From: Lachnospiraceae bacterium
GTDB taxonomy: Bacteria > Bacillota > Clostridia > Lachnospirales > Lachnospiraceae
Direction of reading: 5' to 3'
DNA length: 64,000 nucleotides
NCBI GenBank assembly: GCA_017387565.1
Contig: JAFOEY010000044.1
Coordinates: 17,220-81,219 of the forward strand
Shown here: piece by piece, positions 1 through 64,000 of the stretch
Layout of the letters: every line of letters begins with the position of its first letter
Numbering within the stretch: position 1 is the stretch's first letter
The notes under the pieces: generated by a model
Told to the model about the DNA's origin: nothing
The model's input: the letters and a program-made list of their open reading frames with translations, nothing else
Databases searched by the model: none
Position numbers and translations under genes: made by a program

Positions 1-429
1 TACGAAAAGCCGGATAAAAATCATATTGGAAAAATTGCAGTATGCACGGCAGGAACCGCAGACATTCCCGTGGCAGAAGAAGCTGCCCAGACCGCAGAAT
101 TCTTTGGTGCAAAGGTTGAGCGATTTTATGATGTTGGAGTCAGCGGTATCCATAGATTGTTATCCAAAGTGGAAGATATTCAGTCTGCCAACTGTGTTGT
201 CGCGGTAGCCGGAATGGAAGGAGCACTTGCCAGTGTCATCGGAGGGCTTGTCAGCAATCCGGTCATTGCTGTTCCGACATCGGTTGGATACGGTGCAAGT
301 ATGAACGGGTTATCTGCTTTACTTACCATGATCAATTCCTGTGCCAATGGAGTTGCGGTTGTAAATATTGATAATGGATATGGTGCCGGTTATATGGCAA
401 CGCAGATTAACCGTTTGGCAGAAAAGTAG
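1..429 (+). CDS. larB: LarB, nickel-pincer cofactor carboxylase/hydrolase (3' part only)
   Basis: The frame is open from the first base, so the gene begins upstream and only the last 142 residues are visible. In this family LarB carboxylates nicotinic acid adenine dinucleotide and hydrolyses its phosphoanhydride, the first step to the nickel-pincer nucleotide cofactor used by lactate racemase and related enzymes. The visible part has the AIR-carboxylase-like (PurE-like) core: [15 protein letters not shown] near the left edge, [15 protein letters not shown] in the middle, then [10 protein letters not shown] and a glycine-rich end. It is the first of three lar genes on this strand (larB, larE, larC), although a long hairpin element separates it from larE. 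Identity is strong from the motif order and neighbours. Confidence 0.93.
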
Positions 430-440
430 ATGTTTTTTGT

Positions 441-597
441 TTGCCCGTCTGGCGGAATTTTATATATTCTACTTACAGACGCGTTCTCACTTGGATACGA
501 ATGTAACAGTACTAAATTCGCAATAAATTGCTCATTAAGTGCTGACGTTCGTATACAGTCTGTGCGCAGAATATATAAAATTCCGCCAGACGGGCAA
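441..597. repeat. 157-bp element with perfect 30-bp terminal inverted repeats, between larB and larE
   Basis: Positions 441-470 and 568-597 are exact reverse complements over 30 bases (ends TTGCCCGTCTGGCGG...). The interior is also partly self-complementary: ATACGAA at 495-501 against TTCGTAT at 548-554, and CAGAC at 476-480 against GTCTG at 558-562. The unit could therefore fold into one long imperfect stem on either strand. It fills almost the whole larB-larE gap. It looks like a MITE or dispersed palindromic element, or an intra-operon RNA stem. No T-run follows the right arm and I see no clear target-site duplication. Short open frames crossing it are by-products of the palindrome. Confidence 0.85.
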
Positions 598-627
598 GAA
601 AGATGCCAGATTACATGAGGAGTTTTC

Positions 628-1452
628 ATGACAGATGAAGAGTTAGCCTATGCTAAATTAGAAGAATTGAAGAAATATCTGATGGAGTTGCAGAGTATTG
701 CTGTTGCCTTTTCCGGAGGGGTGGATTCTGCTTTTCTTTTAAAAGTTGCACATGATGTGCTGGGAGAAAGGGCAGTTGCCGTAACTGTAACTGCAGATTT
801 TTTTCCGAAAAGAGAATATGATGAGTCGGTAGAATTTTGTAACAAAGAAGGGATTCGACAATATTTTTGTCCGACTGATGTATTGGAAACGGAGGCTTTT
901 AAAACCAATCCTCCTAATCGATGTTATTTTTGTAAAAAGAAACTTTTTTCAGAAATTCAGGCACTTGCTTTCGAAAAAGGGATCTCTTATATCGCGGAAG
1001 GTTCCAATATGGACGATGATAAGGATTACCGGCCCGGAATGAAAGCTGTTAAGGAGCTAGGCATCCTCAGTCCGCTAAAGAAGGTGGGACTATTAAAAGA
1101 AGAAATTCGCTTTTTGTCCAAAGAATTGGGTTTGCCAACGTGGGATAAACCGTCTTATGCCTGCCTTGCTTCCCGTTTTGTCTATGGTGAGAAAATTACA
1201 GAAGAAAAACTTTTGATGGTAGAAAAAGCAGAGCAGCTTTTATATGAATTTGGTTTTCGGCAATTTCGTGTCCGTGTTCACGGTTTGATGGCTCGAATTG
1301 AGATATTACCACAGGAATTTGAAAAACTTATGGAGGAAACGGTTCGTCAAAAAATCATAGATGCATTCAAGGAATATGGTTTTACCTATGTATCTTTGGA
1401 TTTAACCGGATATCGGACCGGGAGTATGAATGAAACAATATATAAAAAATAG
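628..1452 (+). CDS. larE: LarE, ATP-dependent sacrificial sulfur transferase
   Basis: Family role: LarE adenylates the dicarboxylated intermediate made by LarB and donates sulfur from a cysteine to build the pincer thioacids. The 274-residue length is typical. Residues 29-34 are the PP-loop SGGVDS. RCYFCKK with C99 and C102 follows at about 98-104. KPSYACLASR places C179 where the sacrificial cysteine of LarE lies. The ATG at 628 is preceded by AGGAG at 617-621. Its last 23 bases overlap the start of the sialidase gene. The two CxxC cysteines could matter for a cluster-bearing, non-sacrificial LarE type, but I cannot decide that from sequence alone. Confidence 0.95.
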   Translation: MTDEELAYAKLEELKKYLMELQSIAVAFSGGVDSAFLLKVAHDVLGERAVAVTVTADFFPKREYDESVEFCNKEGIRQYFCPTDVLETEAFKTNPPNRCYFCKKKLFSEIQALAFEKGISYIAEGSNMDDDKDYRPGMKAVKELGILSPLKKVGLLKEEIRFLSKELGLPTWDKPSYACLASRFVYGEKITEEKLLMVEKAEQLLYEFGFRQFRVRVHGLMARIEILPQEFEKLMEETVRQKIIDAFKEYGFTYVSLDLTGYRTGSMNETIYKK

Positions 1453-3673
1453 AAAGATAATAATATTGACAGGGATTGTTTGTGTTTGTGCCGTTTTCTT
1501 AAGTTGTTCAAGATCCGTTTATGCAGAGGAATATCTTAATAACACAGAAGAAAGCATGGAAACTGTATCAGAGAATGATTTAAAAAATGATTTTGAAGAT
1601 ATGGAACCGGAGCTTCCTGTTGACCAATCAGAAATGCTGGAGGAAAACGATAACGGATACTTGTACGATTTTGTGGAAAGAATGTATGGAGCTGTGTTGA
1701 ATCGAACTCCGGAAGAAGAAGGATTGCAGTACTGGGTGGAACAATTGAGTTCACAGTCTGCGGATGGAGCAACACTTGCAAGAGGTTTTATTTGCAGCAA
1801 AGAGTTTCAGAATCGAAATGTCAGTAATGAAAGCTATTTGAATATTTTATATTATACCTTTTTTGGCAGGGAACCTGATGCGGATGGAAAAGCCTACTGG
1901 ATGAATTTATTGGAAAACGGGACATCAAGAACGAAAGTGCTGAGCGGATTTGTCAATTCAAAAGAGTTTGGGCAAATATGTGAAACTTACAACATTGCAA
2001 GAGGTACTATGGAACCGGATGGTTCCAATATATATAATGCCGGAGTAAGACGTTTTGTATCGCGTTTATATGCTGAAGTGTTGGAAAGAAACGGTGATGT
2101 GGAAGGTATTGAATACTGGGCTTATTTGTTAAATAAAAATCAAATTACACCGGAAGATTGTGCAAAAAAATTCTTCCATAGTTCGGAATATATAAATAAA
2201 CAGGTTTCAGATGAGGAATTTGTTAAAACTCTTTATCGAACTTTTTTGGGAAGAACTTATGACGATGAAGGAAAAACATATTGGATTACAAAACTACAAT
2301 CCGGTATGAGCCGGGATACGATTATAGCCGGATTTGCCAATTCGGCAGAATTTCGGAAAATATATGTAAAATATACCGGAATTGCATCTAAAACAAATGT
2401 TAGTGCAAATTTGGAAGCAAGACCTTTTTTAAATCCATCCTTAGGAGATGGCTCCTTTCGGATTCCTGCGATGATCTCTCTAAATAATGGAACGATTGTT
2501 AGTGCGGCCGATACAAGATGGGAATCCCAAATCGATGGGGGAGGAACCGATACGGTTGTTTCCATTTCTTCTGATCTTGGAAATAATTGGCATCAATCCT
2601 TTGCGAATTATTTAGGTAACAACGGAAGGATTAATGATCAATATACGGCGTCCTTTATAGATCCGGCACTTGCTACAGATGGAAATACGGTCTATTTATT
2701 AGTTGATCTGCTACCTTCCGGTTATGCATTTTATGGTAGTTTATTTACTTTGCCGGAGACAGGAACAGGATTTGATCAAAGTGGCAGGCTTATGCTGAGC
2801 GGAGTTGGGGAACTAATGTATAATTACTATTTGCAGAATGGTGAAATCTACGCATATTCCGGGGAAAAAGTAGAAGGATACACTGTAGATGAGTTTTTCA
2901 ATATCCGTGGAAATGACTATGATTCCAATTTATTTAACATATTTGATTCACCATTCACAGTTTATCCTACCGAATACTTATATTTAACAAAATCAATGGA
3001 TGGCGGTCTAAACTGGTCGACACCTAAATTATTGAATGTTAAGCAACTGTATGAACAAGGTTATAGTGTAGGATGTGGCCGGGGTACGGTTTTATCAGAT
3101 GGTACGATTATTTTTCCTTGCTACAGGACAACACAGGGAAATCAGACGGCCAGTTTTATTTATTCCAATGATTATGGAGAAACATGGAATCGGGCACCGG
3201 AAGCTACCGGTTTTGACCATCCCAGCAGTGAAGCTGCTATAGTGGAATTAAATCCGACACAGATCAGAATGTTCTATAGAGATGGCTATCGTGTTTTATC
3301 TTATACAGATTACATATTTGCAAATGGTAGTTGGAATGTTGGAGGTAGTGGAACAGTTCCCGGAATTACAAAAGCATTATACTGTCAATTGAGTGCCATA
3401 AAATATAATGAAAATACGATATTGATATCGACACCTACTAGTGGAACGGAAGAACGCCTTGGTGGAATGATTATAACGGTTGAATTAGATAGTTCTTATG
3501 GCATGAACGTGACAAATTATTGTTCGGTAAACGGACAAGAATCTTTTGGCTATTCATGTTTGTCAAAGTTATCCGATGGATCTGTAGGAATATTATATGA
3601 ATCTAGTGTTGCGGATAACAAGTATGAGATTTTATATAAGAGAATTAAGGCAGAAGATTTGGGAATCTATTAA
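1430..3673 (+). CDS. Secreted protein with four DUF4214 repeats and a sialidase (GH33-like) domain
   Basis: 747 residues. Residues 9-32 form a hydrophobic signal peptide ending VYA/EE, so export by signal peptidase I is likely. Four DUF4214 repeats follow at about residues 75-320, each with an aromatic/GRxPDxEGxxYW core and a GF.nSxEF end (GREPDADGKAYW, GRTYDDEGKTYW). The second half is a six-bladed sialidase type: FRIP near residue 342 and three Asp boxes, SSDLGNNW (about 380), SMDGGLNW (about 522) and SNDYGETW (about 578). The expected reaction is release of terminal sialic acid from host glycans outside the cell. The start has GGAG five bases upstream and overlaps larE by 23 bases, so it is translated with the lar operon. 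A secreted glycosidase in a cofactor operon is unexpected. Exact substrate is not readable. Confidence 0.88.
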   Translation: MKQYIKNRKIIILTGIVCVCAVFLSCSRSVYAEEYLNNTEESMETVSENDLKNDFEDMEPELPVDQSEMLEENDNGYLYDFVERMYGAVLNRTPEEEGLQYWVEQLSSQSADGATLARGFICSKEFQNRNVSNESYLNILYYTFFGREPDADGKAYWMNLLENGTSRTKVLSGFVNSKEFGQICETYNIARGTMEPDGSNIYNAGVRRFVSRLYAEVLERNGDVEGIEYWAYLLNKNQITPEDCAKKFFHSSEYINKQVSDEEFVKTLYRTFLGRTYDDEGKTYWITKLQSGMSRDTIIAGFANSAEFRKIYVKYTGIASKTNVSANLEARPFLNPSLGDGSFRIPAMISLNNGTIVSAADTRWESQIDGGGTDTVVSISSDLGNNWHQSFANYLGNNGRINDQYTASFIDPALATDGNTVYLLVDLLPSGYAFYGSLFTLPETGTGFDQSGRLMLSGVGELMYNYYLQNGEIYAYSGEKVEGYTVDEFFNIRGNDYDSNLFNIFDSPFTVYPTEYLYLTKSMDGGLNWSTPKLLNVKQLYEQGYSVGCGRGTVLSDGTIIFPCYRTTQGNQTASFIYSNDYGETWNRAPEATGFDHPSSEAAIVELNPTQIRMFYRDGYRVLSYTDYIFANGSWNVGGSGTVPGITKALYCQLSAIKYNENTILISTPTSGTEERLGGMIITVELDSSYGMNVTNYCSVNGQESFGYSCLSKLSDGSVGILYESSVADNKYEILYKRIKAEDLGIY

Positions 3674-3686
3674 AGGAGAAGGTTTT

Positions 3687-5234
3687 ATGTATGTATCAGA
3701 TGCATTATATTTGGAATGCAATTCGGGTATCAGCGGAGATATGACGGTTGCCGCGCTTTTAGATTTGGGTGCAGATGAAAAACTTTTACGAAATGTTTTA
3801 AACAGCATTCCGGCAGAAGGTTTTTTCGTTGAAATATCCAGAGTAAAAAAAGCCGGTATTGATTGCTGCGATTTTTGTGTTGTATTGGATTCTGCACATG
3901 AAAATCATGATCATGATATGGAATATTTACATGGGCACGACTCTGTCCATGTGTGTAGTGCGGATATGGAGCATGGCCATAGCCATTCGCACAGCGAGAA
4001 TGTTGAGCACGGTCATAGCCATTCGCACAGTGAGAATGTTGAGCATGGACATAGCCATTCGCACAGTGAGAATGCTGAGTATGGACTTACTCATTCACAT
4101 AGTGAGACTGCTGATGAGAATAGTCATATTCATTCACATGGTGAGGATATTGAGCATACTCATTCACATCAAGAAGAGACACACCATCACCTGCATCACC
4201 ATGAACATCGGGGTATGGCAGAAATAGCAAAAATAATAGAGCAGACACAAATGACGGAAAATGCCCGCTCTCTGGCATTAAAGATCTTTCAGATTTTGGC
4301 AAAGGCGGAAGCAAAGGCACATGCTACGGATATAAATCAGGTTCATTTTCATGAAGTCGGAGCGATTGATTCCATTGTGGATATCATTGCGGTTGCCGTT
4401 TGTATTGACAATCTGGGAATCAAAAATGTAATTGTTCCAAAGCTTTGTGAAGGAACAGGGACGGTCCGTTGCCAACATGGAATTTTGCCCATTCCGGTTC
4501 CTGCCACCGCAAATATTATGGAATCATATCATTTAGCCGTTGAGATTATGGATGTACAGGGAGAGTTTGTGACACCTACCGGAGCTGCAATTGTTGCAGC
4601 GCTTAGGACATCGGATCAATTACCAAAGCAGTTTATTATTAAAAAGACCGGGCTCGGAGTCGGAAAAAGAACCTATGAAAGACCGAGCATTCTAAGGGCT
4701 ATGTTAATTGAAGAAAAGCATTCAGATAACACGGATGAAAATGTAAATACAAATAAATATATAAATAAGGATACTTTTGTGGGTGATATTTTTGAGGAAG
4801 GTTTCATTTTTAAACTGGAAACCAATATTGATGACTGTAGCGGTGAAGTGCTGGGTTATACCATGGAAAGACTTTTTGAAGCGGGTGCAAGGGATGTGCA
4901 TTATCAGCCCGTTTATATGAAAAAGAATCGTCCGGGTTGGCAGTTGAATGTCATATGTGAGGAAGAAAAAATAGCACAACTGGAACAGATTATTTTTGAA
5001 GAAACAACAACCATTGGTATTCGCCGTATCAGAGTAGAGCGTTCTGTATTGGGACGGAATATCGAAAAAGTACAGACTCCTTATGGAGATGCTTTGGTTA
5101 AGGTATGCCATTTGGGAGATGTAACAAAAATTTATCCGGAATATGAAAGTGTTGTGAAGATTTGTAAAGAGCATCAACTGCCGTATCAAGAGGTCTATAA
5201 TATAGTTAGAGACAGTTATAAAACCACGCATTGA
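3687..5234 (+). CDS. larC: LarC, nickel insertion protein of the pincer cofactor, with a long His-rich insert
   Basis: Known role: CTP-dependent nickel cyclometallase that inserts Ni into the LarE product. The start at ATG 3687 (GGAG at 3675-3678) gives 515 residues beginning MYVSDALYLECNSGISGDM, the usual LarC N-terminus; an earlier ATG at 3597 lies inside the sialidase gene and lacks a ribosome site. FVTPTGAAIVAAL and the C-terminal NIDDCSGEVLGYTMERLFEAG are typical of the family. Between them, at about residues 65-175, lies a histidine-rich segment that includes four 12-residue repeats and should bind nickel. In Lactobacillus plantarum LarC is made from larC1/larC2 by ribosomal frameshifting; here it is one uninterrupted frame. 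The lar target enzyme is not in the window. Confidence 0.95.
   Translation: MYVSDALYLECNSGISGDMTVAALLDLGADEKLLRNVLNSIPAEGFFVEISRVKKAGIDCCDFCVVLDSAHENHDHDMEYLHGHDSVHVCSADMEHGHSHSHSENVEHGHSHSHSENVEHGHSHSHSENAEYGLTHSHSETADENSHIHSHGEDIEHTHSHQEETHHHLHHHEHRGMAEIAKIIEQTQMTENARSLALKIFQILAKAEAKAHATDINQVHFHEVGAIDSIVDIIAVAVCIDNLGIKNVIVPKLCEGTGTVRCQHGILPIPVPATANIMESYHLAVEIMDVQGEFVTPTGAAIVAALRTSDQLPKQFIIKKTGLGVGKRTYERPSILRAMLIEEKHSDNTDENVNTNKYINKDTFVGDIFEEGFIFKLETNIDDCSGEVLGYTMERLFEAGARDVHYQPVYMKKNRPGWQLNVICEEEKIAQLEQIIFEETTTIGIRRIRVERSVLGRNIEKVQTPYGDALVKVCHLGDVTKIYPEYESVVKICKEHQLPYQEVYNIVRDSYKTTH
3969..4112 (+). repeat. Four tandem 36-bp units inside larC encoding His-rich repeats
   Basis: Units start at 3969, 4005, 4041 and 4077. 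The first three differ at few bases; the fourth has diverged. Each encodes 12 residues of the type EHGHSHSHSENV. The period is a multiple of three, so unit gain or loss would keep the frame and change the number of metal-binding histidines. Confidence 0.9.
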
Positions 5235-5348
5235 CAAAAAGAAATAGCACCCAACCGACCAAAGTGAAGTGCTAATCCTTTTTACATTATAAATCACTGA
5301 GGGCAAATCGGAGTCACATCCGATTACCTTTGATCAAATTATACACTT

Positions 5349-5384
5349 GGGCGGCTGAGAAATCAACCGTCCATTTTCTTTTTT
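5349..5384 (+). terminator. Rho-independent terminator after the lar operon
   Basis: GGGCGGCTGA (5349-5358), loop GAAA, and TCAACCGTCC (5363-5372) form a ten-pair stem with one mismatch and one G-U pair, followed by ATTTTCTTTTTT. Upstream in the same gap are two more possible hairpins: AATCGGA/TCCGATT near 5305-5325 and TAGCAC/GTGCTA near 5250-5275. The gap is convergent (larC and degV), so these may serve as termination signals for both strands. Confidence 0.75.
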
Positions 5385-5421
5385 ATCTAGATAAAATCCT
5401 TACTCAATATTTTCTAATTAT

Positions 5422-6291
5422 TTATAATTTAATTCTTTTGCACAGGCAGGCACCGAATGTACCAACACCAACGTGTGTTGCAATACTTAAGGGAATTGCT
5501 TCGATATGACTTCTTCTGCCGAAATACTCCTGTACTTCTTCATTCCAGGCAAGAGCCTCATCTCTTCTTAAGGCTGCTGCCGTATAAAGATGATAATCAT
5601 TAATATCCTCACTGTGGAATTTACGTATCATATCCTTTTCCAAAGCCTTTAAAATAGCCCTTTTTGCAGCCTTTGTTCCGCGCGCTTTTTCATAGGATTC
5701 AATGGAACCGCCATTGACGGATAAAATCGGTTTGATGTTGAGCATGGAGCCGACTGCTGCAGTTGCCGGGCTGATTCGACCGCCCGCTTTTAAGTATTTT
5801 AAATCATCTACCATCATATATATGGAAGCTTCATTTTTGGTTAAGGTCAGGGTATTTCTGATTTCGATCAGGTCTTTTCCGGCATCGGCCAAAGCCTTGG
5901 CATCCAAAACAGCCTGTTTTAAAGAAACGGAAATTCTCTGATTGTCAATGACAACAACTTTTCCGTCATAGTCACCTGCCAACATTGCTGCAGTAGAGTA
6001 AGAACAGCTTAAGCCGGAAGCCATGGGAATGTGAATAACAGCATCATAGTCTTTTAATGCCCGATCCCAGATATCCATAACATCTGCAGGTGATGGCTGT
6101 GATGTAAAGATTTGCGATCCGCTTTGTTGTTTTTCATAAAAATCGTTATGACTGATGGAAATGCCTTCGGTATATTCTTCCCCGTCAATATTAAATTTCA
6201 TGGGAAGGACGAAAACACCATATTTTTCTGCTTTTGTTTGAGAAATACCACTGTTTGAATCGGTAATGATTGCAATTTTTTGTTTGGCCAT
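5422..6291 (-). CDS. DegV family protein, fatty-acid-binding (FakB-like)
   Basis: 289 residues. The N-terminus KIAIITDSNSGIS carries the DegV D-S-x-S/G motif. FTSQPSPAD and IPMASGLSCSYSTA match the fatty-acid-binding lobe, and GRISPATAAVGSMLNIKPIL is the family signature in the second lobe. FakB proteins hold a fatty acid while the kinase FakA phosphorylates it for phospholipid synthesis; no fakA is nearby. The ribosome site AAGGAG lies just upstream of the ATG. The gene is alone on its strand, convergent with larC. Confidence 0.93.
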   Translation of the reverse strand: MAKQKIAIITDSNSGISQTKAEKYGVFVLPMKFNIDGEEYTEGISISHNDFYEKQQSGSQIFTSQPSPADVMDIWDRALKDYDAVIHIPMASGLSCSYSTAAMLAGDYDGKVVVIDNQRISVSLKQAVLDAKALADAGKDLIEIRNTLTLTKNEASIYMMVDDLKYLKAGGRISPATAAVGSMLNIKPILSVNGGSIESYEKARGTKAAKRAILKALEKDMIRKFHSEDINDYHLYTAAALRRDEALAWNEEVQEYFGRRSHIEAIPLSIATHVGVGTFGACLCKRIKL

Positions 6292-6416
6292 TTTGTAATC
6301 TCCTTATTTATTGTCTGCAAATTGATGTTTCACTAAATTAAGTATCGCATGTTTTGCGGGTCTCAAACTAATACTTTTTGACCTTGGTATCATCATATAA
6401 AATTAGTATAAAACAT

Positions 6417-6527
6417 TCAAAAGATTTTATCTATATATAGGTTTTGCAAAATAAACTTTTCATACTCTTCCGATGCTTTATGAGTCGCTGCTTGAGCAAG
6501 TGCGGTAATTAAAAAGCTTGGATTCAT
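6417..6527 (-). CDS. Putative 36-residue small protein
   Basis: On the minus strand an ATG at 6527 with GAGG a few bases upstream opens a 36-codon frame (MNPSFLITALAQAA...) ending TGA at 6417-6419. The product is acidic-amphipathic with no membrane helix. The frame extends 17 further codons upstream to a stop without another good start, so this could also be the decayed 3' end of a larger gene. It is the only coding signal I see in the 470-base gap between degV and the acyl-CoA ligase gene. I do not recognise the product. Confidence 0.35.
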   Translation of the reverse strand: MNPSFLITALAQAATHKASEEYEKFILQNLYIDKIF

Positions 6528-6695
6528 AAGACCTACCTCTTTTCCTTTAAAAATTATTTGATAAACTATAGTAGCAATTTACAATATAATTGATTTTACT
6601 ATATCAGAATGACAAAGAAAATAGTATAAAAACATCTTTGTAGGAGTAGCTCTCATTGCATTTTTGCAGGGCATGTGATACCTTATATTATGTAG

Positions 6696-6709
6696 TTTAA
6701 CGCGTTAAA
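6696..6709. promoter_or_regulatory. 14-bp palindrome upstream of the acyl-CoA ligase gene, possible operator
   Basis: TTTAACGCGTTAAA is a perfect 14-base palindrome, 57 bases before the ATG at 6766. AT-rich sequence with -10-like hexamers (for example TATATT at 6684-6689) lies just upstream, so a repressor bound here would cover the transcription start region. The bound protein is unknown. Confidence 0.45.
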
Positions 6710-6765
6710 GTTTTAATGTTTAAATTGCAAAAATTACAAAAAGATAAGATGATTGGGGAATGATT

Positions 6766-8400
6766 ATGCCAGTAACTGATTATTTGGAAAGAAATGCAAA
6801 ATTATATCCGGATGAGGTCGCACTCGTAGAATTAAATCCGGAAGAAAAAGAAACCAGAAGAACGACATGGAAGGAATCGGAACTGATTGAGCCTACCCGG
6901 TTTGAGCCTTACCGCAGGGAAATCACATGGCGTGTGTTTGACGAGAAAGCGAACCGCTTTGCCAATATGTTATTGGGACGCGGAATCAAGAAAGGTGATA
7001 AGGTTGCCATTATTATGTATAACTGTCTGGAATGGTTGCCGATTTATTTTGGTATTTTAAAAACAGGTGCGATTGCCGTGCCGTTTAATTTCCGTTATGA
7101 TGCCGATGAAATTTTATATTGTGCCGAGCTCGCAGAAGTAGATATGATTGTATTCGGACCGCAGTTCATCGGACGTATTGAAGTCAATGCAGAAAGACTT
7201 TCAAAAGGCAGATTGTTAATCTATGTTGGAGATAACTGCCCGAGTTTCGCAGAAAGTTATCATGAGCTGGTAGCGGATTGTTCATCCCAGCCACCCCGTA
7301 TTGCAATTACCGACGACGATTTTGGTGCAATCTATTTTTCTTCCGGAACGACCGGATTTCCGAAAGCTATTTTACATAAACACCAAAGCCTTACGCAGGC
7401 GGCAGAAATGGAACAAAAACATCATGCAACCGGCAGGGATGATACATTCCTTTGTATTCCTCCGCTTTATCATACGGGTGCAAAATTCCACTGGATGGGA
7501 AGTCTGGTGGCCGGCAGTAAAGCCGTATTATTAAAAGGTGCAAAACCGGAAACCATTCTTTCTGCTGTTTCTTCGGAAAAATGTACCATTGTATGGCTGC
7601 TGGTTCCGTGGGCACAGGATATCCTGGATGCTCTGGATCGCGGTGATTTAAAGAAAGAAGATTATGAACTTGATCAGTGGAGACTGATGCATATCGGAGC
7701 GCAGCCCGTTCCACCGTCCTTAATTAAACGTTGGAAAGAATACTTCCCGAATCATGATTACGATACCAATTATGGTTTATCAGAATCTACCGGTCCCGGC
7801 TGTGTTCATCTGGGAATGGAGAACATTCATAAAGTTGGTGCGATCGGTGTTCCCGGCTATCGTTGGGAATGTAAAATCATTGATGAAGACGGAAATGAAG
7901 TCAAAAAAGGAGATGTCGGAGAACTTTGCGTAAAGGGTCCCGGTGTCATGACCTGTTATTACAACAATCCCGAGGCAACGGAAGAATGTATCAAAGATGG
8001 ATGGCTTCTTACCGGAGATATGGCAATGCAGGATGAAGATGGTTTCTATTTCTTAGTAGACCGTAAAAAGGATGTCATTGTCAGCGGCGGAGAAAATATT
8101 TATCCGGTACAGATTGAGGACTTTTTACGTAAGCATGATAAAATCAAGGATGTTGCCGTAATTGGTCTGGCAGATCCCCGTCTTGGAGAAAAAACTGCTG
8201 CCATTATCGAAATCAAAGAAGGCATGACGGCAACGAAAGAAGAAATTGACGAATTCTGTCTGGCACTTCCCCGTTATAAACGTCCGAAGGAAGTTATTTT
8301 TGCGGATATTCCGAGAAATGCGACCGGTAAGATTGAGAAACCGGCACTTCGTAAAAGATATGGTGCGGACAAACTGGTTGCACAGGAAAATATGGGCTAA
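6766..8400 (+). CDS. AMP-forming acyl-CoA synthetase/ligase
   Basis: Adenylate-forming enzyme that activates a carboxylic acid with ATP and joins it to CoA. Motifs in order: YFSSGTTGFPKA (ATP-binding P-loop, residues about 190-201), YGLSESTG (about 340), GWLLTGDMAMQDEDGF and DRKKDVIVSGGENIYP (hinge and C-terminal domain), and PRNATGKIEK with the catalytic lysine near residue 525. The ATG at 6766 has GGGG at 6755-6758 at proper spacing; the ATG at 6760 is too close. 544 residues, normal for the family. Two genes for indolepyruvate:ferredoxin oxidoreductase follow. Such pairs convert aromatic amino-acid keto acids to aryl-acetyl-CoA, so an aryl-acetate or fatty acid substrate is likely but not provable here. 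Confidence 0.9.
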   Translation: MPVTDYLERNAKLYPDEVALVELNPEEKETRRTTWKESELIEPTRFEPYRREITWRVFDEKANRFANMLLGRGIKKGDKVAIIMYNCLEWLPIYFGILKTGAIAVPFNFRYDADEILYCAELAEVDMIVFGPQFIGRIEVNAERLSKGRLLIYVGDNCPSFAESYHELVADCSSQPPRIAITDDDFGAIYFSSGTTGFPKAILHKHQSLTQAAEMEQKHHATGRDDTFLCIPPLYHTGAKFHWMGSLVAGSKAVLLKGAKPETILSAVSSEKCTIVWLLVPWAQDILDALDRGDLKKEDYELDQWRLMHIGAQPVPPSLIKRWKEYFPNHDYDTNYGLSESTGPGCVHLGMENIHKVGAIGVPGYRWECKIIDEDGNEVKKGDVGELCVKGPGVMTCYYNNPEATEECIKDGWLLTGDMAMQDEDGFYFLVDRKKDVIVSGGENIYPVQIEDFLRKHDKIKDVAVIGLADPRLGEKTAAIIEIKEGMTATKEEIDEFCLALPRYKRPKEVIFADIPRNATGKIEKPALRKRYGADKLVAQENMG

Positions 8401-8434
8401 AGATAAGAAAAAGATACATTCTAATTTTACTCTC

Positions 8435-8446
8435 ACCGAATTCGGT
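8435..8446. promoter_or_regulatory. 12-bp palindrome in the ligase-iorA gap
   Basis: ACCGAATTCGGT is a perfect 12-base palindrome in the 150-base gap before iorA. A second inverted repeat, TTTGCTAT/ATAGCAAA, spans roughly 8473-8510. They may be operator or RNA stem; no T-run follows either. Function unknown. Confidence 0.35.
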
Positions 8447-8550
8447 AGGGTTAGATATGATTAAGGGAATGCTTTTGCTATGCATAAATGCGATATATGG
8501 ATAGCAAACAAAAATCAGATTATTTGAATACAAATTTGGAGGAACTATCA

Positions 8551-10293
8551 ATGAAAGAACTAATGCTGGGAAATAAAGCGATTGCGCGCGGATTGTATGA
8601 AGCGGGCTGCAAAGTTATTTCCAGTTATCCCGGAACGCCGAGTACCGAGATTACAGAAGAAGCGGCAAAATATGATGAAATTTATTGTGAATGGGCACCC
8701 AATGAAAAGGTTGCACTGGAGGTTGCGCATGGGGCAACCTTAGGTGGTGTCAGAAGTGCGACTGCGATGAAACACGTTGGATTAAATGTGGCAGCAGATC
8801 CGCTGTTTACGATTTCTTATCAGGGATTAAATGCCGGACTGGTCATTTGTGTGGCAGATGATCCGGGCATGCATTCTTCACAGAATGAGCAGGATTCGAG
8901 ACATTATGCAGAGGCAGCAAAGGTGCCGATGTTAGAGCCGTCCGATTCGGCAGAATGTATCTTATTTACAAAAAAGGCATTTGAACTTTCCGAAAAATAT
9001 AATACGCCGGTATTTATCAAAACCTGTACCCGTGTTGCACATTCCCAGAGTGTTGTAGAACCGGGAGAAAGAGTTGTGCCAAATCAGGTTCCTTATGTGA
9101 AGGATCCGACCAAAGTTATGATGACGGCCAATTCACGAAATGCACACATTCGTGTGGAGCAACGCACCAAAGATTTGATTGCCTTGGCTGAGGATTGTGA
9201 ATTTAACCGTGTGGAAATGGGAGATACTTCCGTAGGAATTATTACTTCTTCCACATCTTACCAGTATGCAAAAGAAATATTTGGCGAAAAAGCAAGTATT
9301 TTAAAGTTGGGCATGATTTATCCTATGCCGGAAAAACTTATCAAAGATTTTGCTTCCAAAGTAGATAAAGTCATTGTTTTGGAAGAATTGGACCCGTTTA
9401 TTGAAAATCACTGCAGAAAGCTCGGTCTGGATGTGGTTGGGAAAGAGACTTTCCCCATCTGCGGAGAATTTTCACAAAATCTTTTAAAAAATTGTTTAGC
9501 TATGGAAGTGCCTAAGACTATCCGTATTGAAGATGAAATTCCCGGCAGACCTCCGGTTATGTGTGCCGGTTGTCCGCACAGAGGCATTTTCTATGTTTTA
9601 AAGAAACACAATGTTATGGTTTACGGAGACATCGGATGCTACACGCTTGGTGCGATTGCTCCGTTAAATTCCATGGATTTAAATGTCTGTATGGGAGCTT
9701 CCTGCTCCGGCTTGCATGGTTTTAACAAAGCAATGGGCACGGAAGGTGAGAAACACAGCGTTGGTGTTATTGGTGATTCTACATTTGTACATTCCGGAAT
9801 AACCGGTATTACCGATATTTCCTACAACATGACTAATTCCACCGTGATTATTCTGGATAATTCCATTACCGGTATGACCGGACATCAGCAGAATCCGACT
9901 ACCGGAAAGAATTTGCGTGGTGAACCTGCCGGAAAAGTCGATTTGGAGGCACTTTGTAAAGCACTCGGCTATCGTCGTGTCAGAGTTGTGGATCCATATG
10001 ATATGGCAGAAGTGGAGACGGTTTTACTGGAAGAGTTGGAAGCAGACGAGCCTTCTATTATCATTAGCCGCCGCCCTTGTGTCATGATTAAGGGAACGGT
10101 GCATAAACCTCCGATCAAGGTTGACAAAGACAAGTGTGTGGGATGTAAGGCCTGCATGAAGATTGGTTGTCCTGCCATTTCTGTACGAAACGGAAAGGTT
10201 GAAATTGACGAGACACTTTGCATTGGATGTAAAGTCTGCTCTCAGATGTGTAAATTTAAGGCATTGCCGCAAAATGACGAGGAGGAAGCATAA
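8551..10293 (+). CDS. iorA: Indolepyruvate:ferredoxin oxidoreductase, alpha subunit
   Basis: Large subunit of the enzyme that oxidatively decarboxylates aryl pyruvates from transaminated aromatic amino acids to aryl-acyl-CoA, reducing ferredoxin. MLGNKAIARGLYEAGC and SSYPGTPSTEI open the pyrimidine-binding domain. MCAGCPHRGIFY and GDIGCYTLGAIAPLN, with GDSTFVHSGI and LDNSITGMTGHQ, form the thiamine-diphosphate domain. The C-terminus has two 4Fe-4S motifs, CVGCKACMKIGCPA and CIGCKVCSQMCKF. The start at ATG 8551 has GGAGG at 8536-8540; an ATG at 8488 is in frame but poorly placed. 580 residues, normal. The stop overlaps the start of iorB (TAATG), so the subunits are translationally coupled. Confidence 0.96.
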   Translation: MKELMLGNKAIARGLYEAGCKVISSYPGTPSTEITEEAAKYDEIYCEWAPNEKVALEVAHGATLGGVRSATAMKHVGLNVAADPLFTISYQGLNAGLVICVADDPGMHSSQNEQDSRHYAEAAKVPMLEPSDSAECILFTKKAFELSEKYNTPVFIKTCTRVAHSQSVVEPGERVVPNQVPYVKDPTKVMMTANSRNAHIRVEQRTKDLIALAEDCEFNRVEMGDTSVGIITSSTSYQYAKEIFGEKASILKLGMIYPMPEKLIKDFASKVDKVIVLEELDPFIENHCRKLGLDVVGKETFPICGEFSQNLLKNCLAMEVPKTIRIEDEIPGRPPVMCAGCPHRGIFYVLKKHNVMVYGDIGCYTLGAIAPLNSMDLNVCMGASCSGLHGFNKAMGTEGEKHSVGVIGDSTFVHSGITGITDISYNMTNSTVIILDNSITGMTGHQQNPTTGKNLRGEPAGKVDLEALCKALGYRRVRVVDPYDMAEVETVLLEELEADEPSIIISRRPCVMIKGTVHKPPIKVDKDKCVGCKACMKIGCPAISVRNGKVEIDETLCIGCKVCSQMCKFKALPQNDEEEA

Positions 10294-10868
10294 TGAGTAC
10301 AAAAAATATTATGATCGTCGGCGTCGGCGGACAGGGAACTTTGCTTGCAAGTAAGATGTTAGGATATGTACTCTTAAAGCAGGGTTATGATGTAAAAGTA
10401 TCTGAAGTACATGGTATGAGTCAGCGCGGAGGAAGCGTAGTGACTTATGTCAGATATGGTGAAAAGGTTTATTCTCCGGTTATTGATAAAGGAGAAGCGG
10501 ATATTATTTTATCCTTTGAAAAATTGGAAGCAGCCAGATGGCTGGAATATTTAAAGCCCGGCGGAAGTATGATTATCAATACACAGGAAATGGAACCTAT
10601 GCCGGTCATTACCGGAGCTAAGATTTATCCGGAAAACTTAGTGGAAAAAATGCAGGCAGCAGGTGCCAAGGTGGATGCAAAGGATTTTCTTGCCCTTGCC
10701 ATTGAAGCCGGATCTGCCAAAGCTGTCAATATTGCATTGATGGGAAGATTATCCATTTATTTCCCGGAAATCAGCAAAGAAGAGTGGCAGGATGCAATTG
10801 TTGCCAATGTGCCACCCAAGTTTTTGGAATTAAATAAAAAAGCGTTTGAACTGGGCAGAAATGCATAA
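10293..10868 (+). CDS. iorB: Indolepyruvate:ferredoxin oxidoreductase, beta subunit
   Basis: 191 residues, the gamma-domain subunit of 2-oxoacid:ferredoxin oxidoreductases. VGVGGQGTLLASKML is the glycine-rich loop, and EVHGMSQRGGSVVTYVR is the family signature. It forms the complex with IorA, with which it shares a one-base overlap. A terminator follows directly, so acyl-CoA ligase, iorA and iorB look like one transcription unit. Confidence 0.96.
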   Translation: MSTKNIMIVGVGGQGTLLASKMLGYVLLKQGYDVKVSEVHGMSQRGGSVVTYVRYGEKVYSPVIDKGEADIILSFEKLEAARWLEYLKPGGSMIINTQEMEPMPVITGAKIYPENLVEKMQAAGAKVDAKDFLALAIEAGSAKAVNIALMGRLSIYFPEISKEEWQDAIVANVPPKFLELNKKAFELGRNA

Positions 10869-10882
10869 CTTTTAAAAATTTT

Positions 10883-10925
10883 TACACCCTTTTCGGGAAT
10901 ACAAATCTGAAAAGGGTGTATTTTA
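10883..10925 (+). terminator. Terminator of the iorAB unit
   Basis: TACACCCTTTTC (10883-10894) pairs perfectly with GAAAAGGGTGTA (10909-10920) over 12 bases with a 14-base loop, followed by TTTTAACTT. Confidence 0.85.
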
Positions 10926-11057
10926 ACTTGTTTATTATCTGCAGGGCAGTATTTTACATAGCAAAAGAATAAGTGACATAGCAGTATTAGCAGTATAATT
11001 AGAAAGAATTACAAAATAAGTCGCATACAAGTAAGAAGCATTATAATTTAAGAAGTA

Positions 11058-11933
11058 TTATATATTTAAAAGTTGTCCGGCATTTTCTCCCAATATTTTA
11101 GAAAGCTCCAAATCGGAAAGACCGGTATTTTTTAAAATCCGGATGCATTCTCCCTGGTCAGCCCAGGGACTGTCACTTCCGAATAAAATGCGGTCAATTC
11201 CATGTTTTTTGACAATTTTTTGAAACTCCCCGATTCCAAGCTGGAGTCGGGATGTTTTTATATCTGCCGAATCACTTTTTGAAAGAGTAGCTGCTTTCGA
11301 TTTGGGAGAGCGAAGCGGCGTCAGCGAAAAAGAAGTATCTAAGTAGACGTCACATCCGGCAATCTGATCCAAAACTTCATCCCAGCAATTCCAGCCTCCC
11401 ATATGAGCAAGCACCAGTTTTTGGGGATGTAATTCTTTTATTATGGGCAGGATGTGGGACGGTGTTACAAAATCGGCACCAGGATAGCTGATATCATATC
11501 CGGCATGTGTTACAACAATGAGATCCAATTCCATAGCATAGTCTATGATTTTTTTATAGCGGATGTCGTTGAAATAGGTTTTCTGAAAGACCGGATGAAG
11601 TTTAATGCCTTTAATCCCATTGTTTGAAAGGTCTTTTAAAATATTTTTATAATCTTCATTATCGGGATGAATACCCCCAAATGAGATGATACCTGATTCT
11701 GAAAAATGTTCATTCGTTTCGATTGCAAGGCGGTTAATTTTTTTTTCGTGAGCCGGATTGGTTACGACCGGTAACAGAACAGAGTAGTCAATGCCGTGAT
11801 TTTGCATGGAAGAACAAAGGTCGGCCAATGTGCCGGCGATGTAGTTTTTGATGTCGGCAGAAGCGGAAAGCTTTGCAATTGTTGACTGCACAATTTTTTC
11901 CGGAAATGTATGTGTGTGAAAATCAATTATCAT
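11058..11933 (-). CDS. Amidohydrolase-family (TIM-barrel metal hydrolase/decarboxylase type)
   Basis: 291 residues. The metal ligands of the amidohydrolase-2 family are visible: DFHTHTFP near the N-terminus (HxH), IKLHP, VTHAG, VLAHMGGWNCW and GSDSPWAD near the C-terminus. Members hydrolyse or decarboxylate a range of substrates, so no specific reaction can be assigned. The start MIIDFHTHTF is conserved; an AAGGA lies about 10 bases upstream. It stands alone, convergent with iorB and divergent from the next gene. Confidence 0.85.
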   Translation of the reverse strand: MIIDFHTHTFPEKIVQSTIAKLSASADIKNYIAGTLADLCSSMQNHGIDYSVLLPVVTNPAHEKKINRLAIETNEHFSESGIISFGGIHPDNEDYKNILKDLSNNGIKGIKLHPVFQKTYFNDIRYKKIIDYAMELDLIVVTHAGYDISYPGADFVTPSHILPIIKELHPQKLVLAHMGGWNCWDEVLDQIAGCDVYLDTSFSLTPLRSPKSKAATLSKSDSADIKTSRLQLGIGEFQKIVKKHGIDRILFGSDSPWADQGECIRILKNTGLSDLELSKILGENAGQLLNI

Positions 11934-12133
11934 AGTAGCAAATTCCTTTTTTGGTTGATTTTAAAAGCATATTTTTATTATAATAGTTTTACCGGTGGAT
12001 TGCGAGTATGAAAACTAAGACATCCCGGCTTTGGTATCATATTATTAATAGGATGTACAAAGTGCTTTTCCACTATTCCATTTGGTTGTTTTAACAGACG
12101 TTTCATATTTTTAGAGTTTTTAAAGGGGAAAGA

Positions 12134-12949
12134 ATGAAAACCACATGCGAATTCTGTAATGAATATTTATCGGATACCGATGAAAATTGTCCTCACTGTG
12201 GTGCCAAAAATCCGAATTATAAGAGAGTTAGTTATGAGACACCACAAACGATAGAAGAACTAAAACAGTGGTATAAGGATCATCATCTTCCACCGGAAGA
12301 GGTAACTCGCTTCTTTATTGGTAAGAATTATAAAAAACCGAAAGCCTTTGGTATTTACGAAGAAAACGGCCGTTTCATTGTATACAAAAACAAAGCAGAT
12401 GGCAGCAGGGCAATCCGTTATGATGGTGCAGATGAAGCATATGCAGTAAATGAGTTGTACCAAAAACTAAAGGAAGAGATTAGCAGACAAAAAAGATCCA
12501 ATCGTTCTGTAGTACGAAAGAAATCTAAAAAAGAGGGGCTTGTAAATAGGCTGCTAAATTCAGATATACAGAATGTTTTTGGCTTTTTGGTTGTTTTCGT
12601 TATATTAGTAGCAGCATTTATTTTTACTGTTACAAGAATACCAAACGGATATTATCAATACCAGGGTAAGCAGTATTACCATTTGGATGACAGCTGGTAT
12701 GAGTATGATGTATATGATTACAGTTGGGAACCAACCGGTGTAGAAAAGGAACTTGAAAAAAATCATGAAGATTATTATGAATCATCTTCTTATAGTTCCG
12801 ACATAGAAGCATCGGATTTTTCAGAAACCATTTACTATCAAAATTGGCTCGAAAGTGAAAATGATGATAGCGATTGGGATTCTGATAGTGATTGGGATTC
12901 CGGAGGTGACTGGGATTCCGGCGGAACCGATTGGGACAGTGATTGGTAA
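12134..12949 (+). CDS. Zinc-ribbon protein with one membrane segment and an Asp/Trp-rich tail
   Basis: 271 residues. N-terminal zinc ribbon CEFCNEYLSDTDENCPHCG (two CxxC pairs, residues 5-22). An acidic/aromatic region and a Lys/Arg-rich stretch (about 125-140) precede one transmembrane helix (about 148-166, FLVVFVILVAAFIFTV). The tail after the membrane is rich in Tyr, Asp and Ser and ends in repeats of the type DSDWDSGGDWDSGG. An inside-in, tail-out topology fits the positive residues before the helix. I do not recognise a function. The repeat tail is encoded by imperfect GATTGGGATTC-type units at about 12865-12945. Confidence 0.7.
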   Translation: MKTTCEFCNEYLSDTDENCPHCGAKNPNYKRVSYETPQTIEELKQWYKDHHLPPEEVTRFFIGKNYKKPKAFGIYEENGRFIVYKNKADGSRAIRYDGADEAYAVNELYQKLKEEISRQKRSNRSVVRKKSKKEGLVNRLLNSDIQNVFGFLVVFVILVAAFIFTVTRIPNGYYQYQGKQYYHLDDSWYEYDVYDYSWEPTGVEKELEKNHEDYYESSSYSSDIEASDFSETIYYQNWLESENDDSDWDSDSDWDSGGDWDSGGTDWDSDW

Positions 12950-12992
12950 AAGAAATTGTTAAATTAATATTTTTATAAAGGAGAATAAAAGA

Positions 12993-13532
12993 ATGGCAAA
13001 CAAATATGCAGGAACACAGACAGAAAAGAATTTACAGGCAGCTTTCGCAGGCGAATCACAGGCAAGAAACAAATATACCTATTTTGCTTCTAAGGCCAAA
13101 AAAGAAGGATTTGAGCAGATTTCCGCTCTTTTCTTAAAAACCGCAGATAATGAAAAAGAGCATGCAAAAATGTGGTTTAAAGAATTAGAAGGAATTGGAT
13201 CAACAGCAGAAAATCTGGCTGCAGCCGCAGATGGTGAAAACTATGAATGGACAGATATGTATGAAGAGTTTGCAAAAACCGCTGAAGCAGAGGGATTTAG
13301 CGAACTGGCTGAAAAATTCCGTGGCGTAGCTGCTATTGAGAAAGCACATGAAGAGAGATATCGTGCTTTATTGAAAAATGTTGAAACTGCTCAGGTATTT
13401 GAAAAGAGTGAAGTGAAAGTATGGGAATGCCGCAACTGTGGTCATATTGTAGTTGGAACAAAGGCTCCCGAAATCTGCCCGGTATGTGCACATCCCCAGA
13501 GCTATTTTGAAGTAAGAAGCGAGAATTACTAA
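12993..13532 (+). CDS. rbr: Rubrerythrin
   Basis: 179 residues, cytoplasmic non-haem diiron peroxidase of anaerobes that reduces hydrogen peroxide. The N-terminal ferritin-like four-helix domain carries [12 protein letters not shown] and [11 protein letters not shown], then a second pair in [15 protein letters not shown]. The C-terminal rubredoxin-like site is CRNCG...[11 protein letters not shown] (residues about 151-171). AAGGAG lies upstream of the ATG. It is followed by its own terminator. Confidence 0.97.
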
Positions 13533-13563
13533 AAGTACTACATAATGCGATTTTTTTAATATG

Positions 13564-13601
13564 AAAAACCTGTGTTTAAACATGGGTTTTTCTTTTTTTT
13601 A
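13564..13601 (+). terminator. Terminator after rubrerythrin
   Basis: An almost complete 14-pair stem at 13564-13591 (AAAAACC...GGTTTTT, two G-U pairs) is followed by CTTTTTTTT. The rest of the gap to 13830 is purine-rich (repeated GAAGT/AGAA/AAATA tracts) with no gene. Confidence 0.75.
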
Positions 13602-13830
13602 CGTGTTTTTTAAAAGGTGTTGTGATATGATAAAGACGAAAATCTGAGAAGTTCTGAAATTTGCACTTGATTTTAAATAAGACTGGTTAATTTATGGAAA
13701 GCAAGAATGTAGAATCAAGAAGCGAGACCGGAATAGCAGAAATAAAGATATAGAATCAAATGCGATACAAAAAAGCAGAAGTTAAAAGTAAAAATGTTTA
13801 GAAAAGAAGACTAACAGGATATAGAAAATC

Positions 13831-16182
13831 ATGACACTAAAAGAATTAAAAATCGGGCAGCCTGCCGTAATAGATCAAGTTGGCGGTAAAGGAGCATTAA
13901 GACAACATTTTCTGGATATGGGGGTTTTACCCGGAGCGGAACTGAAAATTGAAAAGTATGCGCCGATGGGTGATCCCATGGAAGTAAGAATACATGGATA
14001 TGAGCTGACTTTGAGACTGGATGAAGCAGGACAGATTGAGGTACATGAGATTGAGGAATTATCAGATGAACAGGAGAAAAAACGGGCAAAGTCCAAATCT
14101 GTCAAAGAGCATCCGGGTCTGGGTGAAGATGGTAAGTATCATGTCAAAGCCGATGAACATCCGTTAAAAGAAGGAACCAAAATTCACTTTGCGTTAGCAG
14201 GTAATCAGAACTGTGGAAAAACAACACTATTTAACCAGTTAACCGGTTCTAACCAGCATGTAGGTAATTTTCCGGGAGTAACCGTTGATCGGAAAAGCGG
14301 TTGTATCAAAGGAAATGAATTAACAGAGGTTGTTGATTTGCCTGGTATTTATTCCCTTTCTCCATACACCAGCGAAGAAATTGTGTCCAGAGAATACATA
14401 TTGAATGAGCATCCGGAAGGAATTATCAATATTATTGATGCTACAAATATTGAGAGAAATCTCTATTTGACCATGCAGTTAATGGAATTAAATGTTCCGA
14501 TGGTACTTGCTCTAAATATGATGGATGAGGTACGCGGTAACGGAGGAACCGTCTATATTAATGAGATGGAATCAATGTTAGGCATTCCGGTCATTCCGAT
14601 TTCGGCTGCCAAAAATGAGGGAATTGATGAACTAATTAATCATGCGCTTCATGTTGCCATGTATCAGGAACATCCCGGGAGGATGGATTTTTGTGAAGAA
14701 AATGATCATAACGGAGCTGTTCACCGTTGTCTGCACGGAATTATGCATCTGATTGAAGATCATGCCAAAACCGCGAACATACCGGTCCGTTTTGCCGCAA
14801 CAAAATTAGTTGAGGGCGATGAACGGATTCTGAATAAACTGGAATTGACACAAAATGAAAAAGAAATGTTAGAGCATATCATCTGTCAGATGGAGGAAGA
14901 AAGAAACATAGACCGGGCGGCAGCAATCGCCGATATGCGGTTTTCTTTTATCAAAAAACTGGTCCGTGCCTGTGTGGTAAAACCGCATGAGAGTAAAGAA
15001 CGGGAAAGAAGCCGCAGGATTGATCAAGTGCTGACCGGAAAATATACTGCTATTCCCGCTTTTGTTGGGATCATGGCGCTGATCTTTTATCTGACCTTTC
15101 ATGTCATTGGCGGCGGATTACAGGAACTGTTGGAAAGCCTGATTGAAAAACTTTCTGTGCTTGCGGAACAGGGTATGACTGCCATTCATGTCAATGATGT
15201 CATACAATCTTTGGTTTTGGATGGAATTTTTCAAGGTGTGGGAAGTGTTGTGAGCTTCCTGCCGATTATTGTGACGTTGTTTTTATTTTTGTCTTTGTTG
15301 GAAGATACCGGATATATGGCGCGTGTTGCATTTGTCATGGATAAGCTGTTGCGACGTATCGGATTATCCGGACGGAGTATTGTTCCGATGTTGATTGGAT
15401 TTGGATGTTCGGTACCCGGTGTTATGGCAAGCCGTACACTGCCTTCACAAAGAGACCGTAAAATGACCATTATGATGGTGCCTTTCATGAGCTGTACGGC
15501 AAAGCTTCCGATTTATGGCTTTTTTGCCAATGCATTTTTCCCGGGTAAAGAAGCAATCGTCATGATTATTTTGTATTTTACCGGTATTTTTGTCGGAATC
15601 ATTACGGCAATGATTTTAAAGCAGACAAAATTCAAAGGAGAAGCGGTTCCTTTTGTCATGGAGCTGCCGAATTATCGAATGCCGGGATTGAAAAATGTTA
15701 TGCAGTTACTTTGGGAAAAGGCAAAGGATTTTTTGGAGAAGGCATTTACTGTTATTTTTCTGGCAACGATTATCATATGGTTTTTACAGACCTTCAGCCT
15801 GCATCTGAGTGTCGTAACCGATTCCAAAGACAGTATTTTAGCTGTTATTGCAGGAATGATTGCGCCGATATTTAAGCCTTTAGGCTTTGGCGACTGGAGA
15901 ATTTCCACGGCATTGATGACCGGATTTATTGCAAAGGAAAGTGTGGTATCGACGTTATCTGTTTTGTTTAAATCGTCGGAGGCCTTATTTGAAATCCTTA
16001 CACCTGCTGCCGGTGCCGCGTTATTGGTATTCTGTCTGTTGTATACACCCTGCGTGGCAGCAATCGCATCCATAAAGCGTGAGCTTGGTGCAAAATGGGC
16101 TGCGGTGATTATGCTGATGCAATGTGTCATTGCCTGGATTTGTGCATTTTTGGTATATTCACTGGCAAGGTTGATATTTTAA
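13831..16182 (+). CDS. feoB: FeoA-FeoB fusion, ferrous iron transporter
   Basis: 783 residues. Residues 1-75 are a FeoA SH3-like domain (LKIGQPAVIDQVGG, HFLDMGVLPGAELKI, VEVHEIE region). A linker leads to the FeoB G-protein domain: GNQNCGKTT (G1, from about residue 124), GNFPGVTVD (G2 region), DLPGIYSLSPYTSEE (G3), NMMD (G4) and SAAK (G5). The C-terminal membrane domain has the two Gate repeats, including GFGCSVPGVMASRTL and GFIAKESVVSTLS. It imports Fe2+ across the inner membrane. The fusion of FeoA to FeoB explains why no separate feoA is present. I see no clear Fur box in the purine-rich leader. Confidence 0.96.
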   Translation: MTLKELKIGQPAVIDQVGGKGALRQHFLDMGVLPGAELKIEKYAPMGDPMEVRIHGYELTLRLDEAGQIEVHEIEELSDEQEKKRAKSKSVKEHPGLGEDGKYHVKADEHPLKEGTKIHFALAGNQNCGKTTLFNQLTGSNQHVGNFPGVTVDRKSGCIKGNELTEVVDLPGIYSLSPYTSEEIVSREYILNEHPEGIINIIDATNIERNLYLTMQLMELNVPMVLALNMMDEVRGNGGTVYINEMESMLGIPVIPISAAKNEGIDELINHALHVAMYQEHPGRMDFCEENDHNGAVHRCLHGIMHLIEDHAKTANIPVRFAATKLVEGDERILNKLELTQNEKEMLEHIICQMEEERNIDRAAAIADMRFSFIKKLVRACVVKPHESKERERSRRIDQVLTGKYTAIPAFVGIMALIFYLTFHVIGGGLQELLESLIEKLSVLAEQGMTAIHVNDVIQSLVLDGIFQGVGSVVSFLPIIVTLFLFLSLLEDTGYMARVAFVMDKLLRRIGLSGRSIVPMLIGFGCSVPGVMASRTLPSQRDRKMTIMMVPFMSCTAKLPIYGFFANAFFPGKEAIVMIILYFTGIFVGIITAMILKQTKFKGEAVPFVMELPNYRMPGLKNVMQLLWEKAKDFLEKAFTVIFLATIIIWFLQTFSLHLSVVTDSKDSILAVIAGMIAPIFKPLGFGDWRISTALMTGFIAKESVVSTLSVLFKSSEALFEILTPAAGAALLVFCLLYTPCVAAIASIKRELGAKWAAVIMLMQCVIAWICAFLVYSLARLIF

Positions 16183-16203
16183 CACAAAATATCTATTAAA
16201 TGC

Positions 16204-16254
16204 CCAGTTTCAAAACTCAGACTTCGTCTTCAAACAGTTGAAACCGGGCATTAT
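16204..16254. repeat. Dispersed palindromic element, copy 1, also possible feoB terminator
   Basis: TGCCCAGTTTCAA and TTGAAACCGGGCA form a stem with one mismatch around an inner AGAC-TTC-GTCT hairpin. The 23-base core TTCAAAACTCAGACTTCGTC... recurs in reverse complement at about 47629-47651, with extended similarity (ACAGTTGAAA). It sits just after the feoB stop, so it may act as terminator, but identity to a distant copy marks it as a dispersed repeat. Confidence 0.7.
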
Positions 16255-16299
16255 ATTTTGTTATCGTAATTCATTGACATTCATATATGCGATTATTAT

Positions 16300-16347
16300 A
16301 ATAGTTTTTAATATATATTGTGCGATATATATTAAAAACTATTTTTT
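16300..16347 (+). terminator. 18-bp perfect AT-rich inverted repeat followed by T-run, upstream of tetR-like gene
   Basis: 16300-16317 and 16326-16343 are exact reverse complements over 18 bases with an 8-base loop (TTGTGCGA), followed by TTTT. A second exact 13-base inverted repeat brackets the rest of the leader: ATTACAATTTTGT at 16363-16375 and ACAAAATTGTAAT at 16452-16464. Together they suggest a terminator/attenuator or operators for the TetR protein just downstream. The 310-base gap 16183-16492 holds these and the dispersed repeat, no gene. Confidence 0.5.
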
Positions 16348-16492
16348 GAAACGAACTTTCATATTACAATTTTGTGGTTGAGAAAGTTTGTTATTATACC
16401 AACAGACTGTATGACAACGTATCTGCGATAGAATATGAAAATTTCGAGGGAACAAAATTGTAATAAGAGAGTAAATAAAAAGGGGCAGAACT

Positions 16493-17116
16493 ATGGCGCC
16501 AAGAAATAAATTTTCCAGAGATGAAATGATAGAAAGAGCGGTACAGGTGGTTCGAAAAAAGGGAATAGCATCTCTTACCGCAAAATCTTTAGCAAATGAA
16601 CTCGGAGTATCCACGCAACCGGTTTTTACCTGTTTTCATACGATTGAAGAGGTCCGTCGGGAAGTGGTAAATGCTGCACACAAAATATATGATGATTATG
16701 TTAAAGAAGGACTTTGCAGCGATATACCGTTTTTTGGTTTTGGTATGCAGTACATCCGGTTTGCAAAAGAAGAACCGGAATTGTACCGGTTGTTGTTTTT
16801 ATCAACGGATCAGAACGAAGGAAACAATGCCTTTGAAGAGATGAATGCATCCTTAGAACTGGCCACAGATTCGATGCAACAGACATATCATATCGATGAA
16901 AAAACTGCAGAGCGTTATTTTCGGGACATGTGGCTGGTTGTTCATAGTCTGGCTACGCTCATTGTGACAGGGGCATGTCCCTATACGGAGCAAGAAATCG
17001 GCAGGATTCTGACCGGATTTAGCATCAGTCATTGCATGGCAATTAAGAAAATTCCGGGATTTGTAGATGATAGTTATGATAAGGATAAGATATTTGGGGA
17101 ATTAGTTAAAAAGTAA
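16493..17116 (+). CDS. TetR/AcrR-family transcriptional regulator
   Basis: 207 residues. The N-terminal helix-turn-helix is typical: FSRDEMIERAVQVVRKKGIASLTAKSLA...STQPVFTCFHTIEEVRREV. The C-terminal ligand domain is helical and not specific. GGGGCAG lies upstream of the ATG. Its target is unknown; inverted repeats in its own leader (16363-16464) are candidate operators. The adjacent MATE efflux gene two genes downstream is a plausible but unproven target. Confidence 0.87.
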   Translation: MAPRNKFSRDEMIERAVQVVRKKGIASLTAKSLANELGVSTQPVFTCFHTIEEVRREVVNAAHKIYDDYVKEGLCSDIPFFGFGMQYIRFAKEEPELYRLLFLSTDQNEGNNAFEEMNASLELATDSMQQTYHIDEKTAERYFRDMWLVVHSLATLIVTGACPYTEQEIGRILTGFSISHCMAIKKIPGFVDDSYDKDKIFGELVKK

Positions 17117-17376
17117 AGAGTATGAGGTGAAATAAGATATTTCGAAACTAATAAAAGATAAAGAATTATAAGTTTGAAAAAATACTCCGGAAATCGGTAA
17201 AAAAGTGGAGATTCAAGAGATAAAAATAAAGTATTTGAGAAGTCGGTAAAAAAAGGTGTTATGCGACAAGAAAGATTTTTCAGAAGTCGGCAAAGAAATA
17301 GAGAATTGCGAGATAAAATAGAATTTTGAAAAATTAGTAAAGCAGGGAATTGTATAGAAAAACTGGAGGGAAATAC
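17117..17376 (+). other. Purine-rich non-coding leader with degenerate direct repeats
   Basis: The 260 bases before the chemoreceptor are dominated by A and G on this strand and contain three related blocks, GAAATCGGTAAAAAAGTGGA (about 17190), GAAGTCGGTAAAAAAAGGTG (about 17239) and GAAGTCGGCAAAGAAATAGA (about 17282). No credible gene is seen; the opposite-strand open frames are T-rich artefacts. Similar purine-rich degenerate spacers occur at 13650-13830, 41052-41219 and 54719-54798. Confidence 0.6.
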
Positions 17377-18893
17377 ATGGAAGAAAAAAGTGGAGTTTTG
17401 ATTCAAAACGAAAAACAGGCAAACAGAGCCGTAGCAAAAGTCATGCAGATTACATTTGTGATGTTTACTTTAGTTTATTTGCTGAATGTATTTGGAATTT
17501 TTGTTGTCGATATGGGAATCATGACGTTTGCATATATTGTCGGATCGATTTTATTATGGATTCCGACTTTGATTGTATTCGTCGGAAAAAATCAGCAGCC
17601 ATATGTGAAATATATTTTAATCATCTGTGCAGTTATATTCGTTACGGTTGCGGCAACTACCTTAGGATATCACGTTGTTTTGCTATATATCTATGCGATT
17701 GCCATCGCAAGCCTTTATTTTTCCAAAAAACTGAATATATTGACTACCGTATTATCGGTTGTGGGAGTATCGCTCGGACAGTGGCTGGATTTTGTTTTGA
17801 ATACGCTGCCGGATAAGAATTTCCCAAATTTATATAAATTGTTTGTATATGGAATTTTACCAAGGGCATTGGTTTTAATTGCCATTGCTGCTATTTTTAC
17901 CATGTTATGCGAAAGAACAGCCGGAATGTTGTCTAATCTTCTGAATGCCGAAGAGCAGGAGAGAATGATGAATCATATGAAGCAGATGCAGGAACAGTCC
18001 AAACAGACTTCGGACGAATTGCTGCAAATGGTAAAAGAACTGTCTGTTATTACAGAGTCCTCTATGAAAGCAAATGAACAGATTACGGATGAGACAGGCA
18101 GTGTGCTGCAGTCCTTTAGTGAAAATACGAAAGAAATCACCGGTATGAATGAGCGGACACAGGACATTCATGCCCGGTTGCTCGCACTTGGTACTATGAA
18201 TGAACAAGTTGCTGAGTTAGCAAAACAGGTTAATTTGACAACAAAAGAAAATCAGGAAAAATGGACGATGCAACGAAGAGCATGGAAAAGATACATACAA
18301 GCGCGGGTCAGTGTAAGGATGTTATTCTGGAATTAGGTGAGAAATCAAAAGAAATTCTGGATATTATACGCGTGATTACCGGAATTTCCAATCAGACAAA
18401 TATTCTGGCATTAAATGCATCCATAGAAGCAGCAAGGGCCGGAGAACACGGTAAGGGATTTGCGGTTGTTGCCGGACAGATTCAGAAATTGTCTGAGCAG
18501 ACAAAAGCAGCCGTTGATAATATCGGAAAAATTGTAACAGAAGTTGTTCAATATACAGATAATGCTGTTTCCGTTATGGAGCAGAGTGTTCAGTTGACCA
18601 AGGCCGGAATGGAAAGAATTGAAGAAGTTGGTAATTCCACAGCTTTGATTACCGCCTCCAATAGCCAAATGTCTGATCAGATTTTGGAAATGGATAAGAC
18701 AGTGGAAAATATTAAGTCCCAGAGTGATGAAGTGGCCAAAGGAATGGAACAGGTGCACTCCAATACACAGGGAAATTATAATGCAGTGGAGCATGTTGCT
18801 GCCGCAACCCAGGAGAATACTGCCGGTGTGGCAGAAATTGAAAACCTGGTAGAGAGAATTAAAGTGCTTGCATACAAAGCAGCCCAAAGTTAA
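17377..18893 (+). pseudogene. Methyl-accepting chemotaxis protein, split by a -1 frameshift
   Basis: The first frame (from ATG 17377, GGAGGG just upstream) encodes about six membrane helices (residues about 25-185) with no periplasmic sensor, then a helical linker. It leaves the MCP frame at about 18260 and ends at 18336. The second frame continues perfectly from 18261: IIRVITGISNQTNILALNASIEAARAGEHGKGFAVVA is the conserved signalling tip that contacts CheA/CheW. The switch is at GGAAAAATGG: one extra A restores EKMDDATKSM. It could be a true lesion, a sequencing/assembly error in the A-run, or less likely programmed slippage. As written the receptor cannot signal. It would sense an intracellular or membrane-embedded cue if intact. 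Confidence 0.85.
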
Positions 18894-18946
18894 GGATAAA
18901 TGGTCTTTTACCCTTAGCTTTGTAAAAAAGAGGAAGGGAAAAGAAA

Positions 18947-20290
18947 ATGAAGAATATAGCGAAAAAAGAATATTTAAAAAGACTGCTGATCATTGCTGTC
19001 CCTATCATGTTAAGCAATCTGATCAGTCAGGTACAAATGTTGATCGACAGAATTTTTCTCGGTCATGCAGATAATTTATATATGAGCGCACTTTCCAATG
19101 TTACATCATCGATATGGACAACCGTGTCCTTTTGCTTTTCTTTGTCTGTAGGTGCCTCTATTTTAATCAGTCAGAATGTCGGAGCCAATAACAGAGACCG
19201 AGTGGAAGAATATGCCGGAGCCCTGATTAAGTTTAATAACATTGTTCCGGTATGTCTGTTTTTCTTCTGGTTTTTCTTATCGGAATATGTTTTCCGGATC
19301 ATGCACGTGTCAGAAAATCTGATGCCGCTTTGTATAAGCTATGCGAGATTTTATGCACCGGTTTTTCTATTAACAGGATTGGCGGCGTCGCTTAGTGTCA
19401 TTCTTCAGACCTCCAATTATACAAAACCGATGATTATTTACGGAATGATCCGGGCCGGATTAAATATTATCTTGGATTATATTTTGATTTATGGAAAATT
19501 GGGATTGCCGGCACTTGGAATCACAGGTGCAGCGATTGGAACCACCATTGCTGAATATGTGGGAGGCATGTATGTTTTATTTGTCTTTTTTACCAATAAA
19601 AAGCTGATTACACGCCCTACTTTCCGGAGTATCAAAGGAGCAAAGCTCTTTACTTATCTGTCTTCTGCAAAGCTGGGATTAAATACGGCTTTGGAAGATT
19701 TTGCATGGAATTTTGGTAATTTGTTTTTGATACGGTTGTTGAATAACATCAATGAACTGGCAGCTGGAATCTATTCTATTATTTTCGGTGTGGAAATTCT
19801 TGCGGTTGTGCTGGTTGGTGCCATCGGAAACAGTACGATGACTCTGACTTCGGAAGCGGTCGGAAAAAAAGATGTGGCACAGTATAAGGGTGTCTGTATC
19901 TGCGCTTATGGATTGTGTTCTATCGTATCGGCATTCATGGTGATATTGGGAATTGTTTTTCCCGAGCAAATTGTTGCTGTGTTTACCAAGGATGCGTCCA
20001 TTATTGCGTCAAGTGCCATCTATCTTTTTCTTATGGGAATCAATCTTTTTTCCAAGTCGGCAAATATTATTGTCGGAAATACCATTCGTGGCAGCGGAGA
20101 CACACGCTGGATGTTATATACCCAGCTATTAGGAACTGTGGGCATCATTTTAATCAGTTCATTTTTTGTCAACATCTGCGGCTTCGGAATCATTGGCGTA
20201 TTTCTGGCCGTATTAGTGGATGAAGCGGTAAGAGCGGCAATCAATTTTTTCCGGTATCTGAGGATTGTGAAAAATTGGAAATATTCATAA
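18947..20290 (+). CDS. MATE-family multidrug/toxin efflux transporter
   Basis: 447 residues with twelve predicted membrane helices in two MatE halves. The N-terminal half opens RLLIIAVPIMLSNLISQVQMLIDRIFLGH, and the second repeat starts near residue 240 (LNTALEDFAWNFGNLFLI). MATE proteins export cationic compounds with Na+ or H+ antiport. GAGGAAGGG lies upstream of the ATG. It follows the chemoreceptor by 53 bases. Substrate unknown. Confidence 0.92.
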   Translation: MKNIAKKEYLKRLLIIAVPIMLSNLISQVQMLIDRIFLGHADNLYMSALSNVTSSIWTTVSFCFSLSVGASILISQNVGANNRDRVEEYAGALIKFNNIVPVCLFFFWFFLSEYVFRIMHVSENLMPLCISYARFYAPVFLLTGLAASLSVILQTSNYTKPMIIYGMIRAGLNIILDYILIYGKLGLPALGITGAAIGTTIAEYVGGMYVLFVFFTNKKLITRPTFRSIKGAKLFTYLSSAKLGLNTALEDFAWNFGNLFLIRLLNNINELAAGIYSIIFGVEILAVVLVGAIGNSTMTLTSEAVGKKDVAQYKGVCICAYGLCSIVSAFMVILGIVFPEQIVAVFTKDASIIASSAIYLFLMGINLFSKSANIIVGNTIRGSGDTRWMLYTQLLGTVGIILISSFFVNICGFGIIGVFLAVLVDEAVRAAINFFRYLRIVKNWKYS

Positions 20291-20445
20291 TTTATTTGTA
20301 TTACTGATTATTTTTGTTTCTTATAGATTAGGAAAAGAATGTAGCACGAAAAGAAAGTGCATAAAATGACAATTAATATAGAGTAGAGAGAAGTACGAAG
20401 GAAATATATGTTACGAGTAATAGAAAAGACGATGCAAAAACGATT

Positions 20446-20901
20446 GTGACATGGTGTAAGGACGAAGAGGCTTTTTATAAATGGAGTGCCGGAATCATGG
20501 GAGAATATCCGCTTACCATACAAAGGTTAGAGGAAGCAACGAATGGAAGAATCGACAATGACCGGTATTTTCCTTTTGTTGCAGTGGATGACGGGCGTGT
20601 TGTTGGATTTTTTACATTACGACATCCGGAAGGTGTAAACGACGAATTGCGTTTTGGATTTGTCATTGTAGATCCGGAAATCAGAGGTAAGGGTTACGGA
20701 AAGAAAATGCTGCAGTTGGGACTGAAATTTGCATTTGAGGTATATGGTGTAACGAAAGTCTCATTGGGCGTTTTCGAAAATAATCCGAATGCGTATCATT
20801 GTTATTTCGCCGTTGGATTCCGGGAAACCGGGGAAGTGGAATGGTATGAGATGGGTGATAGAAAGTGGAAATGTATTGTGATGGAGATTAAAAGTATCTA
20901 A
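20446..20901 (+). CDS. GNAT-family N-acetyltransferase, probable frameshift at the N-terminus
   Basis: GNAT fold: FVIVDPEIRGKGYGKKMLQ is motif A with the acetyl-CoA loop (R/Q-x-x-G-x-G type), and VFENNPNAYHCYFAVGFRETG is motif B. The listed start is the GTG at 20446, but it has no ribosome site and family homology continues upstream in frame (RKDDAKTIVTWCKDEE). A good ATG at 20408 with AAGGA before it reads MLRV in another frame and hits a stop. One missing base near 20417-20425 would join them into MLRV..RKDDAKTIV. So the gene is either frameshifted or the sequence has an indel. The end of the gene runs into a copy of the tail of the DIP1984-like gene found 1.2 kb downstream. Confidence 0.75.
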   Translation: MTWCKDEEAFYKWSAGIMGEYPLTIQRLEEATNGRIDNDRYFPFVAVDDGRVVGFFTLRHPEGVNDELRFGFVIVDPEIRGKGYGKKMLQLGLKFAFEVYGVTKVSLGVFENNPNAYHCYFAVGFRETGEVEWYEMGDRKWKCIVMEIKSI

Positions 20902-20925
20902 TGCAACGACCTTTAATAGAAAAAG
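20890..20925 (+). repeat. Remnant of the 3' tail of the DIP1984-like gene (copy 1)
   Basis: GTATCTAATGCAACGAC and flanks match 22056-22090 at about 80% over some 38 bases. In the second copy this encodes KVSNATTFVEIA, the C-terminus of the DIP1984-like protein; here the same frame reads KVSNATTF then diverges. The two copies bracket the XRE and DIP1984-like genes in direct orientation. Confidence 0.65.
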
Positions 20926-20969
20926 CAGCGGATGATACATGATTTATATTATTAGGAGGAAGGTGCCCT

Positions 20970-21290
20970 ATGTTCCCTTTAATTAACAAACGAGAAACCG
21001 GAATTAACCTACGTAGAATTATGGACATACGTGGGATTACACCGATAGACGTGCAGGAATATCTTGGACTTGGTTGCGTGCAGAGTGTATACCGTTGGCT
21101 GGATGGTATCAATATGCCAACGATTGACAATCTGTATGCACTAAGTGAATTGTTTCAGGTTCCGATTGATGCAATTGTGCGTGGAAATAGAGCGCCGATA
21201 GCATCGGATGCTGTTATTGAAACGTTTGATTCACAGGAAAAGAGATTGCGTGAATACTATGAGAAGCTGTATGAGAAACATGCAGCATAA
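20970..21290 (+). CDS. XRE-type helix-turn-helix regulator
   Basis: 106 residues. INLRRIMDIRGITPIDVQEYLGLGCVQSVYRWLDG is the helix-turn-helix; NMPTIDNLYALSELFQVPIDAIV is the usual XRE continuation. The C-terminal 35 residues form an acidic helix. AGGAGGAAGG lies just before the ATG. It precedes the DIP1984-like gene by 139 bases; no operator is obvious. Confidence 0.82.
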   Translation: MFPLINKRETGINLRRIMDIRGITPIDVQEYLGLGCVQSVYRWLDGINMPTIDNLYALSELFQVPIDAIVRGNRAPIASDAVIETFDSQEKRLREYYEKLYEKHAA

Positions 21291-21429
21291 AAATGAACTA
21301 GGTTTTGTTTTGAACACATCTTTGACAGAAACAAATTGAATTACAAGTTCAATGACATTTAGAATTTCCTCCTTTAAAATTGCTTTTAGAGATAACACTT
21401 TAGAAACAAATTTTTAGGGAGGATTTTTT

Positions 21430-22092
21430 ATGAGCGAAAAGATGTTGATAACACAGGCTCTGGATGAAAGAGACCTGTTAGTAAAAAAGATAGCAGACAA
21501 GATTGCTAAGGCAAGCTTTGTTGATACGATTAAGCTAAATGAAGAAAAAGTTTATGCAAAACGAATTAGCAAGGAAGAGTATGCCAAGGAAGCGGAGTCG
21601 GCATATCAACAGATTGTTGATTTGATTGATCGATTCCAAAAGATTGACGCTGCCATTGTTGCTTCCAATGCGAGGACAGAAATTACTACTTCTTATGGAA
21701 CCTTTACGGTTGCCGGGGCTATCTCCCTTAGAAGCAGACTTCGCTGCATGGGCGCTTATGGTGCTGACGCGGATTTTGAAGGGAGACTTCAGAAAAAGCT
21801 GGCAAATGAATATAGTGAGCGTGTCCAGTTTTGTGACAGGAAGAACAGTCAGTTGCAATCCACCGCAGAGGAAATGCGCCTGAGTATTTTGGGAAAAGAC
21901 AGTAAGACCAAGGACGAAAAGCCTCTGGGCGTCGTAGAAGCCTATGTAAAGGAGAATACAACGGAACTGGTGGATCCGCTGGATGTCAAAAAGAAGGTGG
22001 AAGCGTTGGAAGAAAAGCGTAACACACTTTTGACAGAACTGGATACACAGATAAAGGTATCTAATGCAACGACTTTTGTTGAAATAGCATAA
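21430..22092 (+). CDS. DIP1984-like (septicolysin-type) coiled-coil protein
   Basis: 220 residues, largely helical. The start MLITQALDERDLLVKKIADKIAKA, the middle IVDLIDRFQKIDAAIVASNARTEI and the end LDTQIKVSNATTF match the layout of the DIP1984 family by eye; I could not confirm it by search. Family function is not established. GGGAGG lies at 21418-21423. A partial second copy of its last 12 codons lies after the GNAT gene. A tRNA-like sequence follows about 105 bases downstream. Confidence 0.55.
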   Translation: MSEKMLITQALDERDLLVKKIADKIAKASFVDTIKLNEEKVYAKRISKEEYAKEAESAYQQIVDLIDRFQKIDAAIVASNARTEITTSYGTFTVAGAISLRSRLRCMGAYGADADFEGRLQKKLANEYSERVQFCDRKNSQLQSTAEEMRLSILGKDSKTKDEKPLGVVEAYVKENTTELVDPLDVKKKVEALEEKRNTLLTELDTQIKVSNATTFVEIA

Positions 22093-22196
22093 GATTATTT
22101 GCCTGCATTACGAAAACCTCAAATCCGGCTTCCCTGTAACAGGGTTACGTTACAAAATACAAGTATACCAAATCTGATTAAATTGGGTTGCTAACT

Positions 22197-22269
22197 TTAA
22201 AAGAGGCGCAATTGGTTGCGTACATGACTAGTAATCATGAGGTTGTAGGTTCGAATCCTACCTTTAGTT
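22197..22269 (+). ncRNA. tRNA-like sequence, anticodon loop reads AGT (Thr)
   Basis: A D-arm GCGC-AATTGGTT-GCGT (22206-22221), an anticodon arm CATGA-CTAGTAA-TCATG with seven-base loop (anticodon AGT), variable AGGTT and a T-arm GTAGG-TTCGAAT-CCTAC are all intact and correctly spaced. The acceptor stem is defective (about five of seven pairs), position 8 is A rather than U, and no CCA is encoded. It is therefore a decayed tRNA, a tRNA-like RNA or an integration scar rather than a normal tRNA. The surrounding gap 22093-22472 also has a CCCTG-TAA-CAGGG hairpin (about 22131) and an AACGGTT/AACCGT hairpin (about 22312-22340), no gene. Confidence 0.5.
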
Positions 22270-22472
22270 AAAAAGTTGGTTTGAAAATGATGTATTAAAA
22301 CATCTCTAACTTAACGGTTTTGTGTCTTGTTTGAACCGTCAAAGGTAAATCTTCAACGATTTTGTTCTTGAATGGTTTTAGGTGAAGTAAAAACTTTCGT
22401 GTAGACATAGAAATGTGTTGAAATCCATGAGAAAGGTTCGGGCGGTAAGCCGGTTAGCCGGAGGTAATCCTC

Positions 22473-22664
22473 ATGGCTGTAATGTGGGCATATATGAAAA
22501 AAGAGGATGGAGCCGTGGCGAAAGCTGCGGCTTTCATTCTATTGAATCGCATAAAAAAGACAGATGTGCTTAAAGATGCATATAAGGATGCCGTATTGGC
22601 TGCACTTATCCTGATGATAGAGAAATCCGGAGATGAAGATAAAGATATGTTATCGAATATTTAA
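22473..22664 (+). CDS. Small hypothetical protein, 63 residues
   Basis: GGAGG at 22460-22464 with correct spacing supports the ATG at 22473. The product MAVMWAYMKKEDGAVAKAAA... is amphipathic helix with an Ala/Leu-rich middle (AAFILLNRI, AVLAALILMI) and acidic end; it may associate with membrane. It is preceded by a long structured leader with a GGCGGTAAGCCGGTTAGCCGG tract. I do not recognise the family. Confidence 0.5.
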   Translation: MAVMWAYMKKEDGAVAKAAAFILLNRIKKTDVLKDAYKDAVLAALILMIEKSGDEDKDMLSNI

Positions 22665-22686
22665 GTAACCAAGAAATATAGTGAAA

Positions 22687-22713
22687 TTTGAGGTGCCAAA
22701 TTGGCACCTCAAG
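22687..22713. repeat. 27-bp palindrome, family copy A
   Basis: Arms TTTGAGGTGCCAA and TTGGCACCTCAAG around a central A. It is one of three palindromes in 700 bases with the same design (half-site YTTGARGTNNCAA). Arm substitutions are matched on both sides. No T-run follows, so it is not a simple terminator. Confidence 0.8.
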
Positions 22714-22723
22714 TGGAAGTTGC

Positions 22724-22750
22724 CTTGAAGTCGCAATTTGCGACTTCAAG
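22724..22750. repeat. 27-bp palindrome, family copy B, at the toxin promoter
   Basis: Arms CTTGAAGTCGCAA and TTGCGACTTCAAG around a central T, perfect over 13 pairs. Its right end lies 19 bases before TATAAT (22770-22775), where a -35 element should be, so it could be an operator for the small toxin promoter. Confidence 0.8.
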
Positions 22751-22769
22751 TTTAAGTATCAATTGTAAA

Positions 22770-22775
22770 TATAAT
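22770..22775 (+). promoter_or_regulatory. -10 element of the type I toxin promoter
   Basis: TATAAT with AT-rich surroundings, 68 bases before the toxin ATG. The -35 region is weak and coincides with palindrome B. The resulting mRNA would have a GC-richer 5' leader (CCCGGGTAGTTGGGGGACG) that could hide the ribosome site. Confidence 0.55.
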
Positions 22776-22842
22776 ATACTTACCCGGGTAGTTGGGGGAC
22801 GTGCTCTCATCCGTTCCGAGCCTTATGGAAAGGATGATGCTT

Positions 22843-22926
22843 ATGAGTACATATGAGGAATTTATGATAATCTTAACCATAGCGTTACTGATTGTAGCAA
22901 TTCTGAATGTAAAAAATAAGAAGTAG
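22843..22926 (+). CDS. Holin-like type I toxin, 27 residues
   Basis: MSTYEEFMIILTIALLIVAI plus a short lysine tail (NVKNKK). One hydrophobic helix after MSTYE and a basic end is the pattern of the small holin-like/TxpA-type toxins of Firmicutes, which insert in the cell's own membrane. AAAGG lies at 22829-22833. A stem (AGTAGCCGT/ACGGCTACT) starts at the stop codon, and an opposing promoter lies about 115 bases downstream, as expected for a toxin controlled by a convergent antisense RNA. In-frame ATGs at 22834 and 22837 are less likely starts. Confidence 0.7.
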   Translation: MSTYEEFMIILTIALLIVAILNVKNKK

Positions 22927-23031
22927 CCGTCCTGCTCTCTGGAAAAAGTTTAGGAACGGCTACTCTTAGTAGTTTATTAATAAATTTTCGCCGGGACGGG
23001 TGAAGTGCACTCACCTTCCGACTGCCTTGTT
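22915..23031 (-). ncRNA. Putative antisense antitoxin RNA
   Basis: A strong minus-strand promoter (23038-23066) would start an RNA near 23031 that runs into the 3' end of the toxin mRNA. The stem AGTAGCCGT/ACGGCTACT (about 22919-22965) is followed on this strand by TCTTATTTTTT, a good terminator. GTGCACTCACC-TTCCGACTGCCTT at 23005-23028 resembles GTGCTCTCATCCGTTCCGAGCCTT in the toxin leader (22801-22824). Such shared repeats let the antisense RNA pair with the leader, as in Fst/par-type systems. Confidence 0.6.
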
Positions 23032-23037
23032 AAGTAT

Positions 23038-23066
23038 ATTATAGGCAATTGTTTTGAAAAATTCAA
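23038..23066 (-). promoter_or_regulatory. Sigma-70-type promoter of the antisense RNA
   Basis: Read on the minus strand: TTGAAT (23066-23061), 17-base spacer, TATAAT (23043-23038). Near-consensus on both hexamers. Confidence 0.75.
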
Positions 23067-23114
23067 CACAAAATAAAGATAACTATTGATAAAACAAGGG
23101 AAAGGAAGAATTTT

Positions 23115-23347
23115 ATGAGAGAAATCTTAGCTAACAAAAATAGATGTAAAAAGTGTGGAGATATTATTGAAAGCAAATCTGGGGGATATTAGATGTTACG
23201 GATGATTCGAATTTTGACTGGAATGGATTTTATGAGAAACTGGATCAAAGGTATAGAAAGTTTGAGGATTCCATAAAGTTTGATGTTAATAATCAAGTGA
23301 AGTATAGCTTTGAAAATTTTGTGGACTATTGTTGGAATAATAAATAG
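23115..23347 (+). pseudogene. Remnant of a small CxxC protein (DUF7695-like start) broken by frameshift/deletion
   Basis: With GGAAGAA upstream, ATG 23115 opens MREILANKNRCKKCGDIIESKSGGY and stops at 23190-23192. In another frame the sequence carries on as protein-like text, ILDVTDDSNFDWNGFYEKL to CWNNK, ending TAG 23345-23347. The first part resembles the N-terminus of a small zinc-ribbon family; the second part is unassigned. It is likely a decayed or chimeric gene. Confidence 0.45.
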
Positions 23348-23349
23348 AA

Positions 23350-23380
23350 AACTTGAAGTTCCAATTTGGAACTTCAAGTT
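23350..23380. repeat. 31-bp perfect palindrome, family copy C
   Basis: Fifteen perfect pairs around a central T at 23365: AACTTGAAGTTCCAA and its reverse complement. It shares the half-site pattern of copies A and B with compensated changes. It lies directly upstream of the ribosome site of the gene at 23394. Confidence 0.85.
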
Positions 23381-23393
23381 GGAAGGAGGGAAA

Positions 23394-23669
23394 ATGGCTA
23401 AGAAATTAATACATATCTGCGAAGTATGCGGCAAGACAGAGATTATGACGCCGGAGGAAGCATTTAACGATGGCTGGGATTATCCGCCAAGGATGGGATC
23501 ATTTGGCATTGTGTCACCGAGGACATGTGGTAATTGCCCTATAAATCTCACAGTATGGTGGGCATTGGTATCTGATAAGAAGTCGATATCAGAGTTGTCA
23601 GAAAAGCAACGAGAAACTATAAAGAGGATTCAGGGAGAACCTGAAAGTATTATACCGAAGGAGAATTAG
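23394..23669 (+). CDS. Small cysteine-containing hypothetical protein
   Basis: Start chosen at ATG 23394, with GGAGG at 23385-23389; an upstream in-frame ATG at 23310 would cross the palindrome. 91 residues: CEVCGKTE near the N-terminus and CGNCPINLTVWW in the middle give two CxxC pairs that may bind zinc. PPRMGSFGIVSPRTC separates them. Function unknown. It starts a run of small frames leading to the higBA promoter. Confidence 0.6.
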   Translation: MAKKLIHICEVCGKTEIMTPEEAFNDGWDYPPRMGSFGIVSPRTCGNCPINLTVWWALVSDKKSISELSEKQRETIKRIQGEPESIIPKEN

Positions 23670-23672
23670 ATC

Positions 23673-23732
23673 ATGATACCAACATTATACGAACCATTAA
23701 GAAATGAACTAGAGGGGGAAGATGATGACTAA
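23673..23732 (+). CDS. Very short frame with ribosome site (19 residues)
   Basis: AAGGAG at 23659-23664 precedes ATG 23673. The peptide MIPTLYEPLRNELEGEDDD is acidic. Its stop overlaps the start of the next short frame (ATGACTAA). It may be a leader or a remnant. Confidence 0.25.
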   Translation: MIPTLYEPLRNELEGEDDD

Positions 23733-23781
23733 CCTCGGTGCGTTAAAAGAAATTATTACCAAAAAGGTAATGAAAACTTGA
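23725..23781 (+). CDS. Very short frame with ribosome site (18 residues)
   Basis: GAGGGGG precedes ATG 23725. The peptide MTNLGALKEIITKKVMKT is basic-amphipathic. It overlaps the first HigA operator candidate and the -35 element, so its transcript would compete with the higBA promoter. Confidence 0.25.
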   Translation: MTNLGALKEIITKKVMKT

Positions 23782-23825
23782 AGCAAAAAAGCGGATATGA
23801 TATATTATTGTTACCATTATGGTAA
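23756..23825 (+). promoter_or_regulatory. higBA promoter flanked by two identical-type operators
   Basis: TTACC-AAAAA-GGTAA (23756-23770) and TTACC-ATTAT-GGTAA (23811-23825) are the same inverted repeat with different spacers, centres 55 bases apart. Between them lies TTGAAG (23778-23783), 17 bases, TATATT (23801-23806). The second site covers the expected start of transcription. This layout fits autorepression by the HigA antitoxin, perhaps with looping. Confidence 0.7.
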
Positions 23826-23860
23826 TAATAAAGAAAGGAGCTGAATATAATAATTTGAGT

Positions 23861-24208
23861 ATGACAATTTTGTATAAGAATAGAACTGCAAAAGAACAGT
23901 TTTGCTCTGAATACAAGAAGAAATGGAGATACCCAGACCAAGTAAAGAAAAAACTTGAGGCAGCAGAGACTTTTATTATTAATTCGGACTCCTTGTTGGA
24001 CGTTGCAAATTATCCACCTTTTCATTTTGAGAGGTTAAAAGGAAATAGAAAAGATGAATGGAGTATTAGGCTTGGCAATACTGGATATTGAGTAACAATG
24101 ATTCCTTGCGACGACAACGGGAATGAAATTGTTGATGGAGACATAATAGCTCAGTGTAAAATGATAAAAATAGTTAAGGTAACGGAGGTGTCTAACCATT
24201 ATGAGTAA
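23861..24208 (+). pseudogene. higB: HigB-type (RelE/ParE family) toxin, interrupted by an in-frame TGA
   Basis: From ATG 23861 the frame gives MTILYKNRTAKEQF...YPPFHFERLKG...WSIRLGNTGY, then TGA at 24089-24091, then in the same frame VTMIPCDDNGNEIVDGDIIAQCK to SNHYE and TAA at 24206-24208. The usual family text at this point is GYRVT, so a CGA arginine codon has become TGA by one C-to-T change. The ribonuclease toxin would lack its last 38 residues and is probably dead. The restored stop overlaps the higA start by eight bases, the normal higBA arrangement. Confidence 0.8.
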
Positions 24209-25307
24209 TACAAGCGAATATAAGGATATTGTGGCATTTCATCCAGGTTATTATATTGCAGATGTTATTGAAGATATGGGTATTAGCCAAGCGGAATTTG
24301 CTACTAGATTGGGAACTAATACAAAAACACTTAGTTATCTATTAAATGGGCAGGCAAACATAACAAATGATCTTGCTAAAAAACTTTCTGCAATGATGGG
24401 AACAACTCCAGATATATGGTTAAATTTGCAGAATACTTATGATAAGAAGCTGATTGAGATACAGCAGGCTAAGGACTTTGATGAGCAAGCAGAAATAGTA
24501 AAGCTTATAGATTACAAGTATTTTATTGAAGTTGTAGGGTTACCAATTACAAAAGTAATGAAAGAAAAGATAGCATATCTTTGTGGTTGGTTTAAGGTAT
24601 CTGATTTGAGAATTATGTTAAAACCAGATTTCTTAGTTAATTATAGAACTGGCGTAAACGATGTGAATGAAAAGAATATTATTAATTCTAGGGCATGGAT
24701 TCAAACCGCAATTAATTTCTCACATAGAATTGAAACAAAGCCATATGATGCTGAGAAATTAAAGGCATTTTTACCAGAACTTAGAGGTATGACCGTACAA
24801 TCTCCAGAGGTTTTTATACCAAGAATGAAAGAGATATTTGCAGAATGTGGCGTGGCATTTGTGTTATTACCTAATCTTAAAAATTCTGGAGTTAATGGGG
24901 CGGTTAAGTGGATAAACGACGACAGAGTTGTTCTTGCTATGAACAATAGAAGATTAGATGCGGACATTTTTTGGTTTTCTCTATTTCATGAGATTAGACA
25001 TGTATTGCAGAGAAAAACAAAGACGATATTTATAAGTTGTGGTGAAAAGGAAATGATAGAGCTAAATGAGAAACTGGAAGAAGATGCAGATAATTTTGCG
25101 ACAAATTATCTTATTCCGGTATCAGCATTTAGAAGGTTTGCACCAAACAAATTTACGTCGGATGCCGAGATTATAGCATTTGCAAAATCAATTGGCATAC
25201 ATCCGGGAATTGTGGCAGGAAGATTACAACACGAAGGAATTTTGCTGCCGAATCGTTGCTCGAAATTTAAAGAAAAGTATGATATTAAAATCAATCATAC
25301 TGCGTAG
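24201..25307 (+). CDS. higA: HigA-type antitoxin with C-terminal ImmA/IrrE-like metallopeptidase domain
   Basis: 368 residues. Residues about 14-80 are the HigA helix-turn-helix (HPGYYIADVIEDMGISQAEFATRL...TPDIWLNLQ). The C-terminal half carries FHEIRH at 262-267, the HExxH zinc-protease motif of ImmA/IrrE proteins, followed by EEDADNFATNYLIP. In such proteins the first domain binds toxin and operator, and the second may respond to stress by proteolysis. The intact antitoxin beside a broken toxin is notable. GGAGG lies upstream of the ATG. It is the last gene before the integrated satellite. Confidence 0.85.
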   Translation: MSNTSEYKDIVAFHPGYYIADVIEDMGISQAEFATRLGTNTKTLSYLLNGQANITNDLAKKLSAMMGTTPDIWLNLQNTYDKKLIEIQQAKDFDEQAEIVKLIDYKYFIEVVGLPITKVMKEKIAYLCGWFKVSDLRIMLKPDFLVNYRTGVNDVNEKNIINSRAWIQTAINFSHRIETKPYDAEKLKAFLPELRGMTVQSPEVFIPRMKEIFAECGVAFVLLPNLKNSGVNGAVKWINDDRVVLAMNNRRLDADIFWFSLFHEIRHVLQRKTKTIFISCGEKEMIELNEKLEEDADNFATNYLIPVSAFRRFAPNKFTSDAEIIAFAKSIGIHPGIVAGRLQHEGILLPNRCSKFKEKYDIKINHTA

Positions 25308-25446
25308 TTGACATTTACCTCATATTTTATCTCACATATTTATAAAAAAATACGATTTTATGAAAAAATATGTGAGGTAAATGCAATATGGTAAAGGACA
25401 AGAAATGCAGTAATTTAAAGGGATATGATAACTTATGAAAGGTAAA

Positions 25447-25474
25447 ATAAAAGTCTTATTCATCTGCCACGGCA
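25447..25474 (+). repeat. attL: truncated 5' end of the LMW-PTP gene
   Basis: ATG 25438 opens MKGKIKVLFICHGTPVLL and then stops; the intact gene downstream reads MIKVLFICHGNICRS. The shared 28 bases differ at two positions (25455 and 25467), with an 11-base identical block TTATTCATCTG at 25456-25466 that probably contains the crossover. Confidence 0.8.
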
Positions 25475-25724
25475 CTCCAGTTTTACTATAAATCATACCT
25501 TTGTAAACTTGGGCAAGACAGGGCATAATATGGCGGGAAACCGCATAAATACTACGGTTTAGACTACTAAGGCACATAGGCAGAATGGGGGTAAAGGCAA
25601 ATGTGTTGGGAGTATTCCTTAGTAGTAAAAGACTACTTAGGGAATGATAATTGAACAATATATTGCATATATGGCGGCTAATTCGTGAGGAGTTACGGGT
25701 TGGCCGCTTTTGTTAGTAGTAGGA
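25475..25724. other. Left end of the element: non-coding, arm-type integrase sites and a terminator
   Basis: TTAGTAGTA occurs at 25619-25627 and 25713-25721, with an inverted near-copy at about 25562-25570; three more copies lie by attR. These suit arm-binding sites of the integrase. GCGG-GAAA-CCGC (about 25534) is a tetraloop hairpin. GCGGCTAA (about 25674) pairs with TTGGCCGC (about 25703) and is followed by TTTT, a terminator on this strand. No gene is visible. Before attL, 25308-25380 has an ATTTACCTCA/TGAGGTAAAT inverted repeat that may end higA transcription. Confidence 0.55.
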
Positions 25725-25760
25725 GTGACTGATAGGGTGACCGATGAGGTGACTGATAAA
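25725..25760 (+). repeat. Three tandem 12-bp repeats near the left end
   Basis: GTGACTGATAGG, GTGACCGATGAG and GTGACTGATAAA follow without spacing. They may be Xis/accessory-protein sites, or a remnant. The following bases to 25880 show no gene. Confidence 0.6.
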
Positions 25761-25881
25761 TTAAACGAAATTCGGAAAAAGCGGAAAATGCCGAAAGTGG
25801 GTTAAAGGAATCAAAGTTAGTAGGAATTAGATTTGTGAGTAAACTGCAGATTTGTCGAAGTTATATTTTATAAAATAATGA

Positions 25882-25932
25882 CGAACGATCGTTCGGCTTC
25901 TTCTTGACTTTTTGTAATGCAAAAAGTATAAT
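25882..25932 (+). promoter_or_regulatory. Strong promoter and palindromic sites before the ribbon-helix-helix gene
   Basis: TTGACT (25904-25909), 17 bases, TATAAT (25927-25932). A perfect 14-base palindrome CGAACGATCGTTCG lies at 25882-25895, and ACTTTTT/AAAAAGT arms (25908-25914 and 25922-25928) fill the spacer. The layout suits autoregulation by the small DNA-binding protein that follows. Confidence 0.75.
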
Positions 25933-25958
25933 GTCAATATGCACGAAAGGAGAGCATT

Positions 25959-26141
25959 ATGAAAAAGATGGGACGTCCAAAAGGAGATAACAATATGGTT
26001 AAGAGTTATACCATCCGAATGGATGATGCTACTTTAGCCAGATTGGAAGCATATTGCAAACTGATGAAGGTTGCAAAATCAGAAGCCATTCGCAAAGCAA
26101 TTAATACTATGGTGGATGAATGTGAAGAAATCAATAAATAA
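25959..26141 (+). CDS. Ribbon-helix-helix (CopG/Arc-type) DNA-binding protein
   Basis: 60 residues. VKSYTIRMDDATLARLEAYCKLMKVAKSEAIRKAIN is the RHH fold (beta strand, then two helices). AAAGGAG lies at 25946-25952. It stands first in the rightward operon with the R-M genes and probably represses the promoter just upstream, thereby setting methylase/endonuclease levels. It could also be the antitoxin part of a pair, but no toxin partner is evident. Confidence 0.8.
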   Translation: MKKMGRPKGDNNMVKSYTIRMDDATLARLEAYCKLMKVAKSEAIRKAINTMVDECEEINK

Positions 26142-26144
26142 TAT

Positions 26145-26246
26145 GTGTTCAACGAACTGACGGACTATTTTGATGCAAAAGTGCGAGAGTCCAATGATCC
26201 ATCATTCGATGGTGCTAATACGATAATGTTCGGACTCGAAGAATAA
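26145..26246 (+). CDS. Short frame, 33 residues, GTG start
   Basis: GTG at 26145 lies three bases after the RHH stop and opens MFNELTDYFDAKVRESNDPSF...GLEE, an acidic peptide ending at TAA 26244-26246. There is no strong ribosome site, so translation would rely on coupling. It may be a remnant of a larger gene. Confidence 0.3.
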   Translation: MFNELTDYFDAKVRESNDPSFDGANTIMFGLEE

Positions 26247-26279
26247 GTGAGATGGCTGTATGCCAAGGAGGACTTTTTT

Positions 26280-27521
26280 ATGCCAATGGAAAAAACAATG
26301 TGCGAACTCTTTGCAGGAGTCGGAGGATTCCGTGTAGGAATGGAGAGATTAGGAACTGGGTGGAATACTACTTGGTTTTCACAATGGGAGCCAGATAAGG
26401 TTAATCAGTGGGCTCATGATTGTTATGTGGGTCACTTTGGTGATTTACAAGATATGCGTGGAGAATACCACACAGGAGAAGATATTTCATTAATGGATAA
26501 GAATGCCATACCAGACCACAATTTATTAGTAGGTGGTTTCCCATGTCAGGACTATAGCGTTGCTCATACATTAGCATCTTCACATGGGATTGAAGGTAAG
26601 AAGGGTGTATTGTGGTGGCAAATTCGAGATACGATTATTGCTAAGAATCCGGCTTTTTGTATATTTGAGAATGTAGATAGATTGCTAAAGTCTCCTGCAA
26701 GTCAGAGGGGAAGAGATTTTGGTATTATATTAGCTTGTTTAGCAAGCTTAAATTATTCAGTTGAATGGCGAGTTGTTAACGCTGCAACATATGGTGCGGC
26801 ACAGAGACGTAGAAGAACTTTTATATTTGCATATAGAAACGATACTGTATATGGTCAGAATATGAATGGAGTCGCACCAGTAGATGTAATTTCGCAAAGA
26901 GGTTTTATGGTACAGGCCTTTCCTATTGTCGCAAATACAGATATTGTGAATGGAACATTAGGTGCTTATGCAACAGATGAAGATATAATTAATATTTCTG
27001 ATAATTTTGCCTTTGCATTTGATAAAGCCGGATATATGCATGAAGGTAATATTTATACATGTGATATTACTGAAGAAGAAATCCAGCCAATATTGATTAG
27101 ACAGATACTTCAAGAAAATGTAGAAGAGGAGTTTTATATTACAGAGGATAAAAAGCCTAAGTGGGTATATTTAAAAGGAGCAAAGAAAATTCCTAGAAAG
27201 ACAAAAGATGGTCACGAATATACTTTCTCAGAGGGCCCGGTTGCATTCCCAGACCCTTGGGATAGACCGGGAAGAACAATGTTAACAAGCGAATCTACAT
27301 TAAATAGAAGTACACATGTTGTGACAGACCCAGGTTCTGGAAGACTTCGTTTATTAACGCCTATTGAAGCTGAAAGGCTACAGGGATTTGATGATGATTG
27401 GACTAATTCAGGAATGCCTAAGAGAATGCGTTATTTTTGTATGGGCAATGCGTTAGTAGTTCCAATGATAACACGAATGGGTGAGGTACTAGACGATATT
27501 ATGGCTAATGAAGAGCCGTAG
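26280..27521 (+). CDS. DNA (cytosine-5) methyltransferase, type II
   Basis: Start at ATG 26280 with GGAGG at 26266-26270. The C5-methylase motifs appear in order: CELFAGVGGFRVG (I, SAM binding), GGFPCQDYS (IV, catalytic Cys), FENVDRLLKS (VI), AAQRRRRTFIFAYR (VIII), a target-recognition region between about residues 190 and 340, RLLTPIEAERLQGFDDDW (IX) and MGNALVVPMITRMGEVL (X). 413 residues. It protects DNA against the endonuclease encoded next. If that enzyme is truly Sau3AI-like the target would be GATC with the C methylated; this is inference. Confidence 0.93.
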   Translation: MPMEKTMCELFAGVGGFRVGMERLGTGWNTTWFSQWEPDKVNQWAHDCYVGHFGDLQDMRGEYHTGEDISLMDKNAIPDHNLLVGGFPCQDYSVAHTLASSHGIEGKKGVLWWQIRDTIIAKNPAFCIFENVDRLLKSPASQRGRDFGIILACLASLNYSVEWRVVNAATYGAAQRRRRTFIFAYRNDTVYGQNMNGVAPVDVISQRGFMVQAFPIVANTDIVNGTLGAYATDEDIINISDNFAFAFDKAGYMHEGNIYTCDITEEEIQPILIRQILQENVEEEFYITEDKKPKWVYLKGAKKIPRKTKDGHEYTFSEGPVAFPDPWDRPGRTMLTSESTLNRSTHVVTDPGSGRLRLLTPIEAERLQGFDDDWTNSGMPKRMRYFCMGNALVVPMITRMGEVLDDIMANEEP

Positions 27522-27534
27522 AGAGGAGGATACA

Positions 27535-29145
27535 ATGTCACTTTCTTATGAATATGATAAACATGATAGAAGAGATATTTTGCGTCATGCAAAGGCTTTA
27601 GAAGGTTATGTTGTAGGTGATGTTTATGAATTGGAGGTTCTTGGTAAACATCGAGATAATATATTGCAGTACTATGCAGAAAAATGTATCCAAGGATGGA
27701 CTGACGAAGATGGAACATCTCACAGAGGTGATAAAGGACGAATTGGATTTTTAGTTCAGGAAGTTTATTTTGATGAACCACGTGATAATGAAGCACAAGC
27801 CGATTTAGGTGCTGTTGGAGTTGAATTAAAAGTAAGTCCTCTGATATACAAAACTAGAGCCGGATTAAAGGTTAAGGAAAGACTTGTTTTAGGAATGATT
27901 AATCGTAATGAACAATTACCAGAGAAATTCTGCGATTCTCATATTTACGAAAAGTGTAAATTGATGATGTTGGTTTATTATATAGATGAAACTAATCAAG
28001 GTAGAACGCCATTTCAGTTCCCATTTCATAAATCGGCATATGTTAAAATTCCAGAAGTGGATATGGCTATGATTGAGCAAGATTATAGATATATTCGGGA
28101 TTGTGTAAATGAGGGAAGATATTCTGATTTGCATGAGAGTGAGGCACACTATCTGTCTCCATGTACGAAGAATGGTGGACGTGCATTTTCGTTTAAGCCT
28201 TCATATATGAATCAGTTGTTTAGCGAGTATATTGATGCAAATAATTTGCTTTATGACCCGGATAAGGACGAGGAAACCTATGATATTATTCGTCAATATG
28301 ATGCCATCATAAGTGATGCGGATGAACTTAGGGAGCATACTTTTGAAGAAATTGTTTTAGGTCGTTTTAATCCATATATAGGAATGACTGTTACAGAAAT
28401 AAGACAAGCTTTAATGGAGCCGGATGATTTTGAGCAGTGGTCTTCAAAGAAGACGATTGATAAAGCGGAATTTGCACGAACAACTTTTGCTATGCTAGGA
28501 ATTACAAGTGAACAGGCTGAAGAATTTGTAAGATCGAATACATATGTAAAGACATTGCGCGTGAATAGCGACTTGACAATGAATGAGGATATTTCATTTT
28601 CTGCCTTCGATTTTAAAGAATTAATGGAAGAGGAATGGGAAGAGTCAACGGTCTATGAGGAAATGGTGGACAGACAGTTTTTATGGTCTGTTTTTAAAGA
28701 ACAGGGTGATGACTTCGTATTCTATGGCGCACGTTTCTGGAGTCTCCCACAGGAGGATGAACCTATCATTCGTAAGGGTTGGGAAGATATCAGAGACATT
28801 ATTCGAGATGGCGTTGAATTTGTTAAAGACCAAAAGGATGATGGAACATTGATATTAACCAAGAGAGGGAAAAATAGAATGTTGAATAATTTCCCTGACT
28901 CAAGAAATACAAATCCAAAGCGTAAGGAATATAGATTGTGTAAATCTCCGAAGGAATATAATAAGATTATTTCCATTCGTCCACATGCATCATTGGTATA
29001 TTATGATTTGAAGTCTATAGGATACGCAGATACAGAAAATCCTAGAAGCAATGGTAGCGAATTACCAAACGGCGATATTATGACAAAACAGTGCTTCTGG
29101 TTTAATAACGAGTATATTCTTGAACAGATTCAGGATATGTTCTAA
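27535..29145 (+). CDS. Sau3AI/MutH-family type II restriction endonuclease
   Basis: ATG 27535 has GAGGAGG just upstream, 13 bases after the methylase stop. 536 residues. GRIGFLVQEVYFDE followed by AQADLGAVGVELKVSPL gives the catalytic D...ExK pattern of the MutH/Sau3AI fold. The length allows two tandem MutH-like domains as in Sau3AI; the second half (about residues 270-500) lacks an obvious catalytic triad and would be the regulatory copy. Sau3AI cuts 5' of GATC. The pairing with a C5 methylase is as in the Sau3AI system. Specificity is inferred only. Confidence 0.82.
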   Translation: MSLSYEYDKHDRRDILRHAKALEGYVVGDVYELEVLGKHRDNILQYYAEKCIQGWTDEDGTSHRGDKGRIGFLVQEVYFDEPRDNEAQADLGAVGVELKVSPLIYKTRAGLKVKERLVLGMINRNEQLPEKFCDSHIYEKCKLMMLVYYIDETNQGRTPFQFPFHKSAYVKIPEVDMAMIEQDYRYIRDCVNEGRYSDLHESEAHYLSPCTKNGGRAFSFKPSYMNQLFSEYIDANNLLYDPDKDEETYDIIRQYDAIISDADELREHTFEEIVLGRFNPYIGMTVTEIRQALMEPDDFEQWSSKKTIDKAEFARTTFAMLGITSEQAEEFVRSNTYVKTLRVNSDLTMNEDISFSAFDFKELMEEEWEESTVYEEMVDRQFLWSVFKEQGDDFVFYGARFWSLPQEDEPIIRKGWEDIRDIIRDGVEFVKDQKDDGTLILTKRGKNRMLNNFPDSRNTNPKRKEYRLCKSPKEYNKIISIRPHASLVYYDLKSIGYADTENPRSNGSELPNGDIMTKQCFWFNNEYILEQIQDMF

Positions 29146-29176
29146 GAGAAAAAAATGCTACTAGGAAAGGATAAAA

Positions 29177-29398
29177 ATGATTTCTACATATTTAATTCGA
29201 TATGATGGTATTGATGGATTTGGAAGTATAGATTTTTGTGCTGAAAATAAAAAAGAGGCAATTAGTCTTTTTAACCAGTGGTGTGTGAATGATAATAGAA
29301 TGTTGGCATCAGTTCCAATTAAGAGTATTGAAATTATTTATAATGATGAAGATGCAGAAGAGTATGGTGCGAAATATAATAGTGTAGAAAAGAGATGA
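29177..29398 (+). CDS. Hypothetical 73-residue protein between endonuclease and kinase
   Basis: AGGAAAGG precedes the ATG. The product MISTYLIRYDGIDGFGSIDF...SIEIIYNDEDAEEYGAK looks like a small alpha/beta protein with strands at both ends and a helix in the middle. Not recognised. Tight spacing (31 bases after the endonuclease, five before the kinase) makes it part of the same unit. Confidence 0.6.
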   Translation: MISTYLIRYDGIDGFGSIDFCAENKKEAISLFNQWCVNDNRMLASVPIKSIEIIYNDEDAEEYGAKYNSVEKR

Positions 29399-29403
29399 TA
29401 TAG

Positions 29404-30609
29404 GTGGCACAATTAGATTCTTATTTAAGACGAATGTTTTCTGAGTATGATTTAAGTTTTCTTGATGATTATTATGATATGTATGATTTTGTACCTAATG
29501 ATGATTTACGTAAGATATTAGCAGCATTTCATACTAATCTGAATAATTGGATAACTGTAATAAATTCTGATATTCGCACAACATATGATGAAGATGGCAA
29601 ATTGGCGTATAGTGGTGGATACTTTCATGCGCAAGATAGTAGAGATTATTTGTCTCTTATAGAAAAAATTGATTCACTTCGAAGTAAGTTAAATTCTTCT
29701 GAATATGCATTTCGGATTTGTAAAGATGAATATGATGATTTTATAAGAAGGACACGAAGATTTGTAGTTAAATCGGGAGGTAGTACGATTCCAGATGGAT
29801 TTGAACCTATCGAAATTGAAGACTTAAATCCTGTATTTGAGTTGGTTTCAGGTGTTGCAATTACGAATGATAATAAAACGATATATGCAAGTATGAAGCC
29901 TGTGGGTGAGGGGTCGTACGCAAAAGTATTTTCATATACGGATCCAACGTACAATATTCCAATAATTTTAAAAAGAGCATTACCTACATTAGACAATAAG
30001 GAAATGAAGAGATTTGAGCAGGAGTTTCAGATACTTAAGAGTTTACGTTCTCCATATATTGTGCAAGCATATGCATATAACGAAGGTGCCAATGAATACA
30101 CAATGGAATATTTGGATGAAACTCTATATAAGTATATTTTGAAAAATAATGCCGAGCTATCCTTAAAAGAGCGAAAGGGAATAATTGCTCAAATATGTAA
30201 AGGATTAGAATACATTCATGGGAAAAATATTTTACATAGGGATATCAGTTTAGTTAATATTTTTGTCAAACATTATGAGGATGTAAATGTTATTAAACTA
30301 GGTGATTTTGGTCTTGTTAAGAATCCAGAAAATACACTGACTAGTTTGCAGACAGAAATTAAGGGTTCGTTGAATGACCCAGATTTAGTTAATGTGGGTT
30401 TTGCAAATTATGAAATCAGGCATGAAACATTTGCGTTAACAAGATTATGCTATTTTGTGTTAACAGGAAAAACGAATGTTTCAAAGCAAAAAGAAGGTGC
30501 CATTAAAGCATTTTGGCGCAAGGGTACGAGTACAGACATTAATGAACGTTTTAAGTCTGTTGAAGAATTGTATGCGGCTGTGATGGCAATTAATGAATCA
30601 AATATGTGA
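29404..30609 (+). CDS. Serine/threonine protein kinase downstream of the R-M genes
   Basis: 401 residues, GTG start five bases after the previous stop. The kinase domain occupies residues about 160-395: GEGSYAKVF (glycine loop, from 168), IILKRA (lysine), HRDISLVNIF (catalytic loop, H278-D280; S/L replace the usual K/P) and GDFGLVKN (DFG at 301-303). Residues 1-150 are a helical, acidic domain of unknown kind. No membrane segment. The missing lysine of the HRDxK type and the variant loop are odd but the metal and catalytic Asp remain. Linked kinase genes occur in some defence loci; a role in sensing infection or controlling the R-M system is inference. Confidence 0.85.
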   Translation: MAQLDSYLRRMFSEYDLSFLDDYYDMYDFVPNDDLRKILAAFHTNLNNWITVINSDIRTTYDEDGKLAYSGGYFHAQDSRDYLSLIEKIDSLRSKLNSSEYAFRICKDEYDDFIRRTRRFVVKSGGSTIPDGFEPIEIEDLNPVFELVSGVAITNDNKTIYASMKPVGEGSYAKVFSYTDPTYNIPIILKRALPTLDNKEMKRFEQEFQILKSLRSPYIVQAYAYNEGANEYTMEYLDETLYKYILKNNAELSLKERKGIIAQICKGLEYIHGKNILHRDISLVNIFVKHYEDVNVIKLGDFGLVKNPENTLTSLQTEIKGSLNDPDLVNVGFANYEIRHETFALTRLCYFVLTGKTNVSKQKEGAIKAFWRKGTSTDINERFKSVEELYAAVMAINESNM

Positions 30610-30623
30610 TGAATCTATATATA

Positions 30624-30655
30624 GGAGTAACCGAAAAGGTTGCTCCTTAATTTTT
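30624..30655 (+). terminator. Terminator after the R-M/kinase unit
   Basis: GGAGTAACC (30624-30632), loop GAAAA, GGTTGCTCC (30638-30646), one G-U pair, then TTAATTTTT. Confidence 0.75.
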
Positions 30656-30760
30656 GGCATTTTTTATAAATATCAAAAATTCTCATCGTCAAATCGCACG
30701 AGATTTCTCTTTTAAGGAATAGAAGAAATAATAAAAAGTTTCGGCCATTTGACCATATTT

Positions 30761-31060
30761 TTCCCAAAGAAATATGAGAGGAAAAATGATTTTCAAAAAC
30801 TGTAGTTCAAAATCCTCCTAACTGTAATTGGGAGGATTAGAGGGGAGAGGAAATTTTCCTTCGGATAGGAAAATGCTCAAATTCCTTACTAACAAAAATG
30901 AGAGGGAAAACTGGTCATTTTAGATATTTTTGTCCAGGGCTATGTGAAAGATAATAATTTTTCCGCCCATTTCAGAAAAAAGTGTCCATAGGAATGTGAA
31001 AGGATAAAAAACTTTCGTTCAAAATCAGATTTCCTGTCCAAAGGAATATGAAAGGGGTTG
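30761..31060 (+). repeat. Iteron-like direct repeats upstream of the primase gene, candidate replication origin
   Basis: TGTCCA-N5-ATRTG-AAAGR recurs at 30931, 30983 and 31035, exactly 52 bases apart, about five helical turns. A related copy (TTCCCA-AAGAA-ATATG-AGAGG) starts at 30761 and a weaker one near 30885. A further motif, GTTCAAAATC, follows copies near 30805 and 31016. The repeats sit in a 495-base gap without genes, directly before the primase-helicase. This is the usual place for the origin in P4-like and PICI-like satellites. Confidence 0.6.
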
Positions 31061-31104
31061 TAACTTTTCACGTCTATGAGAACAACACAAAGGAGGCATA
31101 CAAC

Positions 31105-33423
31105 ATGGATTTATCAAAAATTCCAAACAGGCTACGTGGCAAACCATATTTCTGCTTGATGAGGCTTGAACAGAAACCGGGTAAGGCCAAGAAGGAGAAG
31201 GTGCCATACAGAACGAATGGAGCGAGAGCAGACCCTACAAACCCAGAACATTTCACAAGCCTTGAGAATGTAATGAAGGTTATTGATAAGGGTGGGTATG
31301 ACGGAATCGGCATAGGCTTATTCGATGACATTATTGCTATCGACATTGATGATTGCGTGGAAGATGGTAAGCTGAACGATTTTGCTACAGAAATTGTGGA
31401 GGCACTAAAGACTTATGCAGAGTTTAGTATCTCCGGCACAGGAGTTCATATCTGGGCAAGGGCGCCAGGTCTTATTTATGACAAGGAACGCTACTACTTT
31501 AACAATCGCACATACGGACTTGAGATTTATCCGGCGGGTGTAACTACGAAGTTCATAGTGACCACAGGCAATGCAATCAATGATTGCGACATCAACGAAT
31601 GTACAGAGGCTTTTATAGGCATCGCAGAAAAATACATGGTAAGACCAACGGCAGAAAAGCCAAAGGTCGATGCTCCGGGGAGTTACCTTTCTGATGAATC
31701 AGTAATCGAGAAGATGCTTGCGTCTAAAAATGCAGAAAAGACAAAAGCCTTGTGGGAAGGTGAGATACCGGAAGGAAAATCGCACAGTGAGGCTGACGCA
31801 GCACTTTGCATGATACTCGCATTCTGGTGTGGTGGTGATGAGGAACAGATGGACAGGCTTTTTAGGCAATCTGCTCTTATTCGTGACAAGTGGGATGAGC
31901 TTCATGGTGCTGATACTTATGGAAATCTGACCATACGAAATGCCATAGCAAGAACCACAGAGTTTTACAAACCTGTTGATGTAGGAAATGCCCGTGAGGA
32001 CTTCAACGAACTTGCGATTCGACTTATGGAATTCATGCCGGAATCAAACCGACTTTACAAGGAAGGTGACCTTGGCAATGGAAGGCTCTTCGCTGATGTG
32101 TTTAAGGACATTGCAAGATATGTGCCGGAACGCAAGAAGTGGTTTATTTACGATGGCACCCGCTGGGTTGCAGATATTGGTTCGCTTAAGGCTATGGAAC
32201 TTGCTAAAGATTTAGCTGATGCATTGCTCATTCATTCCGTGACTATCAAGGACGAAGATATGCGAAACAACTTCATTAAGAATGTTGTGAGAAAGTGGCA
32301 GCAGAGAGGCTATCGTTCGGTCTACCTTAGTGATGCTCAAAGCGTGTACCCGGTGTCGATTGAGAAATTTGATGCAGATATTTATCTTTTCAATTGTAAG
32401 AACGGAACACTTAATTTGCGAGATGGAACTTTCAGAGAACACAGAGCAGATGACTTCGTTACCAAAATCTCGCATGTGGAATATGTGCCGTCAGCAAGTT
32501 CGGAACGTTTTGAAGAGTTCATCGATGAAATTACCTGCCGGGATAAGGATAGGGCAAGATTCCTTCAGAAAACATTGGGCTACGGCTTGAGTGGTGATAC
32601 AAGGTTTGAGTGCATGTTCTTCTATTTCGGAGAAACCACAAGAAATGGTAAGGGAACTCTTATGGAGACTGTTCTTATCACACTTGGGGATTACGGAGCA
32701 ACAGTAAGACCAGAAACCATAGCGACCAAGTATAACCCAAACAGCCAGAACCCTTCAGAAGATATTGCAAGACTTGCAGGCATACGATTTGCTAACATAT
32801 CCGAGCCGGGCAGAGGTCTTCTGCTTAACGCAGCACAGGTCAAAACGATGACGGGTAGTGATACCTTGAATGCTCGTTTTCTGCATGAGAACAGTTTTGA
32901 TTTCAGACCACAGTTCAAGCTATATGTGAATACCAACTATCTGCCTGTAATTACGGATATGACAGTGTTTACAAGTGACAGAGTTCTGATAGTGCCGTTT
33001 GAGAGACACTTTGAACCTTGGGAACAGGATAAAGGATTAAAGGCAGAATTCAGAAAGCCGGAAGTACAGAGTGCAGTTCTCAACTGGTTACTAGACGGAT
33101 ATGCACTTTTGCAGAAGGAAGGTCTGCAACCACCTAAATCAGTTCTTGAGGCAACGGCAGCCTACTATCACGAAAGTGATAAGGTTACGCAGTTTGCCGA
33201 TGACAGGCTCATCGAAGATGGTACCGCAGAGGTCAGAACATCACAGGTTTACGATGAATACCGAAGGTGGTGTGATGAGAATGGCTGTTACTCCGAGAAC
33301 AGCAGAAACTTCAATCAGGAGTTACGCAAATTCGGAAAAGTAGTCAGAAAGCGTCCGAAAGCTGGTGGAGAGAAAACCACAATGCTTATAGGATACAGGC
33401 TTAAGGTAGATTTCTTAAGCTAG
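31105..33423 (+). CDS. PrimPol-D5 primase/helicase of the satellite
   Basis: ATG 31105 has AGGAGG at 31091-31096; an earlier ATG at 31048 lies in the repeats. 772 residues. Residues about 15-180 look like an archaeo-eukaryotic primase: IAIDIDD (DxD) near 77-82 and SGTGVHIW (S-x-H) some 30 residues later. The D5_N region follows, then an SF3 helicase: GETTRNGKGT (Walker A, about 509-518), FANISEP (Walker B region) and LYVNTNYLP (sensor). The C-terminal part has DEYRRWCDENGCY, a winged-helix type end. It would recognise the origin, unwind and prime satellite DNA. Confidence 0.9.
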   Translation: MDLSKIPNRLRGKPYFCLMRLEQKPGKAKKEKVPYRTNGARADPTNPEHFTSLENVMKVIDKGGYDGIGIGLFDDIIAIDIDDCVEDGKLNDFATEIVEALKTYAEFSISGTGVHIWARAPGLIYDKERYYFNNRTYGLEIYPAGVTTKFIVTTGNAINDCDINECTEAFIGIAEKYMVRPTAEKPKVDAPGSYLSDESVIEKMLASKNAEKTKALWEGEIPEGKSHSEADAALCMILAFWCGGDEEQMDRLFRQSALIRDKWDELHGADTYGNLTIRNAIARTTEFYKPVDVGNAREDFNELAIRLMEFMPESNRLYKEGDLGNGRLFADVFKDIARYVPERKKWFIYDGTRWVADIGSLKAMELAKDLADALLIHSVTIKDEDMRNNFIKNVVRKWQQRGYRSVYLSDAQSVYPVSIEKFDADIYLFNCKNGTLNLRDGTFREHRADDFVTKISHVEYVPSASSERFEEFIDEITCRDKDRARFLQKTLGYGLSGDTRFECMFFYFGETTRNGKGTLMETVLITLGDYGATVRPETIATKYNPNSQNPSEDIARLAGIRFANISEPGRGLLLNAAQVKTMTGSDTLNARFLHENSFDFRPQFKLYVNTNYLPVITDMTVFTSDRVLIVPFERHFEPWEQDKGLKAEFRKPEVQSAVLNWLLDGYALLQKEGLQPPKSVLEATAAYYHESDKVTQFADDRLIEDGTAEVRTSQVYDEYRRWCDENGCYSENSRNFNQELRKFGKVVRKRPKAGGEKTTMLIGYRLKVDFLS

Positions 33424-33542
33424 GGGCAATATGTGGCTACTCATAATGGTAAATTCTATAGAAAAAATAACTATAGAAAACACCATATGAACTAGCCACA
33501 AGATGCCCCGATTGTGAAAACGCAAGAAGGGAGGAAAGCCTT

Positions 33543-33791
33543 ATGGTCAAGATTTGGGGAAGTGCCGAGGAGTTACATTTACTACCCGGTGATTGTGACA
33601 CAGAAAAGTACAAGTGCATCCGTGTGTATATGAAACCGGATAATAGCCTTGTCGGAGTGTTCATGAGTAAGGCGGCAGAACCACCTCATTACTATGTGGT
33701 TGATGGTTTGCAGGAGATGTACTACAAAACCCGTGCCGAGGCAATCGGCTACTGTATCAGTAAAGGATACGCAGAGAGAACAGAGAATTAG
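33543..33791 (+). CDS. Hypothetical 82-residue satellite protein
   Basis: GGGAGGAAAGCC precedes ATG 33543. The product MVKIWGSAEELHLLPGDC...HYYVVDGLQEMYYKTRAEAIGYC is small alpha/beta, unrecognised. It is first of two small genes between primase and terminase. Confidence 0.6.
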   Translation: MVKIWGSAEELHLLPGDCDTEKYKCIRVYMKPDNSLVGVFMSKAAEPPHYYVVDGLQEMYYKTRAEAIGYCISKGYAERTEN

Positions 33792-33803
33792 GAGGAAAAG
33801 CAA

Positions 33804-34019
33804 ATGTTTACACAGGATTATTTTGAGAAACACTTCAAGCTTCACAACAAGATTGTGCTTTACACACCGGACGATATCAAGTTGGAGTTTACCAAAGAGC
33901 CACACTTTCATATGAGTGGCGGTCATACATCACTGGACCTTATGGATGTAGAAGACCTTACCTCATTTTGCAATGCAAGAGGATTGAAAACAAAGCCAAG
34001 TGGCAACATCACAGTTTAG
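33804..34019 (+). CDS. Hypothetical 71-residue satellite protein
   Basis: AGGAGGAAAAGC precedes ATG 33804, 12 bases after the previous stop. MFTQDYFEKHFKLHNKIVLY...SLDLMDVEDLTSFCNARG. Unrecognised. Its stop falls at the base of the structured element that follows. Confidence 0.55.
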   Translation: MFTQDYFEKHFKLHNKIVLYTPDDIKLEFTKEPHFHMSGGHTSLDLMDVEDLTSFCNARGLKTKPSGNITV

Positions 34020-34096
34020 CACGAGAGGGTGACCCCAGGGGGCGGTCATAATCTCTGTGGTCTTTATGACAGGGCAACGGTGCCGCCCCTTCGTGC
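34019..34096 (+). other. Nested GC-rich stem before the terminase gene
   Basis: GCACGA (34019-34024) pairs with TCGTGC (34091-34096). GGGGCGG (34039-34045) pairs with CCGCCCC (34083-34089), and GTCATAA (34045-34051) pairs with TTATGAC (34064-34070). All are perfect and nested. No T-run follows. It may be an RNA control element for terS/capsid or a DNA packaging site; the position next to terS fits the latter, unproven. Confidence 0.55.
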
Positions 34097-34145
34097 GAAT
34101 AACTTACAAAAGTTTTAGGGGTATTAACCCCGGAAAGGAAAAAAT

Positions 34146-34682
34146 ATGGGAAAAAGAGGACCCATGCCGGGTACTGGTGGCAGACCGAGAAAAGCATTAT
34201 CGGAAAAGTTAGCTGATGGTAATCCGGGATATAAATCAATAAAGGTTATACCTGCACCTTCTACATATGAAGGTATAGGTATTCCAAAGCCAAATGATTA
34301 CATCAAAGCAAAACAAAAAAACGGCAAGCCATTATATGCCGAGGAAATCTATAACAATACCTGGGGATGGCTTATTGAATGCAAGTGTGACCACTTATTC
34401 GTACCTGCAATTGTGGAGGAATATGCGATGAGTTTTGCACGTTGGATTCAGTGTGAAGAGGCAATTTCGGAGTATGGTTTTTTGGCAAAGCACCCTACAA
34501 CAGGACAGGCTATCACATTTCCGTATGTCAGTATGAGCCAGAGTTACATGAAACAGGCAACGCAGCAATGGTCTTTGATTTATGAGATTGTAAAGGCTAA
34601 TTGCACAGTAAATTTTGAAGGAGCAACACCATATGAGGATGCAATGGAATTGTTGCTCAAGAGTAGAGAAAGGAGATTTTAA
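34146..34682 (+). CDS. P27-family phage terminase small subunit
   Basis: 178 residues. MGKRGPMPGTGGRPRK is the basic start typical of P27 small terminases; ARWIQCEEAISEYGFLAKHPTTGQ and YVSMSQSYMKQATQQW fit the helical core. The small subunit binds the packaging site and recruits the large subunit, which is absent here, so a helper's would be used. GGAAAGG lies before the ATG. Three bases before the capsid gene. Confidence 0.82.
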   Translation: MGKRGPMPGTGGRPRKALSEKLADGNPGYKSIKVIPAPSTYEGIGIPKPNDYIKAKQKNGKPLYAEEIYNNTWGWLIECKCDHLFVPAIVEEYAMSFARWIQCEEAISEYGFLAKHPTTGQAITFPYVSMSQSYMKQATQQWSLIYEIVKANCTVNFEGATPYEDAMELLLKSRERRF

Positions 34683-34684
34683 CT

Positions 34685-35662
34685 ATGGTTACAGAATCAA
34701 TCTCAAACAACAATTCATCACAGGAGGGAACAGTAATGGGTATTGATGAAATCACAAACAGTGGCAAGGATTATGCTACAGAATTTTGGAACAAGGCAAT
34801 GAGGGGTAAGCCGGCAGACTTTGAGAAACTTAAGAGTGGCAGAACAGCAACAGATATGTTTACTCTTCCTTACGATAGTAATCGTAAGTATATGGCTGAA
34901 CTTGAAAAGGAGAGTATCTTCCGTCAGTTTGCAACAAGTATCAATGTATCTTCATCCAACAATACCGTGCTTGCGTATGCGTCAGACGATGTGGCCGCAT
35001 GTGTGCCGGAAGGAGAATCTATCAATGTATCGGATCTGGCAGATGATTTTACAAGAATTAAGACAGAGGCACATAAGGTGGTGTCACTCGTAAAAGTAGC
35101 GAATGCATTTGTTACTGATAATGTGTTTGATATCAAGAAACACCTTCCAAAACGATTTGCAAAGGTCTTTGGCAGGGCAGAAGAAAATCTCTTCATTAAT
35201 GGAACGGGAGTAGGTCAGCCAGTGGGTATTTTGAATGACACATTGGGTGCTGAGACAGGAGTTACCACAACTGACGTTACTTTCGATGATGTCATTAATC
35301 TTTATATGTCAGTAAAGGCAAAACATCGTAAGCATGGAGTATGGCTTATGAATGACGAGACGGCACTTGCTCTCCGTAAGCTTAAAGATAAGGACGGCAA
35401 TTATTTATGGCAGGAGGATATGGATACCATTCTCGGTAAGCCTGTGTACATTTCAGAGTTTATGCCTAGCATTGCAACAGGCAAGAAGGTTATTGTTTTT
35501 GGTGATTTTAGTTACTATTGGATTCTTAATCGCAGACCTTTGGCTGTCAGAGCGCTTAATGAGAAGTTCGAACTTTATGACCAGACGGGCTACCTTGGGA
35601 TGGAGTATATTGACGGCAAACTTGTGAACAGAGAAGCCATCAAGGTTATGCAGATTTCATAA
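34685..35662 (+). CDS. HK97-fold phage major capsid protein
   Basis: 325 residues. YMAELEKESIFRQFATSINV, AACVPEGESINVSD, NLFINGTGVGQPVGIL and PVYISEFMPS are the recurring blocks of HK97-like capsid proteins. No N-terminal scaffold or protease is present. Start could be ATG 34685 (AAGGAG upstream) or ATG 34736 (GGAGG upstream); both are well placed. It is the only visible structural protein, so it may form a small satellite-specific shell with helper proteins or interfere with helper capsids. Confidence 0.85.
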   Translation: MVTESISNNNSSQEGTVMGIDEITNSGKDYATEFWNKAMRGKPADFEKLKSGRTATDMFTLPYDSNRKYMAELEKESIFRQFATSINVSSSNNTVLAYASDDVAACVPEGESINVSDLADDFTRIKTEAHKVVSLVKVANAFVTDNVFDIKKHLPKRFAKVFGRAEENLFINGTGVGQPVGILNDTLGAETGVTTTDVTFDDVINLYMSVKAKHRKHGVWLMNDETALALRKLKDKDGNYLWQEDMDTILGKPVYISEFMPSIATGKKVIVFGDFSYYWILNRRPLAVRALNEKFELYDQTGYLGMEYIDGKLVNREAIKVMQIS

Positions 35663-35721
35663 CCAATACAAATATCATTAGTCGGGGCGGAGATATCCGT
35701 TCCGACAGGGAGGTGAGCATA

Positions 35722-35943
35722 ATGCATATGGTTGAAACAGAGAAAAATGATAGTGCGTTGCCTGTTGGTGAGAAGTTTATGCTCACTATCAAAGAGGCAG
35801 CACCTTACTACAATATAGGTACAAAAAAACTGCGTAGGCTTGCAGAGGATAACCTTGGTGTGTTTTCAGTGTATAGCGGAAATAGATACCTAATTGTAAA
35901 ACCAAAGTTTGAAGAATTCATCCTTAATTCTTCAGAAATATAG
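35722..35943 (+). CDS. xis: Excisionase-like small DNA-binding protein
   Basis: 73 residues from ATG 35722 (GGAGG at 35709-35713). FMLTIKEAAPYYNIGTKKLRRLAEDN...SVYSGNRYLIVKPKFEEFI is the Tn916-type Xis layout (winged helix of the MerR-like superfamily). It would bend the element ends and favour excision by the integrase. Confidence 0.82.
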   Translation: MHMVETEKNDSALPVGEKFMLTIKEAAPYYNIGTKKLRRLAEDNLGVFSVYSGNRYLIVKPKFEEFILNSSEI

Positions 35944-36054
35944 TTCCTTTTATCTGCTGAAAGTAGTTGCTATTTCAGGGGTGTAGAGGGAATATACGAT
36001 GAACCCAATAAACCCTTGAAAACAGCCACTTTTGGTAGAAAGGAATGTGATGTT

Positions 36055-36264
36055 ATGGCAAAACCTAATTTAGCAGAAAAGGATATTTTAAACCCTTCGG
36101 AGACGATTGAATATTTCGTCTTGAGCCGAAGAAAGTTCTATGATTTATTGAAAAATACGGATGGAGAAGATTTCTTGGCATACTACGGAGAACGCAAGCT
36201 GATTATCCGTGTAGCCTTTGAAAAGTATTTACTGCACCATCCAGAGTTAAGGAGGCAGGTATAA
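36055..36264 (+). CDS. Second Xis-like small DNA-binding protein
   Basis: 69 residues from ATG 36055 (AAAGGA upstream). ILNPSETIEYFVLSRRKFYDLLKNT...YYGERKLIIRVAFEKYL has the same plan as the preceding protein with little identity. The stop overlaps the integrase start (TAATG). The two paralogues may be separate regulators of excision and of satellite genes. Confidence 0.75.
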   Translation: MAKPNLAEKDILNPSETIEYFVLSRRKFYDLLKNTDGEDFLAYYGERKLIIRVAFEKYLLHHPELRRQV

Positions 36265-37544
36265 TGGCGAAAGCAGGAAGAGGGCAGACAAGGCGTGATT
36301 CCAAACGAAGAGTTCTTCGTCCGGGAGAGAGCGTCAGAGCAGATGGAAAATATCAATATAAGTATCATATCGATGGCAAGCCGCATTTTGTGTATAGTTG
36401 GAAATTAGAGCCAACAGACAAATTACCAAAGGGCAAAAAACCATGCCTGTCACTCCGGGAACTTGAGAAACAGGTTAATTCTGAAATAGAAACACTTCCG
36501 AATATGGCGGATGGCCAAATGACGGTATGTGAACTTGTAGACCGATACCTCAAAACCAAGACGGGAGTACGACAGAGTACCAAGCAGGGATATGTCACAG
36601 TGCAAAGAGTTCTTGCCAAAGAGCCTTTCGGCAAGAAAACAATCCGAAGTGTGAAAACATCAGATGCAAAGCTGTTTCTTATCAAGCTACAACAGGAAGA
36701 TGGTAAAAGTTACAGTTCCATCCACACCATCCGGGGAGTGCTTAGACCTGCCTTTCAGATGGCGGTGGATGATGATATTATTGTAAAGAATCCGTTCGGA
36801 TTTCAGCTTGCTGGAGTTGTGGTAAATGATTCGGTAACAAGAGAGGCTATTAGCAAAGACCAAATGAGAAAGTTTCTAAAGTTTGTCCATGACGATGCGG
36901 TGTACTGTAAATATTATGAAGTGGTTTACATACTTTTCCACACGGGAATGCGAATATCGGAATTTTGTGGTCTGACACTGAAAGATATTGATTTGGAAAA
37001 GCGAATCGTTAATATCGACCATCAGCTACAAAGAACATCGGATATGAGGTATATCATTGAAACCACAAAGACGGATGCCGGAACAAGGAAACTTCCTATC
37101 ACAGAGGATGTGGCACAGATGTTTCAGGCAATCATTGAGGACAGAGTTCCACCCAAGGTCGAAAAGGTGATTGATGGATATAGTGGATTCCTTTTCTACG
37201 ATGAAAATGATATGCCTCTGGTGGCAATGCATTGGCAGCACCGATTCAATCATATGGTCGGCAGGTACAATGACATTTACCGAGTGCAGATGCCAAACAT
37301 CACTCCTCATGTTTGTAGGCACACCTACTGCTCCAATATGGCAAAATCGGGAATGAATCCAAAGACATTGCAGTACCTCATGGGGCATTCGGATATTTCA
37401 GTTACGATGAATGTGTATACACATATCGGATTTGATGATGCTGAGGAAGAACTGAAACGGATGGAAGAGTTCCGGAAGGCGCAGGCAGAGATTGAGAAGA
37501 AGAATGAGAAACCAATGTCGCAGAAAATGTTTAAGGCAATTTGA
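36264..37544 (+). CDS. int: Tyrosine recombinase/integrase
   Basis: 426 residues. The N-terminal part (about 10-60) is a Tn916-type arm-binding domain (KYQYKYHIDGKPHFVYSWKLE); residues about 80-180 are the core-binding domain. The catalytic domain has HTGMRISEF (Arg), TKTDAGTRKLPI (Lys), HVCRHTYCSNMAKSG (HxxR), LMGHSD (His) and MNVYTH (Tyr near 400). It inserts the element at the LMW-PTP gene by the 28-base repeat. Translationally coupled to the upstream Xis-like gene and followed by a terminator. Confidence 0.96.
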   Translation: MAKAGRGQTRRDSKRRVLRPGESVRADGKYQYKYHIDGKPHFVYSWKLEPTDKLPKGKKPCLSLRELEKQVNSEIETLPNMADGQMTVCELVDRYLKTKTGVRQSTKQGYVTVQRVLAKEPFGKKTIRSVKTSDAKLFLIKLQQEDGKSYSSIHTIRGVLRPAFQMAVDDDIIVKNPFGFQLAGVVVNDSVTREAISKDQMRKFLKFVHDDAVYCKYYEVVYILFHTGMRISEFCGLTLKDIDLEKRIVNIDHQLQRTSDMRYIIETTKTDAGTRKLPITEDVAQMFQAIIEDRVPPKVEKVIDGYSGFLFYDENDMPLVAMHWQHRFNHMVGRYNDIYRVQMPNITPHVCRHTYCSNMAKSGMNPKTLQYLMGHSDISVTMNVYTHIGFDDAEEELKRMEEFRKAQAEIEKKNEKPMSQKMFKAI

Positions 37545-37559
37545 TATAGGAGAATGATG

Positions 37560-37590
37560 ACGCTCCGGTTTAGGCTGGAGCGTTATTTTT
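37560..37590 (+). terminator. Terminator after the integrase
   Basis: ACGCTCC (37560-37566) and GGAGCGT (37577-37583) form a perfect stem, followed by TATTTTT. Confidence 0.8.
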
Positions 37591-37659
37591 GTGGAAAAAT
37601 GTCGTTTCTACAGGTATAATATATTTTAGAGAGATTTTGATAAAAAGGAGTGGTTGATA

Positions 37660-38601
37660 ATGGATATTACTGGAGCATCCGTAGCAAAAACAGCAGTAGA
37701 TTTAGCTAAAACAGATAATATACTCAACAAAGCAACAGGTTTTATGGGAATGTTATTTCCATATGCAGGTATAAAACAAAAAGCAGTTGATATGTATATA
37801 GAAGATATTGAAAAATCTGATTTGCCTGCAGAAACAAAGGTATTTATGGTTTTAAATACAAAGAAGACTTTTAAGAGAATTAAGAACCAAAAAGCTATTG
37901 CAGAAATTGCGATGAATAATGCAGTGCAAGGAACAGATTTCACAGAGAAATCTGGCGTAAATGAGGAATGGCTAGAAAGATTTATGGATTCTGCTGGTTT
38001 TGTAAGCTCGGAAGAAATCCAGTGGATATGGGGAAAAATATTAGCAAATGAATTTGAAAAACCAGGCTCAACTCCACCAAATATGATAAGAATATTGTCA
38101 GAAATGACACCTACATATGCTAAGGCTTTTAGAAAATTATGTAGTATGAGATTTTTGCTTATTTCTATTTCTGAAAACGAAGAAATAACAGGAGCATATT
38201 GGAAGACGGGAGTTCCGTATAGCGAAAATAAAGAATTAATGAATGAATTAGGAATTTCTTTCCAAGTAATTAATGAGTTGGAAACACTTGGAGTGATAAA
38301 GTTCGATTCAGTTGCGGGGTATATTACAACAGGAATAAATGACAAAAAGGTGATTCTTTGTGTTGATGGAAAAACAATGGAAATAACTCAGCACGAAAGC
38401 GGGAGTATTCCAATTGGAGATGTGATTTTGACATCTGCAGGGGAAGCACTTAAAAACATAACAACGATTGAAGAAATTCGCGGATATGATGAGGCTATAA
38501 AAAAGTATATGCGTTCTAAAGGTGTTGTATTTAGCGAGGAGGAACAGTACCAAGTTGTTGTAACAGGTGATAGATTTCAAGTTAAAAAGAAAGAGGTATA
38601 A
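37660..38601 (+). CDS. DUF2806-like protein, cargo next to attR
   Basis: 313 residues from ATG 37660 (AAGGAG upstream; a TTG at 37654 is possible). The region EEWLERFMDSAGFVSSEEIQWIWGKILANEFEKPGS followed by LSEMTPTYAKAF is characteristic of DUF2806 proteins as I recall them. No catalytic motif or membrane helix is clear; the N-terminus is helical. The gene lies outside the integrase terminator, between int and attR, the usual position for satellite cargo. It is followed 18 bases later by a nuclease-like gene, so the two probably act together. Confidence 0.65.
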   Translation: MDITGASVAKTAVDLAKTDNILNKATGFMGMLFPYAGIKQKAVDMYIEDIEKSDLPAETKVFMVLNTKKTFKRIKNQKAIAEIAMNNAVQGTDFTEKSGVNEEWLERFMDSAGFVSSEEIQWIWGKILANEFEKPGSTPPNMIRILSEMTPTYAKAFRKLCSMRFLLISISENEEITGAYWKTGVPYSENKELMNELGISFQVINELETLGVIKFDSVAGYITTGINDKKVILCVDGKTMEITQHESGSIPIGDVILTSAGEALKNITTIEEIRGYDEAIKKYMRSKGVVFSEEEQYQVVVTGDRFQVKKKEV

Positions 38602-38619
38602 TAAAAGAGAGAGTTATTT

Positions 38620-39378
38620 ATGCGAATTTTAAGTATTAATATAAATGATTTTGGCGGTTTGGAAAATCATCTAATGGAGCATAAAAAATACAATGCTTGG
38701 GTTGGTAGAGAGTGTATTGACTGGAAATACTGGAGTGCTATAGATAAAGATGTAGTTTTCAATAAATTTCTTAATTATATTGAGGATAAGCAACCGGATG
38801 TTTTAATAGTTAATGAAATGATAGTTAGTCCACTAGAAAGAATAGATTTTATATCAAAAATAGAAGAGATGGGTTTTTCTTATTTTGATGAAACAATACC
38901 GAGCGGAAAATACTCATTTACAATGATGTTTTATAAAAATATGAAATGTACGTTATTTGCATCTCCTAACAGTGGTTATCGAGAAAATAGGTCTATTTTG
39001 TATTTTGTTGAAGGGATTTATGTAAATGGTACACATTTTCCGCAGGAAAGTGATACTAAGTTTCTAAATGCTGTTGAGATGTTTTGCAAGGCGAGGAAAA
39101 ATGATAAAGTAATAATTATTGGAGACTTAAATGCAAATGATGTTTCTCGAGGCAATAAACAATTGGTGGAGAGATTGAAAACATATGGATATGTGGATGT
39201 GTGGGTTCAAAAAGGAAATCCAGCTGATACAGTAACTGAGGCAAAATATAGAGGAAGATTGGATTATGCAATCGCTTCAGAAGCAGTTTATGCATCTATT
39301 TCAAATATGGAAATAGATCCTATGCCGATGGATTGTGGAATGACAGACCATGCGGCAGTAATTATAGATGTGGTTTAA
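38620..39378 (+). CDS. Endonuclease/exonuclease/phosphatase-family protein, cargo next to attR
   Basis: 252 residues. EEP-fold motifs: ILSININDFGG at the start, VLIVNEM (Asn-Glu metal site) near residue 65, IIIGDLNAND near 165, RLDYAIAS near 210 and MTDHAAVIID at the end. These enzymes cut nucleic acid or hydrolyse phosphodiester/phosphate bonds. ATG 38620 has AAAGAGAG upstream. The partner is the DUF2806-like gene just before it. Being at the element edge, it is probable defence or superinfection cargo; substrate unknown. Confidence 0.78.
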   Translation: MRILSININDFGGLENHLMEHKKYNAWVGRECIDWKYWSAIDKDVVFNKFLNYIEDKQPDVLIVNEMIVSPLERIDFISKIEEMGFSYFDETIPSGKYSFTMMFYKNMKCTLFASPNSGYRENRSILYFVEGIYVNGTHFPQESDTKFLNAVEMFCKARKNDKVIIIGDLNANDVSRGNKQLVERLKTYGYVDVWVQKGNPADTVTEAKYRGRLDYAIASEAVYASISNMEIDPMPMDCGMTDHAAVIIDVV

Positions 39379-39387
39379 ATGTTTTCC

Positions 39388-39430
39388 TTAGTAGTAAGAA
39401 TTTTCATTTTACTACTAATTTTACTACTAA
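39388..39430. promoter_or_regulatory. Arm-type integrase sites at the right end
   Basis: TTAGTAGTA at 39388-39396, and its reverse complement TACTACTAA at 39410-39418 and 39422-39430. The same nonamer is present twice at the left end (25619 and 25713). Number and placement fit arm sites of a Tn916-like integrase. Confidence 0.65.
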
Positions 39431-39558
39431 CAGGTAGTAACAACTTGCAAAAATATGCTCTGATTTGCCACATCCCGTCATTTCAGAACAAATAACAAAA
39501 TCCCCGAAAATCCTCGCAAAACTGGGCATTTCCGGGCAAAAAGGAGTAAACAATTACT

Positions 39559-40047
39559 ATGATAAAAGTATTATTCATCTGTCACGGCAACATCTGCCGT
39601 TCCCCCATGGCAGAATTCATTTTAAAAGACATGGTAGAAAAACAAGGCCTGTCAGATCAATTTTATATTGAATCTGCAGCCACCAGCACTGAAGAAATCT
39701 GGAATGGCATTGGCAATCCGGTCTATCCGCCGGCGCGCGATGAATTACGAAAGCACGGTATATGCTGCGAAGGAAAACGAGCCAGACATTTGGAGAAAAA
39801 TGATTATGATAAATACGATTACTTAATCGGGATGGAAAGCATGAATCTCCGCAATATGGCTAGAATATTGGGAAATGATTCCGAAAACAAGATAAGCAAG
39901 CTTCTGGATTTTTCTGATAAAAAGGGATATTCGAGCAGAGATATTGCGGATCCGTGGTATACCGGAAAATTTGGACAGACCTATGATGATATTGTAGAGG
40001 GATGTACCTCTTTTTTAGAATATCTGAAAAGAGAAAATAAAATATAA
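39559..40047 (+). CDS. Low-molecular-weight protein tyrosine phosphatase
   Basis: 162 residues. CHGNICRS at about 9-16 is the CX5R(S/T) phosphate loop, and DIADPWYTGKF holds the general-acid Asp near residue 128. It dephosphorylates protein tyrosines (or arginines in some relatives) in the cytoplasm. The satellite inserted inside the codons just before the active-site loop, and the present ribosome site and first codons come from the element. The chromosomal original start remains at 25438 as a stub. Confidence 0.93.
   Translation: MIKVLFICHGNICRSPMAEFILKDMVEKQGLSDQFYIESAATSTEEIWNGIGNPVYPPARDELRKHGICCEGKRARHLEKNDYDKYDYLIGMESMNLRNMARILGNDSENKISKLLDFSDKKGYSSRDIADPWYTGKFGQTYDDIVEGCTSFLEYLKRENKI
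39562..39589 (+). repeat. attR within the LMW-PTP start codons
   Basis: Matches 25447-25474 at 26 of 28 bases. The new upstream sequence brings AAAGGAG and an ATG (39559), so the phosphatase gene is rebuilt with element-derived translation signals. Confidence 0.8.
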
Positions 40048-40060
40048 GATGGCAAAAATA

Positions 40061-40092
40061 AAAACAGAGTGGAAATAACCACTCTGTTTTTT
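40061..40092. terminator. Bidirectional terminator between LMW-PTP and tRNA-Lys
   Basis: ACAGAGTGG (40064-40072), loop AAATAA, CCACTCTGT (40079-40087). A-run before and T-run after serve both strands. Confidence 0.85.
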
Positions 40093-40094
40093 CG

Positions 40095-40167
40095 TGCACC
40101 ATCAGGGACTCGAACCCTGGACAAATAGATTAAGAGTCTACTGCTCTACCAACTGAGCTAATGGTGC
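40095..40167 (-). tRNA. tRNA-Lys, anticodon CTT
   Basis: Reading the minus strand: acceptor GCACCAT pairs with ATGGTGC, D-arm with AGCTCAGTTGGTAGAGCA, anticodon loop CTCTTAA (anticodon CTT), T-arm loop TTCGAGT, discriminator A. All four stems are intact. CCA is not encoded. It reads AAG codons. Confidence 0.95.
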
Positions 40168-40200
40168 ATATTGGGCGCGTTTACTTGCGACGCAAGTGTT

Positions 40201-40229
40201 ATTATAGTATAATAAATGCCGATTGGCAA
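40201..40229 (-). promoter_or_regulatory. Promoter of tRNA-Lys
   Basis: On the minus strand TTGCCA (40229-40224), 17 bases, TATAAT (40206-40201). A 15-base palindrome ACTTGCG-A-CGCAAGT lies between promoter and tRNA (40184-40198). Confidence 0.75.
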
Positions 40230-40280
40230 GGGTTTTTTGAAAAAATTCTTACTATAAATATTGATATCGGAGATTTGAAA

Positions 40281-41051
40281 ATGATTATCGATACACATGC
40301 ACATTATGATGATGAGGCATTTTTAGAAGATCAGGCAGAAATCTTAAACAATTTAAAGGATAAAGGCGTGGAGATTGTCATCAATGCGGCGGCTTCCATG
40401 GAAGGATGTAAACGCACTTTGGCATTGACCAAGGAATATCCGTTTGTCTATGGGATGTTAGGCGTTCATCCGGATGATGTAGGAGATATGTCACAAAAAG
40501 ATATTGATTTTATGAAACAATACGCCAAAGAAGAAAAAATTGTAGCGATTGGGGAAATCGGTCTGGATTATCATTGGGATATTGCAGAGAGAGAGGTTCA
40601 AAAGCACTGGTTTATGCAGCAGATGGAGTTGGCAAGAGAGGTTGGATTACCGATTTGTGTGCATTCCAGGGATGCGGCTGCAGATACCCTGTCTGTTATG
40701 AAAGATGCAGCAGCCGGGGAAATCGGTGGCGTCATACATTGTTATTCCTATAGCCGGGAATTGGCAAAAGAATACCTCGATATGGGCTTTTATTTTGGAA
40801 TCGGTGGTGTAGTAACCTTTAAAAATGGTCGAAAATGCAAAGAGACGGTTGACATGCTTCCCATGGATAGAATTCTCTTGGAAACAGATGCTCCCTATCT
40901 GGCACCCGAGCCTTTCCGGGGAAAGAGAAACGATTCCTCTTACCTGACCTATGTAGCAAAGACCATTGCCGGAATCAAAGGCATTTCAGAGCAGGAAGTA
41001 ATAGAAATTACAAATACAAATGCAAGGAATTTATATAAAAAGTTAAAGTGA
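40281..41051 (+). CDS. tatD: TatD-family metal-dependent deoxyribonuclease
   Basis: Start at ATG 40281 (GGAG upstream) gives 256 residues: MIIDTHAHYDDEAF (HxH), GMLGVHPDD, AIGEIGLDYHW (Glu ligand), PICVHSRDA, GVIHCYSYS and LLETDAPYLAPEPFRGKRN. This is the full TatD motif set. TatD enzymes trim 3' ends of single-stranded DNA with Mg2+. An in-frame ATG at 40161 overlaps the tRNA and is not used. It commonly neighbours rsmA, as here. Confidence 0.94.
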   Translation: MIIDTHAHYDDEAFLEDQAEILNNLKDKGVEIVINAAASMEGCKRTLALTKEYPFVYGMLGVHPDDVGDMSQKDIDFMKQYAKEEKIVAIGEIGLDYHWDIAEREVQKHWFMQQMELAREVGLPICVHSRDAAADTLSVMKDAAAGEIGGVIHCYSYSRELAKEYLDMGFYFGIGGVVTFKNGRKCKETVDMLPMDRILLETDAPYLAPEPFRGKRNDSSYLTYVAKTIAGIKGISEQEVIEITNTNARNLYKKLK

Positions 41052-41219
41052 CAAAATCAAAAGGATGACAGTCAATATAAAAGATAATATAGAAACCAAT
41101 ACAAAAATGACTATATAATGTAAAAAAATGATTATATAAACTAATACAAAAATAACTATACAAGCTAATAAAAAAGTTGATATAAAAGCTATATAAAAGC
41201 GAAATAAAAGGAGAACCAT
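41052..41219 (+). other. A-rich spacer with degenerate repeats before rsmA
   Basis: About five imperfect units of 20-25 bases of the type AATACAAAAATGACTATATA occupy the gap, ending in AAAGGAG for rsmA. Almost no C on this strand. No gene. Confidence 0.55.
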
Positions 41220-42086
41220 ATGGCTTCATTGGGAATACCGGCAAACACAATTGCGGTTTTACAAAAACACGGATTTCAGTTTCAAAAAAAATATGGACAA
41301 AATTTTTTGATTGATACGCATGTATTGGACAAAATCATAATAGAATCTGAAATAACAGCAGATGACTGTGTTTTGGAAATCGGACCCGGTATCGGAACCA
41401 TGACACAATATTTAGCGGAGACAGCCAGACATGTCATCTGTGTGGAAATTGATGATCATTTGATCCCGATTTTAAAGGAAACGCTGGCTGATTATGATAA
41501 CGTCACGATTATTCATGGGGATATTTTAAAGACCGATGTAAATGATTTATGTGCCACATACAATGACAACAAGCCGTTAAAAGTGGTGGCAAATCTTCCC
41601 TATTACATAACGACCCCTATTATCATGGGACTGTTTGAAAGTCATGTTCCACTGTCTTCCATCACCATTATGGTACAAAAAGAAGTGGCAGACCGGATGC
41701 AGGAAGGACCGGGAAGTAAGGATTACGGAGCTCTTTCTCTGGCCGTACAATATTATGCCAAACCGGAAATTGTTGCCAATGTTCCGCCCAATTGTTTTAT
41801 GCCAAGGCCAAATGTCGGAAGTGCTGTCATTCGTCTGACCCGATATGAAAAGCCGCCGGTAGAAGTGCAGGATGAAAAAAAGATGTTTACCCTGATTCGG
41901 GCTGCATTTAACCAGCGTAGAAAAACTTTGGTAAATGCCATATCCAATGCGGGAATATACGGAATAACCAAGGAAGATGTACTGGCTGCCTTGGAAAAAC
42001 TTAACTTATCTTCGACGATACGCGGAGAGGCATTAAGCCTTTCCCAGTTTGCTAAACTTTCCGATGAAATTATACACCAAAAATAA
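41220..42086 (+). CDS. rsmA: 16S rRNA dimethyladenosine transferase RsmA (KsgA)
   Basis: 288 residues. KKYGQNFLID at the start, EIGPGIGTMTQYLAE (SAM motif I), CVEIDDHLIP, NLPYYITTPIIM (motif IV, catalytic NLPY), QKEVADRM and the C-terminal RRKTLVNAIS. It dimethylates two adjacent adenines near the 3' end of 16S rRNA late in small-subunit assembly. GGAG lies just before ATG 41220. Confidence 0.97.
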   Translation: MASLGIPANTIAVLQKHGFQFQKKYGQNFLIDTHVLDKIIIESEITADDCVLEIGPGIGTMTQYLAETARHVICVEIDDHLIPILKETLADYDNVTIIHGDILKTDVNDLCATYNDNKPLKVVANLPYYITTPIIMGLFESHVPLSSITIMVQKEVADRMQEGPGSKDYGALSLAVQYYAKPEIVANVPPNCFMPRPNVGSAVIRLTRYEKPPVEVQDEKKMFTLIRAAFNQRRKTLVNAISNAGIYGITKEDVLAALEKLNLSSTIRGEALSLSQFAKLSDEIIHQK

Positions 42087-42119
42087 TTGTGAAAAATTGT
42101 GTAGAAAAAGGTTATTCTT

Positions 42120-42148
42120 TTGACATCAAAATGTACCTATGCTAAACT
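42120..42148 (+). promoter_or_regulatory. Candidate promoter of the TPR/glgB unit
   Basis: TTGACA (42120-42125), 17 bases, TAAACT (42143-42148). The -35 is perfect and the -10 partial. Confidence 0.5.
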
Positions 42149-42224
42149 TATATTTAGTTTAGAAAATAGGGTTATTATGTAAAAATATACCACATTATGT
42201 ATGTGACACTGTGAGGTGAGCCAA

Positions 42225-45200
42225 TTGGATAAGTATGAATATAAGGTTCGTGCCGAAGAAATTAATTCCTTAATTGAACAGAAGAAATTTGCCGAAGCGG
42301 TAAAGATTGCAGATACGATTGACTGGCGCAGAGTAAAAAGTGCAAAAATGCTCTGTAAAGTCAGTGAACTGTATAAAATGAATCGGCGTTATGAAGACAG
42401 TAAAGAGATCCTGTTATTGGCGGATGAACATCTGCCCAATTCGCGTAATATTATTTATTCTCTTTGTGAATTGAGTATCAAGCTGGAAGATTTGATTCCC
42501 GCGGTGGAATATTACAAACAGTTTGTGCAGATTGCTCCGAGAGATACCGGTCGATATATTTTGCAGTATCGTCTGTATGAAGCGCAGGATGTCAGCTTAG
42601 AAGAGCGTATCGCGGTATTAGAGGAATACAAAAAGCGTGATTACCGCGAAAAATGGGCATATGAACTGGCATATTTATATCATCGTATTGGACTGGCTAC
42701 CCGTTGTGTCGAAGAATGTGATGAACTGATTTTATGGTTTGGAGAAGGAAAATATGTCATAAAAGCCATGGAATTAAAAATGCTTCATGCGCCTTTGACA
42801 ACTTCCCAGCAGGAGAAATATGACCAGAGATTTGCATCTGAATCCAATGTTTACGTGGTTAAAAAGCCGGATGAGACAAAAGAAGCTGCGCTAGAGAAAG
42901 CGAATGCGGCTGCGCAGAAGATTTTGGAATCTGCAAGTGAACCGATTATGTCCTCCGTTTCCATGGAGACCATTCCGTCTATGCCGATTCAGATTAAATC
43001 CGTAGAGGTATCCAATGCGCCTACAACCCGGATTCCCGCAAAGAAAGTAGAAGAAGAGGCAGCAAAGGAAGAGGAAGAGATTAAGATTGATCTTCCACAG
43101 ATTCCGTTGGCCGAATCCGGTGAAGAAGATTTTCAGATTAAAACGCCGGATATGGGCAAGTTTAACACCATCAATTTACAAAAAGAGCTTGCTAAGAATC
43201 TGGCCGCTGTGATGCAGCAGGAAGATATGGGTGCAATTGATGCAACTCGTGCTTTGCCAATTGATTCGCTTCAAAATATGACCGAAGAAGAAATCAAGGA
43301 AGCAATGTCAGAAAACACTTCTGCTAAAGAACTCTCTAAAGAAGAACCGGATTCTGATCTGGCGCAGGAAGCCGATGAAAAAGAAGCAGATTCATCAGCG
43401 GATATTGCAGCAACAAAAGAGATGAAACCTCTTATGGATACTGCTGTAACAAGAGCAGTAATTGATGAAGTAAGAAAAGTGTTGGGCGAAGAACCCAGAG
43501 AAACTATCACAGAAGAAGATTTATTAAAATCCATGCTTGAAGGTAAAGAAGAAAATGATTCTGAGCCGATAGCAGAGGAAAAAGCGATTTCTGAAATGAT
43601 TGCTGCGGAAGCTCAGAAAGTAGAAGTTATTCCTGAACCTTCTGTTGAAGAAATTAAGGAAGAAGAAAGCGCTCCAGAACCTATTATTGAAGAAGTAAAA
43701 GAAGAAACTATTCCCGAGCCGGTTGTTGAAGAAGTAAAAGAAGAAATTGCTCCCGAGCCGGTTGTTGAAGAAGTAAAAGAAGAAATTATTCCAAAGCCGG
43801 TTGTTGAGGAAGTGAAAGTAGAAGAAACTATCGCTGAACCGATTGTTGAGGGCGTGAAAGAAGAAATTGCTCCCGAGCCGATTGTTGAGAAATTAAAAGT
43901 AGAAGAAACTATACCTGCACCGGTTGTCGAAGAAATAAAAGTAGAAGAAACTATACCCGAACCGGTTGTCGAGACTGTGCCGGTAAAAGAATCCATCCCT
44001 GCACCGGTTGCTGCAGTACAGCCGGTTGATCCGGATGCTCCGATTATTGAAAAACAAATTACAGGACAGTTGAGTTTCAATGATATTGTGGCAGGTTGGG
44101 AAGAGACCAAAAAAGCTGCAGAAGAGCGCCGATTGGATGAAATGCGTAAAAAGGTCATGGCCCAGACTGGTCCGTTGCTTCAGGGGTTTGAAGCGCCGGT
44201 AAAGGAAGGTCTGCTTGACAGTATTGATATGATTACACCTGCCATCAAAGTATTTGATGAAAGTAATATACCGGCGGTAGATCCGCTTATCACAGAAGAT
44301 GATGAAGTTGAGGAGTTAACAGACATTCAGTCGGTTGGTGAAACAGAAGAGTTACCTGTCATTGAGGAAGAGAAACCGCAAGAACCTCAGCTTAGCGAAT
44401 TTACTTTTAACACAGCAGAGATTAATAATATTGAAGAAAAGCTTCTTCATTCATTGGAACAGGCCAAAGATGATTTAAAAGATCCGGAATTGGAGCCTAT
44501 AAATCTTTCGGGAATATCCGTTACTGAGGAATTTGATAAAGATCTTGAACGCCAGATTTTAGAGGCATTAGAAGAAAAGGAAACGCAAAAGAAAGAAGGA
44601 AAAGAACCGCAGGATGATAAAAAATCCTTTGCGAATATTGAATTTACAATTACCGATTTGACTGAAGAAAAGGATGAAGTGAATAATAAAGAGAATCTGA
44701 CAGAAACCGATTTGCCCCAAGTCGAAAAAGAAACCTTTTCCAAATCTTCTAAACGACAACTTTCCAAAGAAGAAAAAGAATTGTTTGGAACAGTTGCAAA
44801 GACAAAAAAAGTTCAGGAGGAAATTGCCAATGTTATTGACAACATCAGTTTGGATCCGGCAGTAAGCAATATTGTTATTACCGGTGAAAAAGGCGTTGGC
44901 ACACTTGAACTGGCTAAAAATATTATTAAAGTAGTATCTGTGGAAAATAAAAATTTCTCCGGTCGAGTTGCAAAGGTTACAGGAGAGCAGTTAAACACAA
45001 GAAATATCGCAGATACCTTGAATGGATTGAATAATGGCGCACTTATCATTGAGCAGGCTGGTGATTTATCTGATTTTTCTTTGATTGCTATTGCCGACTA
45101 TTTGAGAACGGCTCATAACGATGGTCTGATTATTTTTATGGAAGACAGTAAAAAGGCAATGGATACTCTCCTTGCAAAAGATAATATGCCGCTTAATAGT

Positions 45201-45500
45201 TTCAATCTGCGGATTGATGTTGCAGCGCTGGATAATGATGGTCTGGTTAATTTCGGCAGAGAATATGCTTTGGAAAAAGAATATGCCATTGATGAAATGG
45301 GTATGTTGGCATTGTATACCTGTATTGCCAATCGGCAGACCAGTCAGCATACTGTTACGGTTGAAGAGGTAAAACATATTGTGGATGAAGCAATCGCGAA
45401 ATCAGAAAAGGGAAGTGTTTCCCATATCATGGATGTTATCTTGAAAAAGCGATATGATGATAATGATATGATTATTTTACGAGAGAAGGATTTCATATAA
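42225..45500 (+). CDS. Large protein: TPR-like N-terminus, Glu/Pro repeat stalk, degenerate AAA+ C-terminus
   Basis: TTG 42225 with GAGG at 42213-42216 is the best start (1091 residues); the GTG at 42216 overlaps that ribosome site. Residues about 1-200 are helical hairpins of TPR type. A long acidic region follows, with repeats EPVVEEVKEEI (about residues 470-600, DNA 43640-44000). The last 230 residues look like an AAA+ module: NIVITGEKGVGTLELAKNII sits where Walker A should be but lacks the lysine, GALIIEQAGDLSD replaces Walker B, and a helical lid ends the protein. It probably binds no ATP and acts as scaffold. It precedes glgB by 18 bases. Function unknown. Confidence 0.7.
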   Translation: MDKYEYKVRAEEINSLIEQKKFAEAVKIADTIDWRRVKSAKMLCKVSELYKMNRRYEDSKEILLLADEHLPNSRNIIYSLCELSIKLEDLIPAVEYYKQFVQIAPRDTGRYILQYRLYEAQDVSLEERIAVLEEYKKRDYREKWAYELAYLYHRIGLATRCVEECDELILWFGEGKYVIKAMELKMLHAPLTTSQQEKYDQRFASESNVYVVKKPDETKEAALEKANAAAQKILESASEPIMSSVSMETIPSMPIQIKSVEVSNAPTTRIPAKKVEEEAAKEEEEIKIDLPQIPLAESGEEDFQIKTPDMGKFNTINLQKELAKNLAAVMQQEDMGAIDATRALPIDSLQNMTEEEIKEAMSENTSAKELSKEEPDSDLAQEADEKEADSSADIAATKEMKPLMDTAVTRAVIDEVRKVLGEEPRETITEEDLLKSMLEGKEENDSEPIAEEKAISEMIAAEAQKVEVIPEPSVEEIKEEESAPEPIIEEVKEETIPEPVVEEVKEEIAPEPVVEEVKEEIIPKPVVEEVKVEETIAEPIVEGVKEEIAPEPIVEKLKVEETIPAPVVEEIKVEETIPEPVVETVPVKESIPAPVAAVQPVDPDAPIIEKQITGQLSFNDIVAGWEETKKAAEERRLDEMRKKVMAQTGPLLQGFEAPVKEGLLDSIDMITPAIKVFDESNIPAVDPLITEDDEVEELTDIQSVGETEELPVIEEEKPQEPQLSEFTFNTAEINNIEEKLLHSLEQAKDDLKDPELEPINLSGISVTEEFDKDLERQILEALEEKETQKKEGKEPQDDKKSFANIEFTITDLTEEKDEVNNKENLTETDLPQVEKETFSKSSKRQLSKEEKELFGTVAKTKKVQEEIANVIDNISLDPAVSNIVITGEKGVGTLELAKNIIKVVSVENKNFSGRVAKVTGEQLNTRNIADTLNGLNNGALIIEQAGDLSDFSLIAIADYLRTAHNDGLIIFMEDSKKAMDTLLAKDNMPLNSFNLRIDVAALDNDGLVNFGREYALEKEYAIDEMGMLALYTCIANRQTSQHTVTVEEVKHIVDEAIAKSEKGSVSHIMDVILKKRYDDNDMIILREKDFI

Positions 45501-45518
45501 ATAAACGGGGGTAAGCAG

Positions 45519-47432
45519 ATGGAAAATAACAAGGAATTAAATCCACTTTACATCACAGAGGCAGATCAATATATATTTGCCCAGGGATGTCATTACGAGA
45601 TTTATAACAAAATGGGAGCGCATAAAACGGTAGAAAATGGGATAGAAGGAGTTTATTTTGCCGTATGGGCACCCAATGCAAAGTATGTCAACGTGGCAGG
45701 ATCCTTTAATGACTGGGATATTTACCGGCATGAGTTGAAAAGATTGGGAGAAGGCGGTATTTATGCAGGATTTATTCCGGGGGTAAAAGAAGATGATTTG
45801 TATAAATATGTCATTACAACGCAGGATGGAAAGAAGCTTTACAAGGCAGATCCCTACGGTAATTATGCAGAGTTACGCCCGGGTAACGCATCAAAAGTGA
45901 CAGATATTTCAAATTTTAAATGGACCGATAAACTCTGGATGGATGCAAAAGCCAATACAGACTGGAATAAGGAACCAATTGCCATTTATGAATGTCATAT
46001 CGGATCATGGATGCGTCATCCCAGAGAAGATGAAGATGGTTTTTACAATTATCGCGAGTTTGCGGACCGCATTGTTACATATTTGAAGGAAATGAAATAT
46101 ACGCATATTGAGTTGATGGGGATTGCAGAGCATCCTTTTGACGGCTCCTGGGGATATCAGGTAACGGGTTATTATGCTCCAACCTCACGGTACGGAAAAC
46201 CAGAGGATTTTATGTATCTGGTGAATCTGTTACATAAAAATAAAATTGGAGTCATTCTTGACTGGGTTCCCGCACATTTTCCCAGAGACGGATTTGGTCT
46301 TGCTAATTTCGATGGCACATGTCTTTATGAGCATCCCGATCCCAGACGTGGAGAGCATCCGGACTGGGGAACCAAGATTTTTAACTATGCCAGAAAAGAA
46401 GTAAGTAATTTCTTAATCGCGAATGCTATGTTCTGGGTTGAAAAATTCCATGTAGACGGTCTTCGTGTAGATGCCGTGGCATCCATGTTGTATCTGGATT
46501 ATGGAAAAAGGGATGGAGAATGGCTGGCAAATGAATACGGCAACAATAAGAATCTGGATGCCATTGAGTTTTTCCGTCATTTAAACAGCATCATGCAAAA
46601 GAGAAATCCCGGGACTTTGATGATTGCAGAAGAATCCACTGCATGGCCGATGGTAACAGGTGATACAAAAGAAGGCGGATTAGGATTTTCTTTCAAATGG
46701 AATATGGGTTGGATGCACGATTTCTGCGAATATATGAAGTTAGATCCCTTGTTCAGAAAGGACAATCACTACAAAATGACATTTGCCATGAGTTATAATG
46801 GAAGTGAAAACTATATTCTTCCGATTTCCCATGATGAGGTTGTACACCTAAAATGTTCTATGTTAAATAAAATGCCCGGATTTTATGTGGATAAGTTTGC
46901 AAACCTGCGCGTGGGCTATACGTATATGTTTACACATTCCGGTAAAAAGCTTCTCTTTATGGGACAGGATTTTGGACAGGACCATGAATGGGATGAATCC
47001 AAAGAGCTTGACTGGAATTTACTTTCTGACCATGAGCACAGTTCTTTAAAATACTATGTATCAAAGCTGTTGGAATTATATCGCAAATATCCTGCGCTTT
47101 CTGAAATCGACAGAGATTGGGCGGGCTTTGAATGGATGAATGCGGATGATTGTGAGCAGAGTACGTATAGTTATGTGCGCAAAGCATCTTCCGGAAAAAA
47201 TAATATTCTGGTTGTTTTAAACATGACACCGATGGAACGGAAAGATTATAAAGTCGGTGTACCAAAAAAGAAAAAGTACACATTATTATTAAATTCCGAT
47301 GAGGAGTGCTTCGGAGGACGTGGAAATAAGATTCCGGCTGCAATTACAGCAAAAGCAGAGGAAGTGGATGGAAGACCTTATTCTCTGACATTTGATCTTC
47401 CTGCATATGGAGCAGCAGTTTTCCGGTTTTAA
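45519..47432 (+). CDS. glgB: 1,4-alpha-glucan branching enzyme
   Basis: 637 residues. An N-terminal CBM48 (VYFAVWAPNAKYVNVAGSFNDW) is followed by the GH13 barrel: GVILDWVPAHFP, GLRVDAVASMLY (nucleophile Asp), LMIAEESTAWP (acid/base Glu) and ISHDEVVHLK. It makes alpha-1,6 branches in glycogen. GGGGGT lies before ATG 45519. The upstream TPR protein shares its operon; other glg genes are not in the window. A terminator follows. Confidence 0.96.
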   Translation: MENNKELNPLYITEADQYIFAQGCHYEIYNKMGAHKTVENGIEGVYFAVWAPNAKYVNVAGSFNDWDIYRHELKRLGEGGIYAGFIPGVKEDDLYKYVITTQDGKKLYKADPYGNYAELRPGNASKVTDISNFKWTDKLWMDAKANTDWNKEPIAIYECHIGSWMRHPREDEDGFYNYREFADRIVTYLKEMKYTHIELMGIAEHPFDGSWGYQVTGYYAPTSRYGKPEDFMYLVNLLHKNKIGVILDWVPAHFPRDGFGLANFDGTCLYEHPDPRRGEHPDWGTKIFNYARKEVSNFLIANAMFWVEKFHVDGLRVDAVASMLYLDYGKRDGEWLANEYGNNKNLDAIEFFRHLNSIMQKRNPGTLMIAEESTAWPMVTGDTKEGGLGFSFKWNMGWMHDFCEYMKLDPLFRKDNHYKMTFAMSYNGSENYILPISHDEVVHLKCSMLNKMPGFYVDKFANLRVGYTYMFTHSGKKLLFMGQDFGQDHEWDESKELDWNLLSDHEHSSLKYYVSKLLELYRKYPALSEIDRDWAGFEWMNADDCEQSTYSYVRKASSGKNNILVVLNMTPMERKDYKVGVPKKKKYTLLLNSDEECFGGRGNKIPAAITAKAEEVDGRPYSLTFDLPAYGAAVFRF

Positions 47433-47465
47433 TCTTATGAAAATAGAAAAATAAGCCGAAATATA

Positions 47466-47495
47466 GGGTGAATGCAATTCGCATTCACCCTTTTT
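47466..47495 (+). terminator. Terminator after glgB
   Basis: GGGTGAATGC (47466-47475), loop AATTC, GCATTCACCC (47481-47490), TTTTT. Confidence 0.9.
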
Positions 47496-47619
47496 GTGTA
47501 TTTCATTTTAAAAATATTCCCTTTTCGAATTTGTGATCACAATTATATCTTTGTCCGTCGACTTTTATGAGGTTTTGTGTCTATCTTTGTAGCATGAGCG
47601 AACAAAAATAATGACTGCT

Positions 47620-47656
47620 TTCAACTGTCGAAGACGAAGTCTGAGTTTTGAAAAGG
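47620..47656. repeat. Dispersed palindromic element, copy 2
   Basis: TTTCAACTGTCGAAGACGAAG... is the reverse complement of the core of the element at 16204-16254, with about 23 identical bases plus a further ten. Here it lies 30 bases before the ribosome site of the flagellum-linked gene. A separate 12-base palindrome, TTGTGATCACAA, is at 47531-47542. The 250-base gap holds no gene. Confidence 0.7.
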
Positions 47657-47682
47657 GATAAAAATATAAAGGCAGGAACGCT

Positions 47683-50600
47683 ATGAGCATTGCAATTAAT
47701 CAGATTGATACATATGAAAAAAATCAGGTTGTAAAGAATGGACACCAAACGTCTGCACCGGGAACAAATGACAAAGTTTCTAAAGGACAGGCGGTTTTTG
47801 CATGGGATCATTCGCAGGATGGAATTGGCATGCAGGCATACCGTGACAATGACAATCAAAGTTCGTTGTTAGATGAAGCAGTTTCTTTTGATGAAAAAAA
47901 CAGCAAAGACTATATGGTTGTCATGTCCAATACCATGTCGGATGAGGATTATTGCAAATGGCAGGAAAACGGCGGAAATCCGGGAGATTGTGAGCCGGGC
48001 GAAATGGTCACAATCATGGATCAGATCAAAATCACGCTTGCAAAGGCAGGAGTGGAAGTTTCCGGTTTTACGGATCAACTGGATGCTGCAACGATCAAAG
48101 ATGCAGGATTGAGCGAAGGATATGCCAATGCAATAGCCAGTGCTTTAAAATACAAAAATCTTCCGGCTACCGAAGATAACATCAAATCCATGGCAACACA
48201 GATGACTCAGATGCAGAATATGAATCAATTATCGGATGGAGCCAGAAAATATCTGATTGAAAATGAATTACCGCCGACTTTTGACAATTTGTATAAGGCA
48301 AATTTTACGGCAGGAAAAGAAACTGCCGTTTCGCAAGGATATTATAATACCGAAACCTATGGATATATGGCAAAAAAGGGAACGATTGATGATGTTTCAA
48401 CGATGGAATCGCAGATTCGGGACATTATCAGACAGTCCGGTCTGGAAGAAAACTCCAAAAACATGGAAAATGCGACCTGGTTATTGGAAAAAGGACTTCC
48501 TCTGACCGAGAAAAATCTGCACTATATGGCGCATCTGGATTCATTGACATTTCCTTTGAATCTGAATCAGGTTGCATTAGCAGCCGCAGATGCCGTTTCC
48601 ATGGGATTAAGTGCCAAAGAAGGAAATTTGATTACCGGCAATGGATATCCGACGGAAGAAGCCGGATATCTGGACACATCCATAAAAATAAATGAAAAAA
48701 CACAGGCTGTATCCGATGAAGATATCTTTACTGTTATTAAAAGCGGAAAAAGTCTCAATCTCTTCAATTTGTTTCAGGCAGTAGATTATTTGCAAAAAAC
48801 TGCGGTGCAAACGGAAAACGAAGGCGAAAAGACCGGACAGCAAATAGGAAAACAAATAGAAAGACAAACATCAAATCAAATTGAACAACCGTCAAGACAG
48901 CAAGCAGACGGACAGATTGAACAGCTGACAGAACAACAGCAAAATGCTTTTTTGGAAGCCAAAAAGCAACTGGTACAGATTCAGCTTACCATGAGTGCCC
49001 AGGCAAACCTTAAATTATTAAAACAGGGAATCTCCATTGATTTAGAGCCTTTAAATCAATTAGCTGATATGCTGGAAAAAGAAGAAAGTCTGTATCATGC
49101 AACAGAGCTTGGAAACATTGTTGAGAAGACAGAAGAAATTAAGCATCTGCCACAGGATACACTGGGAGTTTCCGTTCAGGAAGCCTGGATGGCAAACCGT
49201 GTCTATACCTTAGATCATGTATATGAGACAGGAAAAATTATTGCCGCAGATTATGAAAAAGCCGGTCAGAGTTACGAAGCATTGATGACAAGTCCCCGTG
49301 CGGATTTGGGAGATCACATGAAAAAGGCTTTTCAAAATGTGGATGACTTACTTTTGGAAAACGGGATGGAAGTATCCGATGAAAACCGCAAAGCCGTACG
49401 GATTTTGGGATATAACCGGATGGAAATCACACAGGAAAATCTGGATGCCGTAAAAGAAGCAGAAGCTCTGTTAAAAAAGGTAATACAGCAGCTGACACCG
49501 GAGAAAACACTGCATATGCTTCGCGACGGTGTGAATCCTATGGAAATCAATTTGGATGAACTTTCGAATTATCTGGATACCCTTCAGGATGAAGGAGAAT
49601 CTCTTGAAAAATACAGCAAATATCTCTATCGCTTAGAAAAAAACAAGGAGATTTCGCAGGAAGAAAAAGATGCCTATATTGGTGTGTACCGCTTGTTACG
49701 ACAAATTGAAAAAGGAGACGATGCGGCAATCGGAACGCTTGTTTCCAAAAATCAGGATATGAATTTCGAGAATCTCCTGAGTGCAGTTCGTACACGTAAA
49801 AAAGGATTCATTGATACAAAAATTGATGATGCCTATGGGCTTTTAAAAGAAGTACAGAAAAATCAGCAATCCATTTCTGACCAGATTATGAATTATTATA
49901 AAAACCGGGCAGGACAGGTGCTTCATGAAATGTCTACCGAAGGGTTTGAAGATTTCGAAGAGCAGAAAGAATTTTATCAGTCTGATCTTGCGTTTATGCG
50001 TCAAATGAAGGAAATTGTGGAGGATACTTTTACAGGATTGATTCAGGACGGGATTGCGGCAACCGCAAATCATCTCATGGCAGAGCAGATGATATCGGAT
50101 GATGCTGCGTTTGTTAAAGATTATCGTAAGATATTAAAAGATGCGGATAAAGAAAAAGAGTTTCTGGATGAGCTGGAAAAACTGACGAATTCTTTCGATT
50201 CGGGAAAAGAAAGTGTTCAGGCAGCTTATGAAGCTTTTGCAAAGCGGGCTTTACAGGAATTTTCCGATGTCGGCGAGGAAAGTAAAAATCATATTGATGT
50301 ACGTTCCTTTGCATTTGATATGCGTCAGATCTCTCTTTGGGGTGAGCACGCAAAACAGGAAAGTTACTATGTTCCGATGCAGTTATCGGAGCATGTGACA
50401 ATGGTTCATGTCAAAGTTGTAAACAGTGATAAAAAGGGAACAGTAACCGTAGACTTAAAAGAAACTGACGGATTTTTGGGAAAAGCCAGAGCTGTTTTTC
50501 AGATAAAGGAAGGAAAAGTCGAAGGACTGCTTCAGGTTGCAGATGAAAAAGATCTTTCAAGTTATCGGGAAATTGCCGGTAAATGTTGCGGGCTGATACT

Positions 50601-50772
50601 TGAGAAAACAGGAAAAAGTGCCGATATAACTTGTGTACAAAGTCAGACAATGAATTTAAATGCTTTCCACAAAGATGAAAAAACCGAATCGACAAAGGAT
50701 TTATATCAGATTGCAAAAGCATTTATCCAGAGTGTGGAGCAGGAGGTTACAGCTTATGAGAGTCAATTATAA
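47683..50772 (+). CDS. Large repetitive protein upstream of flagellin
   Basis: 1029 residues, mostly helical, no signal peptide or membrane span. Repeated blocks of about 60-70 residues end in LPxTxxNI/L (YKNLPATEDNIKSM, NELPPTFDNLYKA, KGLPLTEKNLHYM), the pattern of a family found in flagellar regions of Lachnospiraceae (I believe DUF6240, unconfirmed). A Gln-rich stretch (GQQIGKQIERQTSNQIEQPS) sits near residue 385. The last 120 residues (VPMQLSEHVTMVHVKVVNSD..GTVTVDLKETDGFLGKA) resemble the C-terminal domain of hook-length control protein FliK. It overlaps flagellin by 17 bases, so it is probably a flagellar export or length-control protein. Confidence 0.6.
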   Translation: MSIAINQIDTYEKNQVVKNGHQTSAPGTNDKVSKGQAVFAWDHSQDGIGMQAYRDNDNQSSLLDEAVSFDEKNSKDYMVVMSNTMSDEDYCKWQENGGNPGDCEPGEMVTIMDQIKITLAKAGVEVSGFTDQLDAATIKDAGLSEGYANAIASALKYKNLPATEDNIKSMATQMTQMQNMNQLSDGARKYLIENELPPTFDNLYKANFTAGKETAVSQGYYNTETYGYMAKKGTIDDVSTMESQIRDIIRQSGLEENSKNMENATWLLEKGLPLTEKNLHYMAHLDSLTFPLNLNQVALAAADAVSMGLSAKEGNLITGNGYPTEEAGYLDTSIKINEKTQAVSDEDIFTVIKSGKSLNLFNLFQAVDYLQKTAVQTENEGEKTGQQIGKQIERQTSNQIEQPSRQQADGQIEQLTEQQQNAFLEAKKQLVQIQLTMSAQANLKLLKQGISIDLEPLNQLADMLEKEESLYHATELGNIVEKTEEIKHLPQDTLGVSVQEAWMANRVYTLDHVYETGKIIAADYEKAGQSYEALMTSPRADLGDHMKKAFQNVDDLLLENGMEVSDENRKAVRILGYNRMEITQENLDAVKEAEALLKKVIQQLTPEKTLHMLRDGVNPMEINLDELSNYLDTLQDEGESLEKYSKYLYRLEKNKEISQEEKDAYIGVYRLLRQIEKGDDAAIGTLVSKNQDMNFENLLSAVRTRKKGFIDTKIDDAYGLLKEVQKNQQSISDQIMNYYKNRAGQVLHEMSTEGFEDFEEQKEFYQSDLAFMRQMKEIVEDTFTGLIQDGIAATANHLMAEQMISDDAAFVKDYRKILKDADKEKEFLDELEKLTNSFDSGKESVQAAYEAFAKRALQEFSDVGEESKNHIDVRSFAFDMRQISLWGEHAKQESYYVPMQLSEHVTMVHVKVVNSDKKGTVTVDLKETDGFLGKARAVFQIKEGKVEGLLQVADEKDLSSYREIAGKCCGLILEKTGKSADITCVQSQTMNLNAFHKDEKTESTKDLYQIAKAFIQSVEQEVTAYESQL

Positions 50773-51868
50773 TATTTCCGCAATTTTAGCAAATAAAGCA
50801 TTGAATCAGACAGATAGTAAATTATCCGTCTCATCCGAACGGTTATCAACCGGATATAAAATCAATCATGCAAAGGATAATCCTTCCGGTCTGGCGATTG
50901 CGCATCGTATGACCATGCAGCTTCGAGGACTAAGCAATGCAGCCCAGACTGCATCCGATGGTGTTTCCGTTGTACAGACGGCTGAGGGTGCGATTTCCGA
51001 GATGCAGGATATGGTACATCGTATCTCAGAGCTTGCGGTTCAGTCAGCTACAGGTACCAATTCCGATGATGACAGAAAGATGATACAGGAAGAAATTGAC
51101 CAGTTAAAGCTGGAATTAACCAGAATTGCCACGGATACCGATTTTAATGGAAAAAAACTGTTAAACGGAGATTTTGATTTAAAAGGTTATGCGGATGTGG
51201 AGGAAGTAAAGGTTTCGTACTATTCGGATGAAGTACAGGTTGGGCAATATGTTATTTCTGCAATCAACCCCGCATACGACGCAGAAGGAAATCTGGCAGA
51301 TGGATCTGTGACTTTATTACAGGATGGAAGTACAAATGCTTTCCCTGCTGATTGTACAATCCGTTATGAAGGAAACAAAGCAATTATTGAAGGAAAAGAC
51401 AGCTTTCGAGTGGATATTACTGTGGATAAGGCACTTGCAACTGCATCAAATGTGACATTAGATATTACCGGAATTGGTGCGATGCGAATGCAGATTGGTG
51501 CCAATGAAGGGGAAATTATGGAAATCCGTATTCCGGCATTGGGCTTAGAGCAATTGGGACTAAAAGATGTAGATTTATCAACAAAAGAAGGCGCTTTGAA
51601 AGCGATTGCACTGACGGATGCTGCAAATACTTACATATCATCCGTTCGTGCAAGACTGGGTGCATATCAAAATCGATTAGAGCATACGGCAAACAGCCTG
51701 GATGCAACCAATGAAAATCTGACCGATGCATTTTCACGTATTATGGATACGGATATGGCAGAAGAAATGACAGAGTATTCCAACGAACAGGTATTAACCC
51801 AGGCCGGTATTTCCGTATTGTCACAGGCCAACGAAAGACCTCAGCAGGTTCTTCAGTTATTACAGTAA
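50756..51868 (+). CDS. Flagellin
   Basis: Start at ATG 50756 (GGAGG upstream) gives 370 residues; the in-frame ATG at 50660 is not credible. N-terminal D0/D1 NYNISAILANKALNQTDSKL..RLSTGYKINHAKDNPSGLAIA and C-terminal SRIMDTDMAEEMTEYSNEQVLTQAGISVLSQAN..QQVLQLLQ are the conserved filament parts. The middle (about 150-270) is variable and surface-exposed. N-terminus differs slightly from main flagellins (MRVNYNIS), so it may be a minor or second filament protein. Next gene is FliS, its chaperone. Confidence 0.95.
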   Translation: MRVNYNISAILANKALNQTDSKLSVSSERLSTGYKINHAKDNPSGLAIAHRMTMQLRGLSNAAQTASDGVSVVQTAEGAISEMQDMVHRISELAVQSATGTNSDDDRKMIQEEIDQLKLELTRIATDTDFNGKKLLNGDFDLKGYADVEEVKVSYYSDEVQVGQYVISAINPAYDAEGNLADGSVTLLQDGSTNAFPADCTIRYEGNKAIIEGKDSFRVDITVDKALATASNVTLDITGIGAMRMQIGANEGEIMEIRIPALGLEQLGLKDVDLSTKEGALKAIALTDAANTYISSVRARLGAYQNRLEHTANSLDATNENLTDAFSRIMDTDMAEEMTEYSNEQVLTQAGISVLSQANERPQQVLQLLQ

Positions 51869-51880
51869 TGAGGAGAGCAG

Positions 51881-52354
51881 ATGGATCGTCAATTAAAGCA
51901 GCAGTTTACATTGCGAATTACCCAGGCTAACAAAACAGAGCTCTGTGTCATTTTATATGAAATGTTCATGACATATTGCTCGGATGCCATATGCAATCAG
52001 GAACAGGGAGATCTTAAAGAATTCCGCCTCAATATTCAAAGAGCGCGCGGATGTCTAAAAGAATTAATGGGCTCTCTGCATTTTGAATATGAGCCGGCGC
52101 CCACGCTGTTAAAGTTATATATTTATATCAGCCGTCTGCTGGTTCGTGCCGATTTGCACAATGAAACAGAACCTTTAAAGGAAAGCAATAAAATTATGCA
52201 AAAACTCCATGATGCGTTTGCCATTGCAAGTAAAGAGGATACATCCGGACCGGTCATGGGCAATACACAGACGGTATATGCGGGATTGACCTATGGAAAA
52301 AAAGATTTGAATGTCAGCCTTGAAAGTGACGCAAACCGAGGGTATTTTGCTTGA
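51881..52354 (+). CDS. fliS: FliS-like flagellin export chaperone
   Basis: 157 residues. ITQANKTELCVILYEMFMTYCSDAI and the helical remainder fit FliS, which holds the flagellin C-terminus before export. Position 12 bases after flagellin supports it. The tail (TVYAGLTYGKKDLN) is unusual. GAGGAGAG lies upstream of the ATG. Confidence 0.83.
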   Translation: MDRQLKQQFTLRITQANKTELCVILYEMFMTYCSDAICNQEQGDLKEFRLNIQRARGCLKELMGSLHFEYEPAPTLLKLYIYISRLLVRADLHNETEPLKESNKIMQKLHDAFAIASKEDTSGPVMGNTQTVYAGLTYGKKDLNVSLESDANRGYFA

Positions 52355-52479
52355 TTTTTATCCTTTTTCTGATTTGTGTATTTTTGTTCGCTTATGCCGC
52401 TAAGAAAGACACGAAACCTCGTAAAAGCCGGCGGACAAAGATATATATTGGGAACACAAATCCGAAAAGGAAAGAATAG
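52351..52479 (+). CDS. Putative 42-residue membrane protein overlapping the fliS stop
   Basis: TTG 52351 overlaps the fliS stop as TTGA, with GAGGG at 52338-52342 at correct spacing. The product has one hydrophobic helix (IFILFLICVFLFAYA) then a strongly basic tail (KKDTKPRKSRRTK..NPKRKE). This frame is better than a 78-residue overlapping frame starting at 52376. Not recognised. Confidence 0.45.
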   Translation: MIFILFLICVFLFAYAAKKDTKPRKSRRTKIYIGNTNPKRKE

Positions 52480-52565
52480 AAAAATCAGTGGTGTATTCAT
52501 AAATTCAGACATAAAGAAAAAGAAACAGGCATATAGTGTATCAAATATTAAAGTAGGATACAGAT

Positions 52566-52874
52566 ATGGCTGTTTTTTTCGATTGGCTGACAAATACTTT
52601 GCAAATCAATAAAACCGAAGGATATAGCATGTTGGCATTGCTGGCGGTTTTAGTGCTGGTTTTGACAATCGGCGCGTTAAAACGAAAAGCCGGATTTTTA
52701 ATTGGTTTTATCGTTCGCATGACTTGCGGTGTTGCCATGATTTTATTGGTAAATTCCATCTTGGCTTATTATCAGATTTCTACGCTGGTAGGGGTAAATG
52801 CAATCAGCCTTTTGACAAGCGCAATCCTAGGAATTCCGGGGGTTTGCGTGCTATATGCAATTTTATTATTGTGA
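52566..52874 (+). CDS. BofA-family membrane protein (pro-sigma-K processing inhibitor-like)
   Basis: 102 residues with three membrane helices. The C-terminal LVGVNAISLLTSAILGIPGVCVLYAILLL is the BofA signature. In Bacillus BofA restrains SpoIVFB; this may mean a spore-forming ancestry or another role in membrane protease control. Confidence 0.85.
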   Translation: MAVFFDWLTNTLQINKTEGYSMLALLAVLVLVLTIGALKRKAGFLIGFIVRMTCGVAMILLVNSILAYYQISTLVGVNAISLLTSAILGIPGVCVLYAILLL

Positions 52875-52920
52875 TTTTTTGTAAGACTTTCACAAAAAAA
52901 ATAAAATTTGAAAAAAAGGG

Positions 52921-52949
52921 TTTACAAGATAAAAAACGTCTTATATAAT
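52921..52949 (+). promoter_or_regulatory. Promoter of the tad pilus operon
   Basis: TTTACA (52921-52926), 17 bases, TATAAT (52944-52949). The mRNA would carry a leader of about 305 bases before 53262. Confidence 0.7.
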
Positions 52950-52969
52950 TCAACTTACAATAAATCTAT

Positions 52970-53144
52970 GAAACATTTCTAGTCCGTTTCGGACATGTTT
53001 CCCAGTTTATTATTTTATTAAAGATATATTAAAACTCGACGAATATCTTTGATAATCAAAAATTATTAATTCGATTATCTTTGATAGTCAAATATTTTTT
53101 AATTTGAATATCTTTGATAAATATTAATTTGAAGATTCTTGACA
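52970..53144 (+). repeat. Hairpin and four direct repeats in the tad operon leader
   Basis: A hairpin lies at 52970-53001: GAAACAT/ATGTTTC and GTCCG/CGGAC, five-base bulge. Then GAATATCTTTGATA at 53041, GATTATCTTTGATA at 53073, GAATATCTTTGATA at 53106 and GAAGATTCTTGACA at 53131, spaced 32, 33 and 25 bases. The repeats may be binding sites of a regulator, or an RNA element. No gene in 52875-53261. Confidence 0.65.
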
Positions 53145-53261
53145 ATTTGAAAAATCTATATTTAAAGGAGTTATAAATTGGTATATCAGTTATTATTTAT
53201 CCGTATTAAAATAGTTGGATTATGTTATAAAAATAAATTTTGAACGTTTTGAGGAAAATAT

Positions 53262-53717
53262 ATGTTACAGACAGTATCTTTATACGCTGTTCTGGTAATT
53301 GCATTAATATTTGATTTCAGGAAATGCAGAATTCCCAATTGGTTGGTTTTAACCGGATATATTATGGGAGGGTTATCTGCTTATCTTGGTGACAGTCAGT
53401 GGTATTTTTATATTCTTGACAGCTTTTTTCTTTTATTAATTTTGTATCCGCTGTTTCTGGTTGGTGCGCTTGGCGGAGGAGATATCAAGCTGTTAACCTG
53501 TATCTCTGTGTATCTGGGATTTGAACAGGGACTGAATTTATCCGTTCTTGCAATTGCCATTGGTGCAGTTATTTCAATTCTGAAAATTGCGTTCCTGCTA
53601 TATCAGAAAAAGGAATTTCAATTTTCACATCTTTACATTCATTTCTCGTTGCCGATTGTTCTGGCAACTCTGTTTATCAACTTTCACGGAGGATTTATCG
53701 TATGGCAAATATTTTAG
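53262..53717 (+). CDS. Prepilin peptidase (A24 family, TadV/CpaA-like)
   Basis: 151 residues, about five membrane helices. The two aspartates of the family are in IFDFRKCRIPNWL (about residue 18) and GGGDIKLL (GxGD, about 73). It trims prepilins at the membrane; the short form without methylase domain is the Tad type. First gene of the pilus operon; overlaps the next by 16 bases. Confidence 0.9.
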   Translation: MLQTVSLYAVLVIALIFDFRKCRIPNWLVLTGYIMGGLSAYLGDSQWYFYILDSFFLLLILYPLFLVGALGGGDIKLLTCISVYLGFEQGLNLSVLAIAIGAVISILKIAFLLYQKKEFQFSHLYIHFSLPIVLATLFINFHGGFIVWQIF

Positions 53718-54718
53718 CGGTTTTGGATCCGGACAAAAAATATGTCAGAAAATTGACTGCATTTATGGCAAAGCAAGATCATCTGCCTTTTGAAATCCAG
53801 GGTTTTGACAGCCGGGTAAGGCTTCATACCTATATGCAGGAACATAAGATTTCTATTCTGCTTTTGAGTGAGCAATGGAAGGAAGAAGACTTTTGTGGCA
53901 TGGCAGATGTCATTGTTCTGCTGGTAGAAAAAAGATCGGATGAAAACTTAGAGGCAGTTAATACATCCTTTCCGGCAATCTGTAAATATCAGGCAGGAGA
54001 TATGTTGTGTAAAAAGCTGTTGAATATCTGTGTTACGATGCCGCTTGATGAAATGGTATCCGTGGCACAAAACAAACAACAGACTTGTGAAATCATTGGG
54101 ATTTACTCCCCGGTAAAAAGAAGCCTTCAGACTTCTTTTGCACTGATATACAGCCGTCTGCGTGCAAACAATAAAAAAACATTATATCTGAATTTTGAGG
54201 TTTTCTCCGGATTTCATGCGTGGTTTCGAAAAGAATACAGTACGGATTTGATGGACTTAATGTATTTTTTAAAGGATGATCCCGAACGATTTTTATTAAA
54301 GATGGCTGCCATGACGGAAGAATTCGGAAATGTAAAATACATACCGCCAGCCTATTCTTATGAGGACTTTATGCAGGTTTCGGCAAAGCAATGGGAAAAA
54401 TTAATATTAACAATCGCGCAGAAAAGTGATTATGAAGTACTGGTTTTGGACTTGGACGACCAGATGCAGGGGCTGTTTAATATATTAAATCTCTGTACAA
54501 AGATTTATACCATGACAAAGCCGGATGGACTGGCAATGGCAAAAATTGATTCCTACGAAGAAATGCTGAAAATGAGTGGAAAGGAATCAGTATTGGAAAA
54601 GACGATTAAGTGCCGGTTGCCAGTTTTTAAGGAAATTCCGCAGGAAGTGAATGCTTTGTCATACAGTCAGCTTGCAGATTATATGAGAAATAAATTGGGA
54701 GAAGAATTTGATGAATAA
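53702..54718 (+). CDS. TadZ/CpaE-like pilus localisation protein with degenerate ATPase
   Basis: 338 residues. The first about 110 form a receiver-like domain (ILAVLDPDKKYVRKL...ISILLLSE). The rest is a ParA/MinD-like fold (VLVLDLDDQMQGLF, SQLADYMRNKLG), but the Walker A place reads SPVKRSLQTSFAL without GK, so ATP hydrolysis is doubtful. TadZ proteins place the pilus apparatus in the cell. It lies between prepilin peptidase and cpaF, the usual tad order. Confidence 0.78.
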   Translation: MANILAVLDPDKKYVRKLTAFMAKQDHLPFEIQGFDSRVRLHTYMQEHKISILLLSEQWKEEDFCGMADVIVLLVEKRSDENLEAVNTSFPAICKYQAGDMLCKKLLNICVTMPLDEMVSVAQNKQQTCEIIGIYSPVKRSLQTSFALIYSRLRANNKKTLYLNFEVFSGFHAWFRKEYSTDLMDLMYFLKDDPERFLLKMAAMTEEFGNVKYIPPAYSYEDFMQVSAKQWEKLILTIAQKSDYEVLVLDLDDQMQGLFNILNLCTKIYTMTKPDGLAMAKIDSYEEMLKMSGKESVLEKTIKCRLPVFKEIPQEVNALSYSQLADYMRNKLGEEFDE

Positions 54719-54798
54719 TAGGGTATAAGAGTTTCTGGTTAATAGGGAGAAGAAATTACTGGTTAATGGAGTATAAGAATTTGATGGTTAGGGGGGCA

Positions 54799-54963
54799 AT
54801 GAAAATGAGAGATTTGAATCAAGAGATAAAGAAAATGAAAAACAGACTGAGAGATTTAAATCACGAAATGAAAAAAATAAAAAGAGAAATACGGAATTTA
54901 AACCATGAAATAAAGAAAAAAGAATATGGAATGAGGAATTTAGCGCGTGGAAAAAAATTATGA
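54799..54963 (+). CDS. Putative Lys-rich repeat peptide, 54 residues
   Basis: GGGGGG then ATG 54799. Three 14-residue (42-base) repeats: RDLNQEIKKMKNRL, RDLNHEMKKIKREI, RNLNHEIKKKEYGM. It overlaps the cpaF start by 17 bases. It may be a small coiled-coil protein or a chance frame in a purine-rich repetitive spacer; 54719-54798 before it is the same kind of sequence. Confidence 0.4.
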   Translation: MKMRDLNQEIKKMKNRLRDLNHEMKKIKREIRNLNHEIKKKEYGMRNLARGKKL

Positions 54964-55927
54964 AGAAATTCGACGAGAATGTCGCAATCAGCTGTTAGAA
55001 CAAATTGATTATACAAAAGATATGCAGGATGAAGAAATCCGTGATTTGATTGATGATTGTGTTTTGCGCGTGGGGAAGACACAGAAACTGTCGCTTCAGA
55101 TAAAAAATCGTCTTCAAAGAGAGCTTTTTGCCACGATCCGACAACTGGATGTTTTGGAAGAATTTTTGTCAGATAATTCCGTTACGGAAATTATGGTCAA
55201 TGGTCCCGACTGTATTTTTATAGAAAGAAACGGAATGCTTATAAAGGTTGATGTACATTTCGAATCACAGGAAAAGCTGACCGATGTCATCCAGCAGATT
55301 GTTGCCAAGGTGAATCGCGTAGTAAATGAAGCATCCCCGATTGTGGATGCAAGGTTAAGTGGAGGTGCCAGAGTTCATGTGGTAATGCCTCCGATAGCAT
55401 TAAACGGGCCCATTTTAACCATCCGGCGATTTCCGGATCATCCCATTTGTGTAGAAGATTATTACCGTTTCGGATCTCTGAATGAAGAAGTCATGGAGTT
55501 TATAAAGAAACTGATAAAAGCCAAATACAATATTTTTATCTCCGGAGGGACCGGAAGCGGAAAAACTACTTTTCTAAATGTTTTATCGGGATTTATTCCG
55601 ACAGATGAACGGATTGTGACAATTGAGGATAATGCGGAGTTACAAATCCGTAACATAGAAAATCTGGTTCGCTTGGAAACCAGAAATGCAAATATTGAAG
55701 GTTGTTTGCCGATTACCATTCGTGATCTGATAAAAGCTTCTTTACGTATGCGTCCGGACCGGATTATCGTAGGTGAAATCCGTGGGGCGGAGGCGATTGA
55801 TTTGCTGATGGCCATGAATACCGGACATCTAGTCCGAGCATCTTACCAGAGGTCTTACCGATATTCACTTATGATTATAAGGAGCTTAACAAACACCGAG
55901 AAACAAGGGGTTCTTGCTTGTTTGTAA
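54947..55927 (+). pseudogene. cpaF: CpaF/TadA pilus ATPase, truncated by a mobile element
   Basis: GTG 54947. The first 294 residues are a normal secretion ATPase: FLSDNSVTEIMVNGPDCIFIE, GGTGSGKTT (Walker A), RLETRNAN and RMRPDRIIVGEIRGAEAIDLL (Walker B), MNTGH. From about 55829 the family text (usually GH-DGSLST-GHAN) is replaced by LVRASYQRSYR..., which ends after 32 residues. The missing C-terminal part should lie beyond the element, outside the window. As it stands the pilus motor cannot work, and downstream tad genes are cut from the operon promoter. Confidence 0.88.
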
Positions 55928-56077
55928 ATAGCGAATATATTGAAGCAAGTGTGCTGACCTGCTTAAGAAAAACTATCTGATATTAGTATATATTCAGAAT
56001 GAAAAAGTATCAATAACATTTCTATGGTATTCACCAGTAATATCCATAACAAATAAAATTGAATAGGAGTGATGACA

Positions 56078-56548
56078 ATGAGAATACAAAAGTCCAGTAT
56101 TATCCTTGATGATAACTACAGGAATGTATTAGTCAAGGATTTTGCCAAGAATTACACAGGAGTTGATAACCTACAATGTCCAGAGAAGATAGTGCAGGTA
56201 ATGAATGATGTGTTTAACATTTGTAATCAGGCAGAAGAATATTTATATTTAATCTGTATGACCTGTAGATGTAAACCTATTAGCTTTTTTGAAGTATCAC
56301 ATGGCACTCATAACAGTTCATTAGCAGGTGGTAGGGAAATCCTTATACGAGCCTTGCTGTGTGGTGCTACGAATATAATACTCGTACATAATCATCCAAG
56401 TGGTGTAGCAGAGCCATCAAGAGAAGATGTACAGCTTACAAAGAAGATAAAGGATTTGTCAGACGTGGTTGGTATTACATTCAGCGACCATATTATCATT
56501 GGCAGAGAGGGGTATTATAGCTTCAATGAAAAAAATATAGGAGTGTAA
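56078..56548 (+). CDS. RadC-like JAB-domain protein
   Basis: 156 residues from ATG 56078 (AGGAG at 56065-56069). ILVHNHPSGVAEPSREDVQLT is the JAMM-type metal motif (HxHPSG...D), followed by SDVVGITFSDHIIIG. RadC-like JAB proteins are frequent on mobile elements; role not established. No N-terminal helix-hairpin-helix is present. Confidence 0.85.
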   Translation: MRIQKSSIILDDNYRNVLVKDFAKNYTGVDNLQCPEKIVQVMNDVFNICNQAEEYLYLICMTCRCKPISFFEVSHGTHNSSLAGGREILIRALLCGATNIILVHNHPSGVAEPSREDVQLTKKIKDLSDVVGITFSDHIIIGREGYYSFNEKNIGV

Positions 56549-56611
56549 GCATATGGAAAAGTCTGCACTTTATGGTAGAATAGAAATAAATATCTGAATT
56601 GGAGGTAATTT

Positions 56612-57685
56612 ATGAAGAAATTATTTAAGATTATTATGGGGTTTATGTATGCGATAATAGGATTATTGATGATATCTACAATTGGAATACTCTGTTATTC
56701 TCAATTTGGAAACGGTTCTTCATCAACGAGCAATAAACCTCAGTATGAACTATCAAAAGAAGATGAAGTTATAGAAACGGATGATAAGCCCAATTCTGAT
56801 AATGAAGATATTGTTATTAGTAGTGATGATTCTCAAGAAGAGGAGCTTATTACTTTGAATGAAAATCCAATAGATGAGGATATTGCATTAGAAAAGGTTA
56901 TAGCTTTTTTGAATTATTTAGAACCAAGTGAAATTTTAGTAGAGGGACTTACACAAATCAAGGGTGAATATTACTATACTTTTTCCTTAAAAGAAGGAGA
57001 GGGAGATTTTTATGTAAGTCAAGATACTGGTGAATTATTTACTATACATGGAGATACAGGAGAGTTTGCATCATTAGAAAATTATGAAATGCCAGAATTA
57101 TTTGAAACAAAAGATGAAGAAAAGAGAAAAGGTGAAAAATTTGCTATTATAAATAATTGCCTTGATTTGGAAAACTTTTATCATGGAATGTCTTTTAGAG
57201 ATGCAATGAATGTTGTGTTAAAGAGAGCTGATATAAACGAGGATATTTTAGAGTATGATAAAGTGGTATATAATACAGTATCATATAACAGCGAGCTTGG
57301 TCATAGGGGGATATATAATAATTTAGAAATTGCATCTATAATGGGGGATTATTATTTTTCAGGAATACAATATCATCTGCAATTGAAGTTCGATAGACCA
57401 ATCGGTGGTGATATAGAACAAACGAAACTTGAGAGAATGGATGCAAAATTAACAGAAGTGCGTTTTAGATTTTATTCAAACCTTGAAAGTGGTCAAAGAC
57501 TTAAGGACGAATTAACTAGTTTTTTTGGTGTTGAACCAGAGACTACTTATTTAGAAGCAAATTCAAAATATCTTTATTTTTGGTATACTGAAAATGATGT
57601 AATAAAACTTGTTTATCAACAAGATGATGAAAATGAAGATATGTGGAGAGCTATATATTTATCAGTAAAGCATAAGAACAAATAA
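56612..57685 (+). CDS. Membrane-anchored hypothetical protein
   Basis: 357 residues. One N-terminal membrane anchor (about 5-28, IIMGFMYAIIGLLMISTIGIL), an acidic Ser/Asp/Glu linker (35-95) and a globular outside part with a PepSY-like segment (ALEKVIAFLN..GEYYYTFSLKEGEGDFYVSQDTGELF). Function unknown. GGAGG lies before the ATG. Confidence 0.6.
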   Translation: MKKLFKIIMGFMYAIIGLLMISTIGILCYSQFGNGSSSTSNKPQYELSKEDEVIETDDKPNSDNEDIVISSDDSQEEELITLNENPIDEDIALEKVIAFLNYLEPSEILVEGLTQIKGEYYYTFSLKEGEGDFYVSQDTGELFTIHGDTGEFASLENYEMPELFETKDEEKRKGEKFAIINNCLDLENFYHGMSFRDAMNVVLKRADINEDILEYDKVVYNTVSYNSELGHRGIYNNLEIASIMGDYYFSGIQYHLQLKFDRPIGGDIEQTKLERMDAKLTEVRFRFYSNLESGQRLKDELTSFFGVEPETTYLEANSKYLYFWYTENDVIKLVYQQDDENEDMWRAIYLSVKHKNK

Positions 57686-57781
57686 TAGTATCAAAACTTT
57701 AAAGTATTGGCACTGCTTCGCCCCTGACGATAAATCAAGGGGTTCGGCGGTGTCATAACTTATATTCAAAAGTTCACTTAG

Positions 57782-57808
57782 AAGATGGTAGAAATACCGT
57801 CTTTTTTT
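57782..57808 (+). terminator. Terminator before the serine recombinase
   Basis: AGATGGTA-GAAA-TACCGTCT with one G-U pair, followed by TTTTTTT. Further upstream a GC-rich stem (CACTGC..CCCCT/AGGGG..GCGGTG) spans about 57710-57755. Confidence 0.75.
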
Positions 57809-57843
57809 ATGCAAAAATTTACAATCGAAAGGAGATTCATATT

Positions 57844-58407
57844 ATGATTTACGGTTACGCAAGAGTTAGCACAAGAGGTCAGGCAAAGGATGGTAATAGC
57901 TTAGAGGCACAGGAGAACGCCCTACGGTCAGCAGGAGCTACAGAAATATATGCCGATGCTTTTACTGGTACAAAGACACAACGCCCTGAACTTAATAAAT
58001 TGATGGCTGTAATGCAGTCAGGTGACACTATAGTGGTTACAAAGCTAGATAGGATTGCTCGAAGTGCTACACAGGGCATAGAGCTTGTAGAAAAACTACT
58101 GGATAGAGGCATTAAGGTAAATGTGTTGAACATGGGGATGTTAGATGCAACCCCTACGGGAAAGCTCATTCGTAATATCATGCTGGCTTTCAGCGAATTT
58201 GAAAGAGACCTCATAATCGAAAGAACAAGTGAGGGTAAGACGATTGCTAAGATGAATCCTGATTTTCGAGAGGGTCGTCCTAAGAAGTTTTCTAATGCAC
58301 AGATAAAACACGCATTGTCACTTTTGGAGAATTATTCATATAAAGAGGTGTCAGAAATGACAGGAATCAGCAAAAGCACTTTAATTAGAGCCAAAAATAT
58401 GATATAA
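57844..58407 (+). CDS. Serine recombinase, resolvase/invertase type
   Basis: 187 residues. [11 protein letters not shown] holds the nucleophilic serine near residue 9; [46 protein letters not shown] follow; the C-terminal helix-turn-helix is [20 protein letters not shown]. Small size means resolution or inversion of DNA, not element integration in most relatives. It is 35 bases before the restriction system, so it could invert specificity genes, though no silent hsdS copy is visible. GAAAGGAG precedes the ATG. Confidence 0.92.
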
Positions 58408-58442
58408 TCTACTCTGTATACCTACTTAAAGGAGATGTTACT

Positions 58443-60428
58443 ATGAGCGAAATACTGTACTCAATTATTACGGAATCTGAATACAAACTTACACAGTTTA
58501 CACAGTCATCTATTGATGCGATTGAAGAACGTGTTAGTGTACAGAAAAATAAGCAGGGCAAGGATGTAATATATGTAAAGTGCCTTGTAAGAAAGAAGGA
58601 TATTAAGCTGACCCCAGAGGAATTAGTAAGACAGCTTTATATTCATAAATTGATTACAGAATATGGATACCCTGTAGAGCGTATGGAGTTGGAAAGAGTT
58701 ATAACATTCGGTAGAGAGAAGAAAAGAGCCGATATTGTTATCTTCTCTAAAACAAATCCTACTGCTGAAGAAATTATTGTAGAGCTGAAGAAACCTAAAT
58801 TAAAAGATGGTAAGGAACAGCTTAAATCTTATTGTAATGCAACAGGGGCTATTATGGGTGTTTGGACGAATGGAGACCAAATATCTTATTATCATAGAAA
58901 AGACCCTAATTACTTTGAAGATATTCCGAACATTCCAAAGGAAACGCAGAAGCTTAAAGATATTCTAACAGAGCGTTGGACGATTGATGACCTTATCGCC
59001 AAAGATAAACTTGTAAGTGAAAAGAAATCACTTAAAGGTTTGATTGAAGAAATGGAAGATGAGGTACTTGCTAACGCAGGTGTGGATGTCTTTGAAGAAG
59101 TGTTCAAGCTGATATTTACCAAGTTATATGACGAAATGGAGAGTGGCAGAGATAAGACCCGTACATTAGAGTTTCGTAACTATGGTGATACAGACGAAGA
59201 TTTAAAAATTTCTATTCAGGAGTTGTTTAATAGAGCGAAGAAAAAGTGGGCAGGTGTATTTAATGATGATGAAAAGATTACATTAACAGCTTCTCACCTT
59301 GCAGTATGTGTTGCAAGTTTACAGGATGTTAAGCTCTTTAATTCAAATCTTGATGTCGTGGATGATGCTTTTGAATATTTAATGAGTAAATCACAAAAAG
59401 GCGAAAAGGGTCAGTATTTCACACCTCGATACGTCATAGATATGTGTGTTAAAATGCTGAATCCGAAGAAGAATGAGAAGATGATTGATACCGCCGCTGG
59501 AAGTTGTGGATTTCCAGTACATACAATCTTCCATGTATGGAAAAGCATATTAGAAGAAAAGGGTATCGCACAAAGTCATCTGTTTACAACAGAGCAGAAG
59601 CCACCAGAGTGTGAAGATTATGTAAAAGAGAACGTGTTCGCTATTGATTTTGATATTAAGGCTGTTCGTGTAGCTAGAACGCTTAATTTGATTGCAGGTG
59701 ACGGAAGAACTAACGTAATGCACCTAAATACTCTTGATTATGAGAGATGGGATGACCTCACAAAAGATGAGGACTGGGAAGATATTTATTATGATGGTTG
59801 GAAAGGTCTTAAAGCAATGCGTAAGACAAAGAACCAAAACAGGGATTTTGAGTTTGATGTACTTATGGCGAATCCACCATTTGCAGGAGATATTAAAGAA
59901 AGCAGAATTATTTCTAAATATGAGTTAGGTAAGAATGCAAAAGGCAAGTACCAGTCAAAAGTCGGCAGAGATATACTTTTTATAGAGCGTAATCTTTCAT
60001 TCCTTAAAGACGGTGGACGAATGGCTATCGTATTACCACAGGGAAGATTTAATAATGCAAGTGACAAGTACATTCGTGATTACATTGCAGAGAGATGTAG
60101 AATATTAGCAGTTGTCGGTTTGCATGGTAATGTATTTAAACCACACACAGGTACTAAAACATCTGTATTGTTTGTTCAGAAGTGGCATGATGAATTGTGT
60201 CCTAAGAAAGAAGATTACCCTATTTTCTTTGCAACAATGAGAGAGCCAAGCAAGGATAATTCAGGCGAAAAAATTTATAGGGTAGATAGTGATGGTAAGC
60301 CTGTACTGGACGAACATCAGCACCTCATTGTAAAGCATGACTTATTTAACCATGACGGACTAACAGAAGATGGTATTGCCGAAGCCTTTATGGAATTTGC
60401 AAAGAGAGAGAACCTAAGTTTTTTCTAA
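58443..60428 (+). CDS. Fused nuclease-adenine methylase (BcgI-like/type I M with N-terminal nuclease)
   Basis: 661 residues. Residues about 30-160 are an HsdR_N-type nuclease: ERVITFGREKKRADIVIF...IIVELKKPK gives D...ExK. A helical domain (about 190-300) leads to the N6-adenine methylase: GQYFTPRYVIDMCVKML, DTAAGSCGFPVHT (SAM site), ANPPFAGD (NPPF at about 477-480) and GGRMAIVLPQGRFNN. With the specificity gene next to it, one polypeptide provides both cleavage and methylation, as in BcgI-type (IIB/IIG) enzymes. No HsdR translocase is present. AAAGGAG lies before ATG. Confidence 0.85.
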   Translation: MSEILYSIITESEYKLTQFTQSSIDAIEERVSVQKNKQGKDVIYVKCLVRKKDIKLTPEELVRQLYIHKLITEYGYPVERMELERVITFGREKKRADIVIFSKTNPTAEEIIVELKKPKLKDGKEQLKSYCNATGAIMGVWTNGDQISYYHRKDPNYFEDIPNIPKETQKLKDILTERWTIDDLIAKDKLVSEKKSLKGLIEEMEDEVLANAGVDVFEEVFKLIFTKLYDEMESGRDKTRTLEFRNYGDTDEDLKISIQELFNRAKKKWAGVFNDDEKITLTASHLAVCVASLQDVKLFNSNLDVVDDAFEYLMSKSQKGEKGQYFTPRYVIDMCVKMLNPKKNEKMIDTAAGSCGFPVHTIFHVWKSILEEKGIAQSHLFTTEQKPPECEDYVKENVFAIDFDIKAVRVARTLNLIAGDGRTNVMHLNTLDYERWDDLTKDEDWEDIYYDGWKGLKAMRKTKNQNRDFEFDVLMANPPFAGDIKESRIISKYELGKNAKGKYQSKVGRDILFIERNLSFLKDGGRMAIVLPQGRFNNASDKYIRDYIAERCRILAVVGLHGNVFKPHTGTKTSVLFVQKWHDELCPKKEDYPIFFATMREPSKDNSGEKIYRVDSDGKPVLDEHQHLIVKHDLFNHDGLTEDGIAEAFMEFAKRENLSFF

Positions 60429-60469
60429 GTAGCCCATCCACCTTTGATGAAGTTCATTATAATAAATTG

Positions 60470-61855
60470 ATGGATGGGTTAGAGGCAATAGAAATCAATT
60501 TTAGCGTTTGTAAGAATATAATAGATTTTAGAATTGATGCAAGCACATATAAAAAGGATTATGTACGAACAGACAAAATCTTAAAGGCTATGAATCACGC
60601 TACTATTGAAGATAAAATGGTTTCAATACAGAACTTCGGAGCGTATTCGTTATGTAATTATATAACGTTCACAGAAGAAGGTATCCCATTTTTGATGACA
60701 CAGAATGTCCGACATAATTATATTGATTGGAGCAATCTTCGTTATATTGATGATGAGAGCCATTTAATGCTTCATAAATCACATTGCAAACGAAATCAGG
60801 TTTTGGTAACAATGGCAGGTGAGTATTTAGGTAGAGTTGCTGTATATGATAAAGAATTTGTATGTAGTTCTAATCAAGCTATTGCCAAGATTACTTTAAA
60901 GAACGGGGTGTCACCGTATTGTGTGGCTACATTCCTTAATTCAAAATATGGACAAAATCAGATAAACCGTTTTAAGACTATTACTGGACAGCCCAATATC
61001 AATATGGCATTGATAAAATCATTATTAGTTCCAGAATTTTCAGAGGATTTGTCTCAAGTTATCGAAGATATAGTGGTTAAAGCAAATGAACGCTTCATAG
61101 AGTCAAGGCGAATGTATGAAGAAGCAGAGCAACTATTGATTCAAGAATTAGGGTTCGGTGATTATATTGAGCCTAAAGAGGTGTACTCCACGAAGTCTTT
61201 TTCAGAGAGTTTTGGCACATCTGGAAGATTGGATGCTGAATATTATCAAAAGAAGTATGATGATTACGAAGCATTGATTAAATCGTATGGTAAGTATACG
61301 ACTATTGAAGATGAATTTGAGTTAGTAAAAGATAAGTGCTTGTTTGATAAAGATGTATATAATTATACTGAGATAGGAGACATTAGTGTAGGTAATGGAA
61401 AGTTTTCATACACAGCTATCGTAACAGATGAGTTGCCTGCAAATGCAAAAACACCAGTTAAAGTTGGAGATGTCCTAGTATCTAAGGTACGACCAAACAG
61501 AGGGGCAGTTTCGATTATTGATTCAGAAGTTGATAATCATATTGTTAGTGGAGCATTTACTGTATTAAGAGCAAAAGGTTCATACAATAAGGAGTTGTTA
61601 TTTGTTTTACTTAGAACACATATATATAAAGATTGGCTTCTTAAATACAATGTTGGTACGTCCTATCCAACAATAAAGGATGAAGATGTAATGCAAGTTA
61701 AAATACCAATTTTACCAGAGGCTATGCAATTAAAGATTCTGAACTACGTTGAAAGTAGCAATAATTTAATTGATGAAGCACATGGATTACTTGCAAAAGC
61801 GACACAAATGGTAGAAATGGCAATAGAATATGGTGAGGCAGAAGCCTTAAAGTAA
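60470..61855 (+). CDS. Specificity subunit (HsdS-like)
   Basis: About 462 residues; ATG 60470 or TTG 60467, both without clear ribosome site, while readable sequence continues in frame upstream (FDEVHYNKLMDGL), so the true start is uncertain. Two recognition domains: residues about 40-210 (LVTMAGEYLGRVAVYD...SSNQAIAKI) and about 250-450 (VGDVLVSKVRPNRGAVSIID). Conserved helices RFIESRRMYEEAEQLLIQELGF and the C-terminal one set their spacing. Partner of the upstream fused enzyme. Confidence 0.88.
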   Translation: MDGLEAIEINFSVCKNIIDFRIDASTYKKDYVRTDKILKAMNHATIEDKMVSIQNFGAYSLCNYITFTEEGIPFLMTQNVRHNYIDWSNLRYIDDESHLMLHKSHCKRNQVLVTMAGEYLGRVAVYDKEFVCSSNQAIAKITLKNGVSPYCVATFLNSKYGQNQINRFKTITGQPNINMALIKSLLVPEFSEDLSQVIEDIVVKANERFIESRRMYEEAEQLLIQELGFGDYIEPKEVYSTKSFSESFGTSGRLDAEYYQKKYDDYEALIKSYGKYTTIEDEFELVKDKCLFDKDVYNYTEIGDISVGNGKFSYTAIVTDELPANAKTPVKVGDVLVSKVRPNRGAVSIIDSEVDNHIVSGAFTVLRAKGSYNKELLFVLLRTHIYKDWLLKYNVGTSYPTIKDEDVMQVKIPILPEAMQLKILNYVESSNNLIDEAHGLLAKATQMVEMAIEYGEAEALK

Positions 61856-61983
61856 ATGATAAAGTCCAAAGGTTAGAGAAATCTAATTTTTGGATTTTAT
61901 TTTTGATGAAAAATACTTTGAATTTATGACTACAGATGGTCACGCTCCCTCGGTATATGTTATATAGAGAGGAGATGATAGAC

Positions 61984-62472
61984 ATGGTTCAAAGTAAAGA
62001 ACTCATACTCCATGGTGCTACTTATATAATATTTTCGGACGGAACGGTTATCGGTCCAAGTGGTAAGGTGTTAAAACAGCGTAAGGATAAGGACGGTTAT
62101 TTGTACTTCTTATGTGGTGCAGGTAGTAAGAAGCACTTCTTTACACACAGAGCAGTTGCGTTATGTTTTGTACCGAATCCTGACCCTGCAACAAAGACAG
62201 AGGTAGACCACAAGAACAATGATAGAGCGAATCCGTCAGCCGACAATCTACAATGGGTTACTCATGCAGAGAATGTCAAGAAAGCAGCCGAAAACGGTTC
62301 GTACTCTGGTGAACGTAATTCTCATGCTATCCTCAATCGCTATGAGGCTATATTCATTAAAGAAGCCTGTAGACAAAAGTTATCACGAAAGATATTGTCA
62401 CAGGTGTTCGGTGTAACAGGATATGCAATATCAGACCTTGCCAGAGGGAAGACGTGGAAGCTGTTGGCGTAA
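61984..62472 (+). CDS. HNH endonuclease, homing-type
   Basis: 162 residues from ATG 61984 (GAGAGGAG upstream). The HNH core is TEVDHKNNDRANPSADNLQWVTHAEN with H-N-N ligands. The N-terminal FSDGTVIGPSGKVLK is NUMOD4-like and the C-terminal LSRKILSQVFGVTGYAISDLARG is a helix-turn-helix. It is probably a selfish nuclease carried by the element. Terminator at its end. Confidence 0.85.
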   Translation: MVQSKELILHGATYIIFSDGTVIGPSGKVLKQRKDKDGYLYFLCGAGSKKHFFTHRAVALCFVPNPDPATKTEVDHKNNDRANPSADNLQWVTHAENVKKAAENGSYSGERNSHAILNRYEAIFIKEACRQKLSRKILSQVFGVTGYAISDLARGKTWKLLA

Positions 62473-62479
62473 TCATAAG

Positions 62480-62512
62480 CAGTCAGAGACTATCAATCTC
62501 TGGCTGTTTTTG
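62480..62512 (+). terminator. Terminator after the HNH gene
   Basis: CAGTCAGAGA (62480-62489) and TCTCTGGCTG (62497-62506), one G-U pair, then TTTTTG. The rest of the gap to 62699 holds AT-rich sequence and a probable opposing terminator (AGCCAGAGCC..GGCT) for the minus-strand gene. Confidence 0.7.
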
Positions 62513-62699
62513 TATGCAGGAACGCCGTATATATGTAAAAACTTATATATATAATTTTTAAAACGCAGTATAGGGTAAAAAATATAGAAATTTTTAGAAG
62601 TACCCTACCCCTTTTATATAGAGAAGGAAGTCTAGTTCGATACCCCACCCCCTTGTAGAAACAATAATAGCCAGAGCCACGGTTGTACCATGACTTTGG

Positions 62700-63128
62700 C
62701 TACTGGGTTTTGTGAGTTTTAATTTTAGTAAACTCTATGATTTCTCTCTTGTCTGATTCTGATAATTTATTGAAGTAGTAGAGCAGTTCTTTCTCGATAT
62801 TGCTGAAATGTTGAAATTTCTTTTGAATTGCAGGATTACCAAAGTATTCCAAGAAACCTGCCAAATCCTCACTTGATTTCGTTGGTGCAGGTGCATCATA
62901 AAAGATATTCCTGTCGATATCCATTGTCAGTTGCATTAAATCTTCTACGGATATGTTATAAAGACCTGCTAATACAAACAACACCTCAGAATTAGGAGTA
63001 CGTTTGCCTGTTTCGTAATGTGAATAGGTCTGCCTTGCCACGCCAAGAACAGATGCTACATAGTCCTGCGTATAGCTGTGTATCTTGCGAAGCTCCTTTA
63101 ATTTAGTTGAAAGCAGTTGATTATTCAT
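62700..63128 (-). CDS. XRE-family repressor
   Basis: 142 residues from ATG at 63128 (AAAGGTGG upstream on the minus strand). The helix-turn-helix is LKELRKIHSYTQDYVASVLGVARQTYSHYETGKRTPNSEVLFVLA. The C-terminal 70 residues are helical. It faces away from the next gene, as element repressors often do, with the divergent control region at 63129-63300. Confidence 0.9.
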   Translation of the reverse strand: MNNQLLSTKLKELRKIHSYTQDYVASVLGVARQTYSHYETGKRTPNSEVLFVLAGLYNISVEDLMQLTMDIDRNIFYDAPAPTKSSEDLAGFLEYFGNPAIQKKFQHFSNIEKELLYYFNKLSESDKREIIEFTKIKTHKTQ

Positions 63129-63301
63129 AAAAATGCCACCTTTCATTGTAGATAGTATAGTAATTTTGAACAATAAAAATGTAACATAATGTAGCATTTT
63201 GGGTGTGGATATGGTAGAATGGGTGTAGCGTTACAAGATGAAATGATACAGAATGGAGCGATTGTAAACAAAACATTTATACTAGGAAGGAGAGATGAAA
63301 A

Positions 63302-63880
63302 TTGATTCCATTTGATACTAGATATACGCCTGATTTAATATTTGCAACAAGAAGTAGGTTATCAGAAAAATTTCCTCATGACACAGGGCAGGGAGTACTT
63401 AATCTGATGTACCCTGAAAGAGCTTTTTCTGAATATGCAAATTTGGCTCATTGTGCTGTGATTGTAGATGATTATTTAATTCAGTTTAGTGAACGAGGGA
63501 ACATGTACGTTTTGGATATTCCAACAAACAAAGTATCGACCTACCAAATAGTAGAGAGTGATATATCAATGGAGTTGTCAGATTGGTTAAAGAATACCGC
63601 AAGTACTGCTGTAAAGATGATGAAAGCTATAGAAAAAGATAGCGAAGCACAGTACTTTCTACAACTATATGGTGCTACGCTTTTTTATCATACGATGCCT
63701 GCTCCAGAGCGACAAAGAAATTATAATCAGGCTATGACTGCTCTTAGACAAGCATTTGGACTTGATGGTAACAGTCAATATTTAAGAATCAGCAACGGAC
63801 ATTGGTTTTATGGCAATGAACAGAAAACATGGGGGAATATAGCATTAAACATCTTCCGTGTGTATATACCGACCAGATAG
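63302..63880 (+). CDS. Hypothetical protein divergent from the XRE repressor
   Basis: 192 residues, TTG 63302 start with GGAG about nine bases upstream; an ATG at 63294 leads to a stop in another frame. MIPFDTRYTPDLIFATRSRLSEKF...IPTNKVSTYQIVESD...NIALNIFRVYIPTR. Mixed alpha/beta, no membrane span. Not recognised. Probably controlled by the adjacent repressor. Confidence 0.5.
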   Translation: MIPFDTRYTPDLIFATRSRLSEKFPHDTGQGVLNLMYPERAFSEYANLAHCAVIVDDYLIQFSERGNMYVLDIPTNKVSTYQIVESDISMELSDWLKNTASTAVKMMKAIEKDSEAQYFLQLYGATLFYHTMPAPERQRNYNQAMTALRQAFGLDGNSQYLRISNGHWFYGNEQKTWGNIALNIFRVYIPTR

Positions 63881-63955
63881 AGCACACTGCACGGCGTTTT
63901 AGTGCATGGCTTCCGCCGATACAGTGCACGCTTTCCGGTCATCAGAGCATGATGC

Positions 63956-64000
63956 TTATTTAGGTATTGATATTCCGGCTTCTGTTAACTGAGCCTCAAG
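63956..64000 (-). CDS. Possible 3' end of a minus-strand gene
   Basis: On the minus strand the last 45 bases read LEAQLTEAGISIPK and TAA at 63958-63956, with nothing to confirm it. The 63881-63955 stretch before it holds a CACTGCACGGCG/GTGCA inverted repeat region and no gene. Confidence 0.25.
   Translation of the reverse strand, partial: LEAQLTEAGISIPK

Follow-up and report, generated by a model that had tools for sequence, protein, structure and literature searches.

Gene content of the integrated element

The window (the whole 64,000-nucleotide stretch of Lachnospiraceae DNA that was analysed) contains a 14.1-kb integrated element at 25456-39589, which encodes an integrase (Int), two Tn916-type excisionases (Xis), a PrimPol-D5 protein, a P27-type terminase small subunit (TerS) and an HK97-fold capsid protein. 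The gene calls and coordinates of an original prediction from the sequence hold, with Pfam and PHROGs matches for the genes. Genes for a C5 methyltransferase, a Sau3AI-family endonuclease, a Ser/Thr kinase, a DUF2806 protein and an endonuclease/exonuclease/phosphatase-family (EEP) protein are absent from that prediction. The features are as follows.

25456..25474, + strand: attL core; P-loop codons from the original 5' portion of the LMW-PTP gene, left behind on integration
25959..26141, + strand: ribbon-helix-helix protein, possible regulator (PF12651/PF01402 above cut-off)
26247..27521, + strand: C5 cytosine methyltransferase, restriction-modification (R-M) cargo (PF00145 E 3e-56; PDLC03329 E 2e-157; TIGR00675)
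27508..29145, + strand: Sau3AI-family type II restriction endonuclease (NF040973 328 bits, curated cut-off 300; PF02976)
29177..29398, + strand: 73-aa ORF, no Pfam match
29404..30609, + strand: Ser/Thr protein kinase, possible defence cargo (PF00069 E 1e-28; Stk2/PD-T4-6-like profiles, none specific)
31048..33423, + strand: PrimPol-D5 replication primase/helicase (phrog_1829 E 8e-155; PF08706, PF03288)
33543..33791, + strand: small satellite-specific protein, family A, loosely defined (family A HMM E 8e-16)
33804..34019, + strand: small satellite-specific protein, family A subtype (family A HMM E 6e-10)
34031..34137, + strand: candidate cos packaging site common to helper-type phages, a ~100-bp block just upstream of TerS
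34146..34682, + strand: P27-type TerS (phrog_83 E 4e-22; PF05119 E 2e-5)
34685..35662, + strand: HK97-fold major capsid protein (MCP) homologue without delta domain (PF05065 E 7e-65; TIGR01554)
35713..35943, + strand: Tn916-type excisionase 1 (PF09035 E 4e-12; phrog_16129)
36016..36264, + strand: Tn916-type excisionase-like 2 (PF09035 E 9e-5)
36264..37544, + strand: tyrosine integrase with Tn916 N-terminal DNA-binding domain (PF00589, PF02920)
37654..38601, + strand: DUF2806 protein, right-hand cargo slot (PF10987 E 1e-20)
38620..39378, + strand: EEP protein, right-hand cargo slot (PF03372 E 2e-9)
39571..39589, + strand: attR core, pairing with the attL core
39559..40047, + strand: host LMW-PTP gene with 5' end and start from the element, intact ORF MIKVLFICHGNICRS...

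Neither the Pfam scan of 15 element ORFs nor the PHROGs scan of 10 ORFs (PrimPol rightwards) gave a hit to families of TerL, portal, protease, tail, lysis or relaxase genes, which bears out the predicted absence of TerL, portal, tail and lysis genes. With respect to integrative mobilizable elements, which carry a relaxase or oriT, the Pfam matches of the element proteins include no relaxase. An integrase, excisionase and specific attachment site of its own are present, as is a replication module (PrimPol-D5), both as in PICI and cos-SaPI satellites. Set against the Stl- and AlpA-type master regulators of PICIs, the ribbon-helix-helix protein is the sole regulator candidate in the Pfam scan.

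The duplicated att core, TTATTCATCTG(C/T)CACGGCA, has one mismatch between its copies, and the core-to-core length is 14,115 bp. Read from the sequence, the integration target is the P-loop codons of the LMW-PTP gene, and the element rebuilds that gene. The insertion noted earlier at the 5' end of a phosphatase gene holds as to the target but not as to interruption, as the 5' end is duplicated and the gene intact. The phosphatase adjoins a related Int in four further cases (L207, L268, L214 and G008; that at the occupied site of G008 is 96% identical to the window LMW-PTP), and the left end of the element is near-identical in L207/L032, L220 and L192. As for an empty site, the same-genus genome G003 has the phosphatase with no adjacent ORF matching the window integrase, but its upstream genes differ from those of the window, and no empty site sharing upstream synteny was found. 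In G006 the integrase next to the phosphatase is incomplete or broken. Tycheposons insert at tRNA genes, whereas the site used here is a protein gene.

A capsid protein without delta domain

The window MCP covers only positions 73-384 of the 385 of TIGR01554. The gene encodes the mature form only, the scaffolding delta domain being absent. We identified at least 98 loci (some duplicates) with capsid genes of this type, mostly in Clostridia; the sample is skewed to relatives of the query, and the family is under-sampled. The duplicates (one contig or strain) are L003/L204, L004/L216, L005/L256, L028/L251 and probably L032/L207, with L046-L048 as near-copies; L001/L002 are the window itself, and L108 (cut by a contig end) and L116 are excluded from the 98. 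Fourteen MCP rows are undecided, and partial MCPs (e.g., L040, L242, L257, L267) were excluded from typing. Seven loci count as delta-less on the strength of a PrimPol upstream and of internal start codons, which in most cases have a ribosome-binding sequence; L247 and L265 resemble these and were left untyped. Odd hosts in some records (Prevotella, Actinomycetaceae) may be binning errors. A virion origin for the satellite fragment MT838964.1 was not adopted; the record is from human faeces, Mexico, with a possible link to a VLP study.

An ORF for a delta domain was found in none of the 98 loci, and in all 82 full-length loci, which are the HMM's training set. In an unrooted MCP tree, a single change separates 76 proteins without the domain from 43 full-length ones (SH-aLRT 100); L018 was excluded from the second tree. 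Between the window MCP and that of the A. ethanolgignens prophage, identity is only 37%, a point against the satellite-helper reading developed below. All 18 chosen MCP pairs are under purifying selection (dN/dS 0.04-0.31).

We give an even chance to the protein acting by co-assembly with helper subunits, which would resize the capsid. An HK97-type MCP without delta domain and protease may fail to assemble productively alone, as work on HK97 suggests. This would also suit a poison of assembly: incorporated into helper procapsids although it brings no scaffold domain, the protein would cause them to abort or go astray, which would shield the host and clear space, and the satellite DNA would move in normal helper heads, possibly concatenated. 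The element's R-M and kinase genes would fit such a protective role. We regard this as rather unlikely: a poison might tolerate truncation, unlike the observed MCP, which matches all the rest of the capsid model and is under purifying selection in every pair compared, and a 14-kb unit cut at cos would presumably have to form multimers for a large head. Still less probable is that the protein forms a small shell of its own, encapsulin-like or like that of a gene transfer agent (GTA), and uses it together with the portal and terminase of the helper. Among solved structures, those nearest in sequence are of the Rhodobacter GTA MCP (6tba/6tb9), but that chain has about 80 residues ahead of the matched part and is thus no clear precedent for assembly without a delta domain; in addition, portal and protease were not found in the satellite loci.

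A candidate packaging site common to satellites and helper-type phages

The ~100-bp block upstream of TerS, common to satellites and helper-type phages, is new here. Its profile has a single match in the window (E 9e-26; the window is in the training set), and a profile built from prophages only also matches the block (E 1.5e-9). The site occurs in 96 of the 98 satellite loci (79/81 outside training), most of them without a P27-type TerS; the prophage-only profile recovers it in 91/98, at the same places. Neither profile matched shuffled DNA (3.16 Mb, Markov-shuffled, for the first). The block lies just upstream of TerS in 68/73 IMG/VR TerS loci and directly upstream in 4/4 named phages fetched, whose TerS are 51-54% identical to the window's. 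A 26-bp core of the window site is identical in prophages of G008 (same genus) and G149 (A. ethanolgignens).

We consider it very probable, from this distribution, that the block is a cos/packaging site of helper type. It is noncoding and has short GC-rich inverted repeats, features that a replication origin or regulatory DNA would share, yet that assignment is improbable. The phage copies sit directly upstream of TerS, behind an annotated HNH gene in 3/4 named phages, while the satellite copies occur in either orientation and on both sides of MCP. The block is also kept in satellites whose PrimPols are diverse, mostly about 24-70% identical to the window's. No conserved RNA fold was found: RNAalifold gave four weak pairs with no both-sided change, and Rfam had no relevant match for 33400-34700. 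By sequence, a TerS and a helper-type site are both present, as in PICI and cos-SaPI satellites, and their use by a helper is predicted. The candidate site strengthens the earlier proposal that TerS plus capsid redirects packaging; the TerS part of it applies to few relatives (see below).

Late genes and satellite-specific proteins across the family

With HMMs for TerL, portal and protease, no match was found upstream of MCP in 71 satellite loci with at least 4 kb of upstream sequence, against 43, 46 and 46 of 47 control loci with full-length capsids. Counting nine loci that look delta-less as full gives 0/67 against 43, 46 and 46 of 54. In the whole of the 98 loci there was no portal or protease and a single TerL, on the opposite strand, in L269. 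These HMMs were grown from the genes of one phage type (L061), so that unrelated versions would be missed. The original prediction had named portal, TerL and tail genes, contiguous in relatives, as a refutation; these counts uphold the satellite reading, which we hold with high confidence.

TerS of the P27 type is present in only 7 of 85 satellites with at least 1.5 kb upstream; consequently TerS of this type is ruled out as a core function of the family. The window TerS is 99% identical to that of L192 and 88% identical to that of L112. A satellite-only zinc-ribbon protein was identified in 80/98 loci and family A in 72/98, with HMMs trained on these loci; neither was found in 82 prophage MCP loci or 75 TerS loci. 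The zinc ribbon is present in 69/78 members without P27-type TerS and in 0/7 with it, an exclusion that is not phylogenetically independent because the members with TerS are nearly a single group in the tree (2 changes). Against Pfam, one of three L032 ORFs had no match and two had weak zinc-ribbon matches only.

Decay of a prophage through loss of late genes would also leave a phage-derived TerS and MCP and no other recognised late genes, but this is very improbable and largely refuted by the same reduced plan in at least 98 loci of many families, by the constraint on MCP, and by the zinc-ribbon and family A proteins that prophage loci lack.

A proposed helper phage

We predict that the helper is probably a phage of the Ca. 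Heliusvirales type. A helper prophage in the strain itself, for which the original prediction had suggested a search, is not supported: profile searches of this genome matched PF05065 only in the element's own gene, and PF04860, PF03354, PF03237 and the L061 TerL had no match. A weak extra site at C15:96450 (E 0.008), beside Rpn-/AbiE-like ORFs (named by eye), was rejected as a helper trace; it is probably due to chance because the region has no match to the phage query proteins.

Helper-type TerL (matches below 50% identity left out) was found in 12/22 satellite genomes and in 11/140 relatives without such a capsid gene (p 9e-7), a comparison unmatched for taxon or collection. In this count L270 was dropped (not typed as a satellite), L008 and L062 are phage loci and were uncounted, and G163 entered via L249. 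Satellite sites matched same-genome prophage sites no better than chance at 5% (n=9 genomes, p=0.053). Suggestive matches within genomes were seen in G151, G149 and G008.

Comparison with known systems

The head and terminase set of cfPICIs comprises TerL, portal, protease and MCP. Here only MCP and TerS were found, and TerL, portal and protease were not detected in the element or family. Both are satellites that encode a capsid protein, but cfPICIs build complete capsids of their own (PMC11389934).

The nearest likeness in function is to cos-type SaPIs. As described in PMC8569155, SaPIbov5 is a satellite with a helper cos site and a capsid-protein homologue (Ccm, 355 aa) that changes head size, its 87-aa N-terminal delta domain being cleaved off, and no protease is identified in it. 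The element likewise has a candidate cos site of helper type and a protein homologous to the helper capsid, but its MCP gene has no delta domain, a difference that tells against the model; it also has its own TerS and PrimPol, and the lineages of helper and host are not the same. The PDB matches of the window MCP did not name Ccm. Terminase or replication genes occur in some of the Mycobacterium candidate PICIs and phiRv1/phiRv2; they are mycobacterial, some are reported with scaffold genes, and the passages of PMC10654092 consulted describe neither a shared cos site nor a capsid protein without delta domain, which sets them apart by description.

Ca. Heliusviridae share nine genes, including TerL, portal, Clp protease and Pol I (PMC9226167). 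Members of this family and order have a related MCP (PF05065), the same P27-like TerS family and the same site upstream of TerS, but differ in having a full-length MCP together with TerL, portal, Clp protease and polymerase. TerL, portal and Clp were found neither in the element nor in its family, so it is not a degraded member; we propose these phages as helpers, not as kin. The literature searched (the large 2023 satellite survey, PMC10085698, lies outside it) yielded no satellites of gut Clostridia or of Ca. Heliusviridae phages.

Proposed life cycle and implications

Taken on its genes and sites, the element is likely to be a cos-type phage satellite that shares the mode of action of SaPIbov5 and its Ccm while standing outside that group. 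Infection by, or induction of, a Ca. Heliusvirales-type phage would lead to excision by Int/Xis and replication by PrimPol. The helper HNH nuclease and TerL, steered by the satellite TerS, would then cut the satellite cos site and package its DNA. The MCP would co-assemble with helper MCP, probably occupying certain positions of the lattice; the resulting heads would be small enough to take ~14 kb but not the helper genome, and helper tails would complete a particle that delivers the R-M cargo.

The element is one of a group of satellites of common gut phages that is widespread and, it seems, undescribed. Tentatively, a large family may parasitise Ca. Heliusvirales, which rank among the most prevalent phages of the human gut, with a capsid gene captured once, already matured by loss of the delta domain, as its hallmark; in most members the satellite-only zinc-ribbon protein would replace TerS in diverting the helper terminase, and the window would represent a minority branch that uses TerS. 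Because satellites and phages have it in common, the candidate packaging site is a direct handle for finding helper-satellite pairs, and the capsid poses the structural question of how a scaffold-less subunit would enter, or subvert, HK97-type assembly. The element brings antiviral genes to its host and, if this reading is true, a very prevalent group of gut phages (Ca. Heliusviridae) is host to a common parasite through which restriction-modification systems spread.

Anatomy of the element

The 14.1-kb element is bounded by a duplicated att core, with 14,115 bp from core to core. The features that mark it in the window are as follows.

25456-25474: left att core
25615-25628: left copy of the 14-bp direct repeat TTCCTTAGTAGTAA
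34031-34137: 107-bp block, candidate cos packaging site
39384-39397: right copy of TTCCTTAGTAGTAA
39571-39589: right att core

The left part encodes an RHH protein, a C5 methyltransferase, a Sau3AI-family endonuclease (NF040973 at 328 bits, cut-off 300), a 73-aa ORF, a Ser/Thr kinase and PrimPol-D5. Two small proteins, the 107-bp block, TerS, the HK97-fold major capsid protein (MCP), two Tn916-type Xis proteins and a Tn916-type integrase follow, and DUF2806 and EEP-family cargo lies at the right end, before the host LMW-PTP gene. A scan of the element's proteins bears out the original prediction of an integrase, two Xis, PrimPol-D5, TerS and MCP without TerL, portal, tail or lysis genes; matches to these, to a protease and to a relaxase were absent among the proteins scanned. 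The TTCCTTAGTAGTAA copies lie close to both ends, and more TTACTACTAA-like words occur at the right end; both may serve the Tn916-like integrase as arm-type sites.

A capsid protein without the delta domain

In the window MCP, the FWN motif comes after only 33 residues. The motif lies at a median position of 101 in full-length phage relatives (n = 83) and at 23 (range 11-74) in relatives without the scaffolding delta domain (n = 91, longest possible ORF taken). The TIGR01554 match begins only at model position 73 of 385. A delta-domain HMM matched none of the 98 satellite loci, as against all 82 full-length loci, which are its training set. One branch (SH-aLRT 100) of an unrooted, quick-method tree of 119 capsid proteins splits 76 delta-less from 43 full-length rows. 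The capsid gene is under constraint, with dN/dS of 0.04-0.31 in 18 of 18 close pairs (hand-picked, dS being saturated in some). In sequence searches, the solved structures that come closest are those of the Rhodobacter GTA capsid protein and of phage capsids; the matches named do not include SaPIbov5 Ccm. One Lachnospiraceae contig carries two delta-less-type capsid genes (L247 and L249), about 39 kb apart.

Related satellites

Delta-less loci drawn from 145 related genomes, IMG/VR and GTDB contigs number at least 98, some of them duplicates. GTDB contigs contribute 73 (69 Bacillota, 2 Spirochaetota, 1 Actinomycetota and 1 Bacteroidota), and 30 of the 98 extend at least 9 kb on both sides. Their usual gene order is PrimPol, family A (a small satellite-specific protein family), a zinc-ribbon protein and MCP, with Xis and Int in addition in the window's subfamily. 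Where at least 4 kb lies upstream of MCP (71 loci), PrimPol is matched upstream in 59, and TerL, portal and protease are matched in none by HMMs built from one phage type (L061); the same HMMs find these three genes upstream in 43, 46 and 46 of 47 full-length loci. The contiguous portal and TerL genes that would mark the element as a decayed prophage are not seen in these 71 relatives. Across all 98, a single TerL is matched (L269), and it is on the opposite strand.

Both the zinc-ribbon gene (80 of 98 satellite loci) and family A as loosely defined (72 of 98) are absent from 82 prophage MCP loci and 75 TerS loci. The satellite-only zinc-ribbon protein, of about 100 aa, is encoded directly before MCP (e.g., L207:9580-9954, L268:9572-9952) and is a candidate packaging adaptor or regulator. 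It and P27-type TerS are mutually exclusive (zinc-ribbon in 69 of 78 TerS-less loci and 0 of 7 TerS loci), although this does not amount to many independent events because the TerS loci make nearly one group in the tree. The window element has TerS and no zinc-ribbon gene; nine satellite loci have neither. A 4.7-kb human-faecal record filed as 'Bacteriophage sp.' (L296, MT838964.1) is a fragment of a satellite closely related to the Blautia locus L032, with 95% identity in the zinc-ribbon protein and a site match at E 2e-30.

Candidate packaging site

Other satellites and two prophages contain matches to the 107-bp block. The main profile, trained on 18 satellite sequences including the window's, matches 96 of the 98 satellite loci, among them 79 of the 81 not used for training; the two without a match (L042, L214) are short contigs. 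It has one match in the 64-kb window and none in 3.16 Mb of Markov-shuffled DNA. The site is shared with phages: 68 of 73 IMG/VR TerS loci have it immediately before TerS, and these loci hold just one further site. A profile made solely from phage TerS-upstream DNA recovers 91 of the 98 satellites at the same positions, again with no match in shuffled DNA.

Cos phages usually have the layout HNH, site, TerS, TerL. In PV036416 and PV036450 (both filed as Ca. Heliusvirales) and PP197246, the site coincides with the end of an annotated HNH gene or comes just behind it, and the TerS that follows is 51-53% identical to the window's. Javan630 has no annotated HNH; its site immediately precedes a TerS with 54% identity. 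Among 115 satellite sites, 46 share the strand of MCP and lie no more than 2.5 kb upstream of it, 53 are on the other strand and at most 600 bp downstream, and 16 are placed otherwise. RNA folding of the site found nothing; this and the varying orientation point to a DNA signal. More than one copy is present in 19 satellite loci (L201, L033, L261, L034 and others), in 11 of them on both strands.

Integration target and cargo

The att core is DNA encoding the catalytic P-loop of PTP (ICHGN|ICRS), in keeping with the predicted insertion at the 5' end of a phosphatase gene. The gene is not destroyed: the joined flanks give an intact PTP frame (MKGKIKVLFICHGNICRS...), and the frame is also intact in the integrated form because the element provides a new start and 5' end. 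The left-end sequence (CACGGCA, then a/cTCCAGTTTTA) is near-identical in L207/L032 and L220 (Blautia) and L192 (Acetivibrio ethanolgignens), and a PTP gene adjoins an integrase 71-98% identical in L207, L268, L214 and the same-genus genome G008. The PTP site is thus conserved within one integrase lineage. In another same-genus genome (G006, L283:1730-6961), other DNA that includes a broken or partial integrase separates the PTP 5' end from the rest of the gene, and this PTP gene therefore appears to be a hotspot for insertion that is used in common.

All four elements that share the near-identical left end carry R-M genes in the left slot.

Cargo of the left and right slots
Left, window: Sau3AI type
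Left, L192: TdeIII-like with methyltransferases
Left, L220: SacI type with C5 methyltransferase
Left, L032/L207: type I methyltransferase and specificity genes
Right, window: DUF2806/EEP
Right, L207: PDC-S39
Right, L268: KAP/PifA-like ATPase
Right, G008: PIN7 protein

Just left of the element (24201-25307), an HTH and IrrE-like peptidase protein resembles PADLOC PD-Lambda-2_B (E 7e-32). Probably a second island occupies 54947-61900, where a CpaF/TadA-type ATPase ORF, apparently cut short near 55.9 kb, is followed by RadC-like, resolvase, type I methyltransferase and specificity-subunit ORFs (all named by eye).

Candidate helpers and proposed mechanism

A helper prophage, looked for in the strain as originally suggested, did not appear: by the families searched, the element's own genome lacks TerL, portal and any capsid gene besides the element's, and its one strong site is the element's own. 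With remnants counted, helper-type TerL is present in 12 of the 22 satellite-bearing genomes tested and, among 140 relatives that have no delta-less capsid gene, in 11 (Fisher 9e-7); the strict count is 11 of 22 versus 9 of 140 (2e-6), a comparison that is only indicative because the groups differ in collection and taxon. A. ethanolgignens ACET-33324 combines the satellite contig L192 with a Heliusvirales-type prophage, and A. mesophilus N2K1 is another isolate that has both a satellite and a prophage. G008 also has an element at this PTP site, and its integrase is 98% identical. There and in A. ethanolgignens (G149), the prophage site has a 26-bp core identical to the window's, and TerS of the prophage matches the window's at 46-47% identity. 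Across nine genomes, satellite-prophage site identity within a genome was not significantly raised (0.705 vs 0.677, p = 0.053).

The literature searched, a scope outside which the thousands-strong 2023 satellite survey falls, yielded no description of delta-less-capsid satellites of Clostridia, and none was found in the portions available of PMC8569155, PMC10654092, PMC11389934, PMC9226167, PMC11318856, PMC8361208 and PMC12409344. SatelliteFinder may have detected such satellites earlier. The functional precedent is SaPIbov5, which carries a phi12 cos site and encodes Ccm, a capsid homologue 24% identical to the helper protein; incorporation of Ccm makes phi12 heads small and isometric instead of prolate (PMC8569155). 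Ccm retains a cleaved delta domain (residues 1-87; PMC8569155), which the element's MCP lacks; given this absence, we regard the element as working like SaPIbov5 but outside its definition.

By this analogy, a helper, proposed to be a Ca. Heliusvirales-type phage, would trigger excision of the element, which PrimPol would replicate. The helper TerL and HNH, together with the satellite TerS, would cut at cos, and the delta-less MCP would enter helper head assembly, resulting in small heads.
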